From assembly GCA_950295325.1 (NCBI GenBank), contig OX485809.1, positions 5,084,001 to 5,148,000 on the forward strand: DNA of 64,000 bases, given 5' to 3'. The notes beneath the pieces are model-generated. The model was not told the DNA's origin. It did not search any database and saw nothing but the letters and a program-made list of their open reading frames with translations. Source of the DNA: Polytrichum commune. Its lineage: Eukaryota > Streptophyta > Polytrichopsida > Polytrichales > Polytrichaceae. Below are positions 1 to 64,000 of this stretch, in pieces. A program made the position numbers and the translations under genes. How positions within the stretch are numbered: the stretch's first letter is position 1; each line of letters starts with the position of its first letter.

Positions 1-610
1 TGATTTGTTCTTCACAAAGAGGAGGAGCATGCTTAGAAAAAGGGCGTTGACAGGAATCCATTGATATTTGTTTTTGCCTAAACTAGAAAAGGATTGGACT
101 TTCAATTGTCATTTTGAGAACTAATTAGAAGCATTTTCTCTCAAACAAGGGTCACCATCTAGACCTCCTAGGTGTTGAATTTCACTTCTAAGAAGTAATA
201 CTTAGGAGCTACTTTCGCATTATTGAGCATTTTTAACACTATAAAGTCTAAGGTCTTGCATAAGTTTTTCTAAGAAATGATTTAGCGGCTTCAAACCAAG
301 TTCTAAAGACGTACGGTGTGACCCCCTGTAAGTGCTTAGTAAGGTGTGTGGGTGTTATTTGGTTCCTTTTTCAAATTCTCCAATTTCTACGGATAAGATT
401 TACACAACAAAATTTTAGTTGCGACGATGAAGTATGAACAAAAATCAGATTGAACCTCCTTGATTTAGTTATCATCATCGGAAGTGCACGTTTCAAGTTG
501 AGTTCTCAACTGAATACGTAGGTCCTCCCAATTGTGTTCAATATGGAGTGTGGGCTAGTCAACAAAATTTGAAAACGAAGTTCAATCTCTTTTAAGCAGG
601 TTTCTTTGTG
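1..610. other. intergenic flank, no gene seen
   Basis: AT-rich sequence upstream of the first STIG1-like gene. I see no coding frame of substance. If that gene has a separate signal-peptide exon it should lie here, but I could not place it. Confidence 0.5.
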
Positions 611-1135
611 ATGTTTGTTCTTTTGATCCAAACCTACTCACACACCAATCAAGCATACAACAGTGTCCGATTCAGAAAAGTAACCGAATCACACCCGCAT
701 ACCTTACAGATAATTCCCACCGCAGAGATGGACACTGCGGTCGACTTGGACGTCACTACCCGGCGGCCCTCCAGCCGTTTCCTGTTGGAGAACGCGGGAG
801 AGCACATGAACAGACGCAACCTTCTATTCTTCAATCTGTGCGGGAGAGGCACAGCGCCCAATTACGACTGCAAGAACCGGTACCCAGAGTTCAAGAACGC
901 CACATGTTGCTGGTCATATGGGTCGCGACTATGCTTTGATGTCGGCGGCAACTACGACTACATGTGCGGCTCCTGCGGTAATCGCTGCTCCTTTGGGTTG
1001 CACTGCTGCAGCGGCAAGTGCGTGAACCAGTTGACCAACCGCAAACATTGTGGTGGCTGCGGCCGCATCTGCAAGAACGGAGTGCCGTGCACTCGCGGCC
1101 TGTGCAGCTACGGCGGCAATCGCGATACCGATTAG
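611..1135 (+). CDS. STIG1-like cysteine-rich secreted protein, copy 1
   Basis: Family: stigma-specific STIG1-like proteins, small secreted apoplastic cysteine-rich proteins of land plants. The frame gives about 174 residues. The C-terminal ~100 residues hold 16 cysteines in the family pattern, including LCG near the domain start, NATCC, CFDVGG, CGSCGNRC, HCCSGKCVN and a final GLCSYG. Just before it is RFLLEN, matching RFLLQN in copy 2. No intron interrupts the domain. The N-terminus is odd: from the first ATG it reads MFVLLIQTYSHTN, a poor signal peptide, whereas copy 2 has a clear one. Acceptor-like CAG sites just before the conserved part (about 708 and 724) allow a missing upstream exon instead. 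So either the 5' end was lost or the true first exon is upstream. Family assignment is firm, the start is not. Confidence 0.82.
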   Translation: MFVLLIQTYSHTNQAYNSVRFRKVTESHPHTLQIIPTAEMDTAVDLDVTTRRPSSRFLLENAGEHMNRRNLLFFNLCGRGTAPNYDCKNRYPEFKNATCCWSYGSRLCFDVGGNYDYMCGSCGNRCSFGLHCCSGKCVNQLTNRKHCGGCGRICKNGVPCTRGLCSYGGNRDTD

Positions 1136-4100
1136 ATCGATCGGTCGAGCAACGCAATTAGCAGATTTTATAACCAGCTGAATCTTCTTAATTGTTGATC
1201 TGGGCCCCGACGGAGATCAAATTGTTGGTTTATGTTCTTATAAATTTTCCATGTCAATCATCCCTACCTTGCATAGAAGTTTGACAATGCTGATGATCGA
1301 CATGCGCCAGCAGGACCTGATCAGGGTTCAGTTGCAACAAGCGTCGACATTATTAGCTTTGCTGAGCCTGCTCGGACAAGGATGATGATGTCGTGGTTAT
1401 ACTGTCGTCGATCAATTTTTACACTCTACAAGTAGCAATAGTAGTCCGTAGGCAAGCATCAACATTGATATTATACCGACGTTTAGAAGAATCTGCAAAA
1501 TTAATGTGAATGCAGCAGAGCTGAAACATTGGATCTCATGTCAATTATCACTCATAAAACCTAGTAGCTCGCTGTGTGCCCAGTGCTGAAACATTGGATC
1601 TCATGTCAATTATCACTCATAAAACCTAGCAGCTCGCTGTGTGCCCAGTGCTGATGCTAATTTCATTCCAAATGCACGCACCCTGGTGCAAGCGAACTTA
1701 TTATTTTAACAGATTAATTCTTGGGTGGTAGATATATATCCACGTATGATGATCAATATTGTGATTGATTTACTTGTGATGTGTAACGAAAGTGTGATGC
1801 ATGATGGATGCTTTTAGAATTCTGTCAAACTGTTTTCTCTGAATAAACTACTGCTACTTACAGTGGCTCCTAAGGGATACATCATGATGGTAATGAAGTA
1901 TCTGAAAAGTAGGTCCCTCTGCAAGGAGATGTCAATAGTATGGCATTCAATTTTCTTCCATCAGTGTTATATATCTTGTAAGAGGTGACTTCATCAACTT
2001 CATCAATGTTTTAGCATGACCATTAACTAGTATATCTTTTGTCAAGTACACAATTACCTGACTTCAGATTAAATTTAGTGGGCAAACCATCAGCTTGAAT
2101 GGTTCTTGAGGACCCATTTGCTGATACATGATGATAATTAGGGAACTGGGTCCATTTTGGTTCTGGAACTGGTTACCACATTATGGCAACCAAAGTACAG
2201 AGTTGATCGGACTAATCATTATGAGCTGATCTATTTGGTATCAGTGAATCATGTCAACCTCACTAAATAAGAAAACTGACTTTCAAAGAATTACATGAAT
2301 TTCTTGAGAACATATTAATTTGCAGTATCTTTACATAACTTTTTTCACTATCTTTATATATATATATATATATAGGTGTCTATGCAGTGGTTACATCAAT
2401 CAGTTTGATGCTAAATAATTAGTCATGCTGACTGTCAATTTTGTTGACTGTTCGACCCAATCTTTTGTTTGAGGATCACCTCAAGGTACGCATCTACAAA
2501 TTGACCAATGAATAGTCATTGTCATCTATGCCTCATCTAATCTTAGTCTTGTAGAATGGGTATTTACAAGAAACATTGCTGCTGAGCAGATGATATGGTT
2601 AGGACCCCCTATAGAGCAAGAACATTACCACAAACTTTTGGAAAAGAAAACCATCATATGCTAATAAAACACTTATATCAAATTTCACAAAAATGAAATT
2701 TATTTAATTCTAAATCTAATAAGGTGAAACAATTACTTAGAATGCACCATGTAGGTTGCTTACAATAATTAATAAAGTTCCATGTTTTTAATTTCATTCA
2801 AAATTGTCAAATGCCATTCACTTTCACATATTTATCCTTGTTATCATTTTCAATAATTATGAAGTGTATGTATGTCAACTTTTTACAATGCTCATGGTAA
2901 AGGGTATTAGATGGTATACAAGAACATCTCAATATATGCTAAAACGATTATCATTTAAAAATAAATGTATAAATCATAAATTGTAAGTTTTGAATCCATA
3001 TGCACAAACAAGACTATAACTGAGTCCTCTATACAATGAACTTTGTAATTCATTTACTCGCAAACCATACATGCTTTTTGATTCAAAATTTTAGGATGAC
3101 ACTACACATCACATACTGCAACTTTTGTATTGAGGAGGTCAAATTTTATTGCCTCGTTGTCAAGCTATGGACCTTGAATTAAAATACTCTAGTTCTATAC
3201 TTTCGATTTGTGAGTCACTATATTAGTCTGAGCACAAATATTTGCCACGTCAGTCTGGAGATTTTGGTGTAACACAGGACAGCACTTATCATACATTTGT
3301 TTCATGGGGCAAAAACATCATCACCCAGCTCAGAAACGTGAACTTTGCACTTTAATGTCAGGCAAAATTTAGGGCAGGAGTGAGCCAGGTGGCAGGCAAG
3401 CAGGCAAAATAATATTAAAAAAAAATCATGTCGAACTACATTGCAAGCCCACTCAACTAGTATGTCTCCTAATACTAGTTGAAGTTCTAAGAGTTTGAAA
3501 ACATCGAACCCCTTTTTCAGTTAACAAGTCTCATGGTCACAACTCATAGTCTGTTAGCTTGTTGATAAGTGTATATAACCATAAGAGGATGCAATCGGGA
3601 CTAACTTAGCCCCACGATACCTATTCTGAATGGAGAACAGATTCTCAGAAAAACCTTATGTGCAGAGGATTATGAATCTTATTGAGCAAAAGTACAAGAA
3701 TCAGCCGCCAGATCACTGTTGCACCTGCTCAGTTTCAAATATATTGTACTCTTTATCAAGCTGCTTGCCCGGAAGGCTGACATCAAGGTTGCAGAGTACT
3801 AAGCCGTCAAGGGCCCTCTATTCTGACAATCATTAATTATTTACTCCCCAACCCTCTGCCACGTGCCATCCACACATTGAATGAGATGGACTTGAATCCC
3901 AGGTACATTCACCATTCTGGCACTAGTAGAGTCAAAAGAGGAATTAGAATGCTCTCCACAGTATATTGCTCAAGAACAACGCTGCACGCATATCCCAAAT
4001 CGACTATCTGACTGACCTTGATGGAAGCTTTGCTCCAAAATTTATTAATCTATGGAGATCACCACCCAACATGAGGCAGGCACTTAATGAATGCTGATCG

Positions 4101-4381
4101 ATTGAGTGACTCAGTGAATCCACCCCGGATTCACATACAAGTAGAAACAGTGCCCAAGAATGAAGCGACTCTAATTTTTCATACCAACGCTAACATCTCC
4201 AAGTCATCTCTCTCTGTCTACTGTAGGGTGTTGTCTGGTTCAACACAAAACCATTTTTTTGGAAGAATTTGCCACATGTTGTATCCATGCTCAATTCAAG
4301 TGGAAATCAGCTTTCGGCACTCAAAGTATCGAACCAGAGAACACTCTACGATAAAAACTTATACATCAAAATTTATTTGTC
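1136..4381. other. region between the two STIG1-like genes
   Basis: No convincing gene. It holds a 65-bp tandem duplication (1521-1650), a TA microsatellite (about 2355-2374) and AT-rich filler. The ORFs at 2804-2986 and 3630-3836 are short and show no recognisable features. Confidence 0.5.
1521..1650. repeat. tandem duplication, 2 x 65 bp
   Basis: Two adjacent 65-bp copies (1521-1585, 1586-1650) differ at one position that I can see (TAGTAG versus TAGCAG), so the duplication is recent. It lies in the 3' flank of STIG1 copy 1. Confidence 0.9.
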
Positions 4382-4924
4382 TCAATCACGATCTCCGTAG
4401 CCGCACAACCCATTCCGGCATGGCAAGTTGCGCGGGCACTTGTGCCCACACCACCCGCAATTGTTGCTATCACTTTTCCTCAAGTTCACACACTTGCCGC
4501 TGCAACAGTTTAACCCCCAGGCGCACCGGTTGTTGCAGGAGCCGCATCGATCGTTGAGAAAGCCGCCCACATCGAAGCACACAAGTATGTTGCTGCCTCC
4601 ACCGGTAGCACAGCAGGTCGCGTTTCTGTAGAGCGGGTACCACTGCTTGCATTGGTAGTCGGGCGCTCGACCCGACCGGCCACACAGGTTCACCTGCCTT
4701 CTGCCTTGACCATCACCATCGCCATCGCGGTCTTGGCCGCCACCTCTAGAATTTTGCAGCAAAAAACGGCTGCGATTGGGTTTAATTATCACACCATGAT
4801 CGGGTTCTTCCATGAGAGCTGGCTCACCATTACTGCTGTTGCACGTTGCAGGAGCTATGGTGGCTATGGCCATACTTAGCACCAGGAAGAGTAAAGGCAC
4901 TTCTTTCATTGCAGCTGCCATCAT
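4382..4924 (-). CDS. STIG1-like cysteine-rich secreted protein, copy 2
   Basis: A complete single-exon frame of 180 residues. Residues 1 to about 28 form a clear signal peptide (hydrophobic LLFLVLSMAIATIAPA), implying secretion. A Gly/Asp/Arg-rich linker (about 55-72) leads to the STIG1 domain with 16 cysteines: NLCGRSG, YRNATCC, CFDVGG, CGSCNNRC, NCCSGKCVN, CGWCGHKC and GLCGYG. Two ATGs open the frame and the annotated one is the first. It faces copy 1 about 3.2 kb away. The two domains share cysteine spacing but differ widely between cysteines, so this is an old duplication or two family members. STIG1 proteins act outside the cell in plant reproduction and cell signalling; the exact role here cannot be read from sequence. 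Confidence 0.88.
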   Translation of the reverse strand: MMAAAMKEVPLLFLVLSMAIATIAPATCNSSNGEPALMEEPDHGVIIKPNRSRFLLQNSRGGGQDRDGDGDGQGRRQVNLCGRSGRAPDYQCKQWYPLYRNATCCATGGGSNILVCFDVGGFLNDRCGSCNNRCAWGLNCCSGKCVNLRKSDSNNCGWCGHKCPRNLPCRNGLCGYGDRD

Positions 4925-5994
4925 GGCTGCAGGAGCAACTTAATCGACTCAAGCAGACTGTCAAGTAGAGTGATCAGCTAAGCCGATATGCGTCTCAGGT
5001 TTAGTACTGCAGACTCCTCATGGATCATTCGTTTTGATGATATGTGAGAGACTGCTCAGAAGCCACTTCTGAAAAATTTGATAAGGGAACTGGCTGATTT
5101 ATACCATACTACTCTGTTGTGACCTGACTTGGGCAGTCCTATCGCATCTTGCGCTGCATTCATCATGTGGGATCTCGTGCAGCTACAGCACAAATTCCAC
5201 CATAGCAATATGCAGGCTACATAGTCCTCACGAAGCTGTAGTTTTTTTTTAATTTATAAAAAAAAGGGTTCATCCTGGGCCCGGTGGGTTTGTCAGTTCT
5301 TTTGATTGTATTCCTTTATTTTCTTGCCACAGAATACATAGGGATTTTTTAATCTATTATATTTTATTAAAAGAGAGAGGGTCAGCTCTCTGGGTTGCAC
5401 ATGGTAAAAGTAGATAACCCCATGAAGGGCGTTTTCTTTGACAAATAAAAAAGTTTAAATTCATTGACAAAATGAACCTACAAGGTCATTGAAACTTGAA
5501 GCAAAGAGAGGTGCAATGTCTTTACTAGGTGGGATATTCGCACACGGTGGAAACCAAACAATCTCAAGATTCATGGTGACAAGACACCTAAGCATGATTA
5601 GTTACTGAACCAACATCATGTGAATTGACAATCCAAAAACAATTTGTGTGTTTATGGGGAATCTTAAAAAATCAAGTTTTAATTTGATTGTAGAAACAAA
5701 AATCTAAAGTTGACACGATGCAAAAAGGAGAGAGAGGGCAAGTGTCTAGCTAGGACACACATGTTGAAACCTTACAACCCCAAGAAGTTACAAACAAGGC
5801 ATCTAAAAATGATCAAACTAAGTCAAACTAAGCGACTCAATAATTCAGAAAATTTTGGGAGTTCTACTAGAAATAGTTTGAGACGCCGGTTGTTATATAG
5901 GCTCTTCATAGCACGTCGAAGTTGCCAAGAATTTCCTCATAGCTAAAGATGTCTTAATGTACTTCAACCGTTTGTCTCAACATTCTTAGCATAG
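4925..5994. other. upstream flank of STIG1 copy 2, no gene seen
   Basis: Presumed promoter side of the minus-strand STIG1 gene followed by AT-rich DNA. The ORF at 5710-5946 has no recognisable feature. Nothing else is supported. Confidence 0.45.
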
Positions 5995-6255
5995 TCAAGC
6001 AATTACATGTCTTTTGAAGTTACCAAAGAGTTTGATGCAATTGAGATGCAATTTGTTCACATCCCACCTCCGGATATTACACATCAAAGCCTTCCTTTCC
6101 AACCATAAAGCCCAAATAGCCATTATAGCTTCCAGCATCACTATAATCAAATGTTGGCTATCTTTGTTTTTTAGTGGCTGCCTTATATTCAACTGTTTTT
6201 CAACATAGTAATAGTAATTCACAGTGGGTTGTAGTAAATGAATGGAGCACACCAT
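5995..6255 (-). pseudogene. possible non-LTR retrotransposon (LINE) C-terminal scrap
   Basis: An 86-residue frame contains MAIWALWLERKALM, resembling the tryptophan-rich W-x-IW-x-ERN segment after the reverse transcriptase in plant LINE ORF2 proteins (zf-RVT region). No reverse transcriptase core or zinc knuckle is visible nearby, so at best this is a short 3' relic. The match rests on one motif; a chance ORF is the alternative. Confidence 0.3.
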
Positions 6256-6611
6256 TGATCAATAGCTGTTGGTCGTGTTGTAAGGAATGCATGATTATTA
6301 AGTGTTTTATATATGTAACCTCCCATGTTGCCATTGCCACTAACACCTGAGTTTCACAATTTATTTAAGCCCTGTGAGGTTCAGATCATGTGCTTTTTGG
6401 TGCACATTACCAAGAAAGAAAAGAAAAGAAAAGAAAAAAAACCTCCAAGAAATATCTATTCATGCGAGTAGGCTCCCTCGAGATGATAGGGAAATAGGAG
6501 TGCACATTCTGAGAACTTAGCTAGAAGGCCTATAAGGTTCATAAACCCAAAAACCAACAATATGTACCAGTATCCTAGATTTCAAGCCCCCAAAAGTTTG
6601 AATGTAGTACA

Positions 6612-6859
6612 TATCACTATATTCGTTAATTAGAGACTTTGGAAAGTCTTAAAGTAAATGCAAATGGTTTAATATTTTGTCCAATTTCTTATTATGATGA
6701 CATGTATTTGTGCCAAATTAGTTAGTGTTGCCCACGTGAATCGCTTTATGTCACATCGAGTATATTTTTGTGTTGTTCTTGTTCTTTATTTGAACATCAT
6801 GTCCTTAATTAATAGTCTCAAAATCATGAAAAAGTCTCCAATTACCGAATATAGTGATA
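6612..6859. mobile_element. TA-flanked MITE with ~27-bp inverted ends
   Basis: The left end reads TA then TCACTATATTCG and continues TTAATTAGAGACTTT. The right end is its inverse with about three mismatches and then TA. Internal length is about 244 bp with no coding capacity. TA on both sides fits Tc1/mariner-type (Stowaway-like) insertion. Single ends of the same family occur at about 31067-31110 (left end) and 49730-49760 (right end), so it is a dispersed family here. Confidence 0.7.
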
Positions 6860-9383
6860 CATAATGTATGTGGCCTCATGATGGTGGGCACTTCCAACTC
6901 TATAGGCAATTTTGGTCATTTAATTGAATATCAAATTTTCTCATAAACTTGTTAACATTTGCAAATCACATAGATGATCATGTCAAGGTTTAGAATCGGA
7001 GTTGAGATGCAAAAGCTATAAACTTTAAGGTCAAACTGAAGATTTTCTTTCTCTTTCACATTGCATAGGCCCTCTCAATTGTGTTCACTATGGAACCTAG
7101 AATGGTGTCTAAATTTTGAGCACAAAAGTCCAAAATCATCATAGCACATGTCTTTATTAACACGCATTGCCAAATGTCTCTCAAATGTATGTGTCCTTTT
7201 AAGAAGAGTGACCACTTAAGGTATACTAGCCTTAGTTTTGGCCATTTTAGTGTTGGTTTTCAGTTTACTAGCCTTACTTCTGACATTGCTGACAAAATCA
7301 ATGGATTTGGCAATTTTTGAAGAATGATTGCAGGCCCACCAAATTCCAACTCCAACTTTAATATTCAGAGAACTTGATTTGCAACAACACTATGACATAG
7401 GGGATTGTTAAAACGATCACACATTGGTTATAACGATCACACATTGGTTATAACGATCACAATCAATATGTAAGGTGACAACTAGGCTTTAATTTTTTGT
7501 CCAAGTTGGCTAAGTTTATTAATATGAATACATAGCTTATACCTTGTTCCTCTTCATGTGTATGACAAAAAGTCAAATTTTGAAAGATCATGATTGTGCA
7601 ACATGTCACCGTGGTTGATTCAACAATTCCCGTGACATTATAGTTATATGTTTGACCTTCCTTAAACTTGGCCATGGCTACCATGAGCATATGGTTTGCT
7701 ATATTTTTTTTTCGCTGGCCATGGGCATATAATAGTTTTATGTATTCGTTCACTAATTGTTCAACCAAAAGTGTATATACATAGTAGGACGCACAAGACA
7801 AATGTCTTCGCTCAAAATCTTCTATCATATATTTTCCACATGAATGTCGACTTCTCAGGTATGCACGTTGTCCAATGATGTTCTTTATAAGCAATCACTA
7901 TTGGAATCCAATGGATTTAATGTCATATTTATTTGTCAACATTATGATTTTCTAAGATTCCATTGAGAGAAAATGTCATATTTGTGACATTATTGTGCTC
8001 ATTAAGTTGACATTAACGTAGTCAAAATGCATTAGTGAATAAACATCAGTCACAACATCTTATTGGAACTCAAACTATGTAGTGGTGGGTAATTGATGCT
8101 ATGGTATTATAAAAAAACATATACTAGTTAGGGCGAGGTTTCATGTACCGGTCCCGGTCCATTTTTTGAATAATAAATGGGTGGGTGGGTGGGAAAAAGG
8201 TGGTGCCATGTGCCCATCCCCCTCACCCAAGGACCGGTACCCCACATGAATGGGTGTCCTGCATTGTACGTTATACAAGGACGGGCGCCAAAGAACGGGC
8301 CATGGTTAAGAGAAGGGCATGTGCCGGTTAGAGAGCTTCAATGACCGGATTGCGATTGGTCACCTTGGGTGCACCCTTGGGTATAATGCCACTTTGTTCT
8401 TTAAGTCCTTTCTTATGAGGGGTACTACTAGGGCTCCTTGCAGTACAACGGTATTTTCTTGTGAAGGGCAAGGTACACATCAACCACTTACATGAGATTT
8501 TGCAAGTGTGATGTAATATCAATATTAATTATTACTTTCTTGAGCTTATTATTATGTATGAACAATTGTTAAATTACTATTCACATCTATGAATGATCTA
8601 TAATTTATTGAAATGAATATTTGTTAGGATTTATTGTTTTAAATTAAATATTCATTATAATTAAACTTATAAATATCATGCAAATTCTAATTTATTAATA
8701 TTTTTTGGAACATATATTTAATTATTTTTATTATCGTTACCACATTAATGTGGGTAATTGATGAGGTGATTTCAAACTAAGATTTTAATAAGATGAACAC
8801 AACATTTGGGCTTCACAAGATTTGAAAATGGGCCGCACATACTCAAGAAACAAATGCAATTTAAATGAATGTTAGATATTGGTTGCTTTGATTTATTTTG
8901 TGTACAGAAAGAAATAATCGGTGTAGTTTGATAACTACGAGAAATAAAAGATGGACAAAGTTTGAAATGACGCCTATAAAGCAATCAAAATTTTAATATC
9001 AAAATAATAGAAGAATTTTTGTATGTGTCTTTAAATATATTTATGATCATGAAAAAAAAATTTGATCGGGATAAAATAATTATTTGTACATAGACAAGTT
9101 GAAGGAGGACAACCATTATTCAATAAAATTTCCTATAATGTCAATTACAATTATCATAACTGCATGATATCTAATATGCTCTTATGCGGTAGACCCAAGG
9201 TTTTTGTCCTTTGATAGTTATTGATATCACCATTGGATGATAGATAACCCAGTACTTTTATATATATATATATATATATACACACAAATATCATTGGTAT
9301 ATTTTATATTTGAAATTAATTTTAATATACATTGATGATCATATTTTCTTACCAAAGATCGTTGTCGGTAATAATGACCTCGA
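6860..9383. other. AT-rich gene-poor region
   Basis: Holds a short tandem repeat (7411-7460), a GGGT-rich patch near 8178 and a TA microsatellite near 9260. A 143-residue minus-strand frame at 7463-7894 has no recognisable motif and lies in AT-rich DNA, so I do not call it a gene. Confidence 0.45.
7411..7460. repeat. short tandem repeat, 20-bp unit
   Basis: About two and a half copies of a 20-bp unit beginning AACGATCACACATTGG. Confidence 0.85.
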
Positions 9384-9737
9384 CATATATTCTCGGGGGG
9401 GGGGGTAGTCATTGGTTGAAGTAGCAACATACGTGCGAACAAATGATAGGGTATTTTAAAAACATGGGGGCTAAAAATTATAAATGGACTTAAGACTAAT
9501 ATAGGGTATCAAAAATGACACTGGACATCTTTAAAGTACTATAAGGTATGGAATAATAGGTAATTTGGAATTATAAGTAATGCAAGCCATTTTTCTATTA
9601 ACCCAAAGTAGAAATTTACATAATGATAGCATGTGGAAAAAAGAAGAGAATTGAAAGTAATACCCCCCTATAAAATAGTGGTTGTTCGCACCTATATCCT
9701 TAACTTTTTAACACACTGCCCCCCCCGAGCATATATT
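9384..9737. mobile_element. 338-bp DNA transposon with CTCGGGG...CCCCGAG ends and 8-bp TSD
   Basis: The element is 9392-9729. It begins CTCG followed by a run of G and ends with a run of C followed by GAG. The 8-bp word CATATATT directly precedes it (9384-9391) and directly follows it (9730-9737), a perfect target-site duplication. Both ends carry GTGCGAACAA just inside, so the inverted repeat continues imperfectly. It has no coding capacity. An 8-bp duplication fits hAT-like or Zisupton/KDZ-like insertion; the homopolymer ends are unusual. A second, longer member lies at 12853-14179. Confidence 0.85.
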
Positions 9738-11562
9738 CAATAAAAAAACGTAGACTTTTCAAAAAAAATTTAGAGCATGCATTACAAGTCACCAATGACA
9801 AGATTGATGTAATTATGATTGGTGTGAACAAAGCTGAAAAACTTAAAAATGCAAGTCACTACGAAAAAATAAATTATGAAGATGCACGACATCACAAAAC
9901 ATTCAAGCTTGAGCATCGATAGACCACATCAAGTGAGGAGACTAATTCTAATTGAATTTAAATATTAATTTCCATTGGCAATTAATTTTTTTCAATTAGT
10001 TAATGTTTTTAACACTAATGTTTAAAGCTTAGGGAGTGCACTATTCATTAAAACCAAGCATCACGTGCGTGCGTGCCCCTTATTAAAATACCCCTGTATA
10101 CATTTTATTTTTGCTAAAATCAAGCAATATACTTACAAATCTCATTGCTTCAAAATACATTTCCATACGTACACAAGGGTCCAAAAACAAATATAGAAAT
10201 TGTATATAACATGTGTACAAATGTTTGGAAATGCAAAAATATGGCCCTATTATATGTATAATATCAAATCATGGATTTTTAGTTATAAAGTTGTTACTTA
10301 GTGGATGAAAAAACACATGATTCTTGGTCTAGGTCTGACTTGAACGCGTAAATGCGTACTTTACATATATTTTTCTATAGCCTCATGTATATCTACTTCT
10401 TGCTTAATAGCAATATGTCTCTTGTACGTACATTTTGTACATGCTTGTTTTAAATAATACCCCTTTTGTGCACCCACGTGTATAAATACAGTACTTGAAC
10501 AGTGCACTCCTTGGGGTTTAAAGTCCTAAGCCACGGGTACATCACTTAGTGCATTTTAAAAACGACGTGTGGCATAATATAGAGAGGATTAAAATCATTT
10601 GAAATAAAAATTATAAAGGAATTCCAAATAATGAAGGGGCTATTAAATGTAGACAATCCCATTATAAGTAAGTTAGATGAACATAAAATGTGGGCCATTA
10701 TTTTTTATAAAATTTATTTAGGGGCTAAAGATAAGGATTATGGAAGGTATGTTTAATATGGTATGTAAATGGGTTTAGGACTCATGGGGATGGATGATGA
10801 TTGGGATTTCCGTCTGTCCAAAATTACTTAAAAGGAATATAAAGTACAAAAAATTGCAGTGACTTGGACAATATAAATAATGAAAGGGTGCAAACAAATG
10901 GGCCATTTTTGAAATTTAAGTAATTATAGGGAGGCTTTAATTCAGCCCTTGAAGGTAAATAGCCCCAAAACAAAAAACCCCTAGCTGCACGTGGTGCACA
11001 AAAATGCCTTAGAGTGATCTACCCGTGTCCTAATCTTTTGGACAAATATTGAATTTCGGGATAAGAAACAATACATTTTTATATTGTAATACCTTTTAAT
11101 AGATATGATTATTTTATAAGTAATATCTTTAAATATTTGGCAATTTCATTATATTTGGTACTTTATATTTTTAGCTTTTACAAATTGCATATGAAATTCA
11201 AATAATATGATTTTGGTATCGATATGTAAGTATTAACATATATTACTTAAATATAAATTAAGTTATGTATTAACAATGTATCTGAAATCACAATTATATA
11301 TTTTTTTGATATTTTAATGATTTTAAAACATATGGTTGTAATTCTAGACATAGTCTTGTATTTTTGGCTTTAAAAATACATATGAATTCCAAATGATGTC
11401 TTATAAATATCTATAAGTAGCTATTGATATTCTCTATTGAAATATATAATAATTTATTCATGTGGAATCATAAATATATAATATTATAAAATATAAAATA
11501 GTAATTTGTAGAATTGTTAGACGAATTATTTTACTTAGATGACTACAAATCGTATATTTAAC

Positions 11563-11598
<36 letters not shown>

Positions 11599-12844
11599 AA
11601 ATTTGAGCCCACATCGTTGTATTATTTGTTAAAGCACGTTGCTTCAAAAAAATATAAATCTTTTGTAACTGCTAGTTATAATTATCCGGCTTCATCCTCC
11701 GGTGAGGTAAAATTTTAGACCTCAGTATATTTTTCATTATGATGACCCAAAAAACTAGGCATTAATCAATAATTCAATTTATGTGTATACCAATGTTATA
11801 TGAAATGCAACATACCTCAATGAATAAATAAAGTTTTTCAAGACTTAGGATTGATATTTATTTTTTGAATATCCTATACATTATTTTTAACATACCAAAC
11901 GTGCGTTCCACACACATACATTTGCTAGAATGTTTGAAGTTGTATAATCGAATGTAGGTGATTAATGTTGTTTCAACCTTAATATAAGTATATTTGAACT
12001 ATCCACGTACCCTACATCGCCTATAATAAATTCGTAAACATTCTTGTCTTCAAATTTTTAAATAATTTTATTTAATCTCCTATAATTAATAACAAATAAC
12101 AAATAATTAATGATTAATGATTAATGATTTATAAGCAAAAAAAGACATGTATATGATCCAAATCCGGAAATCCGGTGAAAATATTGATGTATTTAGTTTT
12201 TGAATTCATAACTGCTTTGAAAATCATATTATAATTGTGATTTCAATCAAGCCAATCTACATTGTTGGTGTCATTGGCTTTGTTAAAGATAATATTGGGG
12301 CAATTAATTGCACCACAATTTTGTAGAATATCATAAAAATTTGAAAAGAAAATTTCACATTCATCAACATTTCACCTATTGGCCAGCTTAAATTCAAAGA
12401 TATTGTGAAAATTAAAAAAACTTTACTAACCTCTCAGAAGTCATCATATTTATACATGCTACAATTTCAAACATCTCACCAATGCTAAAATATGAATATC
12501 TGGTCACTAGTTGACGTAAAGCCATAGCCACTTGCTTTGGTATAGTCATCTACATTCCGATAATAGGTTTCAAATCTAAAGGTGGTTTTTTCTTCATGTA
12601 TAATCTAACAATGTCTTTAATATAACCAAAAGTAACAACTTAAATTCGAAAAAATATCTTGAATTTTTTTAGGTTATTCGTTTTATATTTTTTAATACTA
12701 ATTTCAACATTGTACAAATTTTGGCTTCATATATCATGACCTATAGGAAACACCCTACATATATATATCTGACAAACATATTAAATGTATGTGTGATTAG
12801 TCATTGAGTATGTATGAAGATGTTGTTGAGAAATCATATCAAAT
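9738..12844. other. AT-rich gene-poor region
   Basis: No ORF of note. It contains a TG/TA microsatellite at 11563-11598. The stretch around 10720-10975 has words resembling the interior of the CTCGGGG element family (for example GGTAAATAGCCCC near its right side) and may be a decayed copy, but I could not define ends. Confidence 0.4.
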
Positions 12845-14187
12845 GTTGTTTTCTCGGGGGGGGGGGGGGGGGGCATTGGCGAAAAACGTAGGAACTACGT
12901 GCGATAAAATATAGGGTCTTGTATAAAAATTTGGCGTAAAATTTGTAAAATTATTAGATGTAGTATAGGGTGCTCTGGGATTGTGAAACATGATTATATG
13001 TAATATAGCATTTGACAAAACATGATTAAATTACCTAAGTGGTACATATAAACTAGCATGGAGAAAAAACGATAGTTTCAAAAACTAAATACTTTGCCAC
13101 CAAAATATGGCATGTTCTATATAGGAAGGGTTCAAAAGATAAGGGTGAAGGTTGGTACTAAGTGGGGCAATTGTTGGCAACCCATTGACTTGATGAAACG
13201 TGCAGTCCAGAACAGAAATAGAGAAACGCTCTTCTCAACTGCTATGGCTTACCTCCAGTGGTTCAAAAAACAGCCGGGTCTCAACAAATATAAGTATGTT
13301 GAGAGTGACTGTGTGTGGGTTGATGTGGATGCTATTATCTCAACTGTGTCTCTAGTGTATGAATCAACTAGCAAAATCTACACCTTAGATGAGGTAGATG
13401 CAAACTCATTGAATGAGTTCATTTCAAATAAAGAATAAAACCTGCTAAATTTGTACTATCTCACACATGTGGAGATATAATTTGGAAAAAAGGCTGAATG
13501 ATCATTAGTATACCTTGAAATCTGTAGTAGTCATTTCAGTTCGAGTACCCTCATATCTCCCACATGTGTAAATGGTAGCCTAGTTGGTTTAGGTGGATTT
13601 TGCTTGCATGGCGTGGGATTTTCCTCCAATGTGTAGGATTGGAAGATCAAGGCATCAATTGTAGGGCTTCTGCAAACCTTGTAAATGTGACTTTGAGACA
13701 CATGTGGCTGGCCTGTTCCCTAAGACCTCAAGGTTTCTAACTGTGTTATCCAACACAACTTTTATTCGTTGGCTCGTGTTGCTTAATGACATGTAATTGC
13801 AATCTTTTGTTGTTATTGTTTAGTGTTTTGCTTTGCCCGAACTTCAGTGTGACCCTGAACCTTAAACCCTAGTAAAATTAATGTTTGTTTCTCTTACTCT
13901 GTACACATGCTTCTAACGAGAATTCTACTATATCATACACTTTAAGGAATGGGGGCAATCAAGGGAAAATATTTTTATATAAGTAATATAGGGTACCATA
14001 AAATCAACCATCCAAGAATTTATAATTACCAATAGGGTGCAAATAATCACAACAATTTACCATTATTTCAAAAATTAACATCCCTTATAATCCTTTCTCA
14101 TAGGTAAATAGCCCCCATTTTAATAGGTCATTATCGCAAGTGTATGCAAAATATACAAGGGAGTCCCCCCCCCCCCGAGGTTGTTTT
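12845..14187. mobile_element. 1.33-kb DNA transposon, same CTCGGGG family, with 8-bp TSD
   Basis: The element is 12853-14179. It starts CTCG plus a long G run and ends in a C run plus GAG. The 8-bp word GTTGTTTT immediately flanks both sides (12845-12852 and 14180-14187). Like the 338-bp member it carries ACGTGCGA near the left end followed by an ATAGGGT word. The orientation of the two copies is the same. It contains the ORF at 13094-13438, which may be captured host sequence or part of an element gene. Four near-identical architectural features make the family assignment strong, although most internal sequence differs. Confidence 0.86.
13094..13438 (+). CDS. unrecognised ORF inside the 1.33-kb transposon
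   Basis: A 114-codon open frame; the first true ATG is at 13112, so the frame may instead be an exon. The protein is rich in aromatic and charged residues (GMFYIGRVQKIRVKVGTKWG, CVWVDVDAIISTV, YTLDEVDANSLNEF) and reads like a real folded domain rather than a random AT-rich ORF. I do not recognise the family. It sits wholly between the poly-G/poly-C ends of the transposon, so it moves with the element. No catalytic triad for a transposase is visible in so short a frame. Capture of a host gene fragment is the likeliest reading. Confidence 0.4.
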   Translation: MPPKYGMFYIGRVQKIRVKVGTKWGNCWQPIDLMKRAVQNRNRETLFSTAMAYLQWFKKQPGLNKYKYVESDCVWVDVDAIISTVSLVYESTSKIYTLDEVDANSLNEFISNKE

Positions 14188-14901
14188 CCATTTTTTGGCT
14201 ATAATTTTTTTTATTCTTAAAATTTTCATGAAGAATATTCCACATAGCAACCTATAATATTATAGCGACTACAAATATGAGACATTAGGTACTGAAAGTA
14301 TGAAATCTTACTCTTGTAACATGTACTATTTATACACCCAAACCCTAGTTGTGAGGTGAAATGTAAAGGAAATAAGAGATAGAATTTAATTGTATGTTAT
14401 ATCGTGAAAATTCTCATCGTGAAGTAAAGTGAACTGATGGGAATGCATATTTTATGATGTTATCAAGAATTTGGATCTTAATAATAAAAAATATATATAC
14501 AAAATGCAATGTGATAGTAAATGTCAGGTTTGATTAAGGAAACCAAAGAATACAACAGGATATTAAACATTATGGGACTTTGGGGTAATTTTGGGACAGC
14601 TGCGATGATCGTTGCGAGGTCATGGGGAACTCATTGGGAACTCGTTGGGAACGCGCTGGGAGGTCGTTGGGAACTCATGTGCTTGCCCAACACAGGCGAC
14701 ACAAATACGCCTTCTGATTTTATTAAACAAAAATATATTGTCATACAATATGGGAAATGCACCCACAATGTCCTTCAATGAATCACTACGTCTACGCTAA
14801 AACATATGTAATTAACCCATCCTGTAATAAATATAAATGCTTTTAAATTGGCTGAACTCGAATAGCTCTCTATTTGTGTCAATGCATTTTTTAACTGTGA
14901 A
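14188..14901. other. spacer with short G-rich repeats
   Basis: Contains repeated TTGGGAACTC-type words at about 14624-14680. The overlapping ORFs here (14521-14800) are built on these repeats and are not convincing genes. Confidence 0.45.
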
Positions 14902-15795
14902 TTACTGTAAGTTTTTGCGATACTCATTGGCCATAGACTCAAAGATGTTTGGCAAGTGAGGTCGGATTTCTAAAGATTGCTCCCACGCAACTTTCTCCAT
15001 GTACACCAAGTCTGGGATGCGGCTCTCAATATACCCCTTTTGCTGAGGGTCAAACCCAATATTCTTGGCCGCAAGCACCACATTCTCAAGGGTGTATATG
15101 CGATCACTAAGCAAAAGACACTTCGTATATCTCTCTAGAGCAGTGGTCATAGTCGTTTGTAGTCTCATGAACTTTCCCGTTACATCATCAATTTCCTCTG
15201 CTAAGTAGTTAAACTCGTCATCAATTGTTCGTTCCCCCCATGGGGGCTCTACCTGGCCCCGTTCCTCGTGTATTGGTTGGTCCATCTGACATGGAGCCAA
15301 CAGTGGTGGGATTGGGAGGTTCTCCTCTGTATGATCATAGACATGGTTCACCATCGCTAATGATTCAGGCTGGAGTATGTCATGTAAATGAGGTTCAATT
15401 TCTTGAGTGGCTTCCCACATAGCGTTCTCCATGAACTCCAAATCTGGTAAACGTTGTTGGAGTAACTCCACTTGGTTGACGGTGAGCCCTATGTTGGTGG
15501 CTGCATCCACCAACATCGAAAGCATGTGTGCGTTCATTCCAACCAAGCGGCATGATGCATATTCGTCTAGTGCGGCATCCTTGGTCATAGTCATTTGTAG
15601 TTCCATGAAGCGTTCCGTGCACACATCAATATCATGCAGTAAATTCAGGAACTCGTCGTCCATACTCCTCATTTCCACTGGGGGGCATAACGGGCGGGCC
15701 GGATGCGCTGCTTTTATTCTCTGGATCCACTCCCCAAATGTAGTTGGCCGGGGCGCTTTGGGTGTAGCGGGTGCTTTCAGGCGATCCACGGAGTC
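14902..15795 (-). CDS. unrecognised protein with two tandem ~100-residue repeats
   Basis: An acceptor-like TGTCAG at about 15796-15801 opens a phase-0 exon that reads DSVDRLKAP and runs ~297 residues to a stop at 14902. The protein carries two diverged copies of one domain. The first has MDDEFLNLLHDID, ERFMELQMTMT, DAATNIGL, LPDLEFMENAMWE and IEPHLHDIL. The second has IDDEFNYLAEEID, GKFMRLQTTMT, LAAKNIGF, IPDLVYMEKVAWE and IRPHLPNIF. The repeats look helical. I know no named family with this pattern. The gene lies downstream of, and on the same strand as, the ParB-MTase-HAD relic and could be part of the same element. The 5' part of the gene was not found. Confidence 0.55.
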   Translation of the reverse strand, partial: DSVDRLKAPATPKAPRPTTFGEWIQRIKAAHPARPLCPPVEMRSMDDEFLNLLHDIDVCTERFMELQMTMTKDAALDEYASCRLVGMNAHMLSMLVDAATNIGLTVNQVELLQQRLPDLEFMENAMWEATQEIEPHLHDILQPESLAMVNHVYDHTEENLPIPPLLAPCQMDQPIHEERGQVEPPWGERTIDDEFNYLAEEIDDVTGKFMRLQTTMTTALERYTKCLLLSDRIYTLENVVLAAKNIGFDPQQKGYIESRIPDLVYMEKVAWEQSLEIRPHLPNIFESMANEYRKNLQ

Positions 15796-16912
15796 CTGAC
15801 ATGACAGTGGATTGTACGAATAAGTGGTAGTTTAAATAGTGGTGCCACAAATTAGAGCATGTTGTGAGGGTGTGCCCAATGGTGGCCAAACTAGCCAAGA
15901 CCTGGGTCTTCTTTGCATTGTGAGCAGTCATGTATTAAGTTAGTATGCAAGACAAATAGGCGACATACATTGCGTGGAGGGTTAGGGTTCAGGTTCCATA
16001 CATTGTGTTTTGTGGAGCATCCGCATTACGTGATTGCAGTTACGGCAATTATTCAAATAATGTTGTGCTTGGTGTTGGCCTTCGTCTTGTCCTGACGGCA
16101 CATTACAAATTATGTAAACTTTGGTTCAATTATGCTCAACAATTTATGTTCAACAAATTGTGTACAACAAATCCTGGCGGACTTACATATCCCGTAGATG
16201 AGGGTACATCTTCATGCAGATGTTGACGCACAACTATGCAATGGGCTATGTCTTGCGGATATAGTGTGGGTATTCCGAGTGGGGCTGACCGTTGTGCACA
16301 CGGGTTGAAGGGGTAGGGTCTGGGTTTTAGGGAGCCAACGCACCATGGATCTAAACCAAGCATCTACAAAAGTGGAGGTTCGAGTGTACTTATGGTGCGC
16401 ACGTTTCGCATCGCACTAACAATGAATCTTGCGTATTCACACTTGTGAGCCTCAATCGCAATTTGACTGTAGGTTTAAACAATACCATTTACACATTAAC
16501 CTAGTACACTCGTTCAAATGGTGTGAACCACAAAGTGCCCATTGGTGTCATTCTTTATTCGACGGACAATGGTTCACCAGACCTTTTCATGGCATGATTG
16601 CTGGAACATGTAGTGAATTTTGGCAACTAGGATACTTGCGCACTTTGGTCCTGTATGAAATTGCTCGCGCCAGGACCAGATTGCGATAGTTAACTTGTGG
16701 GGAACAAAGTCCCATTACATAGTGGAATGGTTTCCACTATTCCATTTATGAAATCGATTGCAATATTCCTACACTATGGCTTATGCTACATGCTAATCTA
16801 CGAACACCAGCTATGGCGTGATCCCTGCCCATAATTGGGCAAAAGGGGATGCGTAACAAGGTCGCATATACAAACTGATCCTTAAAAGGTGGAGTTCATG
16901 TATGTTGGGGTC
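15796..16912. other. spacer between two minus-strand exons
   Basis: No gene is supported. ORFs at 16136-16363 and 16429-16689 lack splice or homology support. The missing 5' exons of the tandem-repeat gene may lie here. Confidence 0.4.
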
Positions 16913-17745
16913 CTAAAGGGAGTCCGGCCCGCCTGTTCGACAATCTCTCGCATAGTCAGGCAATCCAGCGCGCATAAGTCGCATAGCCCTTGAATTTGGG
17001 CCTTGACCTTCGATGAGGGAGATTTGGTACTCCCGTGTGGGTGCGGGGTGTGCGGTTCGCATGGCTGCGCGTGGACGTGGTGAGTCCCCGACGATGTTGG
17101 CCATATTCGAATCAACACCATTGACTGCAGTGACGGAACAAGCGTGCTTGGTGGATTGGCAACTGGGTTCATAAGTCTTCCCAATTGCAGCCAACCCAAC
17201 ACGCAAAATACGAACACCCCTTGAATTTGGGCCTTGCAGTTCGATTAGCGCGATTTGGTACTCGCGGGTAGGAGTGGGGCGCATGACGGTGAATGTATGA
17301 CCGGGCGCTGAGGAATCATCCACAGGAGGGAGCTTATTCAGATCAACACCCTGCAATATGACAAGAGAAACACTCCCCAATTTACCACGAATACATTCAT
17401 ATACATGCACACAATGAAGGTCGCCACATTTTGGAAAAAAATGAGATATTCATAAAAGTAGATATTTACAAAATGTGATTGGTTTCTATAACATTTGTTT
17501 CAATAACATTGGTTTCAACGCAAGTCGCGTATGAAATAGCCAAATTTACCAGACTATGTCCTTGTCGAGCTGATCCCGCGTGGGGCAAAGAACTTCTGTA
17601 ATCGCACTTGGCAGCCGGGACGCTTGAATGAGCCCTTCCCATAACTATTGGGCGTGCGTTACCCGGCGTCAACCCCACGAATGCACTGTGCTGTGAACTA
17701 GAGGGTGTGTATCCAGCTGGAGGGTGTGTATCCAGCAGGAGGAAA
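16913..17745 (-). CDS. unrecognised two-exon protein with duplicated PTREYQI motif
   Basis: Two exons fit: 17745-17550 (after TCTTCAG, ending at a GTAAAT donor) and 17350-16913 (after TTGCAG), joined in phase 0. Exon 1 is Ser/Pro/Gly-rich (PPAGYTPSSSQHSAFVGL). Exon 2 contains a ~55-residue unit twice: GVDLNKLPPV ... PTREYQIALIELQGPNSR and GVDSNMANIV ... PTREYQISLIEGQGPNSR, each followed by a basic hydrophobic segment ending in GL. The stop is at 16913. The start codon was not found. I do not recognise the family. The position just downstream of the HAD exon on the same strand suggests association with that gene. A tandem 18-bp unit at the start of exon 1 (about 17697-17735) encodes repeated GYTP-like residues. 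Confidence 0.45.
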
Positions 17746-17808
17746 CTGAAGATAGCATTACACACACAATGTTACATGGCATACAATACTAGTGAGCCCT
17801 TTTAGCAC

Positions 17809-18576
17809 CTATGGTTTTCGCACAATCTCTAGAGGCATCAAGTCGTGCCGGACGGAGTCCGTGTGGGATTGCGTGACTGCCAACTTCATTGGGTCGTTAT
17901 GCGGCACCGGTGGTTGCCCAAACCGATTAGTGATCACAAAATCCCGGACGTCAGTAATTTGTGCATTGAACATGCGCTGGAAGAAGGGCAGGAAAACTGC
18001 AGTCATGTCTGCGGTTGCCAGTCTGTTACTGGTAAATGTGTTGGGAAACAAAGCATTCTCGTCTGGATTACAACACGATTTGTAAGGGCTGTCGTCCACA
18101 AGAATAGTGTTAGAGGTTGTGGCAGTAATGCGCCCGGAATCGAGTGGTTGTGGTGGCCACCAGAACGCTCTGAGCAAATTCTTAAAATACATGACAGATT
18201 CTGGCTTTAGTGGATTCCTCAGCTCATTGTTCCACATGTCTTTGTATGTGGTGCAATCCTCTTGCCCAAGTACAAGCGAAGGCTTGGGCAGCTCGTCAAA
18301 TAGATATTGCACCAGAAGTCGGACAGTGGATCTTCTCATGGAAGACCATATGCAAACATGAAACATTTCAAACATCTTCTCCCAAAACAATTTGTAGCCA
18401 AGTCTAGGGAGCACAACTTTTGGCCCGACAAATGCGGGAATTTTGTCCGGTGCACGATCTTGCATGATCCATGTGGGGACAGTTACCATCTCGCGGCGAC
18501 GAGGAAGACAGTGGCAAAATATGCCATTCAAATTGAACACCACAATGAATCTGCGTCCGCGTACATCAGCAATCGC
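17809..18576 (-). CDS. FCP1/NIF-like HAD-fold domain exon (copy 1)
   Basis: This exon begins after CGGCAG with AIADVRGRR and ends at a TAG; it is 768 nt, exactly the length of the equivalent exon at 47720-48487. It shows the FCP1/NIF HAD layout: FIVVFNLNGIFCH for motif I, VCIWSSMR for motif II and TILVDDSPYKS for motif III, with LVLGQEDC between. FCP1-type enzymes dephosphorylate phosphoserine proteins such as the RNA polymerase II tail using DxDx(T/V). Here both motif-I aspartates are asparagine (NLN), so the nucleophile is missing and the domain is predicted inactive. In copy 2 only the second is changed. Confidence 0.7.
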   Translation of the reverse strand, partial: AIADVRGRRFIVVFNLNGIFCHCLPRRREMVTVPTWIMQDRAPDKIPAFVGPKVVLPRLGYKLFWEKMFEMFHVCIWSSMRRSTVRLLVQYLFDELPKPSLVLGQEDCTTYKDMWNNELRNPLKPESVMYFKNLLRAFWWPPQPLDSGRITATTSNTILVDDSPYKSCCNPDENALFPNTFTSNRLATADMTAVFLPFFQRMFNAQITDVRDFVITNRFGQPPVPHNDPMKLAVTQSHTDSVRHDLMPLEIVRKP

Positions 18577-19873
18577 CTGCCGACACGAACCACTGTCAAC
18601 TTCTTTTCCTACTGAACTAACTGAATATAAGAAATTACAACTCTTCACTGGATAAGTACCTTCGTATCCGAGCAACATATATGAATAGTAAGTTTTGTAA
18701 TGAGATTGATATGAACTAAGAAGCCGATACCTCGAACGATATGGGATTGAATTCCCAGCGATCGGAAAGGCCTAGGGAGTCTTGAGGACCCCTAGACATT
18801 AGTCTTTTAGCACTCCAATCTCCCGATCGAATACTCGGGGTGTGGTCCTACCGACTTTCGAGTAGTTATCACCATAAACAAAGAGTTTATCGTTAACAAG
18901 GTGTGTGAGGGGCGCATCCAGAGCCGTTTGCGTGTATGGTCCATCCTGAACCCAAAACTATTCGATGATAAATGAACAACGTTGTAGACAAGAATGAGAC
19001 CATGTATGAATTTCACATTCCAGTGGGCCAATATTCAGGTGTGGGTAACTTACATTGACTGGATTATTCGGCCGTATGGTGACAATGTCAGCAATACGTT
19101 TGTCTTCCTGCTTGTTGGGCATAGCTGGGACTCCGCCATACAGAGTTGACTTCACTGCCGTGGAGCTTGGATAGAAGTCGTCCCGTTCGGTATATCTCTT
19201 CACCGCCAGAGGGAGGCGATTGATATTTGCTCCGTCTGTAGGAACAACATCCACAATAGCTGCAACGGGCTTGGACCTATCAGGCGAGCCTCCGGAAGAC
19301 GGTGGTACAGGTTTGGAGACAAGAGGTGTGGTCAGTGGGGGCTTCGAGGCCACAGGCTTAACTACATGAGTGACTAGAAGATCGCCTTCCACACCATCGG
19401 GCGAGTCGTTTGGAGGAATAGATGCGCCAGGAGGGGCGTCCTGATCAGGTGCACATTTGCACAGAGCGGCCATAGAGCATGTCGGCGGCGACGCTAAATC
19501 AATGATCGTCAAGGGAGCCTGCGGATTGAAAGGCGTTGTTAAAGAGCGCAAGATAACACACCTCATTGCATGAAATATGGCTCAATGCTCACTTTATTGA
19601 AGACATTGGTGCAAATGTATGTTACAATTCCTAGACGGAGCAATCTCCAGTTCACTGTGTACGCTAGTGTTTAAGGTACATGTACACTACATGAATGGCA
19701 CTACAAATCTAGGGCTCCCGATAAATTAGCCACGTCCTATTCGCCAAGTGACTGTCCTATGGCGCGCGACCTCCGACCTGGATCAAACATCCAGGTGGAG
19801 ATTCAGTGACCAGCAGAGAAAAATTCAACAATGCACATTGATTCTAACCAAGGTCAGGCACATTGATTCTAAC

Positions 19874-22018
19874 CTGTTTGTCTGCTGGTTGCTCCTCTTC
19901 CAATGGCAATTCCACCTCGACGATGTCTGTTTGCGCAGCGACCTCCTTCTGGTTGGTGTCGTCCAATACAAGTGCAGGTTCCGTTTGGTGGGGAGTAACA
20001 ATATCCACTTGATCGAGTGGATCTTGCCGTCCCAGGGTCTCCTTTGGCACCTCAACAGCAAGGGGCACATGCGCTGGAGACGCAGCTGGCTGGGGCAGGG
20101 TCTGGGGCGATGGCATGGCTTGGGCCATTGCGTCCTTGAGCAGGGAGGATAGCAAGCCAGGCAAGGCCTTTCCCAATATGCCCATCATCTTCTCTTCCAG
20201 GGCGGCCTCTGTAATTGGAGGCTCCACCGGCGCCTTATGGCGTCACTTATGCCGATCCTTGGATCCTCGACTTGATCCACGAGACGTCTTCTTAGGCGTG
20301 TCCGCGTCTGCACTAGGCCCGACATCACTGGTGGGTGGTATAGACGTGATTGGCGCTGCATGAGCCGGTTCATCCACCTCTTTAGGGGGACTGGGAGGTG
20401 TTGGTGGACGGGTCTCGTTGTCGGCGTCGCTCAGTGACGGGGGCGTAGCATCGATTTGGCTAGGGTGGTCGTGGTCGTCGTCGTGCTCGATCTGGCTAGG
20501 GTGGTGGTCGTCGTCATGACCGTGTTCGTGACCTTCCTCATTGCGAGGCTCCTGAGCATTGTCTTCCTCCTCCTCGTCCAGGTGAGCTTGGCTGGAAGTT
20601 GCAAAGTCGAGGGTTTTGGCCTGTAGTGGCGAAGGCTCATAAGCACGAGGAGCAGAGTCAGGTTCTTCCATTGGAGTCTGGCAGATGGCCACCTCGTCGT
20701 CAGAGGGGGGGTCATGACCAGTGGATTCCGCCTTATCCACGGCGTCATCTGTGTCCTGCTCACTAGGAGCCTCCTCCGATTCATCATCATCCACCACGAC
20801 CTCATCTTCGGCCTCGTCCAGGGGATCCACGTCAATGTCCACGTCGTCTTCCAGTCGAATGTCCTCCTGTAGTTGGAATTCAACAATTAGAAGTGCAAAA
20901 AACGAGGATGAAAATGTGAAGGTAAGTGAAAAGACAGGTTTGCGAAAACTTACCAAAAGCATGGGAGGGGAAGCGACACGGTCTTGACGAATTTGCCCAT
21001 CGTGGGTATCATTGTCTTCGTCTTCATCTTCGAAGTCTGCTAGACGAAGCTGCCGCACTCGATCAATCATCGGCTCCAGAGTATTGATGAAGGCCGAATC
21101 CATATAGCAGAAGACGTTGAAGTCGTGCATCAAGGCGGCCGCAATCAGTTTCAGACCCCCAAAGAAATTCAACACCATCCCGCCAGGGGAACCCAAGAAT
21201 GACAGAAATTTGATATAAACTTCCATTCGAAGTTCGCCTCGATTCACTTCAAAAGACAACTCCGACCAATCTTTAGGGTTCGCTTTGTAGTGGGGGACAT
21301 CATCTGCTATCATAGGGCACTGGAAGACCTTCCATTTGGAGAGGACTTTTGGGCACACGAAGTAGTCGATGTAGATAGCACTGGAAGACCTCTTGCTATC
21401 TATTTCTTTGTCACGTGGCATATCCTCCGCAGGGCAAGGAAAATAGAAAGACGGGACGATTTGAAATGTATCAGCATGTCGACGTTGAAGAGCCGACATG
21501 AATTCTAATGCGGCAGCATGGTTTCGAATGTCTGAAACAATCATCCATGCAGGGACAGACTTTAGCCCAGGTGTCCACTCTGCAGAAGTTATGTATTTGA
21601 GCAGAGACTCCACGACGTCTTTGCTGACTGGTTGATCCACATTGCCAGGGAAGAACCTGAAGTCCAAAAACCCTGCCGCTAGTATGCATTTAGAAATCCA
21701 ATGCACATCATAAGTATCCTGCTTGGGAATCACCAGTCTTCTCTTGAGGACATTGTGAGACACCCACCGCGTGACGACCTGCCCAACACACTCGTTGAAG
21801 TCTGCTTGAAGCCACTTTCGTAGCATACGGTCGCATGCAGGGTTCGCCTCGAGGTTCTTGTAGTTGGGAGACCTTTTTTTGTTCAACCAACTGTCATCGG
21901 CAACCTGATATAGCTTCACCCATCTCGCCTTCGTGATGCCCCGACCGCGCTTAAATTTAGTCCACACATCCCGGTTGACGCATTCATAACCCTCCGAATC
22001 CCTGATTGTCGCGCACCT
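19874..22018 (-). CDS. MTase-like Rossmann fold plus acidic linker (copy 1 exons)
   Basis: Two exons separated by an 87-nt intron (20953-20867, GTAAGT to CTACAG) that is itself stop-free. The first carries a motif-IV-like FLDFRFFPG followed by WMIVSD, then LRMEVYIKFLSFLGS, and a motif-I-like MVLNFFGGLKLIAAAL followed by FCYMDSAF. This order (IV before I) is that of beta-class DNA amino-methyltransferases, but the catalytic DPPY/W is replaced by DFRFFPG and the glycine loop is altered. The second exon is a long Asp/Glu/His-rich linker (for example DDDHHPSQIEHDDDHDHPSQ) ending in a Pro-rich tail. An in-frame TGA at 20243-20245 interrupts it. The same segments occur in the same order at 44421-47379. 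Confidence 0.55.
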
Positions 22019-22987
22019 CTCCATGAGGAGTGGCCGAAACACCATGGGCACAAGGGGGACCCCGGAGTGACACCCGGGACTTGTGGCGCCGTTGGTGAGA
22101 GGGCCCAAGTGATCCTAGTGTGGGTGAGGGCCCCGGGCGTTGGGAACGCCTCCCACCCACAAAGACTAGGAGGCATGAGGGTGAGGCCATGAGCTATGCG
22201 TAGCTCATGGCGTGGTGATTCTAGAATGCTCAAGATCACCTCAATCGGAGGTGTGAGCTAGGAGTTATGGCCATTTGAGTGGGGTGCTGTCCCGGGACAG
22301 CGCCCTGGTACAGCAGTGCCTGGGAGTGATTCCCGGGACTGCCAAGGTTCAAACAGGCATAACTTCCTCAAGACTTTCCCGAATGGGGCAAGTGAGGAGT
22401 CCATCGGCATCTACGTGAAGCGTAGATGAAGATGGAGTGGTTGGTTGTTATGATCAGACATCATACAAGGAAGTTATGATGGTCTGAAGCTGCTGGGGGG
22501 GGGGTTCTAGGCCCAGCAGCTAAGGGAAAATGTCCACTTGGCCCCAACTCTTGGTAGAGAGACAAGAGGTTGGTTGACGGTGGGGTAGGGGCCCCGCGTG
22601 AAGTCCTAGAGGCTTATATGGGTGAGGTGGTGTGGCCTCACCCACCCGAGGCCGAACGGCACGGCCTCCATGGGCATTGGCCCATTGTGAGGCCATAGTT
22701 GCCTAGTATGGTTCGGGTTGTTGTAGTGTTGCTCCGGCAACGCGATGATCAACATAGGATTGGACTTCCATGGATGGAAGTCCACATTGGGGAAATGGGT
22801 TACCGATTAAGGGGTGAGTCCCGAAAGCAAAGTAGGAGGGTTGGTTCCCTCCTATGAACTATTGGTCCGGGGTAAGAGGAGCTATCCATTAGCATGGCGG
22901 AATGCGAAGGGTTAGCGCTCGTAACCTTTGCTAGAAACGAAAATTGGCAAGATTATTAAGGGACCTAGCAAGGGTTGCGACACTGAC
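22019..22987. other. GC-rich ~970-bp segment in an intron position
   Basis: A GTCAGT donor after the codons for GLW (exon end at 22988) and the resumption of homologous coding near 22018 place this stretch in an intron. It is far longer and more GC-rich than the other introns and repeats words such as CCCGGGAC. The homologous copy 2 has no intron here. An old transposon insertion is likely; I could not define ends or a duplication. Confidence 0.5.
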
Positions 22988-23500
22988 CCACAATCCAAGC
23001 TTATGAGGATCACGTGCAGCTAGCTCTTGGATCAGAATGTTCTTCCACTTTCTGAAATTGCACCATGATTTCAAGTTTGCGACTTTAATGTTCTTGCACA
23101 CTCGGAGTATGACCCGCCGAATACCCTCCCCTTCCTTCACGTCCAAAATACGTTTGGCAGCGAGGTAGAAGTATGCCCTAGTGAGACCCGCCAGATGTTT
23201 GAAAGTCTCCCTTGACAGCGGCTTACAAGCGTATGGCTTCTCGTCGAATGGAGTTGCCGATTTCGACTTCTCGTGGCGGGCTCGGCTTCTCTGTTGAGCT
23301 TCCAAATGGTCGTCCAAGAAGGTGCGACCTGGTTTGTCGGGGTTGATCAACGTTCCACTCTCGTGTGCCGTAAAAACCTTCTTCCACAACTTCGATGTTT
23401 CGTCCAGAGCCATAATCAGTGTCAGCTCAGCATTGAGGTCGGAGTGTGTAATTCCCCTTGCAATTGCTGTGAAGGAGGCCTCCATGCTCGTCATAAAATT
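22988..23500 (-). CDS. helical region exon of copy 1
   Basis: A 513-nt phase-0 exon between CTTGCAG and GTCAGT. Its protein aligns by eye with the start of the second exon at 44421: ELTLIMALDETSKLWKKVF versus ELKLITATEETWAIWLRIF, GTLINPDKPG versus GDLINPDAEN, YLAAKRIL versus YRAAQHIL, and SWCNFRKWKN versus EWCEYRKKKT. It lies between the ParB-like and MTase-like parts. No function is known to me. Confidence 0.6.
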
Positions 23501-23538
23501 CTGCAAGCACAAATTTCAAATTAGAAACAATATGAAGT

Positions 23539-23564
23539 AGGTTCCACTCGATCGAGTGGAACCT
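23539..23564. repeat. family-B palindrome in an intron of copy 1
   Basis: A perfect 26-bp palindrome with core CCACTCGATCGAGTGG, inside the intron between the ParB remnant exon tail (ends 23606) and the exon starting at 23500. Confidence 0.9.
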
Positions 23565-23689
23565 CTAGCAGGGATAGAAGAGCTAGTTTGTGTGAGTGAA
23601 CTGACCTTCCAAGCCTGAGTTTTTTCTGGGTCTGTTGAGCTGCCAGAGGCGTTCACTCGCTGTTTTTGTGGCCTATTTAACTTCACCCA

Positions 23690-23790
23690 TACCCTTCACC
23701 CTTCACCCTTCACCCTTCACCCTAAACCCCTAAACCCCTAAACCCCTAAACCCTAAACCCTAAACCCTAAACCCTAAACCCTAAACCCTG
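23690..23790. repeat. interstitial telomere-type repeat tract
   Basis: Several CCCTTCA units lead into CCCCTAAA and then CCCTAAA units, the plant telomere repeat. The tract lies between the N-terminal exon of copy 1 and the short coding tail that matches the end of the ParB exon of copy 2 (TQAWK versus NPKWQ at the splice junction). The ParB core expected here is missing. Shorter tracts of the same repeat occur near 37131-37150, 50427-50452 and 53509-53529. Confidence 0.85.
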
Positions 23791-24404
23791 TATGGAACCA
23801 CAGCGGTCTCTTGTAGCCTAGCCGTCTCGCCGGAGACTCCGGGAGCATCCACCAGTTTGCGTGGTCCCGTCTTTGACCTCTCTGTCTTTCCCGTATTGCT
23901 TCTACCTTCACCTGCCTTGGACTTACTCTTCTGCTTCCTTGATGCCTCAAACTCAGCAACCTCCCTCCTATTGAGGTCTTCTAGGGTATCCAATACGAAG
24001 TTAATAGCCTTTTTGGATATTCCTGACTTCATGATCCTTACAATCTCCTCCTTCTCCGTAGAAGGCAGGGTCGACAAAGAGCTGCTAAATGGCTCAATGT
24101 CAAAAGCGTGCCTCTTACAGTCAATTGATAGGACCCTTTGCTCAACCCCCTCTGTGACTGTAACATCCAGCCTCTCTCTAGCTCCCACTTGTGCACTTGT
24201 TATAGGATTTACAGGATTAGGGATCCAAGTATTTCCCACCTTATATAGGAATATTAGGGTATACCCAGCCTCTTTGTATCGCTTGTAGATTTGAATCGAC
24301 CAGTTGTGTAAATGGTTCTCTCTTATTAGCCAGTGGGGACCCTTCGGCCCTTGATGTAATGCCCCCACTAGGTCAGTCCACAGCACTTCCTTGTGCTTCG
24401 CCAT
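23791..24404 (-). CDS. N-terminal domain exon of copy 1
   Basis: The ATG at 24404 follows a TTGCAG acceptor, so a 5' UTR intron is likely, as in the other two genes. The protein reads MAKHKEVLWTDLVGALHQG. It shares a pattern with the N-terminus of the 43-kb gene: LHNWSIQIYKR versus VDNWTVIVEKD, and SKKAINFVLDTLEDLNR versus GKRLGRLLNNVTRVNG, followed in both by a Lys/Arg/Ser-rich linker. Coding stops making sense at the telomere-repeat tract. I recognise no named domain in this part. Confidence 0.5.
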
Positions 24405-24448
24405 CTCACCTGCAACATGCACAAATCAGTTAGTAAGTAGGTTGGGGT

Positions 24449-24670
24449 CACTTCCACTCGATCGAGTGGAAGTGGCAGTAGTATTGCATGTTGTTAACTT
24501 GTGTGCCTCACTCCAGTTCGCTATGTGCCCCCAGCCACGCCCACTTCCACTCGATCGAGTGGAAGTGGGCCTCAAACTGATGGCAAGCTGGCTGTGGCTG
24601 GCTGTGGCCAGGAGCTCGCAGCCACACTTCCACTCGATCCAGGCCACTTCCACTCGATCGAGTGGAAGTG
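24449..24670. repeat. family-B palindrome array upstream of copy 1
   Basis: Three palindromes and one truncated half-site: 24449-24474, 24539-24570 (32 bp, perfect), a half-site at about 24626-24640, and 24645-24670. The core is CCACTCGATCGAGTGG flanked by CACTT/AAGTG. The array begins 45 bp upstream of the start codon of the minus-strand copy 1 gene. Confidence 0.9.
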
Positions 24671-27613
24671 ACCAAGATATGTCCGTACAATATGTACAAT
24701 ATGTACAATATTATTGTTGCAGAATGTTTTGAGTTGATTATTGCAGAATATTATTGGGTTGATTTGTTCTTGGTTGAGTCGATTGGTTCATACTTAGTTA
24801 GTTTGTTCTTTGGTGTTGATTTATGAATACTGGTTGAATGCTTAGTATGGCAGAAGGGTTGAATGGGGGGCCATTTCAATATGGATACCTGAATGGCGAG
24901 CAGCATTTGAAGAATTCTCAAAATTATTGCAACAACCACAATTATTGCTTAATGCACTCACATTGCAGATCCTACTGGCGTTGCAGTCTTCCTACAAACA
25001 AGTCTCATAGCAGGAAATTGATTCCAATTGGGAATGGAGGGTGTGTCAAATGTGTAAATGGAGTTTCCCTTAATTGGACCGACTTCGCAATAACCGTCAC
25101 AAGGTATATGAATTAAAATACAGATTTCTACAATGCAATCCATCAGGGAAGAGTGGTGTGCAATGTGCAATGTGCAATGTGCTACCCTGATGCGATGTGC
25201 TATGTGCAATGTGCTACCATTGTGCAATGAAGGGCGTAACCCTTGGAGACAACTGCCAGTCTACAACAGGTTCATATAATCGGTTCAATAGCGATTCGCT
25301 TTTACCCCGAATATGTGCATGTTCATAGCTTGAAGGTGGTTATGGAATATAAGGAACCTATTTATAATGTATGGAGTCTGAAATTGAGCATCACCTGGTG
25401 ACACCCGAAGTGGAGTATGGTGTGTTCAAATCCACCCAGATTCTGGCTCTACACCTATACTTGTGGATTGGGTGGAGTGTTCAATCTAATGCATCACTAA
25501 AGATTGTGCACTTGAAATGTAATGCACAAACCAGATTGAAAGATGCGCGAAATTTTAAATGAAATGGGGAATGTTAGAGCAATTACCTTATGAAGCCTGT
25601 TTGGTTGTTCCTCCTGCCACCTTGCCTCACAGCTCCGGATTCCAGGTGCGCCCTCCTTGCTCTGCTCACCGCAATTCAAGCACCTCGCAGATAGCGGCGT
25701 GCCTTGATCACCGACTGCGGAGAGAAGAGGATCACCGACTGCGGAGAGAATAGGCGAGCACCACCAGAGCGAGAGTGCTCCAGCGCAACTTGAAGAAAGT
25801 TGAGGGAGGGATGCCGAGGGAGAGAGGTCATTGGGGGGGGGGGGCGTCCCATGGCCCGGATGGTCCAGATGCAGCCGTCGCAATGGACGGCCCAGATCGG
25901 GAGCGCCCAACCATTATGACGCTCGGGAGCACGTCCCATCGCTGGTAGTTGTCCTTAGTCTACATGGACGCCTGTGACGGTGTGGATTAATTGCGACTAG
26001 CTAAGTACCCATTAAACAACGATTGTTATTGGTAGTACCCCTTGGTTGTTTTACTAACGGCCACCTAAATGGCGTGTCCCATCATGATGGACCGACGTGG
26101 CGTGCGTTGTTCCAATTTGCTTGGAACTGTAGTATTTTCAATTCACCAATTAATATCACTTTCTTCCTCAATTCTCATTGTAAATTGCAAATAGCAAATT
26201 GCATGCTGTAGTGGGAATGGTGAATTGCATTGTAGTTGCAAATACATAATTGTGTTCATGCATAATATCACTTCTATGGATATGCAAGTACCACTTCTAG
26301 GGATATGATACATGTTGTGGATTGCAAATTGCAATCATTATTAGTAAATGTGACTTGCATTGTAGATTGCAATATTGCACCAATTGATGTTGCGCAGGAT
26401 TCGAGTTCGAGAGGAAATGGTCAACAATCCATGCCACTATATGCAAGTACCACTTCTAGGGATATGATGCATGTTGTGGATTGCAAATTGCAATCATTAT
26501 TAGTAAATGTGACTTGCATTGTAGATTGCAATATTGCACCAATTGATGTTGCGCAGGATGCGAGTTCGAGAGGAAATGGTCAACAATCCATGCCACTATA
26601 GGAGTTATCATATAAGAGGTCAGCCATCCATGCCTATAATTAAATACATATTTGTTGTGATGCAAAATAACGACATATCCACACGAAGATTAACCTTGAT
26701 GAATATGGTCGCGCTCATATGCGGTGTGATTATTTTACTCATTACTATATTGATGCATGTTGTGCAGTGTAAATTGCACTTGTAATATTGCACTTGGATT
26801 GCAATATTGCAATTTATAGGGCGCACGATGGGAGTTCGCATGTGAAAGGTCAACACTCCATGCCACTATAGGAGTGACCAATCTACAAATGGTCAGCCAT
26901 CCATGCCAGAATTGAAATACATATTTGTTGTCATGTAAAATTTGGACATATCCACACGGAGATTATAAATGAATATGGTACAACTCATATGACATGTAAA
27001 TGTCTCACTCATCATCGGGGTGATACATGTTGTTGATTGTAAATAGTAGTTGTTAATGTTGCAAAGGCTCCCAATTTTTTGTATGGGATTTGAGTAGGTG
27101 GCATGTCTAAACCCTAATCACATGCGGTGCTAAAATGAGTTTGACCCTCAATCGACTGATCATATAGAATGTCATTGGTTGCATCCTCCACATGGCCCCA
27201 ACACATGCACCTAAAGCTTACCGCTGTGGAAGGTTTGGAATTGCACCCAAATCCATACCAATTCTGATATTTGGTGTCCGTTCTTCATTACAAGCCTTTC
27301 CATGCACCACTCCTGTTTGTAGTCCACTTCAATTTACCCATAAATTCCCAATAAATTCACCCATAAATTCATGTTTTGGGTGCATTCTACTCGTATAGTG
27401 AGGATGCACTGAGAACTGTCAGTATGAATTTGAAACATGAGAGATTGTAAATTGCACCTAGGCAACAATTGGGCACAAATTTCAGTTGGGATGTAAGATT
27501 ATATCAAATGTAGTACTGGGTGATGCCTGGGACTATGTCATGTATTATCCCCCCAGAAAGATAGTTTGACAAATCAAAGTTGTTGGGGAATTTCGGAGTC
27601 CGCCTAACTAGTA
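24671..27613. other. repeat-rich region without genes
   Basis: Contains GTGCAATGTGC-type short repeats (about 25150-25230), a duplicated CACCGACTGCGGAGAGAA word (about 25709-25750), a poly-G run at 25836 and the 159-bp tandem repeat listed separately. Several frames up to ~137 residues exist but overlap on both strands and follow the repeats. No gene supported. Confidence 0.45.
26284..26601. repeat. tandem duplication, 2 x 159 bp
   Basis: Two near-identical 159-bp units starting GCAAGTACCACTTCTAGGG. Rich in TTGCAAT/ATTGCAA words. A more diverged third copy seems to follow to about 26880 (GGTCAACACTCCATGCCACTA). Confidence 0.85.
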
Positions 27614-27752
27614 CACAAAATATGATATTTAGTGTTAGATTACATTTAGTGTTTTGCCACCCTACTATGCTCAACACTAAATTTCAATTCTTTGATAATT
27701 AGCATTAAGACATAAATGCGTCACCACCTTCCCCACTACCATGTCCCTTCTC

Positions 27753-30590
27753 TGTGAACCCTTTGAGTGGTCCACCACTCTGCGGGATCACCTTTAGTTA
27801 GAATGTTAGCATTAAAAGTTAGAATTGATAGGGAATTTAGGAAAAATTAGTTCATTTAGCATTTAGCCTAGAAGAAGGAAGGTCAAAATGAAACTAAGTA
27901 GTGCTAGAAGATAGCAAAGTAGAAAAAATGTGCTAGCTAGTAAAAACAACTAGCTAAGCAAATATTAGTAGATGCTAGTTATTAAGCAAATGTTAGTAGA
28001 TGCTAGCTAAGCAAGTGTTAGTTTATTAGTTAGTATGAGGCACACAAGACTATTGGAGGTGTTTTACGTAAGAAGATAAAATCGGCGTGAAGAATTTTGA
28101 AGACAAAAAAGAAAGAGAGCAAGGGGGATACTTGCCCACTTGCCCCCTTGCCAACTCGATGGCGGAAAAATTAGAAAGATTTCTAAAGGTTTTTTGTCGG
28201 AGCCACCTCGGCGAGAGGGTGGCAACCTCAACCGGGAAAACCCCCGAGCCAAAATTTCGGGAAAGGGTTTGAAAAATGGATCCGGTGGAGGAGGGGTCCA
28301 ACCCTTTTGTGAGAGGGTTTAAAAACCCCTCCTTCCACCTTGTAGCTCTCTCTCTTTCTCTAGTTTTTGGGCGAAGCCCTGCTTCAATGTAGTTAGGAAA
28401 AAATCCTTTAGCATGTATTCTCAATGGTCTAAAAGAAAGGCTTGAGAACCTCCTCTACTCTCTCTCTCCTAGTTAGGTTGTGTGTTTATTAACACACCAA
28501 CAAAATTATTCCTTCTTTTGTAGAGGTAGGTTGGATGGTAGAATTTTGAGTAGAGGCATTATAGACCTCATCTGCCAATGCCCTGAAGGCTTAGTTCAAA
28601 AGCTAGAACAAGATACTTATCATTTTTCTCTTAGAGAGATTTCATATAGCTATCCATAGCCGTTTCCCATTTGTGATTTGGTTGAGATGACAATTAGTTA
28701 TGGATTTTCAAAGATGGAGTAGAAAAACTGGGTGGTCTTGTGGGTAGCGGCTGCTGGATCAGACCTGCGAGCCCAATAGGAATTTTAATTCCAAGAAATT
28801 ATATTTTTCCCAAGTAGAACTTTTGTGTAGCTTTCCAAAATGGCTTAGAACATTTGATTTGAGCATGATTTGAATTAGATATGAATTGTGCAAGATGGGA
28901 CACATAGTTTGAGAACTTTTGGTTGACTGCTGCATTACAGAGGACCTGCTGGGTTCACTTCGGCTTACCTTTCTAATCACATATTTTTATCAAATACATC
29001 TTTTTAATATCTCTCCAGGGTCATATAGAACGTTTGATTTGACTAAGATTTGAATTAGATATGAATTGTTGAAGGCGAGATACATAGTTTAAGCCTTCTT
29101 GATTGACTGCTGTGTTACAAGGAGTCCGCTGAATTTCTATTAGCTTAACCTGCTGATGTCATAATTTTTCTAGTTAGAGCTTGTTCATAGCTTTCCAATG
29201 GTATAAGGAAAGCCTAGATCCAAGTAGTAAGGAATGTGCTATGAATTTTTGAAGTTAGAAGGTAGATAGGTGGGTTGGAAGGGTCGGTTGAATCGACCTC
29301 ACACTTCCAACCCTCATAACTTTTGCATTTCTTATCCGATTAGAGTGATTTTTAGATCATTGGAAAGATAATTTGGTGCACTAAGTATAAATATTATGCT
29401 TAGGATTAAATTACAGGGCAGAATAACACTTTATATTTTAATTGTTAACTAAGGTACGCTTACTACCAAACTAGTTACAAAGAAGGAGGCAAGGTCGACG
29501 CTCGGAAAGTGGAGCAAGGAAGGAGGTAGCGGCTCGGCCTACATCAAGCCCAAATCAACCGAGGAAAATTGAGGTAAATTAACTAACCTTAAGCCTTCCA
29601 TTTAGGATCGGAGGGAGCACGGCTAAGGTACGCATCTCTAAACCCACTCACCTATCTCGTAAGGTCAAGTGGCTTGACCACTTGACCGCCAAGGGAGTAC
29701 CCAATTCCATTGTTTTCGGGGCCCTTGGTATGTTTTGTGGTAGTAGCTTCATTTATTAGCAAGTTTCGTGTGTGGTAAGTCGGATTAATCACCGACACGA
29801 CCACTCTGAATGTTGTTGGTGGAAAGGTGGGGTTAATGACCCGCGAATCCACTATTATGTTGTTGGCCCCATAGATTGGGAGTAATGGCCCCAATTTATG
29901 AAGATTGCGCAACAGGTTGAACCTACAGGTCGCCCGTCACCTTGGTCCCATTGAGTTGCATTTCGTGGTCTATCCAGTGTAAACACATTTAACAATCAAA
30001 ACATACAAAATAAATCGTAAACCCTTGTTGGCAAGAGACCCGAGGTAAGGGGTGATGCCTAATATGTTAATGTAGTAAGTTAGGACGTGCAAACAAAAGT
30101 AAGTAATTAAGAAAGAATTTGTGTGAAGGGTGGGACTTAGGCCAAGTTCCCCCGCTTAGAAAACTAAATAGAAATAAATAAAGAAATAGGAAGAATTGAT
30201 GGTCCATCAAATTGTCGTTATTCCGTTCGTTGAATTGGGGTGGTATGAGTCACACCCGGTTGGGTGTATCAGAACCATCCCAATTCACAAATTAGGATTG
30301 CCTTGGTTTCAAGGCTGGTGCGTCTGCGCGTAGAATAGGTTGTAGGTTAAGGTTAGAACTAGATATGAAATTGGTTAGTGGAGTTTAAAGCCACACTAGT
30401 AAAAAACTAAGGCCTAACCTCCGGAGGTACTACGACGCATATTTAATCTCCCTTAAAAATCTAACTACTCACGTTATACACCTATCATCCGGGTTCGGCT
30501 TGGGCGCCTGCAAATGCAGGCCACCTTCACCGAAGGGCTTGTGTGATACTTTTAGGCTCCCTCGAAAGGGGGTGGCCCAAAAGTACCACA
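27753..30590. mobile_element. 2.84-kb insertion with TG...CA ends and 5-bp TSD
   Basis: The segment starts TGTGAACCC and ends GTACCACA. The 5-bp word TTCTC directly precedes (27748-27752) and follows (30591-30595) it, and the MITE sequence is continuous across the junction when compared with the copy at 53775-54272. TG...CA ends and a 5-bp duplication fit a solo LTR or LTR element, but I see no second LTR, primer site or pol domain. The ends are also weakly inverted (TGTGAACCCTTTGAG versus TGTGGTACTTTTGGG). No gene inside; the frames at 28050-28424 and 29652-29912 are not convincing. Confidence 0.65.
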
Positions 30591-30595
30591 TTCTC

Positions 30596-30879
30596 CTTTT
30601 ATCATAGTTAATTTTTTTTCATATCCTTAATAACACTAAATTTGTGCATGTAACTTTCACATATTAGCATAGATGATTTTTATCGTTTGAGTTTACATTT
30701 AATGTTACCTACTTTCATAGGGTTAGACTAAGTGGTACTTTTATCATAGTTAATTTTTTTTCATATCCTTAATAACACTAAATTTGTGCATGTAACTTTC
30801 ACATATTAGCATAGGTGATTTTTATCGTTTGAGTTTACATTTAATGTTACCTACTTTCATAGGGTTAGACTAAGTGGTA
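30596..30879. repeat. tandem duplication, 2 x 142 bp, inside the MITE
   Basis: Two copies of the right internal part of the CACAAAATATG MITE, starting CTTTTATCATAG at 30596 and 30738. Confidence 0.85.
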
Positions 30880-31302
30880 ATTAGTGTAGGGTTCGTATTT
30901 AGTGTATGTAACATTAAATATCATATTTTGTGCACTTTTGTGGTGACAAATATTGATATTAATGACCCAGCATGTGAATATCTTACTCTTTATCAAAGTG
31001 ATACCAGGTATGTGCTTAGTGGGATCCCTATATCAAGTGCCCGACAACGGGATAATTTCACTCAACACTATATTCGTTAATTGGACACTTTGGAAAGTCT
31101 CAAAATAAATTGGACCCGTAGTTTCGGATGCGAATATTGTGAACGTAGCGAACATGGGGAACATGGGGAACAATGGCAACATAATGTTTTAAAGATCCAT
31201 ATGTGATGAATATATATGTTTCTAAATATAATAATTATTCAGTTGATAATCAAAACTATGCCAACACAAGATTCCAATGACACAAAATTGCAAATTAGCA
31301 TG

Positions 31303-31575
31303 TGCAATATAATTATATAGTTTAGGGTCCACATCCGTAAAAAAACATTTGGATTCCACATCCGTAAATCAATGCATCCATGCAATATAATTATATAGTT
31401 TAGGGTCCACATCCGTTATAACACAAACATAAAAAACATTTGGATTCCACATCCGTAAATCAATGCATCCATGCAATATAATTATATAGTTTAGGGTCCA
31501 CATCCGTAATAACACAAACATAAAAAACATTTGGATTCCACATCCGTAAATCAATGCATCCATGCAATATAATTG
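31303..31575. repeat. 91-bp tandem array with ATCCGTAAA half-sites
   Basis: Three copies (a 78-bp deleted one at 31303, then 91-bp ones at 31381 and 31472, with a fourth starting at 31563). Each holds CCACATCCGT twice, once as CATCCGTAAAT, resembling half of the family-A palindrome. It lies just past the 3' end of the DUF7869-type gene and may be the terminal region of the element carrying it. Confidence 0.85.
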
Positions 31576-31931
31576 TAATCTACAAAATTGCTATAAAATG
31601 TGTCTAATATAGTATTCGACCCCAATGTCATATATTTTATGAAAAACCAATACACATTCAAATATCTTTGGTCCAAACCTACGTCAATATCATTCACCAT
31701 CTTCATCTTCTGCTTCATTCCCATTCTCGACATTGTTTTCTGCAGCAGCAATACGTGCCAAGTTGTCTTTGGCAAAATCTATATGTTTTTGGGAGATGGT
31801 CATTGTTTCAGTTTTGGAACCTTTGCGTGGTTTCCAAGCACAAAGTATGGTATCCGTGTTTATCCATATTGGTTCGTATGCTGAGTCCATTGTCCATTTG
31901 AAACATTTTTTCGTGTCCCACCCTAAATATG

Positions 31932-31947
31932 TGCGGAGCTGCGGAGC
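31932..31947. repeat. 8-bp duplication breaking the transposase-like gene
   Basis: TGCGGAGC occurs twice in a row. One copy restores the reading frame from NVL through RTYLGWDTKK. An 8-bp duplication in a coding exon is what excision of an element with 8-bp target duplications leaves behind; replication slippage is the alternative. Confidence 0.85.
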
Positions 31948-33294
31948 ACATTTTGATCTTTGGTGCTTGGACGGCAATATTCCACCTCAATTTGACGAAA
32001 ATTTGGGCTAGTTGGAACAAAATTTGGTGATGACAATGCTTTCACCAACCAAATCGGTTTAGGATGTTCCTCATCTCCAGGACGTACGAGGACCATATAA
32101 CCTTCGTAGCAATCAATAGCCACACGAAATGATGGAGCCGGGCGATTACGAGCAGGGCCAACATAATGGTCGTCCGCCGCGAACTCTTCACGGACGTCCC
32201 CATTGTTGAAGAACATGGCCTCAGATTCCACGATTGTCACTCGGCTTAGTGGCCAAAAACCTTGTATCAAACATGATGGTCTATCGTCTTTGGGTGCTAG
32301 CAACGCTGAGCGGATGCGATCCCAATACGCAATCAATGGTTCGTGGGTATCCCGAACACGTCTTGTGATGTCTTCCTCGCACAAATCTTTCCAGTACTCG
32401 ATGAATCCAGATATACCTTTGATGATTTCTGGTCCATTCCTCATGGGGTTGGGTTTGCAGGGCTTCGGCTCCCCATCAGGTAGCATACATTTGCCATCTT
32501 CGTTTTGGCGCCATACGAGTATCCCTTCCTCTGGGCCCCAATTCGGGGAGGTACACAAAACTTTGAATTGCATGGCCGGCAGACCATCATCACGCATATA
32601 GAATCGGAATTGTTGAGCCTTAGTATGGCCCACTAAGCGGTCACCTCCCTTAAGAATGAATGGTTTGATAAACGATTTGAAATCGGGCACTTTTTCAATC
32701 AAATGCGGGATGACTGGCACATTATCCAAATCCATGTACGATTTCATGAGAAGAGGAATTGTGGGAAAATCCTCCTCGTGCAACTTCATACTCCAACGTC
32801 CGAATGAAGCGTCAATGTCATCGTGCGTGTGGCCAACCATCAAAAAAGACACAAACACTTCTTTGAAAATGCCCTTGGCTACGAGCAATGACCAAAAACA
32901 AAATACGTATCGACATTTGTTGTCCTTGGCACAATTATCAAGTTGCACGTGTAGAGTTGGAGGCAAAGGTTTAGCAAGAACGGGTTGTTCAGGCGGTTCT
33001 TGCAGTGAAGATAGGCAAACCTCCTTCCCCTCTAGCACAGCCTCATAAATCGGTGTTGTTCCACATCCAACAAAAAGAGCACGAGAGGATGATGTGGGCG
33101 GACTCTCAAGATCTCGTAGAAGTTTTGCAAAAGACCCTACGGTATGATTGGCGTCGCCAGGATAGAAATCCAAGCCATAATGTGCATATTTCACGTCCAC
33201 ATGACCATGTGCGATCATACCTGCATTTAGCCACACAAATCGTATATATGAATGAAATTCAAAAATTTCCCCAAGCAAGCAAAAAAATGTACAC

Positions 33295-33315
33295 TTACGG
33301 ACGTACATCCGTAAA
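33295..33315. repeat. family-A palindrome variant in the DUF7869 gene intron
   Basis: TTACGGACGTACATCCGTAA, the family-A palindrome with a changed centre, inside the 33368-33221 intron. Confidence 0.8.
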
Positions 33316-34916
33316 TCTTAACAATGAGTATGTGGGCGCGCAAAAAATAAATGTGAAAACCAACAAACCTGTGACAGATATTGGAAGCTTGAAATATCCA
33401 TCTGTAGCCTTTATTTTCCGCGCATAACAAGGGCACGCCGTCTTTGCATGGTCCATTTTGTCATGAATGATTGTCAAAACCTCATTCGGCCTCATTATCG
33501 ATAATGCGCGATTCTTGTAATAGTCTTGACGGTGTGCCTCCTGGTTGTTGACATGCTCAATGTATTTCAGTTGATATCGGTTGTGGGACTCAGTCCCAAT
33601 GGGATGTGCATCTCGAAGGCCTTTATATTTCTCACAAGCAGAACACCTGGCAAACTCATCCCCAGGTCTCTTCGTAATGTATTCTGCGAATTGTTGATTC
33701 TTGATCATACTCAATTTTGACAACGAAATCGGCCCACATCCAGCATTTTCGCCAACTTCATTAACATCCATAAGTATGTTCTTCCATTTTGTCCCTGTAG
33801 GCAAAACCATCTGAACAACCTTTTCCCCCGACGGCAGAGTCCGCGTCTTGTGTGGCATCGCATCTGCCAATGGCATAATGATGGTTGATAGTGTTGCGGC
33901 CGCTTGGAGTGTTGCCTCCCTGGGCTTCTTTGTGCCAGAATTGCCATGGAACCGAGAACGGCGTCCTTGCATCGAGTAGTTCCGGAACCTATAAAAATCT
34001 GCCTTTAAAACTGCATGTATAATGTACCATGCCTTGCAACATATCTCTACATTTTCCAAGGTCACAACCTTACGACCTTCGACATCAAGGTGCATGTTGC
34101 GATGGACTTCAAGTTTCTTTGCAGATCGCATACGAAAATCCGCGAGCCACATCTCTTGTCTCAAAGATTTGATCTTGTCACGGGGAAATAGTTGGCAACA
34201 TCTTTTTGCACAACAATTCTTTGTTGCTACGGACCTAATAGATGCATCTCCCAATGTTTGATCTCGACGACGTTGCGTGGGTTCACGAGGCAAACGAAAG
34301 GAATCATATTTACGCCGACCTATTCTAGGGCGCGTTGTGGAGAACAAAGCCGATTGCATTTGATCAAAATGGCGGGAATGATTCCACAAGCTAACACCAT
34401 CATGAAGAACACTGCGCAACGGCCATCGACGAAGAGAGAATCTCCAACCAGAAGGAACTTCCAACGGATGTAAGGAATTCAAAATGCACACCCCCACATC
34501 TTCTTCCCCAAGGGGATTTGCATCAATACAATCCATAGGATTCGAGTTCCGACAAACACCATCGGCCACGGGGATGCCACATCCATTGACTAGGACAACA
34601 TCAAGATCAATCCACTGCTCCCGCGAATAACCCTCACATGGTGGAAGGAATTCATCCTCTACATTGGCGACACCAATTGTAGTATCTTGTTCCACGACAA
34701 CTTCAAACTCGCTATCATAGCTTGACGCTTCCGAAAAAAATTCAACCGCACTATCATCGACGTTGGAATCCATGGCCACTACAAGAAAGCCCAATGAAGA
34801 GTATGTCAAAATATCCCATTCAATAAATGTCATGGATAGCCCTAACGCTTATTATTGTCAATGAAACACAATGTGAACAATAGTTGATATCATGGCTTGG
34901 AAACAAAGACACATTG

Positions 34917-35751
34917 GTATACGAACGTGCGTCCGTATACCTCCATGTAACAACATTAGCAGCGCAATTACACGCGCATACGGATACATTTATGTGTTCA
35001 TAGTCAGCAGAAAGGTGATGACAACCAAAACACCACTGGTTTATGGACGCGCATCCGTAAATCGGCTCGTGCACATAGTGCAGTATCATGCTAAACCACA
35101 ACATAGGTATACGGACGCGTGTCCGTAAAAATGCAGTCCTAGACATGGAGGTTCAGGCAAGCAAGAGGTCCTGGCAACACGGCCATGTATACGCAGGCCT
35201 GACGACACATGAAATTTGAAGAGGTTATTATACGCGCTTCCTAGTATGTTCTATCAATATCAAATATTATACTATGACACATAGGGTGATGTAGGCTAAG
35301 GGATGCGATCTCCCAACCCTTCATGACCGTACAGTCTCTGTGCAATCCCCTACATGGCACATGGACAACATCATGGCAACAAAGGTTTCCAGGTTTACGG
35401 ACGCGCGTCCGTAAACCTCTGTGGACCTCTGTACTAGCCTAGATACGATGTATAACGCGAAAAGGGGTTCACGTTTTACGGACGCGCGTCCGTAAACTTC
35501 CATGGCAATATATTCGCATTGTGGTACTCGACACGACACGTGGTTTAGGTGACATACAGACACGACAAGACACGTGGTGTAGGTGACATACAGACTCGAC
35601 ACGACACGTGGTGTAGGTGACATATGGCACCAAAGGTATGGAGGTTTACGGACGCGCGTCCGTAAACCTCAACATACATGAGTATTGGATCAAACAAATA
35701 AAGGTTCAAAGAACCAATATGATTAAGGGTTTACGGACGCGCGTCCGTAAA
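34917..35751. repeat. family-A palindrome array upstream of the DUF7869-type gene
   Basis: Seven palindromes with half-site TTTACGGACGC: 34917-34940, 35040-35061, 35107-35128, 35394-35415, 35475-35496, 35645-35666 and 35730-35751. Those nearest the gene are degenerate; the four distal ones are perfect 22-mers, often extended by matching AGG/CCT flanks. The array starts 144 bp upstream of the start codon. Sequence between copies is unrelated apart from ACACGACACGTGG-type repeats at 35530-35610. Confidence 0.93.
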
Positions 35752-38700
35752 CCTCCGTGATTTGCGGCGTTAAAATAGGAACATTGCACCAGAAAGGATA
35801 ACTGTCCGAAATAAAAATCCAGCACACTACAACGATCCGCAGAGTGCAACCCAAATACAAACTCTCTACCCTAATGGGTTCAGGGCTTGGGGTTTAGTGT
35901 ATAATAGGTCCATGCAATAGGATCTTTACCTGCACAAAATCTGTAGCAGGAGCACACTACAAGGGTCCAAGAAGCGCAACCCACAGCTGAGATGCAAAAA
36001 GAGTCCCGACGGTGGGGGGGTGTCCCCTTAAGTACTGATCGCTTTCCCTTGGATCCGTTTTCCAACATAGGATACCAGCCACCAACTATGTCCTATAAAT
36101 ACAAACCTAACATTACTACATTCCGTGTGCCAGCCTTACAATGGAATGTGTATTCATGTGCACAACATGCATAGACCATGAGTCCACATAATGACAAAGA
36201 AAAAGGCATCTATGTATTTGTGGTATACAACAAAGTAGATTGGCTAATATTATATGAGCAATAAACATTGTTGAGAGGTGATTTATTGGAGCAATAATAT
36301 TGGAGTACCTAATATGAAGAGTACATTTTAAAAAACGTAGACAAAAAATTATACAATCGTGTGAAAAATCAACCACAACAACAACAATAGTACATGGAGT
36401 ATAAAAATACATGTAATCAAAATTAAATTAGCAACTACTTTATTGTTTTGCATACAATGTAATGGTATTGACCATAATATCATGCTATCTCCTCTCATCT
36501 TGCATTTAATATTATAATTACATTGGCCACCACCTAACCATCCAACATTTTTAATTTACCCACCTATACACACCTATACATAATTGTATTCATATCTAAT
36601 ACAGAAACTTTGATTACCATAAGGCCATGATAGTAGCACATCTATTGTCCTAGGTAACATAGGTTTAATTAAATTCAATATTATCAATTTTCTCTCTAAA
36701 CCTTAGGGGCCCCTTCCGTACATCAACATTTACTTCAAAAAAACTAATTATACTAGCCTTCTTCATGTACTATACGTGAGGAAAAACATATTTTAGTACC
36801 TCATGTACATTACCTACATTAATTAATACTCAAACAATACCAATTGTTGCTCGAAGTAACATTATTACCCTCAACCTTAAACCCTATAACCACCCAAACC
36901 TAAACAAACATGTGGATATAGAGATGCAAGCATGGTTAACGGAACAATTCCTGATACATGTCAAGGCTTAACTGGAAAGTAATTCAAACCAAGCAAGCAA
37001 ACAATTATACCAATTGTTGTTCTACGTAATACTATTAACCCATAAAATATAATGGACAGAATGGGAGGGTAGGGTATCCAAATAGTAATAAGGCAACCAA
37101 TATTAAGTCGGTGACACAAGGGGGATACCCTTAACCCTAAACCCTAAACCGTATAAACGACTCCCGACTCATGTCAAGGCTTAAAATTCTCTAAAACAAA
37201 ACCATAAAGATTTCAAAAGTCAAGCAAATTTATGTTCACAAATTATTCTTGAAGACATGGTAAGTGGTGAAAAAGTAGGTGACATAGAACAAAGATTTAT
37301 CAAATTGTGAATGGCAATCCGATATGTGGTCTTAATTTGGCTAAGGAAAAAGGTACTTGGGTTGCGTAACCTTACCTTTCATTTTTTTAATCTATGTTTG
37401 CCTGGGTAAAATCCACCCCTTAGAGGCAAGTACAAGATTTAGCCGAGACTTGTTATTCTTTGATGGGATACAATATGAAAACAATTAAGCCTTCAAAACA
37501 TTTAAGATCATGAAAGTTATGTTCTAAGTCATATTTATCCATTTGATTTAAACCTTTACTTTTGAAGATAGGTTTTGAACATCATATATTGGTATTCTAT
37601 AATCGAATACTTAACACAACCATACATGTCGCCATGGAAACAAAACTCCAATATAAACAACAATTTGCTACTACTTATAGGCAATAATACAAGCTCATGC
37701 CTAGGTTTGGAAGGATTGCATAAATCCTGAAGGTTGTTTAACGGACAAGAGGGATGTAAATTCAACACCTACCCATTCCTTTTGTTCTAATACAAGCTTA
37801 GACGTAATATGTGCAGAGGGATTGAATTAACCCCTAACGTTGTTTAGGATATTATAAGCATTTGATCTTAACCCACATTATCTCGATGTTTGGTTTTGTT
37901 AATTGTGTTTCAAACATGCTTAATTTAAATATCATTAATAATGATATTCACATCAAAGCATCCCAGGTGTCCAACTTCAATAAAGTCCCCAAGTTGCTAT
38001 TGATAGTATAATTTAGGTTGAAAATCCCCTTTCACAAATTATTGCGATAATTGAGGGATTCATAAGGGTGTAGGGGTTTAGGGTTAATTGAATTTTTGGC
38101 CAATGGGTATATTATTGTCCCAATTGCATTTGAATCCCACCTTTGTGGAAAAAATATTATACTTAACTTAATCAAGAAGACATACTTTATATTCAATATT
38201 ATTACTATTCTCAAAATATAAAGTCCCCTCCATACCTGCTACACTAGAAATGGTATAATTTAGTTTCACTGATTGTTTGGAGTTACAAAATGCTTTGTTT
38301 TTTTTATTATTGATGTTATTTAATTAGAGCATTGAGATTCCTTTATTTTTGGTCAACAATTGTTTTTGGTATTCGTTTTTGGACTCAAACCACATACAAT
38401 CCATCCTCTATAAATGTTATGCTCTGGAATATAATTTTCCTTACATTTATTGTGAGTTAACATTGTAACAACTATAAAGGGAGCTTTTTGAATGCTTAAC
38501 AAATTTGATTCATTACAATTATGAAGGGAGAGTTTTGTAAAATTATCAAATATAAAATATGTGTATCAATCACAATATAACCCATATTAATAATTTGATC
38601 ACAAAAGTCAAATTTGGTGACTTTTGCCACTTTGAAAGGTTGTGACTCAATGTAATGGATGTCATCTCACAATATTGGATGTAGTTCGTAGGTTAACATT

Positions 38701-41700
38701 TATAAGTGGCAAATTAACAAAGAGGGGAATAAATTATTCTTAACATGTAACAAAGTTTACATTCTAGTTAGCAATATGAGAGGAGTACGAATTTGTTAAC
38801 AAATACAATTATGAGTTAACATGTGGAAGTGTAACATTTATCGAGGGTGGACTCTAGCAATCACAAAAAAGACCAATAGACATATGCCACGTAAGGGTTA
38901 CATGTGGCCTTTGGGCGCGGGGTGATGGGACGTCTAGGTAGGGAGTGGATGCGACGTTTAGGGTTTAGGGTTTCGATACACTCCCTTGTTCATGCTCCTT
39001 TCGCTTTTTTTCTTCTCATTTCGCTCATTTCGCTCCTTTCCTCCTCGCCCACCACCGCTCCTTTGCTCCTCGCGCTTGCTCCTCGCCCTTGCTGGTCGCC
39101 CTTGTTGCTCCAGAGTATTCTCCTCCTTCTCCCTTGCTACTATTGTTGGTCCTCTTTCTCCTCCTCCTCCTTCTTGTTGTTTCTCCTCTTTCTCCTCATC
39201 CTTGCTCTTAGTTCCATAAGAGCGCCAGGAGCTCCAGGCAGGTGCTTTTTTCTTTCCCTCTTTGAAAGATGTGCTATTCCAGGTGCTAATTGATGCACCC
39301 CATGGGTCGTTCCCTTGCAATTTAGCTCAAGAAGACTCACGGTGAGACATCACGTAAATTTATATTCGCTTGAGAACTACCGTGCCTCATTAATATGTTC
39401 GGTCTCTAATTAATAATCCCTCTCTTCTCCTTATGATATGAATATAATTATTGGAGTGAACACAATCTCATTATCTTAATTCTTACTCACAATGTAAGGC
39501 ATCATTGATAATAAGAACCATTAGATTTAAAGAAAGCTTCAAGAGGTGTAACAATATCCTTGATAATAATATAGTATTCAATAAATTGTATGAATCCTTA
39601 ATGTTAGTAGTTCATAAACATTAATCACACAATTGATAATAATTTTATAATGATGAAGAAGATCTAATATTCTTGAGTCTTCATTTTTAAACTCAAGTGT
39701 TACTACTTATAATATTGTAACTTGACATGTATGCATATAGTAGTTATAATTTCATGAACACATCATTGATTGTTTTGCAATGTCACGTTTAACATTCAAA
39801 GTGTTTTAATGACAAGAATAATTATAACTCTCTTGAGGTTTATTCAAGAGAAAGAACTCCTCTTTGATTGTTAATGACATCCAACAACTCACAAAGTATC
39901 TTAAGAGAAGAAGCACTTTTACTACAAAGTGTTTCTTGATGACGAGAAGATGAACCCATCTCTCTTGAGTTTTGCTCAAGAGAGAGAGAGATCTTCTCTT
40001 GAATAGATAATCCTTCCAATTGTAATGACATCCAACAACTCACAAAGAATCTTAAAGTAAGAAGCTTCAATAACAATTGTAGTAAGTGGATTATCTTATA
40101 TCAATATTACTTCATTCATATGTATTCAAACTTTGCTATGAATTAATGTCTTCATCATTCTTGTTAATCATAAGTTCAACAATCAATATGTAGTATAATA
40201 TGTATAATACTTATAAGTCAATTATGTAGTTTTCAATAATAAGCTCCTCCTCTTTTGAAGGAGTTGCAATCGTTAAGTTGTTTTGCTTAAATCATAACAT
40301 GCATATAATTCTTCAATCATTCAATCACATGTATATTTATAATTCCCTTTTGAGGAGATCAATGATAAGTTCCACTTTGAGAGATAATCTTGTTTCCTTC
40401 ACTCAAGTTAACAATCGCTTTCTCAATTCAATCTCTCTCAAAGTCCCATTGATTCTCCAATTTGTCTTGAGCGCTTTGTTCTCACCCTCACACTATCTTT
40501 TGAGTTCTTTCTCAAAAGAGCCTACTCAATCTACTCTACTCTCGGTTGCTCAATCACTTAAGCTACAAAGTACCATTGACGACTCGTAGTTCAAATTGAG
40601 AGAGGTAGAAAGATCACACGCATTTGTAGAAAAGATAAGTGTATTGCAAAAGTTCCTCGAGATGAGAGTTACAAAAGCTTCAAGTGATTATTGACACTCA
40701 AATTTAAGATAACTTCGTTGTGTAGAAAATGAGGTAAAGGTCTCCTAATTTGCTTCCCTTATATAGTCTTTTCTATCTATCTTAAAATCTATACTAAGAG
40801 TGGTTGTTAACTTCCACTTTCCTAGATAGCTATCTTTCTTCAACATATGTAGATGCTATCTATCCTAAACGGTTATAACCGTTTCACTACTCTAATGTTC
40901 TCAATACTAAGATTTCACCATATCCTCCTTGAGAGTTAATCAAATCCTCGTACTTGATTGATTCTATTCCGGTGATTGATATTTAGAACATCCATTTAGA
41001 ATGTACCCTAGTCCTATATTCTCCTTAGTGTCTTCATAATGTCTCTTGAACTTTATATCCAAAATTCCCATATATTCCATAATCGTGCTTCATCAAAATC
41101 CTACATTCTAAACTATTCCATAATCATGCTTCCTTGGATATTCAATGCAATCCTAAATACATAATTATGTCTCTTTTATATCCCTTCATCCTCAAAATCC
41201 TATATTCTAATATATTCCCTATACCCCTTAATATGCCCTTTAATATTCCTTTAATACCTCCCTTAATATGCACCTCTAATAACTAAGCTCTCTTTGTAAA
41301 GGAGCTGGGTTTCCTATTTCCGTGGGTAGCGGACCCTATCTCCGCGCGTAAGTCGCGCATTGCCGTGGAAAAGGGGCCCTAAGGCCGTGGCCGCCTCCAT
41401 GGCCAAGCCCGAGGCCGAGTTCCATAGCCGAAGTTGAGAGCTTCTAAGTTCTTCTTCCAATTTCGGTGCCGCTCCATGAATTGCCTCTTGCTTGCTAGTA
41501 CCATTAGTTGCTTGAATGTGTTTTGCTCCTTAGGTCTGTGTTGATTTATAGTACCATTTGTACCTTGAATATGTTGTACTCAACACTAATTAGGTGATTT
41601 GAGTTTATGTATTGATGCACAAGAGGAGGATTGTGAATATTGTGTGAGTATGCAATGTTTTGTTGCACTCACAATTGCAAGTAACATCAGAAATTGAGTA

Positions 41701-42343
41701 GTTTTTTGCTTGCAGTCTCATTAGGACATTAATGGAGTAGTTTCAGTTGTTGCAAGGGTTTTAGGGTTGGAGTATTTTCAGTTGTTCCAGAGTGCTCCTC
41801 CTTTCAGTTTGTAACTGTCTTCACTTCACTTGAATTCACTTTTTCCTAGTTCTAAGAAATCATGTGTTTTGCTTTGTTCACTTCAATGTGATGTTCATGT
41901 TCAATCCAGTGCAATCTTTGTAGTAGGGGTTTTTTTGTGGGTTTGATGCATTTGAGGAGCAACACACAGTTTAGTTGATTCTTGAATGTGCACATTGCAT
42001 TACCAGAGGTTTCTAACTTCAAATTTAGTGTTATTTTGCAGTCTCTCCTAGCTGGAGCTGTGGTTTAGAAGCAAACATTGTACAGAGGTAAGTGTTTCTA
42101 GTACATTGCAAATTGAAATGGAACATTCTTCTTAGATTGGAATGTAGAATCTGCTATTGCAATGCAACACCTGATACAGTCTAATTTGGAGTGCAAATCC
42201 ATGTTGCATTCCAAGTTAAGATGAACATTGCACATGAATGGAATGCAACAAAGAAGCTGCTCCAAAAATTTCGGAACAATATACAGAAACACATTAATTG
42301 AGCAAATTAATTAAATTCAGAGTAATTAAAAAATGGCCTGAAG
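35752..42343. other. AT-rich region without a convincing gene
   Basis: About 6.6 kb between the two family-A arrays. Contains a short CCCTAAA tract (about 37131), a CT-rich low-complexity block (38980-39230), a duplicated ACATCCAACAACTCACAAAG word (about 39878 and 40028) and a GC-richer block near 41300-41450. Frames such as 38904-39293 and 40278-40589 are low-complexity or unsupported. Confidence 0.45.
38980..39230. repeat. CT-rich low-complexity block
   Basis: Polypyrimidine-rich repeats of CTCCTCGCCCTTGCT and CTCCTTCTCC words. The frames read Leu/Ser/Phe-rich on one strand and Glu/Lys-rich on the other, as expected of simple sequence. Confidence 0.8.
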
Positions 42344-42966
42344 TTTACGGACGCGCGTCCGTAAACTTCAGGGAACCCTGGGAATATGCATCGCACTAGG
42401 TGTGAACAGTTTACGGACGCACGTCCGTAAATTTTAGATATATTTAAAAAGAACTATTTAAAAACATGAATGAGAAGTTTACGGACGCACGCCCGTAAAC
42501 TTGAGATATATAAGTATACTAAATCAAATACATGACAAATGTGCAGAGTTTACGGACGCGCGTCCGTGAACTAGGCAGAGAAAACTATGAAAATCTCAGA
42601 GTATAATACATGTCATGGGTTTTCAAAATAAGTTCTACAAAATATACAAGTTCTACACAACAAAAATAAATTTATTTTCCAAAAATTTACGGACGCACGT
42701 CCGTAAATTAGGGCTATATTATTATAAAAAATATATTATATTCATGAAATATAGAAATAGAGACTTTTGGATGATATATGTGCAGAGTTTACGGACGCGC
42801 GTCCGTAAACTCTGCACATATATCATGAATGAGATTTCTTTTTATAAGATATATCAAGTTTTACGGACGTCCGTCCGTCCGTAAACTTGATATGTACTAT
42901 ATAATAATACTTAACCCCATTCCATAAGAAAGGGTACGCAAAGGTTTACGACTGCGCGTTCGTAAG
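42344..42966. repeat. family-A palindrome array upstream of the 43-kb gene
   Basis: Eight palindromes: 42344-42365, 42410-42431, 42478-42499, 42549-42570, 42686-42707, 42788-42809, 42860-42885 (expanded centre GTCCGTCCGT) and 42945-42966 (degenerate). Steps are often 66-72 bp. The copy at 42788 is the core of a perfect 56-bp palindrome (42771-42826). The array ends 54 bp before the start codon at 43021 and may include its promoter. Confidence 0.93.
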
Positions 42967-43020
42967 ATAGGCTCTGCATCCCTAGACCTTAATACTGACT
43001 TGTATATTTTACATTTGCAG

Positions 43021-44307
43021 ATGGAATCTACAAAAAGACCCGCTATTGATATATTCGCAGAGCTTGTCCATCCTCCGCTTCCAAAAGCAATTAAAGACAT
43101 AAGCCACAACGACCATTACAAGCCACGCGAAGACATCGTAGATAACTGGACAGTTATTGTAGAAAAAGATGAAAATGATATATTTGTCCTTAGATTTGCC
43201 TATCAAATAAAAGCAGATATACATGAATCCGAGAAGTGGATGAAGGTTAAAAGCTGGACAGTAGAGTGTGCGGTAGCCCAAGGCGATTATGTTGTCATGG
43301 ACCTTGAAAAGAAAAATGATAGGATCACAATCATTTTGCACGAGTTGTACCATCCGTTCAACAAAAATGAATGTGAAAATGCCAGCCCAGATGCGTCTTG
43401 CTTCAATCTACAGAATGAATTCACTGACTATGCTTGCAATGCACCCTGGACGGGTAAACGGCTTGGTCGTCTCTTGAACAATGTGACAAGAGTAAATGGG
43501 GCCTTACTGGAAGCGAAGAAAGGAAAGGAGAAAAAACCAGTTCCTGAACGACCTAAACGTGTTCCTAAATACGTGCCAGAAGCCTCTAGGCCCTCACAGA
43601 GTGGAACATCAAGAGGGAGCAAGCAGGCCAGTAAACGCTCTCACTCACAGATGGAGTCATCTGGGCTAACAGAGGGTCCAGATGTGAGTTCTACTCTTAC
43701 AGTCGCCCCACTTCTCAAGAAAGGACAACGCCCGGACGCGGAACTATCCACAAAGATTTTCCAAGAGTTCGACGAGAAGACAAAGGGCTGCTGGCCACTT
43801 GGAAGGTATTTCACGTTTGATGTGGATGTATACAAATGCCACAAGGGCACGGAGAGTATGAATACTCGTGCCAAAGAAGAGAGCGGGGTGTGGTGGCAAA
43901 TGAATAACATTATGAACAACCCCAAGTTTGATAGGCAAACGATATGTGTGACACCAAAGGATCATGTGGTTGAAGTCACAACGCAAAATTGGCCAATCCT
44001 CAAAGATGGAGAGTTCTACATAGTCGACGGCCAACATAGCGTGATGGCTGCAAAAGCTCTCCTCGAGGACGATGAGTGAAAGAGTCCTTTGAAAGAGACA
44101 ATCCGATACTGGAAGGCATTTGTCGTCCATTCCAAAGACTCGAACCAGCTCATCGCAATATCTGCCTTCATGAACCAAGGGAATAAAGTGAGGCAGTTCG
44201 AGGCTTCATGGGCTGCCAACATCGTGGCTGGAAGGACCTTGTGGGTGGAGCACGATTGTCCCCCAAAATAGAGGGAGAATGCAGTCATCAAGAATCCCAA
44301 ATGGCAG
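43021..44307 (+). CDS. N-terminal and ParB/DGQHR-type domain exon (copy 2)
   Basis: The ATG is the first triplet after a TTTGCAG acceptor, implying a 5' UTR intron. Residues 1-170 are the domain shared with copy 1. A Pro/Ser/Lys linker follows (about 170-225). From about residue 255 the ParB/Srx-like domain reads CWPLGRYFTFDVDVYKCHKG ... GEFYIVDGQHSVMAAKALL, with the signature Gly-Gln-His at about 337-339, then after an in-frame TGA YWKAFVVHS and AFMNQGNK, the usual positions of the last strands and the Asn-rich helix. A second stop (TAG, 44269) precedes the end KNPKWQ. ParB/DGQHR domains bind DNA or CTP or act as nucleases; the role here is unknown. Confidence 0.7.
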
Positions 44308-44324
44308 GTATGTCTCTGTATATT

Positions 44325-44346
44325 TTTACGGACGCGCGTCCGTAAA
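44325..44346. repeat. family-A palindrome in intron 1 of copy 2
   Basis: A perfect 22-bp copy in the 113-bp intron 44308-44420. Confidence 0.92.
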
Positions 44347-44420
44347 CCTCTTCCTCCTTCCCATTCTTTAATTCCTTCAATTTAAACTCTGCTGACTTCT
44401 TGAAATGCATGGCTGTGCAG

Positions 44421-47379
44421 ACATTCAGCAATGCGATCTTGACAAAGTTCTCCAGCATTGACCTGAAGACGAGCGGCATGAAGACGGTGCAGGAGTTGAA
44501 GGGGGAACTTAAGCTCATCACTGCCACAGAAGAGACATGGGCAATTTGGTTGCGCATTTTCGATGCTCACAACAATGGAGACCTTATCAACCCGGATGCT
44601 GAAAACACGTACAAGAGCGACTCAAAGGTTAAAGTGCCACCTATCCTGAGAGAGTTCTTTCGTCCCCTCCAAGGATTGCTCGACTCCGAGCTTTACAGAG
44701 CGGCACAACACATCCTGTTGGAGACTCCGAGGAGGACACTGCCCTACCCCAAAATCTTCCTGAAGCGACCAAAGCACATGAAGCCTTCTACATACCACAT
44801 TAAGGAATGGTGCGAATACAGGAAGAAGAAGACCATGGCTATAAGGGAGATAAGTAAGCTGCTGCCCTCCCACAACCTCACTAATACAGATGGGGAGATA
44901 ATGTGGGAAAACTGGAGGACGCTCAAGGAGGAGTATCACATCAATGGGGTCTCCATGCGATCATTGATAAGAGGCGCATCTCCCTTCCTAGCCCAAAGAT
45001 CTAGGAGGAACGAGAAGAAAGGGTCTATCGACGAAAGAGAGACGGCGTTGTACGTCCATTTCCTTGACAGAAAAAAGAAAGCAAAATTCGGAGGGGTCGC
45101 AAGATTCTGCACTGTTACAACGGCCTTGAAGTTTGGCACATGGGACACACATGCTTCAAGAGCCTCTGTGAGAGATGACCCCCGGGGTTGTCCGTTCGCA
45201 CTCTTTGATTTCCGTGCATTTCCCGGATCTTGGAGACAAAACGCTAGCGGGACCGCTTTCTATGACAACTTCTTCAAGGCCTTCAAGAGCTATCGGTCGC
45301 CTGCCCTCTTCGAGCCAAATGTGTGGCTCTGGATCGTAGATCAAGAGAGGTCCGCGTCGGTCGTCCAGCTTTACACATCGACGATGAACCTCCAGTACGA
45401 TCTTCACCACAGCACATACATCCCCGCGAAGACGGAAAGGATCAGTGTTATTGAAGAGGCAAGAGGGGCGAAGCAGGTCGGGGCTTTGGCACTTTATTTC
45501 TTGACACACAAGTCTTCACCAAGTGGGCGGATGCCTATCAAAGCGTAGAACGTGTTCAAGAAAGTATACTCATTGCCACCACCACACCCAAAGGAGCTTG
45601 TCGCGGAGACTATGTATGCACTCTACCCGGCGTACGAACTCCGAATGGATTTTTATATTGGAGTCTTGAAGGTTGTGACTGTGATGAGTGAAACAGTCTA
45701 CAACGTCTTCGGAGGCACCAAATTTGTTTACGCGGCATTGGTAAGTACTTGTATGCACCTCTTTCCATGCTCCATCTGAATTGAAATTTACGGATGCGCG
45801 TCCGTAACATTGCCCACCACATATGCAGTGCAAATTTACGGCCACGCGTCCGTAAATTGCAGTGCTTCATGATTATATTTGTCCTCATACTTGCTCGCAA
45901 CAATGGAATAACTATAATTTCCTTGTTTTGGTGCAGATGTTTGGGTTGCAGGTAAATTTGTTTGTGGAGGCTCGCGACATGGATGAGGCGAATACTCATA
46001 GGGTTCTTGCCTCCAAAATGGATATTGAAGACATCATCGATGTCCTTACCCCCCATCCTGTGGTGCCTCTTGCCTCAAGAGAAGAGGGAACTCCTGCGAC
46101 GGAGTGGGACAGTGACGGAGACCAAGAGCCCGTCTCCCCAAGAGAGCAGCCACCCAGAGAAGATCACGTGCCCGGCCTTGTTCGTGATCCTGTTCATCCT
46201 CATCAATTTGTCTTGGGCGAAGACCGCATGGATACAGAGGGGGCGCATGAAGACTTCACTCCAATAAGGGTCCATCCTACCCCTATTTCCTCCCCCTTTG
46301 GGACTCCCACTTCTCGAGTTGGGTTTCCTTCCACTGCGGGTCCATCGCGTGCTGTTGGGCTTATGACAGAGAAGGATGTGGACGTTGCGACAGAAGCCGG
46401 ATGCACAGCCTCATCTGGAGGGGGATCTGAACATGCAGAGCTACCACCTATGGAGGGTAGAGATGTGCTGGAGTTGATTTTGAGGCCGGATATCGCCTCA
46501 TACCGTGAGAGTCGTCGACAGAGGAAGAAGACTCCTTACAACGAGTACCCTGAAGGCGCCGTCTTGGAATTCTCCGATGAAGACGAGGATGAGGTTAGGA
46601 TGTACCATGCCCTCTCTGCCTTGCCTTCTGAACCTGGCAAGGTGAAGAAAGAGCCGATGTCTGTGGCCGAATTGGACGAGAAACTGGAGAAGAGAATGAA
46701 GGAAGAGCTTGACCAACGGCTTCGAGAAGCTAACGAGGAGCACGCCAGAAAGATGGCCGCCATCCAAGCTGAGATGGAGGAGGCTAGGTTGGAGTCTGCT
46801 CGAAGGCACGCCGATCTCATGGCTCAAAATCAACAATTCTTGGCCCAGAGCCAACAATTTATGAGCCTCATGCAGAGCTTGCAAGCAAGACCCCCAGTAA
46901 TGTATGCAGCTCCCGAAGCCTGCATGTCGATGCCTCCCACTCTCATGCGGCCTCCGTCTAGTAGCCATACGGTGTACATACCAGAGCATACCTATCCAGC
47001 CCCCGCCTTGTATGTCCTGCCCTCTCCCCAGGTTGCCGACACCCCAGAGCCCTCCTCTCATAGCGTACGAGAGGAGGAGAGACCTGCACGTTATACGGCA
47101 GGTGCTCACGAGAAAGGCGCCATTGAAGACATCACAACCATTGGCAGCCAAGAAGATGAAGATATGCGGGGCAGCCAAGAGGATGAACATATGCGGGGCA
47201 GCCAAGACACCACAGATGAAGATCAACCTCATGTCGATACCCAGGGGTCGCAAGCGGTTGGAGGCGCCTTGGTGGTGGAGGATAGCATGCACAATTTTGC
47301 GGACGCGCGTCCGGAACCTGTGCCCACGATGGGGCCTGGTGAGGGAGGCATTGCTGGCGAGGACCTCTCCGTTGAAGAG
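44421..47379 (+). CDS. MTase-like fold, coiled coil and acidic tail (copy 2, exons 2-3)
   Basis: Exon 2 opens with the helical region (LKLITATEETWAIWLRIFDA, EWCEYRKKK). It then has a motif-IV-like FDFRAFPG (about residue 692 of the model) followed by VWLWIVDQERS, and after the TAG at 45546 YELRMDFYIGVLKVV and the motif-I-like NVFGGTKFVYAAL. Intron 2 (45741-45936) falls inside this loop; exon 3 resumes MFGLQVNLFVEARDMD. The order IV then I is beta-class. DPPY/W is absent. Exon 3 continues with a coiled coil (about 46680-46880, EELDQRLREANEEHARKMAA), a Gln/Met-rich run, Pro-rich sequence and acidic GSQEDEDMR repeats. The same order occurs in copy 1. Confidence 0.6.
45787..45856. repeat. two family-A palindromes in intron 2 of copy 2
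   Basis: Copies at 45787-45808 (one substitution in the left arm, GATGCG) and 45835-45856 (GGCCACGCG centre). Confidence 0.88.
47296..47317. repeat. family-A palindrome inside a coding exon
   Basis: TTTGCGGACGCGCGTCCGGA lies in frame in exon 3 of copy 2 and encodes FADARPE. It keeps the symmetric GGACGCGCGTCC core. Confidence 0.85.
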
Positions 47380-47407
47380 GTAATCCACCTTTGAGCTTGC
47401 CTCCCAC

Positions 47408-47429
47408 GTTACGGACGCGCGTCCGAAAC
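47408..47429. repeat. family-A palindrome in intron 3 of copy 2
   Basis: TTACGGACGCGCGTCCGAAA, shortly after the proposed donor at 47380. Confidence 0.88.
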
Positions 47430-47719
47430 TTCCTTGTCTGCCAACTTCGTGGCGTGTACATATTGTCGAGTTCGATGCTCGACTTTGCCCGGCGGGTGGA
47501 TGCAATTTTGCCAGCATAGATTCAATTAGTTTTAGGGGAGACCTTTTGTGACAATGTAAATTATTCGCGAAATGTATTAAACCAATCACATTAATACAAA
47601 TTTTTTGAACTGCGTATTCGTATTTTTTTTGCCTTATATTTGTTTGTTGAGTTTGTGCATGCTTGTCAATTGGTTTTCATGGGTAGTACCATTCACCTAG
47701 ATAGTATTTTCCATCACAG

Positions 47720-48487
47720 GGTCCGTCGGAGATATGTCGCAACCCCGCTGAAAGACCAAGCCGGCCCATGAGGAAACCGTTCATAATATTTGACCTCAAT
47801 GGGGTGCTTTGTCATTCCATGCATATCTCCAATAGTGCGTCGAAGGGTCCCTTCCGTAGTCCACAAGACATGGATTACGGCGGACAGTTCGATACTCTCA
47901 TTAACAAGAAGGTTGTACGGGCCCGGCCGAGGTTGAGGTGCTTCCTTCGTGATGTCCTTGGCTTGGCCCATGTCATCATCTGGAGCTCTATGCTCATGGA
48001 CAACACGAAGGCCATCGTCGGTTTCCTTTTCCGAGAACTCGCAATGCCATGCTTGCTTCTCGGTCAAGAACACTGCGATGACCTTTATGACCGTAATGGC
48101 AACATTGTACCCAAGGTCGGAGGAGGCCGAGGGCCTCAATTCCTAAAGGTACTGAGGAAGAACCTTTGGGTGGGCGTCCCTATGTTGGAGGGGGTGCCCC
48201 ACGGTTGTTGGCCCACCCCGGAGAACACGCTCCTCATTGACGACAGCCCGGCAAAGAGTATTCTCAATCCCCCGGGCAGTTGCATATTCCCGGATCCTTG
48301 GGAGAGTGATAGAAATGACAACTTTCTAGAGAATGAACTAGGACCCTACATTAGGAGGCTTGCCTATCACCCCGGAAGTGTCCCGGATTTTGTCCTCTCC
48401 AACCCCATTGGCAATAGGCCTCTAGGCCCAAGAGATGAGGAATTTAGGAGGTTGTACGGCTATGCCAAACTCAATAAATTAATATGA
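47720..48487 (+). CDS. FCP1/NIF-like HAD-fold domain exon (copy 2)
   Basis: After a CATCACAG acceptor the frame reads GPSEICRNPAERPSRPMRKP and runs 768 nt to TGA, the same length as the copy 1 exon. Motifs: FIIFDLNGVLCHS (motif I with the nucleophile Asp present and the second Asp replaced by Asn), RPRLRCFLRDVLG, VIIWSSM (motif II), LLLGQEHC, and TLLIDDSPAKS followed by NPPGSCIFPDPW (motif III and the FCP1-type tail). A plant clade of FCP1-like proteins also has DLNG, so a host origin of this domain is plausible. If the upstream splice is not used, the ATG at 47768 starts a 239-residue stand-alone protein. Confidence 0.78.
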   Translation, partial: GPSEICRNPAERPSRPMRKPFIIFDLNGVLCHSMHISNSASKGPFRSPQDMDYGGQFDTLINKKVVRARPRLRCFLRDVLGLAHVIIWSSMLMDNTKAIVGFLFRELAMPCLLLGQEHCDDLYDRNGNIVPKVGGGRGPQFLKVLRKNLWVGVPMLEGVPHGCWPTPENTLLIDDSPAKSILNPPGSCIFPDPWESDRNDNFLENELGPYIRRLAYHPGSVPDFVLSNPIGNRPLGPRDEEFRRLYGYAKLNKLI

Positions 48488-48575
48488 GAACTGCTTTTTG
48501 GGTTTGTACTTGGACTCTCCATGTTTATATCTAACATTTCTCCCCGTATTTTGTAAATGTATTTTTGTGTCTTAG

Positions 48576-49450
48576 TTGCCTCACCAAGCATCCCAAAGTC
48601 TCGTCCATGGCATGTGTGCATTTAAACCGGGCCCCAGCTCCCCTTCCATCGGTGTGACCGACATTTCAATGCCTTCACTATTTCAATTTTCAGCCGTCGA
48701 TGCCGCCTCTGCTGTTGATTACTCCAAAGACTCGGGGTTTGAAGACGGAGTTGTCGATAGCCCTCCTCCAAAGGTTGCAAAACTCAATTACGCTCCATCT
48801 CCATCTCCATCTCCCCTCTGCAATGAGAAGCACGTTCGAAACCCGCGGTCGACTAGACGCCTTTGTATGGATGAACCCCAAATTGATGTCCCGGCGTTTA
48901 CGAGCGTCCCTGTTGTGCTTGTGGCCCCCCTCGATCTCAAACCACCGCCCCGCAGGCCAAGGTGCCCAATTATTGGCATTCTCAAGTTTTTCCTTCATGA
49001 TATCCGTGCATTAGTGGATTTCATATTCTTGGGTTTTTCGGACTTCCATCCGTAACTTATACTAACCCACGTCATTATATGTATTTATGTTCATTGTTTC
49101 AGACCCCAATACACATGAATGTGGGCCGTTCATCCTCGACTTCGTCATTGGATAGGCGAACACTGAAGACTGCTTCTTGCGAGTCTGATCGTTGTTTGGC
49201 TCTATGGAAGAGTGCAAGACGTTTGGTTTCCCAAACGCATTCGTATTCCACTTATTCGGTAGGGGGTCGGCAAATATGGGCAAATGACACATATTCGGGG
49301 TCGACAAATAAACAAGGTTACAGCCGCGGACCCGAGATCTTTAGAGCCATGGAGGCCATGAAAGCAAAAGAACGTGAAACGGCCGTAAATGCTAATAATA
49401 GTATTGCAAAAGCAAAAGTAGTGAGTCGTAATCATGATCCGAACGTATAG
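48576..49450 (+). CDS. unrecognised exons downstream of copy 2
   Basis: Two frames: 48576 to about 48961 (Ser/Pro-rich, KDSGFEDGVVDSPPPKVAKL, YAPSPSPSP) and 49103-49450, which follows TGTTTCAG and reads TPIHMNVGRSSSTSSLDRR, then basic sequence with FRAMEAMKAKERETAV and a stop. The junction between them was not resolved because donor and acceptor phases disagree in my best pairing. A degenerate family-A palindrome (about 49036-49055) lies between. No family recognised. Position parallels the extra exons downstream of the HAD domain in copy 1. Confidence 0.35.
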
Positions 49451-50426
49451 GCTATATTAACATACATGTAGTTGTGGAATTATGTTTCTAGGACTTTCGC
49501 CTAATATTGGATATTCCACTTGCATTTTGTACTTCAACCCCTATTCAATAAATATGATATTGATTTTCCATATGCAAATGTTTTCATATATCCCATTTTC
49601 TTATTTTTAATGTGTAGTTCCATGCATTTGAGTCTCTTATTTGTTTCCAAAATTGGGAACATAGCATATTTTTAGTGTTTTCCTTCCTACAAATGTGAAA
49701 GCCACGTCCTTAAATAGTCTCAAAATCAACAAAAAGTCTCCAATTACCGAATATAGTGTTACTCCAGTTTGCTAGGAAATGATTAGGGGTACTACTAGGT
49801 GTTGAATACGGTATGGATGTCCGATCTTGGCATCATTGGGTGTCTATGCAGAAGTTGCTTATTTCAGCCTGGTATTGGGATTTTTTAATTGGACAACTAT
49901 AACCTTGGGCAACTATAATGTACTCTCATGTGGACTCATGTATATTATTGTGTAACATTTGTTCCAACATGCTAGGTATGGAGGAAATTAAGATATTTGT
50001 AGCCTCGATTAGATATTGAATGAATACTCACATTCATATCCAAATGTGGAAGCCACACGCCTACATACACCCTAACCTTGATAATGTCACACCCTCTGTT
50101 TCATCAAAAAGTGTGATATAAACAAGGTGTGACATACTTGATAATGTCACATGTTGTGCATAATGTGATATTATCAAAAAATATGTAGAAAATCAAAATA
50201 TAATTATAATGTGGAAAAAATAACAAATACGAGACTTCAATGTTTTTGAATGTAAAGTCTAATTCAAAATTGTTAATAACAACAAGAGCACATCATAATG
50301 TGTCATTGAGATCAGGTAAAGACCTCTCGCGAGAGACAAAGAAGCTTTTAATGTCACATTGTTTTGTTGATGTTAAATGTGCAACACCAATTCTAATGAG
50401 TTTGTCATGGATTTTTTCCATATCTA
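49451..50426. other. AT-rich spacer
   Basis: Contains a lone right end of the CACTATATTCG MITE (about 49730-49760) and repeated GTGACATTATCAAG-like words (50080-50180). No gene seen. Confidence 0.45.
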
Positions 50427-50437
50427 AACCCTAAACC

Positions 50438-51290
50438 CTAAACCCTAAAACCCTTCAACATATCTTTCGTAAATTTTTGTGCATCACTTAGCTTCACTAC
50501 TTTAGACTCATCATCACTGCTTTCAACAATCAATGGGCCTATTTCCATGGAATCAAGTATTTGTTCGTCATCTTGCACTAATTGCAGAAGCTCCTCTGTA
50601 GATAACTCCACCTCAAAATCATCTTCAGCTTCCATGTTTATGTACTCCAAAGGACACAGCATTTCTACGGGCTTCCCTTCAACATCCAAACCCAAATTCA
50701 ATGCGGCGATGAGTCTACCCAATTCCAAAGTTGCTTCCTCCATTTTGGACTTCATACGTTCATCAATATTGTTTATATATGCATTCCACTATGCATGCAA
50801 TATGGCGGACTTTCTCCGACAATTTCTAATGGTTTGATCATCTAATTCATGCCATGCCGCCAACATTCAATTTTCCCAAATCTTCATTTGAGTTGTTATC
50901 AACTTGTTGCAAAGTCCAGGCAACAAGCTTGCGCTTATAGCACATTTTGAATGTTGCAATCAATCCTTGATCCAAAGGCTGAACAACTGAACTCACATTT
51001 GGTGGAAGGAACAAGATAGTGATATGGGAGAGTACAAAATCATTAAACCCATCTATAACTTCCTTGACCTCACCATGAATATCATGGCTTCATGGATTAT
51101 CCATAATAATCCAAATATTTATGTCTTTCAATGCCATTCTTCGGTTCTCACTCTTCACCCATTGTGTAAAAACATCACCATTCATCTAGTATGGGGCTTT
51201 TGATATGGCCCTACTAAGGTTATGAGTAATATAAGGTTTTGGGAATAACCTGCGCGATAGAGAAGCTGCATTCAAAGTAACATAGGTGCC
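50438..51290 (-). pseudogene. pogo/Tigger-type (DDE_1) transposase relic
   Basis: Read on the minus strand the 3' part of a DDE_1/CENP-B-like transposase is clear: MNGDVFTQWVKSENRRM, then INIWIIMDNP, ITILFLPPNVSSVVQPLDQG, LIATFKMCYKRKL, and after a frameshift WHELDDQTIRNCRRKS and an acidic C-terminal tail (50438-50755). The PPN...QPLDQG block and the DN-x-x-H position are typical of the superfamily, which inserts at TA. It is dead: stops at PY*M and P*SH and at least one frameshift. The DNA-binding N-terminus was not found. A short CCCTAAA tract abuts the 3' end. Confidence 0.78.
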
Positions 51291-51339
51291 TTGAATAAAA
51301 TGGAGCTTTAAATGACTTGTAGCTAGGTCTACATTTTAT

Positions 51340-51634
51340 CATTGTTAATTTTTTTCATAGAAATAGTGTTAGACATAAATGCGCCATGACCACCTTCCCT
51401 ACTACCATGTCCCTTCTCATTTTATCATTGTTAGTTTTTTTTCATATAATTAGTGTTAGACATAAATGCGTCACCACCTTCCCCACTACCATGTCCCACT
51501 ACCATTGTTAATTTGTGCATGTAACTCTCACATATTAGCATAGATGATAGTTGGTGTTTGAGTATACATTTAATGTTACCAACTTTCATAGGGTTCGTAC
51601 TTAGTGTCTCTAACGCTAAATATCATATTTTGTG
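51340..51634. mobile_element. right portion of the TA-flanked CACAAAATATG MITE
   Basis: Matches the internal and right parts of the element at 53775-54272, including an 87-bp internal repeat step and the right end ATCATATTTTGTG followed by TA (51635-51636). No left end was found. It directly adjoins the pogo-type transposase relic, so the two may be one element. Confidence 0.7.
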
Positions 51635-51636
51635 TA

Positions 51637-53772
51637 GTTGTCTAGAACATGATTTCATGTAAAAATTGATGTTTTCTACAAAAGAGTTTTAATGGTGCCG
51701 TCAACGCTAATTACAACTCTGATTATATGCTAATTACAACTCAAGCACTAATTATATTGCATTTATTGTACCTAGTATCCTTGACAAATCAATCAATCTT
51801 ATATTACCATGTGGAACGCTTCAAGGTAGTAGAGGGTGGTGATTGGTGGGCGGTTATGGGTGTTGGCCATGAGTGGAGTGTGCATTCATTTCACCAGAAG
51901 AAAACTTGTCCATATCAACCGGCCGTTGCGACTTGGCCATTGCGACTCATGCTAGGAAAATGCATAAAAAAATATCGATATGATTGTCAATTGGAGTATT
52001 TTAGTTAGTCATTCTCCAAAACATATGCACCCCCCTTTGATGGACCTCCACAAAGTTGTGTTGCCCGTTCCCACATGCCACACCTTCCAATAAGTCACAT
52101 TTTCAACAATATGCTATGTATGACCTTAAATCAATTATAATCCAACATTTTTTTGATACCTTCATCACCCGGGATATATTTGGGGGTTTGGAATGCATGA
52201 ATCATTGGAGCAGTATAACTCGCATATGACCTCGACCCCCTTTCTTGATCGACATAGCGATAATTTTTGGGGAAAAGGAGTGTGTAAGATTTATCTTTTG
52301 TACCTCCAAGTTGAGTACCTCGTGGCATCATACATACGTAAGTGTTCATGATGTCATTTTATAGGTTGGACACATGCACTAGACGAAGACTTGTCCATTC
52401 CAACAATAGAACAAAGTTCACAAAACTACTCACGAAAGGGACTACCACGCCTACATAGCCCATAGGGAGGGCGGTCTCTACAACAAACACAAGGGTAGGT
52501 TTTGGGCATTGTAGTCGTTGCGCAACTGCATATAGTCAACATATTGAAGTCTATTTAAATGTTACATGTTGGGAGTAGCTAAAAAATCACATATATAGAA
52601 CCATAACACATATATAAGAATGACTACTTCGTAAGTGAATGTAACTCTCACACGCCTTAAACCCCCAAGGCCTTAATACAAGCACTAGTCATAAATCTAG
52701 TACTCAAATTTGTCATAATAACATTAGACTAAGTCATAAACCCATTAGTCACAAAAACATTAGCCTTACTACATACATTACCCATAAGTCTTGTGCCAAA
52801 TATATCATTCATCGCACATTCACTCCCATTGAACTCTTCGTCAATAACCTTTAAACACTTCAAATTAGTCACGAAAGCACTTAATATCCCAAATCCACTT
52901 ACTCGTATATGTGACACATGAATCTATCATAACAAATAAACGACCAATATAAAAAATCCAACCTCGTCAACTGTAGAAGGCCTTGTCACCGTTCTATGAA
53001 ATTGGATATATTAGCAGGCAATTATGACCGCTTTACCTTTATCTTCCACAACTCACCACATTGGCAAACAATGGCCACCATGTTTTTCTCCCAGTTTACA
53101 CAAATAGAGGTGTAATCAACAAAGAAGGTTTTTTTTTAAGCATGTTGTAACACACATATATTAACACACACTAGTCTTACCATATCATGTGGTTTACTAG
53201 GGAAGTAAATTATCTTAACATATATGAAATTAGATCTTCTATAGGGGTAACACTTATGGGGATCTGACTGAATCAAGTTTGTATTGTACCCATAGTCATG
53301 GAATCATGTTTATGTTTTTAAGATGCAAGCATGGCAAAATGGACCCTTAACATTATTCAGATCCACAGCAATGTGTTGTTGGTCTTACTTCTCGGGTGCG
53401 GGTAATTCCTCATCTTACACATGAATGATGAAATATGAAATGCATGATACATGCCAGTATCTGGGTGTTTCCAAGTCCAGCCGGATACACAATGTGATTG
53501 TTTGGCTTTAGGGTTTAGGGTTTAGGGTTATGTATTAACCGAATTTGAAATATTAAAATAGTATAAATAAAATTACCACCTACAAAATCATGTCATTGAT
53601 GTGTCATGTTATTGAGACGAATCTCATGTGCATATGTACACAACCTCAAATTGGATTTGCAGATCATCTTGCACTAATCACATGGTTGACATCCTAATGT
53701 CTGCCAGGCCAAACTGAATGGATTGGGTCATTGACCTTTAATTTACACCACAGTACATTATGTGCAAAACAC
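51637..53772. other. AT-rich region without genes
   Basis: Short frames only (51727-52008, 52131-52349, 52729-52917), none with recognisable features. A short TTTAGGG tract lies at about 53509-53529. Confidence 0.45.
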
Positions 53773-53774
53773 TA

Positions 53775-54272
53775 CACAAAATATGATATTTAGTGTTAGA
53801 TTAGATTTAGTGTTTTACCACCCTACTTTGCTCAACACTAAACTTCAATTCTTTGATAATTAGTGTTAGACATAAATGTGTCACCACCTTCTCCCCTACC
53901 ATGTCCCTTCTCCATTTATCATTGTTAATCTTTTTCTTCATATAATTAGTGTTAGACATAAATGCGTCACCACCTTCTCCCCTACCATGTCCCTTCTCCA
54001 TTTATCATTGTTAATCTTTTTCTTCATATAATTAGTGTTAGACATAAATGCGTCACCACCTTCCCCACTACCATGTCCCTTCTCCTTTATCATTGTTAAT
54101 TTTTGTTCATATCCTTACTAACACTAAATTTGTGCATGTAACTTTCACATAGTAGCATAGATGATATTTAGTGTTTGAGTTTACATTTAATGTTACCTAC
54201 TTTCATAGGGTTAGTGATATATAGTGTAGGGTTCGTATTTAGTGTCTCTAACACTAAATATGATATTTTGTG
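53775..54272. mobile_element. TA-flanked MITE, full-length copy
   Basis: Ends CACAAAATATGATATTTAGT and its inverse, with TA at 53773-53774 and 54273-54274. Inside is an 86-bp unit repeated about three times (53861, 53947, 54033). No coding capacity. It is the reference copy for the interrupted element at 27614-30932. Confidence 0.85.
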
Positions 54273-54274
54273 TA

Positions 54275-54549
54275 CACAAAATATGATATTTAGTGTTAGA
54301 TTAGATTTAGTGTTTTACCATCCTACTATGCTCCACACTAAATTTCAATTATTTGATGGTTAGTGTTAGACATAAATGTGCCACCACCTTCCTCACTACC
54401 ATGTACCTTCTCCAATTATCATTGTTAATTTATATTCATATCCTTACTAACAATAAATTTGTGCATGTAACTTTCACATATTAGCATAGATGATATTGAG
54501 TGTAGGGTTCGTATTTAGTGTCTCTAACACCAAATATGACTATTTTGTG
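54275..54549. mobile_element. TA-flanked MITE, short copy abutting the previous one
   Basis: Same ends, sharing the TA at 54273-54274 with its neighbour and flanked by TA at 54550-54551. Lacks the 86-bp internal repeats. Two copies side by side imply insertion into the TA duplicated by the first. Confidence 0.82.
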
Positions 54550-54551
54550 TA

Positions 54552-56253
54552 CTTACTATAGGTTCCATTTCTTATACATGTGCGCTATTCAATAAACAAC
54601 CCATCATGTTACCATTGTATCGTCCACTCAACAAAGTGTTCCCATGGGTTAATACTATAATAGTTTAGGGTGTAGTATGGTCATGTCCAATTAGCGCACA
54701 CCACACTTGGAGACAGTCCATGCCGCTATAGTTCAGGCCCTTTCCAAATATTAATTTGTTCGACATGCCACCAAATACCCTAAACAATGTGCTATACGTT
54801 GTTAAGGTACTGAGGCATAAAGTGTCACTTCTATAGTCGTCAAGAAAATACATATTGCTTAGCTATAGTGTCCACCAGTTGTGCAACCCCTCTTAGATTA
54901 GCGTACATGTCGGATTGAAGCAACTAGATTTCAATACGCAAATTAAATAGAGAATGAAACACGCGTGCGCACTCATTTTTTAATTCCAGCCTTTCAATTG
55001 CTAAATAAGAGGGCGTTTATTCGTATGTGCATGCTCCCTTGCAATCCACCCATTCAATATGTTCCAGTAGTTGTGAGGCACGTGGTCAACAAGCTAGCCA
55101 CACTAAAACCACACATTTAGTATCACTTACTATTTGGAATTGTAAAATCTTCTCTATTTACAATTCTATCATGTGCCTACTTGCAAATAACAAATTCATT
55201 GATTGGGTCCAATAGAATGTTCATAATTTTACTTCTGGTGTAATATTTTACCAAGTAAATGTGACAGCATTGCACAATCCAAACAATAATTGAGACCAAA
55301 TATCATATTTATTGCAACCTCATGTTCGTGACCAAGGTAAGTGTTACTATTGGGAGTGTGATACTTTATGGCCTCAGTATACCGTAGGTTACTAGCAGGT
55401 TAGGCAAAAAATAATTCATTACTAGTATGCCTAATTTTTTTGGAAATTCTTGACTATGTTTGCCCAAAAAAATAAAAATAAAACCAGGTTAGCTAGCCAC
55501 CCAAGTAATTTAATTCAACTTTGTGCTTAAATACCACCATAGAAAAATGTAGCTAGCCACCCAAGTAATTTAAAACTGCCCAGCTTTGAGATATTATCTT
55601 TCGAATTGCCTAACCACTTTTTGCACTTAAAATTAATTATTAGGCAAAGCAGTGCCTAAGTTGCTAGTAGCCTACGGTATTAGATTCACATTTAGAAGAA
55701 ATAATGTGTTTGATGCGTGATTCACATTAAGGATTGATTGAAATGACTAAAGGCCACTTAACATACTAGCCATGCGCCGTGACCACGAAATGTGAAGGGG
55801 CAGGGAAGAGTTCTGGAAGGCCAAGGGGCACGACCACCTCGCGGCTATTTAAAATGCCCACTTAACATACTAGCCATGCGCCATGACCACGAAATGTGAA
55901 GGGGCAGGGAAGAGTTCTGGAAGGCCAAGGGGCACGACCACCTCGTGGCTATTTGAAATGCCGTTACGGTAGTACACTATATGGACATTCTCTTTGGGGG
56001 CTATCACAATTCCCACAACTAAAAGACTGGCCCGAGTCCATAGGCGATCCAAATTAATGCTTCATATGTCGCTTTGCTATGCTAAAGGGTGGGATTTTGC
56101 TGGAGCACATTCGGACTGTCAGACATAATGATGCAATGGGCAAGAAGTGTTTTTAGCAATATTCGGCGGTGTTAGTATATCAAACACCAATCCCCTATGT
56201 TTGATAAACTGAGAGAAGTTTCATCGTTGGCCAGGCTTTGAGTGTGCAAGAAT
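54552..56253. other. spacer with one tandem duplication
   Basis: No gene seen except repeats; see 55757-55964. The minus-strand frame at 55870-56052 lies in the duplicated block and is not supported. Confidence 0.45.
55757..55964. repeat. tandem duplication, 2 x 104 bp
   Basis: Two units beginning CTTAACATACTAGCCATGCG differ at a few positions only. Confidence 0.9.
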
Positions 56254-57017
56254 ATGGCGGGGGGGAAGCGGAAATCATAAGGTCTAGGCGCGATTGCACG
56301 AAGAGAGAAATCGAGGGCGCGATGGCTGGCTTTGCAAAAGGGTGGCAGTTCAAGTCAAGATCTGGAGATATTGGCAGAAAACATTGCACGGGGAGCAGAC
56401 TCTACCAACCCAGCACCACAAAGGTATGTTGATATTTAATATAAGGCAAAAATTTCACTTTCAATAATTTGAACTACATTAATTTTATCGTATGTTGATC
56501 GCAAAAGGTATTAATCGGTAGGGTCACCAATTATGTGTGCAGTACTGCGACTGTCCAGGTGAAGGTTGCACCACATGCTGAAGGGCAAACATCCAGCCCC
56601 GGGTTGACAGTGACCGTTGCAATGCAACCTCCAACGCAGGCACCCCATCCACAGGCCCACATGTCGAACCGTGCACATTGGAAGTGGATAATGGACCTCA
56701 TGGAAGAAATGGATGTGGACGATGATAATGGAGATGATTCCGACTACGCCTCGGATTCGAGCGGGGATTCGCCTGACCCAACTTCTGAAGTTGAACGACG
56801 AATTACTCGTCACTTCAGCGAGCACCCAGAACTGTGCAGGCAGTTCAAACATCCCGCGCAAAATGTGCCTTGCATCCTCTGTGATTGCAAGCCATTCAAA
56901 TGTGTCGGGGATGTCTACATGCATGCTGCGAAGACACGTACTAAACCCACAGCGCACCGTGGATTCGCTGCTGCGATAAGATGGCTACATGGTGGCAAGG
57001 AGCCACCATGGCAGTAG
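56254..57017 (+). pseudogene. unrecognised two-exon gene with C2H2-like finger and early stop
   Basis: Exon 1, 56254-56423, begins ATGGCGGGG and ends at a GTATGT donor; exon 2, 56543-57017, follows GTGTGCAG and ends at TAG. The join is in frame and the total is 645 nt. The N-terminus is basic (MAGGKRKS, then a TAA at codon 9, then GLGAIARREKSRARWLALQK). Exon 2 has an acidic patch (MEEMDVDDDNGDDSDY) and a C-terminal finger-like segment with CILCDCKPFKCVG, VYMHAAKT and AHRGF, a plausible C2H2-type zinc site. Family unknown. The early stop makes this allele a likely pseudogene unless initiation is downstream. Confidence 0.45.
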
Positions 57018-57722
57018 CATTAATTCTTTCAATTCCTGGATAAAAACATGAACTTTACAACTTTATCTCTGAATGGGAATGTTGAAATTATAATAAAATT
57101 GCCGCATAATATCTCATTGGTCTTGGACATCGTTATTATACCAGATGTTTGTCACACCAACGCCTTCATTTGGTGTCAAAGTGGAGGTCCTAAAATACAT
57201 CAACATACCACCCAGCACGGTAAATTATGCACCGTGTTGTAAGCACCCCAGTGGTATGGTGTGATGCCCAAAAGTGATGTCCTCGGCCTCTGATGTACCA
57301 CTTACATATGTTTGATGAGATGCACCGAGTACCAGCACATAGTACAGGTCTCCTCCAAGGCATGATGCCCAATAGTGTTCTGGTGGGTCCCAGAAAGGTA
57401 CAAAGCTCATAGCTATATATCCTAGTATTTGCCCACGAAAGTTGACAACGAATGTGAGGGAGGGAACCTTCAAACTTGCAGTCCAAGAGTACGCAATTCT
57501 CCCACCAATTCCATTGAACCCGACTATATAAGCCTCCAAAGCACATCATATGCCTCATTTGTCGCCCCTTCTCCCAAGGAGCACCACAACTCTCTGGTCG
57601 TGTGAATCCATAAACCCTGCTAGCTCAGGTATGCCGCTCCAGATAGAGCTTATTGTATAGTATCTCTGGTGGTACTGCTCTCTTCACCGTACAATTCATC
57701 CGTACAGTACGGAGGAACCCGG
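57018..57722. other. spacer, one unexplained minus-strand frame
   Basis: A 104-codon minus-strand frame (57225-57539) reads like protein in places (MEAYIVGFNGIGGRIAYSW) but overlaps another long frame and has no recognisable motif or splice support. Otherwise nothing. Confidence 0.3.
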
Positions 57723-58297
57723 GTTCCACTCGATCGAGTGGAACAGAGTGTGGGTGCAATCTGGGTGCCCACACACACACTGGTGCACATGGGTTCCACT
57801 CGATTGAGTGGAACCCAGTGTGGGTGCACGTTGTGTGCACACACTGGTGCACATGGGTCCCGCTCAATCGAGTGGAACCGAGTGTGGGTGCAATCTGGGT
57901 GCCCACACACACTGGTGTACACTGCTTGCTCACATACACTGGTGCACTTGCACTTGCACACACACACACACTGTGCACACACACACACACACAGTGCACA
58001 CACAGTGCACACACACACACACACACACACTGCACACACACACACACACACTGCGCGCACACACACACACACACACACACATACACACACTGCACACGCA
58101 CACACACTGGTTGCACACTGTGCACACATACACACACTGTGGTTGCACACACTGCACACACACACTGGTTGCACACACACACACACACACTGGTTGCACA
58201 CATACACACACACTGGTTGCACACTGTGCACACACACACACACTGCTCACCCACTATGGTTGCACACACTGGGTTCCACTCGATCGAGTGGAACCCA
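57723..58297. repeat. CA-rich minisatellite with family-B palindromes
   Basis: Units of about 67 bp carrying CACACTGGTGCACATGGG and GTGTGGGTGCAATCTGGGTG alternate with palindromes of core CCACTCGATCGAGTGG at 57723-57744, 57790-57817 (one mismatch), 57856-57879 (mutated) and 58270-58297 (28 bp, perfect). Between 57955 and 58260 the sequence is almost pure CACA with GCACA and TGGTTG interruptions. Long open frames on both strands are artefacts of this composition. Confidence 0.9.
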
Positions 58298-58316
58298 AGC
58301 GCCGTAATGATGCCTG

Positions 58317-58527
58317 AAGCTAGTCACATCAAGCCTCTGGGTAGCAATTGTTGAGGAATTAATGCTAGACATTTCATCTGTGAGCTCCACACCTGTGAGC
58401 TCAAAATTTAGGCTACACTGCAAGTTATAATACTCCTCAACTTAGAACAAGACACGATGTGACTAGCCGCTAGCTGCTGATTCCATAGACGGAAGCACTG
58501 ATGAGACAACAATTGCTACCCAGAGGT
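58317..58527. repeat. imperfect inverted repeat (possible MITE or hairpin)
   Basis: CCTCTGGGTAGCAATTGTTG at about 58335 returns inverted at about 58508-58527, and GCTAGTCACATC at about 58318 returns inverted near 58460. The nested order differs between the arms, so this is a rearranged hairpin rather than a clean transposon. Confidence 0.7.
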
Positions 58528-59534
58528 ACTATGAATCACACGATTGAGGGAAACTCAAGTATGTGAGCGTAGAGCGGAGAGCGGAGAGCGGAAAATTTAG
58601 ATTTTGTTGGGTAATTTTAGGAGAAGCAGTGCCTATTTCCGTGGAATTAGAGATAGTTTGAATTCTATATTTGGAAAGGTACCCCCATTCCCGTGGACAT
58701 AATAACCCAGAATTGTTTGAGAAACCAACGGATCCTATAGGCGTGGAAGATTGCATTTGTTATCAAACATCTTATAGTATATGTTTTCAAATGTATCATA
58801 TTAAATTAGGGCTGACGTCACCAAATTGAAATCAAAATACCATACACAAAATATTTTATTGGTCAACAAAATGTAGCCAACCTCAAGACTTACAAAAATG
58901 GGTAGTTAGTTAAAATAACTATATACTCTAGTTTAGGGCCATCTACACCCTATCTGCCGGGCATGTCCAATATGGGTAAAATGATCCAAAGAACATGCCA
59001 TAAAACTCCGTCGCACCATAACAGCCTTCCAATTCAGTCCTTAGCTTAGCCAAAGACCTCAAAGACAAATCCCCCAAGTCCAACCTTAGAATCCTCTTGG
59101 AAATTTTTGAGGTGACGTGCCGGCTCTTTGAGAACAACATGAATTTCAATTTAAAAAGTTTGACGAGGTTATGTTCGCGTGCCAAACAAAACTTCCAATT
59201 GCTATATAGCAATTGGGATTGGAAGACGGCCAATGTGATTAGTGTGCACAACCATAAAATAAACCATCCACACTAATAGAAAGTATGGTCCCCCTATAAC
59301 TAAGATCTCACACTAAGAGCCGAGAGCTAGATTGTTTTGTGACTAGAAGTTAAGAGATCCGAACGATGAAGAAAAAATAAAGAATGCAATGCGGGTTGAC
59401 ATATGAATATGAAATAATGGAAAGAAAGAATGAAACTTGCGCCGGATATCAAAAATAAAACCAACACACAACTTTTATTAAAGCCGGATAACAACAACAA
59501 ACGGAGTTATAATCTCCAAAACCAAAATGATAAA
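58528..59534. other. 3' flank of the ParB-MTase gene
   Basis: Contains an AGAGCGG triplication (about 58569-58590). The frame at 58943-59251 shows no recognisable features. No gene supported. Confidence 0.4.
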
Positions 59535-62500
59535 CTAAGGGCTTGGAGAACATTCCCTATCACTCTCCTCACCCTCATTTGCTTCTAACAAGAAAAGATT
59601 TCGTGTTCCACGCGAGAAATGACGAACGCGAGGAGGAGATGGGGACTCCGCCTTCGCAAAACAATCCGCCATTGCACTAGCATACGGGGGAAGCTCAAAC
59701 GGCTTCGGAGGACTTGAAAACATGTCTCGACGAATGACTGCGACCTCCGCTGGCTCTCTAAACACCCAAGCAAAAGGATTAGAAACATGATGACACTAGA
59801 AAATGAGAATTTGAAATCAAAGCAAACATGGCAAAATATAGAAAGCAAACTTACGCACAAAGAAATCCGAATGCCCTCTTGGTCATCTTTTGAGGAGGAT
59901 CAAAAATAGATGTAGACGGTGCGGCAACTGAGCGAGATATACGCGCAGGCTGGGGATCGCGCATGGGGAGTAGGAGTGAATTGAAAATGACGGGGTCACT
60001 CTCAAGGGCCACAATATGCCGCTCAAGGGAGCGACATGCTGTAATCGAACCACCTAAAGCAAAGAGAGGTAAAATGTTAGTATGAAAACTAGTCAAGGAA
60101 AAATAATGGAAAATTCAAAGTAAGGATGAAGTTGAAAAAGAAGGCGTACCTACACCATACTGCCAGTCCATAATAACATCATTCTTGTCGGTGAGAGTAG
60201 CGAGAAGGATGGAAAAAAAAACAGGATGCTTCTCACGGGCACCTCGCCAAGGTACCCCATCACTGCGCATCGTCTGGCTCTTCTCATCGGTGAAGGTATT
60301 CAACCATCCATCTCGTTGGAGGTTGTAACCATACTCTTGTATGGCCTCCTCCCGCACTCTAAGAACGGAGTTAACACGAACAAGAACTTTGATGTTGAAC
60401 TTCCGAGTCTGCAACAATGAAAATGAAATTGAATTGAAATGAAATGGAATTGAAATTGAATTGAAATTGAAATGATAAGCAATACGGAAGGGGAAGAGAG
60501 GGAGACTTGCTTACCACTCCAGAGGGAACAACGGGAGATTGGAGGTCTAAATCATTCATTCCAAACCAATCTTCCGCGACGTAGAAGTCATAAGTGTGTG
60601 CCCAATCGAAAATACTCCTAGAAACACTGGCACTCACACAATGGGCAAGAACAAGGACACCATGATCATAGAGGTTAGATTTCGCAAATGCAAAAAGACA
60701 CTCATAGTATGATTCATGGAGCTTGTTCCAAGCAGGAACATCGGTGGAGATGTTCGACACCGGCAAATTTTCGGGAATGTCGGCGAAGAGCAAATCGAGG
60801 CCCTTGTGAGTTGTAGTCGAGGTGTTCACACAGGAACGACCTACCCCAACCTGAAATTGAAACTTCATGAGAAAACAAGAAGGAAAGAAATAAACAAAGC
60901 AAAGGAAAAAAAATTGAGAATTGACGAAGGCAAGTATACAAACCTTGGCAATGAACTCTTGGATGCGGGTATATGCGGGGAGGGGACCTCCGGTAACCTC
61001 GGAATCCAGCATTAGTTGAACCATGTCCACATTTTCGATGAGGGTAAGCGTGTTAGTGGCATCCGAAGAGGTGGCACTGGTATCCAAGAGAGCGGCCTTC
61101 CTCTTGCGAGGCAAAGAGAGGAGAGAAGTGCCACTATGAGATGGAATGGCAAGAGATTGTGGATGAAATGCAGATGGAGTAACAGAAGGGGCAAGAGAGG
61201 GAGCAACGGAGGGAGCGATAGATGGACTGTGTGGAAGGGTGGGTGGCTCAACCGGGGTCTTAGAAGCAGACCGAGTGAGAATTTGGGAAGATGCTTGAGT
61301 GGCGGTCTTCTTTGCTCTGCCCTTTCTCCTTGGTGCCTTAGGAGGAGGAGGGGGAAGTTCAACAATGTCAGGGTCCTCCAAGGTAACAATGTTATTATCC
61401 AGAGCACTACCCACAAGGCTAGCAAACAAAGCCTTCTCTTCCCCGGGGACAAATCCTGCAGCACAATCCAAGTACCATCCACCACCCTGCAAGTGCAATT
61501 CGGAAAACTTGTTTGTTTGCGCGGTCGTATACACGCAGAGGCTAGAAAAAATATTCACCCAGTCCGAGAGGTAGTCCGGCAAGGAAGATGAGGCCAATGC
61601 ATTCTTCACAACCAATTCTCTCATGATATACCTACATGACAAAACAAGAATGTAAGAAAACCAACAAAACGAGCAAGAAATGACATTAAGGAGAGGTGCA
61701 AAGTGGAGGATAGATGTATTACCGATAGGCTACACGCTTGATAGCGAGAGCCCCCTCCTCGAACTCCAAGAGATTATCACCTTTGGCAAATGCGATGTCA
61801 GGCTTATCGCCGAGATAAGGCTTGAAAGCCTTGTCCCAAAGGACAATCCGCCAATGATCAACGTACTCACGAGGGCGCAAGATAGTTTCTGATGCGTCCC
61901 AATCAATGTCGACGGAGAGGCTCTCCTCTAAGGTCTCAATTTCAACCGCGACTTCTTTCTCCAACTGCAGAGAAGGAGATGATTAGATATGAGATAAATG
62001 GAATAGAGGAAAATGAAAATGAAGAAGGCCGAGGAATGGATTTACTTGAGCCCAGAAGGACGCCTTGTGTAGCCAGTCGTCCAAAGCCCTCTCCCTCATA
62101 GGCTTGTCGACGGGGAACTTGTTATCTAACCTTTCACGAAGGGGGGCGTTCCACCAGTGAAGCCACTTAGCTTTGAACGAAGCTTCGACCGGGCATGTGA
62201 CAATTTTTTGCAATTTTTCAATTGTCATGTCCGTCGAAGAGAACTCATTAAAATGACGGTCAATCTGTGCACAAAATAAAAATGATTTGAGTTCAAAAGA
62301 GTAATAGAGTTGAAGAGTGATTTGGATGAATTGCGTTCAAGAGTGATTTGAGTTCAAAAGAGTACCTCATGAAAGAAATCCTCTCCATTGTCAGGGTGTG
62401 CAACGGATATGTACTTCTCAAAAGAACGGGCCCGAATACTTTTGATTATCCTCTCCTGGGCCTTGGTCATAACATTCCAAATCTCAGTGGCCGACCTCTC

Positions 62501-63735
62501 CGCAACGGGTGTGGTCTCACTGCAAGGTCTGCTTGAGCCGAAATGTCTCTCTGCAAGAAATGACCTTGTGAGTTCATATAATCGGTATGGAAATTATCTA
62601 TGTTGGAAGCTCTAAATGATTGAATGCATAAAATCATACCTTGTAAAGAAACTTAACGAACACATCCGCGGTCAAGGTGTACCAAGTTGGGCGACTCTCC
62701 TTTATCTTCTCGCATGCTTTGTAGTCAGATGGCGATATAAGATCCTTGAAGGTGGACAACTCTAACCTCCCAAAAGTGCGGATTCGAAGGAGCTTGGCCG
62801 GAATGTTTGCCTTGACATAATCATGCTCGGTTGACCTGAGAAAAAATATGTGAGGAACGTGAGCTGAAAAGAATGGAAAAGAATTGAAACAAAAATGAAA
62901 AATGAATGAAAAAAATGAATGAAAAAAATGAATGAGCTTACCAATTAATGTCGCTCATGACATTGAGGAATATACCGGTGTATCCTCTAGGGTCAACAAC
63001 AATGCAATCCACCGAGATATGCCAACTCTTGTCATCGGCGTGGTGGTTATTGATGTGTCTCCACCAAGCGGTGAGACGATGATTGCCTTCCCAGACGAAG
63101 AACATCTTCCCGGCGAAATGTGCAAGATCCGGATCCTCCTTGAGCTTGGCGTCAAATTCTGCGGAGGCCTCTTGCCAGAGAGGGCTCCAAGAGGCCATAA
63201 TGCCAGGGGGAATGGGGAGGTCCACGGGAACGTCGTTGAAAGAAGACACGTAAAGAACCCGATCACCCTCTCGGTATCCCATTACAAATTCACATTCCAA
63301 GCGCTGCACCTCAACCTCACTGATAGGACGGACGAGAGGGAGGGCTCTCAAGCGGCATAAAGGAATGGATAAGCGGGACTTACATGTTGGCTTAATCCGA
63401 AGGCATTGGATAACACCAATGGAGTCCTCCTTTTGTGATTTCCGAAGCTCAAGCTCACACACCACGGGATCCGTGTCGGCAACTGCTTGAACGGCATCTT
63501 CGCTCATTGCGAGAGCCTAACAAAAACACAAACAATAAAACCATGCTTAGAAAGCTAGAACTCAAAAAACTTGCTTAACAAATTATTCAACAACTATCCA
63601 ACTCACCTCTACTTGTAATGGGCCCTGCGAATTGAGACTCTCAACCTGCACAGCTTCAACTTCAACCGCGGGGGCCGCAAGAACAACATCCTCTCCAGAT
63701 TGGGGTTGCGATTGCGCAACCTGTGAAGAGTCCAT
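59535..63735 (-). CDS. ParB-domain / methyltransferase-like protein, 11 exons, apparently intact
   Basis: Exons (minus): 63735-63607, 63516-62942, 62835-62640, 62548-62366, 62264-62046, 61964-61723, 61631-60944, 60850-60515, 60408-60150, 60053-59855, 59757-59535. All boundaries are GT-AG, the phases agree and the total is 3249 nt (1,082 residues plus stop) with no internal stop. The ATG follows a CTTAG acceptor, so a 5' UTR intron is likely. Residues ~90-230 form a ParB-like domain: SIPLCRLRALPLVRPISEVE, RVLYVSSF, FVWEGNHRLTAWWRHI (GNHR at ~187) and VDCIVVDPRG. After a long helical region and a basic, Pro/Ser-rich linker (~600-700) comes a beta-class MTase-like fold: LLFADIPEN in the motif IV position (~765), GVLVLAHC, WRGAREKHPVFFSILLATL, then DVIMDWQYGVGG (motif I) and RHIVALESD. 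DPPY/W is replaced by DIPE. No HAD domain. Weakest junction: exon 4 acceptor (CAGAG). Confidence 0.78.
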
Positions 63736-64000
63736 ATCCTAAGAACATGGAGAAAATGAGAATTTCACAAAGAAAAGTCAATAACTTCGTAACTATAAAG
63801 AAACAAATCCTCACAAAAACAATACAAGGCCGAGAGCAAACTACAAATGGAAATGGCCGAATGCTAAGTCAAGTGCTCAACTCTAGCACTAACCTACCTA
63901 CGAATGAGAGGCCTCGGATCCGAGGCCTCTTTTCCTACCTCCTCCTTATGCACTACCCAAAAGAAAAAGGCCGAGAGAAATCTTATGTGAACATAGCAGT
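63736..64000. other. 5' flank of the ParB-MTase gene
   Basis: Presumed 5' UTR intron and upstream sequence of the minus-strand gene. No other feature seen; no palindrome of either family. Confidence 0.45.

Follow-up and report, generated by a model that had tools for sequence, protein, structure and literature searches.

Why should 64,000 nucleotides of moss DNA (the whole stretch analysed, hereafter the window) hold two versions of a gene that seems to join ParB-like, methylase-like, acidic and HAD-like parts in one product, and what might such a product do? A preliminary description regarded the genes at 17809-24404 (- strand) and 43021-48487 (+ strand) as two diverged copies, here A and B, of a single gene. 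They are indeed homologous (blastp A versus B, 4e-15 for exon 2 and 3e-24 for the HAD exon), but the gene belongs, as an accessory, to a large family of DNA transposons, and both window copies are remnants of large transposon families.

Two nested DNA transposons

The units that hold the two copies are two large DNA transposons, element B being inserted in element A, which is decayed around it:

31064-49760, + strand: element B, a DNA transposon copy with both ends (alignment with other copies; terminal inverted repeats, TIRs)
31060-31063: left target site duplication (TSD) of element B, ACTC
49761-49764: right TSD of element B, ACTC
31064-31101, + strand: left TIR of element B, starting AACACTATATTCG
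49731-49760, + strand: right TIR of element B, ending CGAATATAGTGTT
39292-41585: nested insertion of 2.3 kb within element B
31923-34848, - strand: putative transposase gene of element B (DUF7869, PF25273; Pfam E 4.8e-40; tblastn with the F6 homologue)
49765-57744, - strand: element A continuing past the nested element B (A2 and F6 alignments)

Element B is 18.7 kb long, counting the nested insertion. Its termini recur throughout the genome: a left-TIR 38-mer, from which the window copy differs by one base, is found exactly at 91 places and the right TIR at 99, with none in either control; at least 26 elements carry both exact TIRs (from 68 of the 91 left and 34 of the 99 right matches). Identical 4-bp TSDs flank 20 of 20 B-type elements with TIRs, as against 4 of 380 mispaired controls; this set comprises the window element and 19 of the 26, and two of the 20 have identical flanks. 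Of the other seven, five are longer than 24 kb and two have ATAT and ATTT as TSDs. The B-type elements thus combine the TIRs and TSDs that define DNA (TIR) transposons, and the 4-bp length is that of the Sola superfamily; Sola1 elements share it. For Sola2, 4 bp is given in PMC3627910. Element A can be traced by alignment to a relative, A2 (L033 and L032), at 25500-31005 and 52019-57744, and to F6 at 50066-50555. The genome search for further copies that the preliminary description proposed returned 150 scored matches of 1,228 candidates for the B HAD exon (140 of the 150 without stops) and 148 of 1,046 for the A HAD exon. An ordinary host gene pair is ruled out by the copy number, the TIRs and the TSDs.

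What moves these elements? The product of the gene at 31923-34848, which has an intron around 33225-33360 and is divergent from the ParB/HAD gene, is likely the transposase; the sole Pfam family that it matches is DUF7869. A DUF7869 match lies upstream of 97 of 120 HAD matches and is divergent in 96, against 5 in the downstream control (120 of the 150 HAD matches, 30 at 63-65% identity being omitted, and 130 of the 143 DUF7869 matches were used). The A clade also has a DUF7869 gene; transposase identity is 55-61% across clades and reaches 88-100% for the 143 scored matches of B type. DUF7869 is not mentioned in the literature searched, and no relatives were confirmed in IMG/VR.

The four-exon gene and its product

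Copy B has four exons and is followed by small ORFs:

43021-44307, + strand: exon 1, N-terminal domain and ParB-like core (GQH box)
44421-45740, + strand: exon 2, N half and methylase-like C half (DFRAFPG, FGGTK)
45937-47379, + strand: exon 3, acidic region including a charged stretch that looks helical, ending at a phase-0 donor GAG|GT
47720-48487, + strand: exon 4, HAD / FCP1-SCP-like module with motif I DLNG (Pfam NIF 1.4e-11)
48576-49450, + strand: small ORFs from the HAD exon to the right TIR

In-frame stops interrupt exon 1 (44077 and 44269) and exon 2 (45546). An intron in the 5' UTR would be compatible with the CAG|ATG found where the gene starts. Among the small ORFs, 48576-49055 has a similar counterpart in F2, F3 and F4, and 49001-49450 in F2. 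Copy A comprises:

17809-18576, - strand: HAD exon, motif I NLNG (Pfam NIF 4e-7; alignment)
21128-23506, - strand: methylase-like exon (DFRFFPG; FGGLKLIAAAL), interrupted between 22.0 and 22.99 kb
23612-24404, - strand: what is left of exon 1, its N-terminal part and final 28 aa
23681-23789: CTTCACC and ACCCTAA (telomere-type) arrays at the expected place of the ParB core

How far does the likeness between the copies go? The landmarks quoted in the preliminary description occur in both; the ParB core, however, is gone from copy A, where the leftovers of exon 1 are the N-terminal part (24392-23790) and the final 28 residues (23695-23612). An A-clade relative, F6 (L029), matches copy B by tblastn in the methylase-like (E 7e-20), ParB (7.5e-17) and HAD (1.4e-25) exons. 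The intron before the HAD exon is phase 0 on both sides in seven sequences, as had been proposed for the introns, but the preceding exon of A2 is frame-shifted. That the HAD exon measures exactly 768 nt in both copies is not confirmed: for copy A the figure depends on the acceptor chosen. Open HAD frames run from 257 to 282 aa across the loci read, and an exact length was dropped as a common constraint since lengths differ between families.

Does the HAD module belong to the same product as the upstream exons? The GAG|GT donor and the phase-0 intron before it are kept in both clades (window B, F2, F3 and F4; F6, F7 and F9), and in F3, F4, F6, F7 and F9 the frame contains no Met from the last upstream stop as far as the HAD core. 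In these five the HAD exon therefore needs an upstream exon, and a separate, ATG-started HAD gene was rejected; a HAD frame without its own Met and a phase-0 junction conserved in seven sequences make one fused four-exon product a well-supported prediction. The ParB, methylase-like and HAD modules tested are under purifying selection: HAD dN/dS is 0.15 (window B-F2), 0.19 (F3-F4), 0.25 (F6-A2) and, at the highest, 0.44 (F9-F7), and for F3-F4 the ratio is 0.07 in the ParB exon (dS 2.3, near saturation) and 0.14 in the methylase exon.

The three folds named in the preliminary description fare differently: Pfam NIF upholds HAD, whereas ParB and methylase receive no support from Pfam, NCBIfam or structure prediction. 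The HAD assignment is solid at the sequence level, both copies exceeding the NIF cut-off of 21.8 bits (copy A, 30.3, E 4e-7; copy B, 44.8, E 1.4e-11) and a HAD profile retrieving SCP1 structures from the PDB (best E 1.2e-4); no HAD relatives were confirmed in IMG/VR. Motif I reads DLNG in 8 of 9 aligned sequences and NLNG in window A; the catalytic DxDx(T/V) motif is absent, with Asp+2 replaced by Asn in 9 of 9.

The other two modules are probably distant relatives of ParB and of DNA methylases, labels drawn from weak, position-correct matches. Pfam and NCBIfam scans of the two exons gave only names far below cut-off, and Pfam ParB_N (PF02195) matches not the elements but three places, all on small bacterial-looking contigs. 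The best PHROG for the ParB-like part is phrog_1033 (ParB-like, E 0.019, in one of six members, the L016 homologue); hhalign aligns the core with ParB at the GxRR box (P 0.008, probability 4.9%; swapped controls, P 0.34 and 0.45). The CTP-binding arginines of ParB (GxRRxxA) are absent, all six sequences reading GQH[ST]xxA, and no HTH was identified. AlphaFold gave no usable model of the ParB region (pLDDT 33) or the methylase region (pLDDT 37); the best exon-1 profile match among PDB sequences (E 0.046) is an unrelated protein, judged chance, and tblastn of the ParB core against phages reached only E 3, for one phage in two records, one of them annotated as ParB-like. In the methylase-like part, FGGxK..AAL aligns with the motif I FAGSGAT of phage enzymes (hhalign P 0.017, probability 2.7%), though the acidic and small residues normally seen there are missing; the catalytic [D/N/S]PP[Y/F/W] is absent, its place being taken by DFRxxPG in the aligned families and YFRAIPG in F2. 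No ParB or methylase relatives were confirmed in IMG/VR. That the methylase and phosphatase parts have consistently lost catalytic residues suggests former enzymes that may have become chromatin readers.

Family-specific palindromes and their possible reader

Where might a ParB-like product bind? The elements carry inverted repeats:

33294-35751: seven inverted repeats TTTACGGACG-NN-CGTCCGTAAA on the transposase side of element B (at most one mismatch per arm)
42344-42885: seven repeats of the TTTACGGACG-NN-CGTCCGTAAA motif immediately 5' of the copy B ParB/HAD gene, one of them with a spacer of 6 bp
44325-44346: element B inverted repeat within intron 1 of copy B
45787-45808: degenerate element B inverted repeat within intron 2 of copy B
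47301-47312: 12-bp palindrome core within exon 3 of copy B (coding)
47413-47424: 12-bp palindrome core within intron 3 of copy B
23542-24667: four element A palindromes TTCCACTCGATCGAGTGGAA; two more lie at 57724 and 58274

Element B has the DUF7869 gene and the divergent four-exon gene, and the families have inverted repeats of their own, which cluster around the two gene starts and within introns; on the transposase side of element B, one (33294) falls in the presumed transposase intron and six lie upstream of the gene. Exact 16-bp cores of the B type number 1,097 genome-wide, exact A-type palindromes 46, and exact copies of two further motifs 2,909 and 237, each against a control of 0. Inverted repeats occur in 8 of 9 element loci; F7 (L030) has none within the 10 kb read. 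An origin by chance was rejected (0 in reversed controls and 0 matches in 27 shuffles). The sites are rich in CG; their arms are family-specific and change symmetrically between families, and the spacer varies in several families. Some sites are part of tandem units, so that part of the site count reflects array copying. F6 and F9 differ in their arms despite similar ParB cores (77%), and specificity may therefore sit outside the core.

When each of the 46 A-type sites is paired with the closest A-clade HAD exon in a 40 kb range, 42 sites prove to be upstream of it (38 at no more than 7.3 kb) and none downstream, and four have no listed HAD exon nearby (66 of the 148 HAD matches, A-clade and above about 59% identity, were used). 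All 16 full sites of the F2 element are outside its four exons (seven beside the transposase gene start, six just 5' of the ParB gene, three intronic), and a 14-bp core also lies within its exon 3. Over five loci, with exon limits, as for F2, set by hand from the ORF list and splice signs, exon bodies hold 3 of 54 sites, two in F3 and one in F4, all in exon 3. A family-specific motif repeated in non-coding element DNA, as in VANC-type systems, is present. A third mobile gene has an array as well:

60115-63516, - strand: third mobile gene, with ParB-like (GNHR) and methylase-like stretches recognised by eye only; no Pfam family

No HAD module was seen in this gene, and a profile comparison with ParB (P 0.17) is not supportive. 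Its palindromes lie upstream, mostly beyond the window, with 32 and 27 sites in two copies; the motif occurs 2,137 times genome-wide (control 0).

If the fused product reads these sites, to what end? The scales are evenly balanced on the proposal that the four-exon gene, as accessory gene of a DNA transposon family with 4-bp target duplications, would encode a self-specific anti-silencer of its own family. Through the ParB/N-terminal part, dimers of the product would bind parS-like sites of their own element; the methylase-like and HAD-like modules, without the usual catalytic residues, would be binding or competitor domains and not enzymes; and loading at the palindromes, perhaps with clamp-like spreading, would prevent silent chromatin or host DNA methylation from shutting down both promoters of the same transposon family, and the transposase could then be made. 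In its action the product would resemble VANC of Arabidopsis and VirB of bacteria, with ParB, methylase and HAD parts as its building blocks. Both the palindrome binding and the anti-silencing are inferred. In favour of the proposal stand the TIRs and TSDs, the purifying selection, the sequence and placement of the family palindromes, the array of the third gene, and VANC and VirB as precedents. The proposal is weakened by the weak ParB and methylase homology, F7 without a palindrome, the sites in exon 3, the differing arms of F6 and F9, the tandem units and the third-gene comparison. A fuller version, tentative by comparison, sees a ParB-derived anti-silencing machine of giant plant transposons: protein and parS-like CG-NN-CG repeats would coevolve lineage by lineage, loading would lead to spreading, and two dead modules, the methylase and the CTD-phosphatase-like one, would read host silencing and transcription factors or act as decoys for them.

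Could the product instead methylate the palindromes it binds (N6mA/N4mC) and so tag its own transposon epigenetically? The same idea has been put forward for the Ectocarpus Sola1 protein (PMC12477816), the sites are CG-rich and FGGxK..AAL aligns with a phage motif I; yet the DPPY position reads DFRxxPG (YFRAIPG in F2) and motif I is without its usual acidic and small residues, which leaves such self-marking unlikely. Host proteins might also be the readers: the palindromes would then be sites for host transcription factors, or promoter/insulator repeats, carried along as the elements spread, and no transposon protein would read them. The position of sites beside the two gene starts and the tandem units of several families would suit this, but the sequence differs per element family, the arms change symmetrically and 42 of 46 A sites are tied to elements; these family-wise sequences, symmetrical changes and close association argue for a reader encoded by the family, and a host reader has only a small chance of being right.

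Another candidate reader is the DUF7869 transposase, whose subterminal-type binding sites for transposition the palindromes might be, the ParB/HAD gene then being otherwise employed. The sites do lie within the element, some flanking the transposase gene; they are, however, not near the TIRs (the nearest is about 2 kb inside element B) but at gene starts and in introns, and their arms change while the transposases remain 55-61% identical across clades and 88-100% among B-type matches, making this role improbable. A ParB-like box and palindromic arrays recall a ParB/parS-like system for partition or pairing, by which element DNA would be tethered or segregated; this is barely credible, as no ParA-like gene was recognised among the element B ORFs listed, the sites lie near promoters and in introns, and a chromosomal transposon has no need of partition.

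Relation to known systems

The self-specific anti-silencer, if real, would mean that VANC-like anti-silencing evolved independently, from a prokaryotic partition protein, and would offer a source of sequence-specific binding domains. The palindromes would supply the missing half for ParB-methylase transposon proteins: candidate cognate sites, different in each family and present in thousands of copies in this one genome. The preliminary description took the combination of domains to be undescribed; a ParB-methylase transposon gene has in fact been published (PMC12477816), but neither the HAD fusion nor the family palindromes turned up in the portions of the literature available to the search.

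The published case is the Ectocarpus Sola1 transposon, in which a protein with ParB-like and DNA methyltransferase parts is encoded divergently from the transposase; the paper points to similar proteins of green and red algae and suggests only that the protein "may" bind and modify its own element (PMC12477816). Sola1-1_Ec32 resembles the moss elements as a giant DNA transposon whose accessory gene, on the strand opposite the transposase, encodes ParB-like and methylase-like parts and is proposed to act on its own transposon. Here, by contrast, a HAD/FCP1-like module and an acidic region are fused to the protein, the catalytic methylase motif is degenerate, family-specific palindromes are documented and the host is a plant.

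ParB-methylase fusions also occur in phages, with ParB followed by an N6/N4 methylase in one protein (PMC12704722); 10 of 129 matching records covered at least 80% of the phage fusion. Unlike the moss proteins, the phage fusion L075 has intact DPPY and FxGxG, and D..PY and F.G.G are invariant in a seven-sequence alignment; L075 has no HAD. The HAD module itself resembles the CTD phosphatases SCP1/FCP1 (NIF, PF03031), by a Pfam match over cut-off and SCP1 structures found by profile, but its motif I is DLNG, not DxDx(T/V), and it is fused to a transposon protein. VirB, a ParB-family protein, counters silencing from a palindromic parS-like site, as is proposed for the moss product; it is, however, bacterial and plasmid-borne, its CTP binding has been demonstrated, and neither methylase nor HAD is mentioned for it in the accessible part of the source (PMC10653881). 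VANC of Arabidopsis VANDAL elements is also transposon-encoded, and pairs with a short motif repeated in non-coding DNA, often in tandem, that differs between related families (PMC5735166, PMC10398659). For VANC21 the motif has nine bases, YAGTATTAY, and is not palindromic, and the ParB-like and methylase-like moss exons match no Pfam family over cut-off; VANC activity is demonstrated, whereas that of the moss protein is a prediction.

Transposons that carry the gene

Three genes in the window are discussed here:
17809-24404 (-): copy A, in the decayed element A
43021-48487 (+): copy B (winB), in element B (31064-49760)
60115-63516 (-): third mobile gene, of a separate family, with ParB-like GNHR and methylase-like stretches recognized by eye

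The unit that contains copy B is a transposon. When the genome was searched for more copies, a check proposed in the preliminary description, the HAD exon of copy B (the last exon, encoding a NIF/FCP1-type module) gave 150 scored matches among 1,228 candidates; 140 of the 150 are stop-free, and the matches fall in identity groups of about 100, 94, 89 and 64%. Alignment of fetched copies gives the element sharp boundaries at 31064 and 49760; its left inverted repeat begins with AACACTATATTCG and its right one ends with CGAATATAGTGTT. All 20 B-type elements examined at both ends are flanked by an identical duplication, exactly 4 bp long, as compared to 4/380 in a mispaired-end control; because two of the 20 have identical flanks, the test comprises 19 independent elements. 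A 4-bp duplication is compatible with the Sola superfamily: it is described for Sola2 in the accessible part of PMC3627910. Element B is 18.7 kb long, a 2.3-kb nested insertion included; among at least 26 elements with both exact ends, the spans are 16.2-16.6 kb (n = 11), 17.3-23.7 kb (n = 10) and >34 kb (n = 5).

On the strand opposite to the HAD gene, the element encodes a DUF7869 protein (PF25273; Pfam E 4.8e-40), which is taken to be a putative transposase from its position and conservation. A DUF7869 match lies within 60 kb upstream of 97 of the 120 B-clade HAD matches and is divergent in 96; the downstream control gave 5/120. The A clade also has this gene, in A2 (L033 and L032) and in one F6-type copy, which begins with AACACTATATT near its DUF7869 gene. 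Element B is nested in element A, since the alignment of A2 covers 25500-31005, breaks at element B and resumes beyond it at 52019-57744. Recognizable element A stops at a CA-rich simple repeat (57744-58300), and no transposase half of element A was found within the 64-kb window. A 2.8-kb high-identity repeat lies in element A (27752-30590) and also interrupts a B-type element at L015; it is therefore separate and recently mobile. At L030:9599, a B-type terminal repeat begins directly after the HAD exon of the A-clade copy F7, a further case of these elements inserting into one another.

The probable fused protein

The proposal that copies A and B are homologous is borne out: the A-clade copy F6 (L029) matches copy B in all shared modules (tblastn E 7e-20 for the methylase-like exon, 7.5e-17 for the ParB exon and 1.4e-25 for HAD), both HAD exons exceed the Pfam NIF cut-off, and the landmark motifs listed previously are found in the genes. 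Exon 1 encodes an N-terminal domain and the ParB-like core, exon 2 the methylase-like part, exon 3 an acidic part and the last exon HAD; in the F3 copy, exons 1 and 2 share one open frame. The ParB core is, however, absent from copy A, in which an ACCCTAA and CTTCACC array stands between the N-terminal portion of exon 1 and its final 28 residues. This array is of the TTTAGGG type and, with seven large contigs of 42-78 Mb, points to a plant. Copy B has three in-frame stops. Intact gene copies occur elsewhere in the genome; in the F2 copy (L016), all four exons are open.

The phase-0 intron before HAD, also described previously, recurs with a GAG|GT donor and a phase-0 acceptor in winB, F2, F3 and F4 and also in F6, F7 and F9; A2 is frame-shifted at this junction. 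The transcript is likely fused through the HAD exon, because the HAD exons of F3, F4, F6, F7 and F9 have no Met from the preceding stop to the HAD core. The HAD, ParB and methylase exons are under purifying selection: dN/dS for HAD is 0.15 (winB-F2), 0.19 (F3-F4) and 0.25 (F6-A2), and for F3-F4 it is 0.07 in the ParB exon (dS 2.3) and 0.14 in the methylase exon; the highest value is 0.44 (HAD, F9-F7), and many distant pairs are saturated.

The HAD assignment is secure; the family profile matches SCP1 structures (best E 1.2e-4). Motif I reads DLNG in eight of nine sequences and NLNG in copy A. The general acid/base residue of this motif is usually Asp; all nine sequences have Asn at its position. 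The ParB and methylase assignments are weak. The Pfam ParB_N profile did not find the elements in the genome, and the best PHROG match, a ParB-like protein, was obtained with one of six members (E 0.019). Comparison to phage and bacterial ParB gave P 0.008 (probability only 4.9%), but the alignment falls on the right box, GQHSxxAA opposite GxRRxAA; the methylase-like region, compared to phage methylases, aligned at motif I (P 0.017, probability 2.7%). Swapped controls gave P 0.34 and 0.45. At the DPPY position, the methylase-like region has DFRxxPG or YFRAIPG instead. The putative function of the methylase- and HAD-like parts is probably binding rather than catalysis. Two small, bacterial-looking contigs, C12 and C23 (L075-L077), carry a phage-like ParB-methylase fusion and a ParB pair, and are probably assembly contamination.

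Family-specific palindromes

Inverted repeats, with exact genome counts for four types
B and F2: TTTACGGACG-NN-CGTCCGTAAA; B 16-bp core, 1,097
F3 and F4: TTTACGAACG-NN-CGTTCGTAAA; 2,909
A and A2: TTCCACTCG-AT-CGAGTGGAA; A, 46
F6: TTTCACTCG-AT-CGAGTGAAA; 237
F9, longer: GGAGGTTCCTCTCG-NN-CGAGAGGAACCTCC; 8 sites

The arms are conserved within a family. Between them, the 2-bp spacer is variable in B, F3, F4 and F9, and CG abuts it on both sides in all five palindrome types. The inner arms of F9, TTCCTCTCG, differ from the A arms at one position per side. With exact arms, the motif-by-locus table has a single off-diagonal site, of the F3/F4 type in F2, and is otherwise diagonal. When each arm may have one mismatch, related motifs cross-match within a clade. 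Reversed controls for the four genome counts gave 0 each, 27 dinucleotide shuffles contained no match, and the 10 kb read of F7 contained no palindrome motif. A dense run of F3/F4-type palindromes at G000:C1:640864-646099, with many GG spacers and some regularly spaced units, is possibly another subfamily.

A listed A-clade HAD exon is found within 40 kb of 42 of the 46 A-type sites, and each of these sites is upstream of its nearest such exon (38 at up to 7.3 kb), never downstream. For the other four, no HAD exon is listed over this distance. In the F2 element (~1 kb at its left end unread), 16/16 full sites lie outside the four exons: seven next to the transposase gene start, six just 5' of the ParB gene and three in introns. 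Over L016, L027, L028, L029 and L031, exon bodies hold 3 of 54 full sites, all in exon 3 (two in F3, one in F4); exon 3 also has cores, one of 14 bp in F2 and one of 12 bp in copy B.

The third mobile gene, whose first segment has at least 150 scored matches, gave no family in a Pfam scan, no visible HAD and a negative profile comparison to ParB (P 0.17). Palindromes of type AGGCCTCGGATCCGAGGCCT number 32 and 27 in two of its copies (L087 and L088), and every one of them lies upstream of the first segment; genome-wide, there are 2,137 exact sites of this type (control 0). If this gene is what it resembles, the link between gene and palindrome array would be independent of the HAD module. Elsewhere in the window, two small cysteine-rich proteins, related-looking by eye (596-1135, +; 4382-4939, -), are likely ordinary host genes; 14902-15831 (-) is a 309-aa ORF with what looks by eye like an internal duplication and no Pfam family over cut-off.

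A candidate regulator and known systems

What could such a protein do for its element? The sites are close to the starts of both genes and within introns, at a distance from the element ends; their arms are family-specific, and the protein is maintained. These features fit a DNA-binding regulator encoded by the family. According to the accessible parts of the sources, Arabidopsis VANC proteins bind short motifs that recur in the non-coding DNA of their own transposons and vary from family to family (PMC5735166), and VirB, a ParB-family protein, acts from a parS-like palindrome to lift silencing (PMC10653881). From these precedents, together with site positions, arms and the maintained protein, we infer that the fused protein may bind the palindromes of its element as putative sites and, when bound, would shield the element from silencing. 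The N-terminal part is a first guess for what might set arm specificity, because in 5/5 pairs compared the N-terminal domain shows lower similarity than the ParB core; in these pairs, the core ranks first or second in conservation among the parts.

The combination of domains had been thought undescribed. As regards the HAD addition, this agrees with searches of one open-access library, in which no mention was found of a HAD module in ParB-like and methylase proteins or of family-specific palindromes with such proteins. PMC12704722, a survey of ParB-fold fusions, includes phage methylase fusions; its accessible part contains none of the terms plant, moss and transpos. The pairing of ParB-like and methylase parts is already published: as described in the accessible part of PMC12477816, a Sola1 transposon of Ectocarpus encodes a 1104-aa ParB-like and methylase protein, divergent from the transposase; algal relatives are cited there, and such proteins are suggested to bind and modify their own element.

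Follow-up and report, generated by a model that had tools for sequence, protein, structure and literature searches.

An intron-rich gene pairing a ParB-like region with a degenerate methyltransferase-like fold, and a look-alike in a putative DNA transposon

Proteins that combine a ParB domain with a DNA methyltransferase (MTase) are already known as a type among transposon proteins, and have been described as accessory proteins of transposons in brown, green and red algae (PMC12477816, where the earliest algal examples are credited to Iyer 2011 and Petroll 2025). In Ectocarpus, the 21.5-kb element Sola1-1_Ec32 encodes a ParB-MTase protein of 1,104 aa and, on the other strand, its transposase; the protein is predicted to make 4mC or 6mA (PMC12477816). 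Among prokaryotes, the ParB-methylase Bce_0392 is a fusion in which an adenine methylase is joined to a ParB domain, and is reported to have nicking activity (as cited in PMC5512222). In Arabidopsis, VANC proteins of the VANDAL elements are described as causing loss of DNA methylation, and as binding motifs that their own element carries in its introns and upstream regions (PMC5735166).

Here we describe a gene of comparable make-up (gene A, 59535–63735, minus strand) in a plant-like genome, within a window of 64,000 nucleotides (the whole stretch of DNA analyzed, to which all positions refer). Like the Ectocarpus Sola1-1_Ec32 protein, the product of gene A is about 1,100 aa long and appears to pair a ParB-like part with an N4/N6 MTase part, a likeness of size and domain type; unlike the algal protein, it has lost the catalytic motif. 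Similarly to Bce_0392, it appears to join a ParB-like part to a methylase-type part, but it differs from the bacterial protein in being intron-rich, in its long linkers and in carrying DIPE. The first-pass annotation of this DNA had assigned the pairing of ParB and methylase to phages and bacterial mobile elements; it is also described in algal transposons (PMC12477816). A putative transposon in the same window, E1, resembles the Ectocarpus element in size (about 20 kb) and in carrying a ParB-MTase look-alike (gene C) on the strand opposite a candidate transposase, and is distinguished from the algal elements by its plant-like genome and by a DUF7869 protein in place of the Sola-1 of Ectocarpus. 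E1 also has a NIF phosphatase neighbor and palindrome arrays.

Gene A was resolved into 11 exons on the minus strand (exon 1, 63607–63735; exon 2, 62942–63516; exon 3, 62640–62835; exon 4, 62366–62548; exon 5, 62046–62264; exon 6, 61723–61964; exon 7, 60944–61631; exon 8, 60515–60850; exon 9, 60150–60408; exon 10, 59855–60053; exon 11, 59535–59757), which splice into 3,249 nt encoding 1,082 codons and a stop. The 10 introns are GT-AG introns of 81–106 nt with a GC content of 0.27–0.37, compared with 0.47–0.53 in the exons. A codon-usage model, trained on eight open reading frames (ORFs) elsewhere in the window, ranked the chosen frame highest of the three sense frames in all 11 exons; an antisense frame outscored it in exon 1 and came close behind in exons 2 and 11. 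Splicing and codon usage thus bear out the earlier reading of 11 exons joining in frame into 1,082 codons, with one weak junction at intron 3. Nine of the 10 introns end in ordinary YAG acceptors, intron 3 being the exception: its donor is GTATGA, by inspection no CAG or TAG acceptor near exon 4 matches the phase of exon 3, and the frame is preserved solely with the acceptor TTGCAGAG (junction at 62548), i.e., ...GCAGAG. The ordinary CAG two bases upstream produces a frameshift and a stop after 27 codons, and the description of gene A as intact therefore depends on the GCAGAG acceptor being used. Judged from these sequence features, gene A is very probably a real nuclear gene, whose reading frame is complete provided that splicing uses this junction.

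The same annotation had called gene A a resident nuclear gene rather than contamination. A nuclear location agrees with the introns, with two STIG1 genes identified by Pfam in the window and with plant telomere-type TTTAGGG repeats, which lie within a second ParB-MTase look-alike (gene B); these repeats and the STIG1 genes are also the grounds for calling the genome plant-like. It also agrees with searches made with exon 2, which found no relative among viral contigs or prokaryote genomes, scans that detect close relatives only. Against phage records, the best E for exon 2 was 3 (tblastn). The word "resident" is more doubtful, as the location of look-alike C in a mobile unit means that it may miss a transposon origin of gene A.

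The C-terminal part of gene A (aa 745–1008, 59855–60850) resembles the beta-class DNA MTases. A profile was made from 24 viral beta-class MTases of diverse sequence, retrieved with E. coli YhdJ as the query (24 of 50 loci, omitting 22 near copies of YhdJ, one duplicate and three fragments; hhalign retained 22 of the 24 rows). It aligned to aa 745–1010 with hhalign scores of 34.2 in local and 27.6 in global mode (239 columns), compared with 26.5 and 14.7 for the best of 400 shuffles. Sliding windows gave maxima of 24.3 local (10 columns) and 7.7 global for stretches of gene A ending before aa 750, and of 20.4 and 6.7 for the remaining genes of the window. In a phmmer search of PDB sequences, five of the seven matches up to E = 10 were DNA MTases, and the best matches were two entries of a DpnA-type adenine MTase, 5hfj (E = 0.0097) and 5hek (E = 0.01), and CcrM (6pbd, E = 0.055). 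Gene A lies below Pfam detection, as the full-length protein matched no family at E = 10; single-exon pieces were assigned no family in PHROGs or NCBIfam, the sole PHROG match being the exon 9 frame to a PHROG of unknown function (E = 0.032).

The motifs of this region follow the permuted order of the beta class, with the position of DPPY (motif IV) followed by HP, motif I and an acidic strand end, as in YhdJ, CcrM and DpnA, with which it also has in common a GxGG and an acidic end of strand 2. Motif I, of the FxGxG type, is DWQYGVGG (D937–G944; 60150–60168 and from 60053 downward), and the acidic ribose residue is present in ALESD (E960-S-D962). Intron 9 interrupts motif I and the spliced frame rebuilds it, which supports that junction. 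Beta-class DNA MTases require D/N/S-P-P-Y/F/W in motif IV. Unlike YhdJ, CcrM and DpnA, gene A does not have this [DNS]PP[YFW] pattern and carries DIPE at the DPPY position (D768–E771, 60770–60781), which departs from it at two of the four positions, with Glu replacing the aromatic residue; by the motif rules, this Glu counts against methylation. The three motifs quoted in the first-pass annotation (DWQYGVGG, ALESD, DIPE) are all in the translation, and its proposal of a beta-class MTase-like fold with a degenerate DPPY is upheld by the calibrated profile alignment and the PDB sequence matches. We consider it very likely that the gene A C-terminus adopts a beta-class DNA MTase fold; the cofactor (AdoMet) pocket looks kept, and base methylation has probably been lost.

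The N-terminal region with similarity to ParB/Srx in hhalign (aa ~75–234, 62942–63423) centers on the box WEGNHR (W185–R190, 63076–63093), where gene A carries GNHR, a candidate for the GxHR box with its conserved Arg. The best alignment of gene A to each of two ParB profiles sits on this box, with a score of 19.8 for a nine-row profile (2 of 300 shuffles higher) and 21.0 for a six-row profile (5 of 300 higher); these used nine of 30 candidates and six of 15 loci, respectively, and six of the nine rows belong to the same group as the six-row profile. A YbdM-type ParB profile (52 of 72 rows used) gave no match, and an AlphaFold2 model of exon 2 from one sequence was uninformative (pLDDT 38). 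For the ParB domain proposed earlier, we regard the box as suggestive and a ParB relationship as probable.

Two further genes in the window have a related organization. Gene C (43021–47394, plus strand), inside E1, has a ParB-like part, a middle region and a weak MTase-like part with FGGTK at the place of motif I, and contains three in-frame stops; gene B (20243–24404, minus strand) is a decayed relative of C recognized by tblastn, and both are broken. The gene C ParB box is clear with the two ParB profiles, scoring 53–59 compared with 21–23 for the best shuffles, and its match to the YbdM-type profile was not significant. The gene C score is favored by the make-up of the six-row profile, which was seeded with a phage protein found with gene C itself and whose loci were fetched with patterns that included the peptide FYIIDGQH. 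Its box is GQHS, with Ser in place of the conserved Arg. Against phage records, tblastn gave no match for one piece of gene C and, for its ParB piece, a best E of 0.4 to a phage ParB-like protein. In gene B, in which the TTTAGGG repeats lie, no ParB part was found. Genes B and C are homologous in the middle region (tblastn 1.8e-15) and match in the MTase-like region (3.5e-6; 0.099 in the reverse direction); against the MTase profile, gene B scored 20.2 at motif I (2 of 200 shuffles higher) and gene C scored at the shuffle mean. DIRN of gene B was considered as motif IV and dropped, as the B–C alignment pairs FLDFRFFPG (B) with ALFDFRAFPG (C), which may mark the motif IV position. An AlphaFold2 model of the gene B MTase region from two sequences was unusable (pLDDT 34.5), and a viral-contig scan with the B/C alignment, able to detect close relatives only, found none.

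Downstream of each of these genes, on its strand, is a NIF-type phosphatase gene, at 17809–18771 (minus strand, Pfam NIF 4e-7) beside gene B and at 47720–48487 (plus strand, NIF/FCP1-like, Pfam NIF 1.4e-11) beside gene C; the two are homologous at 4.5e-23, and an in-frame GT-AG intron at 47380–47719 could fuse gene C with its phosphatase. No homology of gene A to B or C was detected in the MTase part, the middle or the N-terminal part, nor by tblastn, and as far as these comparisons reach, gene A appears tied to B and C by domain make-up only.

The unit that contains gene C, E1 (31063–49761, 18.7 kb), is a putative DNA transposon, recognized by its inverted terminal repeats (TIRs) and gene content. 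The repeats are 28 nt long and 93% identical, with the left end at 31064–31091 reading AACACTATATTCG[T/G]TAATTGGA[C/G]ACTTT and the inverted copy at 49733–49760. Gene C and its phosphatase are on the plus strand, and the minus strand carries gene D (31923–34773), an open gene for a 900-aa DUF7869 protein (Pfam PF25273, E = 4.8e-40) with a single intron (33221–33368), which is the candidate transposase of E1; a viral-contig scan with the second half of gene D, again sensitive to close relatives only, found no relative. A 249-bp MITE-like element (6612–6860) has both ends in common with E1 (45 nt at 91% and 103 nt at 80%) and has TACATA on either side, one base out; a clear target-site duplication was not seen for E1. 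Such ends and gene content are what would be expected of a DNA transposon together with a MITE that arose from it. A ParB-MTase gene within a TIR-bounded element that has a candidate transposase was found in the case of gene C. No inverted ends were found around gene B, and no TIR was seen around gene A, upstream of which just 265 nt fall within the window; the sole match in the gene A surroundings was 14 nt long and lay inside the palindrome upstream of gene A described below (56748–56761, E = 0.38).

The window is also rich in palindromes of 20 nt that are perfect or nearly so. With no more than one mismatched pair allowed and low-complexity sequence removed, there are 32 of them, compared with one to five in 20 randomizations that shuffled single bases inside blocks of 500 nt. 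Palindrome P2, TTACGGACGCGCGTCCGTAA, has 14 copies with at most one mismatched pair (33294–47429), all inside E1: four upstream of gene D and one in the gene D intron, five upstream of gene C, two in gene C introns (one assigned by visual inspection), one within the final gene C ORF and one after gene C. Palindrome P1, TTCCACTCGATCGAGTGGAA, has four exact copies at 23542–24667, three upstream of gene B and one in an apparent gene B intron. Eight copies in the window are P1 or close to it, including one with three changes directly 3' of the last gene B ORF and three at 57.7–58.3 kb with no adjoining ParB-MTase gene. The remaining ten palindromes of the 32 are single-copy. Upstream of gene A, 171 nt from its ATG, is a perfect 24-nt palindrome, AGAGGCCTCGGATCCGAGGCCTCT (63907–63930), with one copy in the window; the palindrome scan found none in the gene A introns. 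P1 lies beside gene B, and gene D as a tblastn query recovered no other DUF7869 gene from the window, which suggests that the palindromes may accompany the ParB-MTase genes rather than gene D. The P1/P2 layout is like that of VANDAL elements, where element-specific motifs are repeated upstream and in introns, and differs in that the VANC motifs are 8–9 nt long and are nowhere called palindromes in the paper describing them (PMC5735166). Palindrome arrays are present for B and for C/D and may be bound in the manner of VANC motifs.

Taken together, we tentatively favor, with slightly less than even confidence, the explanation that gene A encodes a nuclear protein of the transposon-accessory type, with a ParB-like part and a degenerate MTase fold, which keeps the control regions of an element active. 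As ParB-MTase accessory proteins are reported in algal transposons, gene A is probably a plant form of that type. Its most likely activity would be sequence-specific DNA binding, with a long palindrome as the putative target held jointly by the ParB-like and MTase-like parts, the AdoMet pocket retained and base methylation probably lost. The protein would bind the element's own control regions and keep expression on, by anti-silencing or self-regulation, and gene A itself may be an accessory gene of an element running beyond the end of the window, or a copy that the host has retained. Binding to control regions is proposed because a putative transposon carries look-alike C as cargo and has an array of one palindrome upstream of genes and in introns. 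The sequence itself shows the gene structure apart from the intron 3 junction, the MTase fold as judged by sequence, and the TIRs, gene content and palindromes of E1; we infer the ParB role, the DNA target, the loss of catalysis, the anti-silencing and the transposon origin of gene A.

Three other explanations of gene A were weighed against this one. It could be an old host gene with no tie to transposons, its ParB box a chance look-alike, which would fit a gene for which no homology to B or C was detected, around which no TIR was seen and whose ParB score stands at about the 1–2% level of shuffles; we consider this unlikely, given that gene A has the same two domain types and a similar size as the 1,104-aa Ectocarpus accessory protein (PMC12477816), and that the same 64 kb contains two look-alikes, one of them in a mobile unit and the other decayed. 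Gene A might instead be a recent pseudogene in which the frame problem at the intron 3 acceptor is a real lesion. The lack of a CAG or TAG acceptor in phase with the GTATGA donor speaks for such a lesion; however, GCAGAG yields 1,082 codons without a stop, the chosen frame is best in every exon and nine introns have ordinary YAG acceptors, which makes decay rather improbable.

An active DNA methyltransferase, working through DIPE or another residue and marking the element or host with N6-methyladenine or N4-methylcytosine, would be consistent with the retained motif I, acidic end of strand 2 and beta-class order, and with the 4mC or 6mA prediction for the Ectocarpus protein (PMC12477816). Set against these points, DIPE differs at two of four required positions and has Glu for the aromatic residue, and we consider an active enzyme very unlikely.

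The accessory-protein explanation can be taken further, to a general proposal that plant DNA transposons carry a palindrome clamp made of ParB-like and MTase-fold parts that has given up methylation, with family-specific palindromes of 20–28 nt upstream and in introns and a parS-like loading that shields the element from silencing; in this breadth we regard it as speculative and quite unlikely. Within the literature searched, PMC12477816 alone describes ParB-MTase proteins of transposons, and what looks new is the plant-like host, the loss of the catalytic motif, the neighboring phosphatase gene and the candidate palindromic targets. If the favored explanation is true, the range of transposon-borne ParB-methyltransferases widens from algae to an apparent land plant, and an MTase fold may persist as a reader once its catalytic motif is lost. 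The element-specific palindromes would then be candidate target sites, making the idea that such a protein binds and modifies its own element directly testable. The look-alike in mobile DNA suggests that transposons may mark or protect their own sequence with such proteins.

The palindrome upstream of gene A, which carries ParB-like and beta-class methyltransferase-like parts, and P1, the palindrome also found upstream of decayed gene B, share the centre GATC, inside CTC(G)GATC(C)GAG (at 63907 and 23542, respectively). A 14-nt piece at 56748-56761 differs from the palindrome upstream of A by one mismatch, and a further perfect palindrome of 22 nt, CCAATTGCTATATAGCAATTGG, lies about 320 nt past the stop of A, at 59195-59216. 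P1 also forms a cluster embedded in CA-rich repeats at 57724-58293, close to the inverted arms 58334-58366/58494-58526; no ParB-methyltransferase gene adjoins this cluster.

TTTAGGG, the plant-type telomere sequence, is repeated interstitially within gene B, at 23718-23790. On both sides, the putative DNA transposon E1 is flanked by members of one repeat family, which are scattered and in part arranged in tandem (27612, 30596, 51467 and 53773-54554). Pfam also identified two STIG1-like genes in the window, at 596-1135 on the plus strand (6.7e-13) and 4382-4939 on the minus strand (1.3e-9).

Two NIF phosphatases, at 47705-48487 and 17809-18771, are altered in their first motif, which is usually DxDx in these enzymes; since it reads FDLNG and FNLNG, respectively, both may be inactive too.
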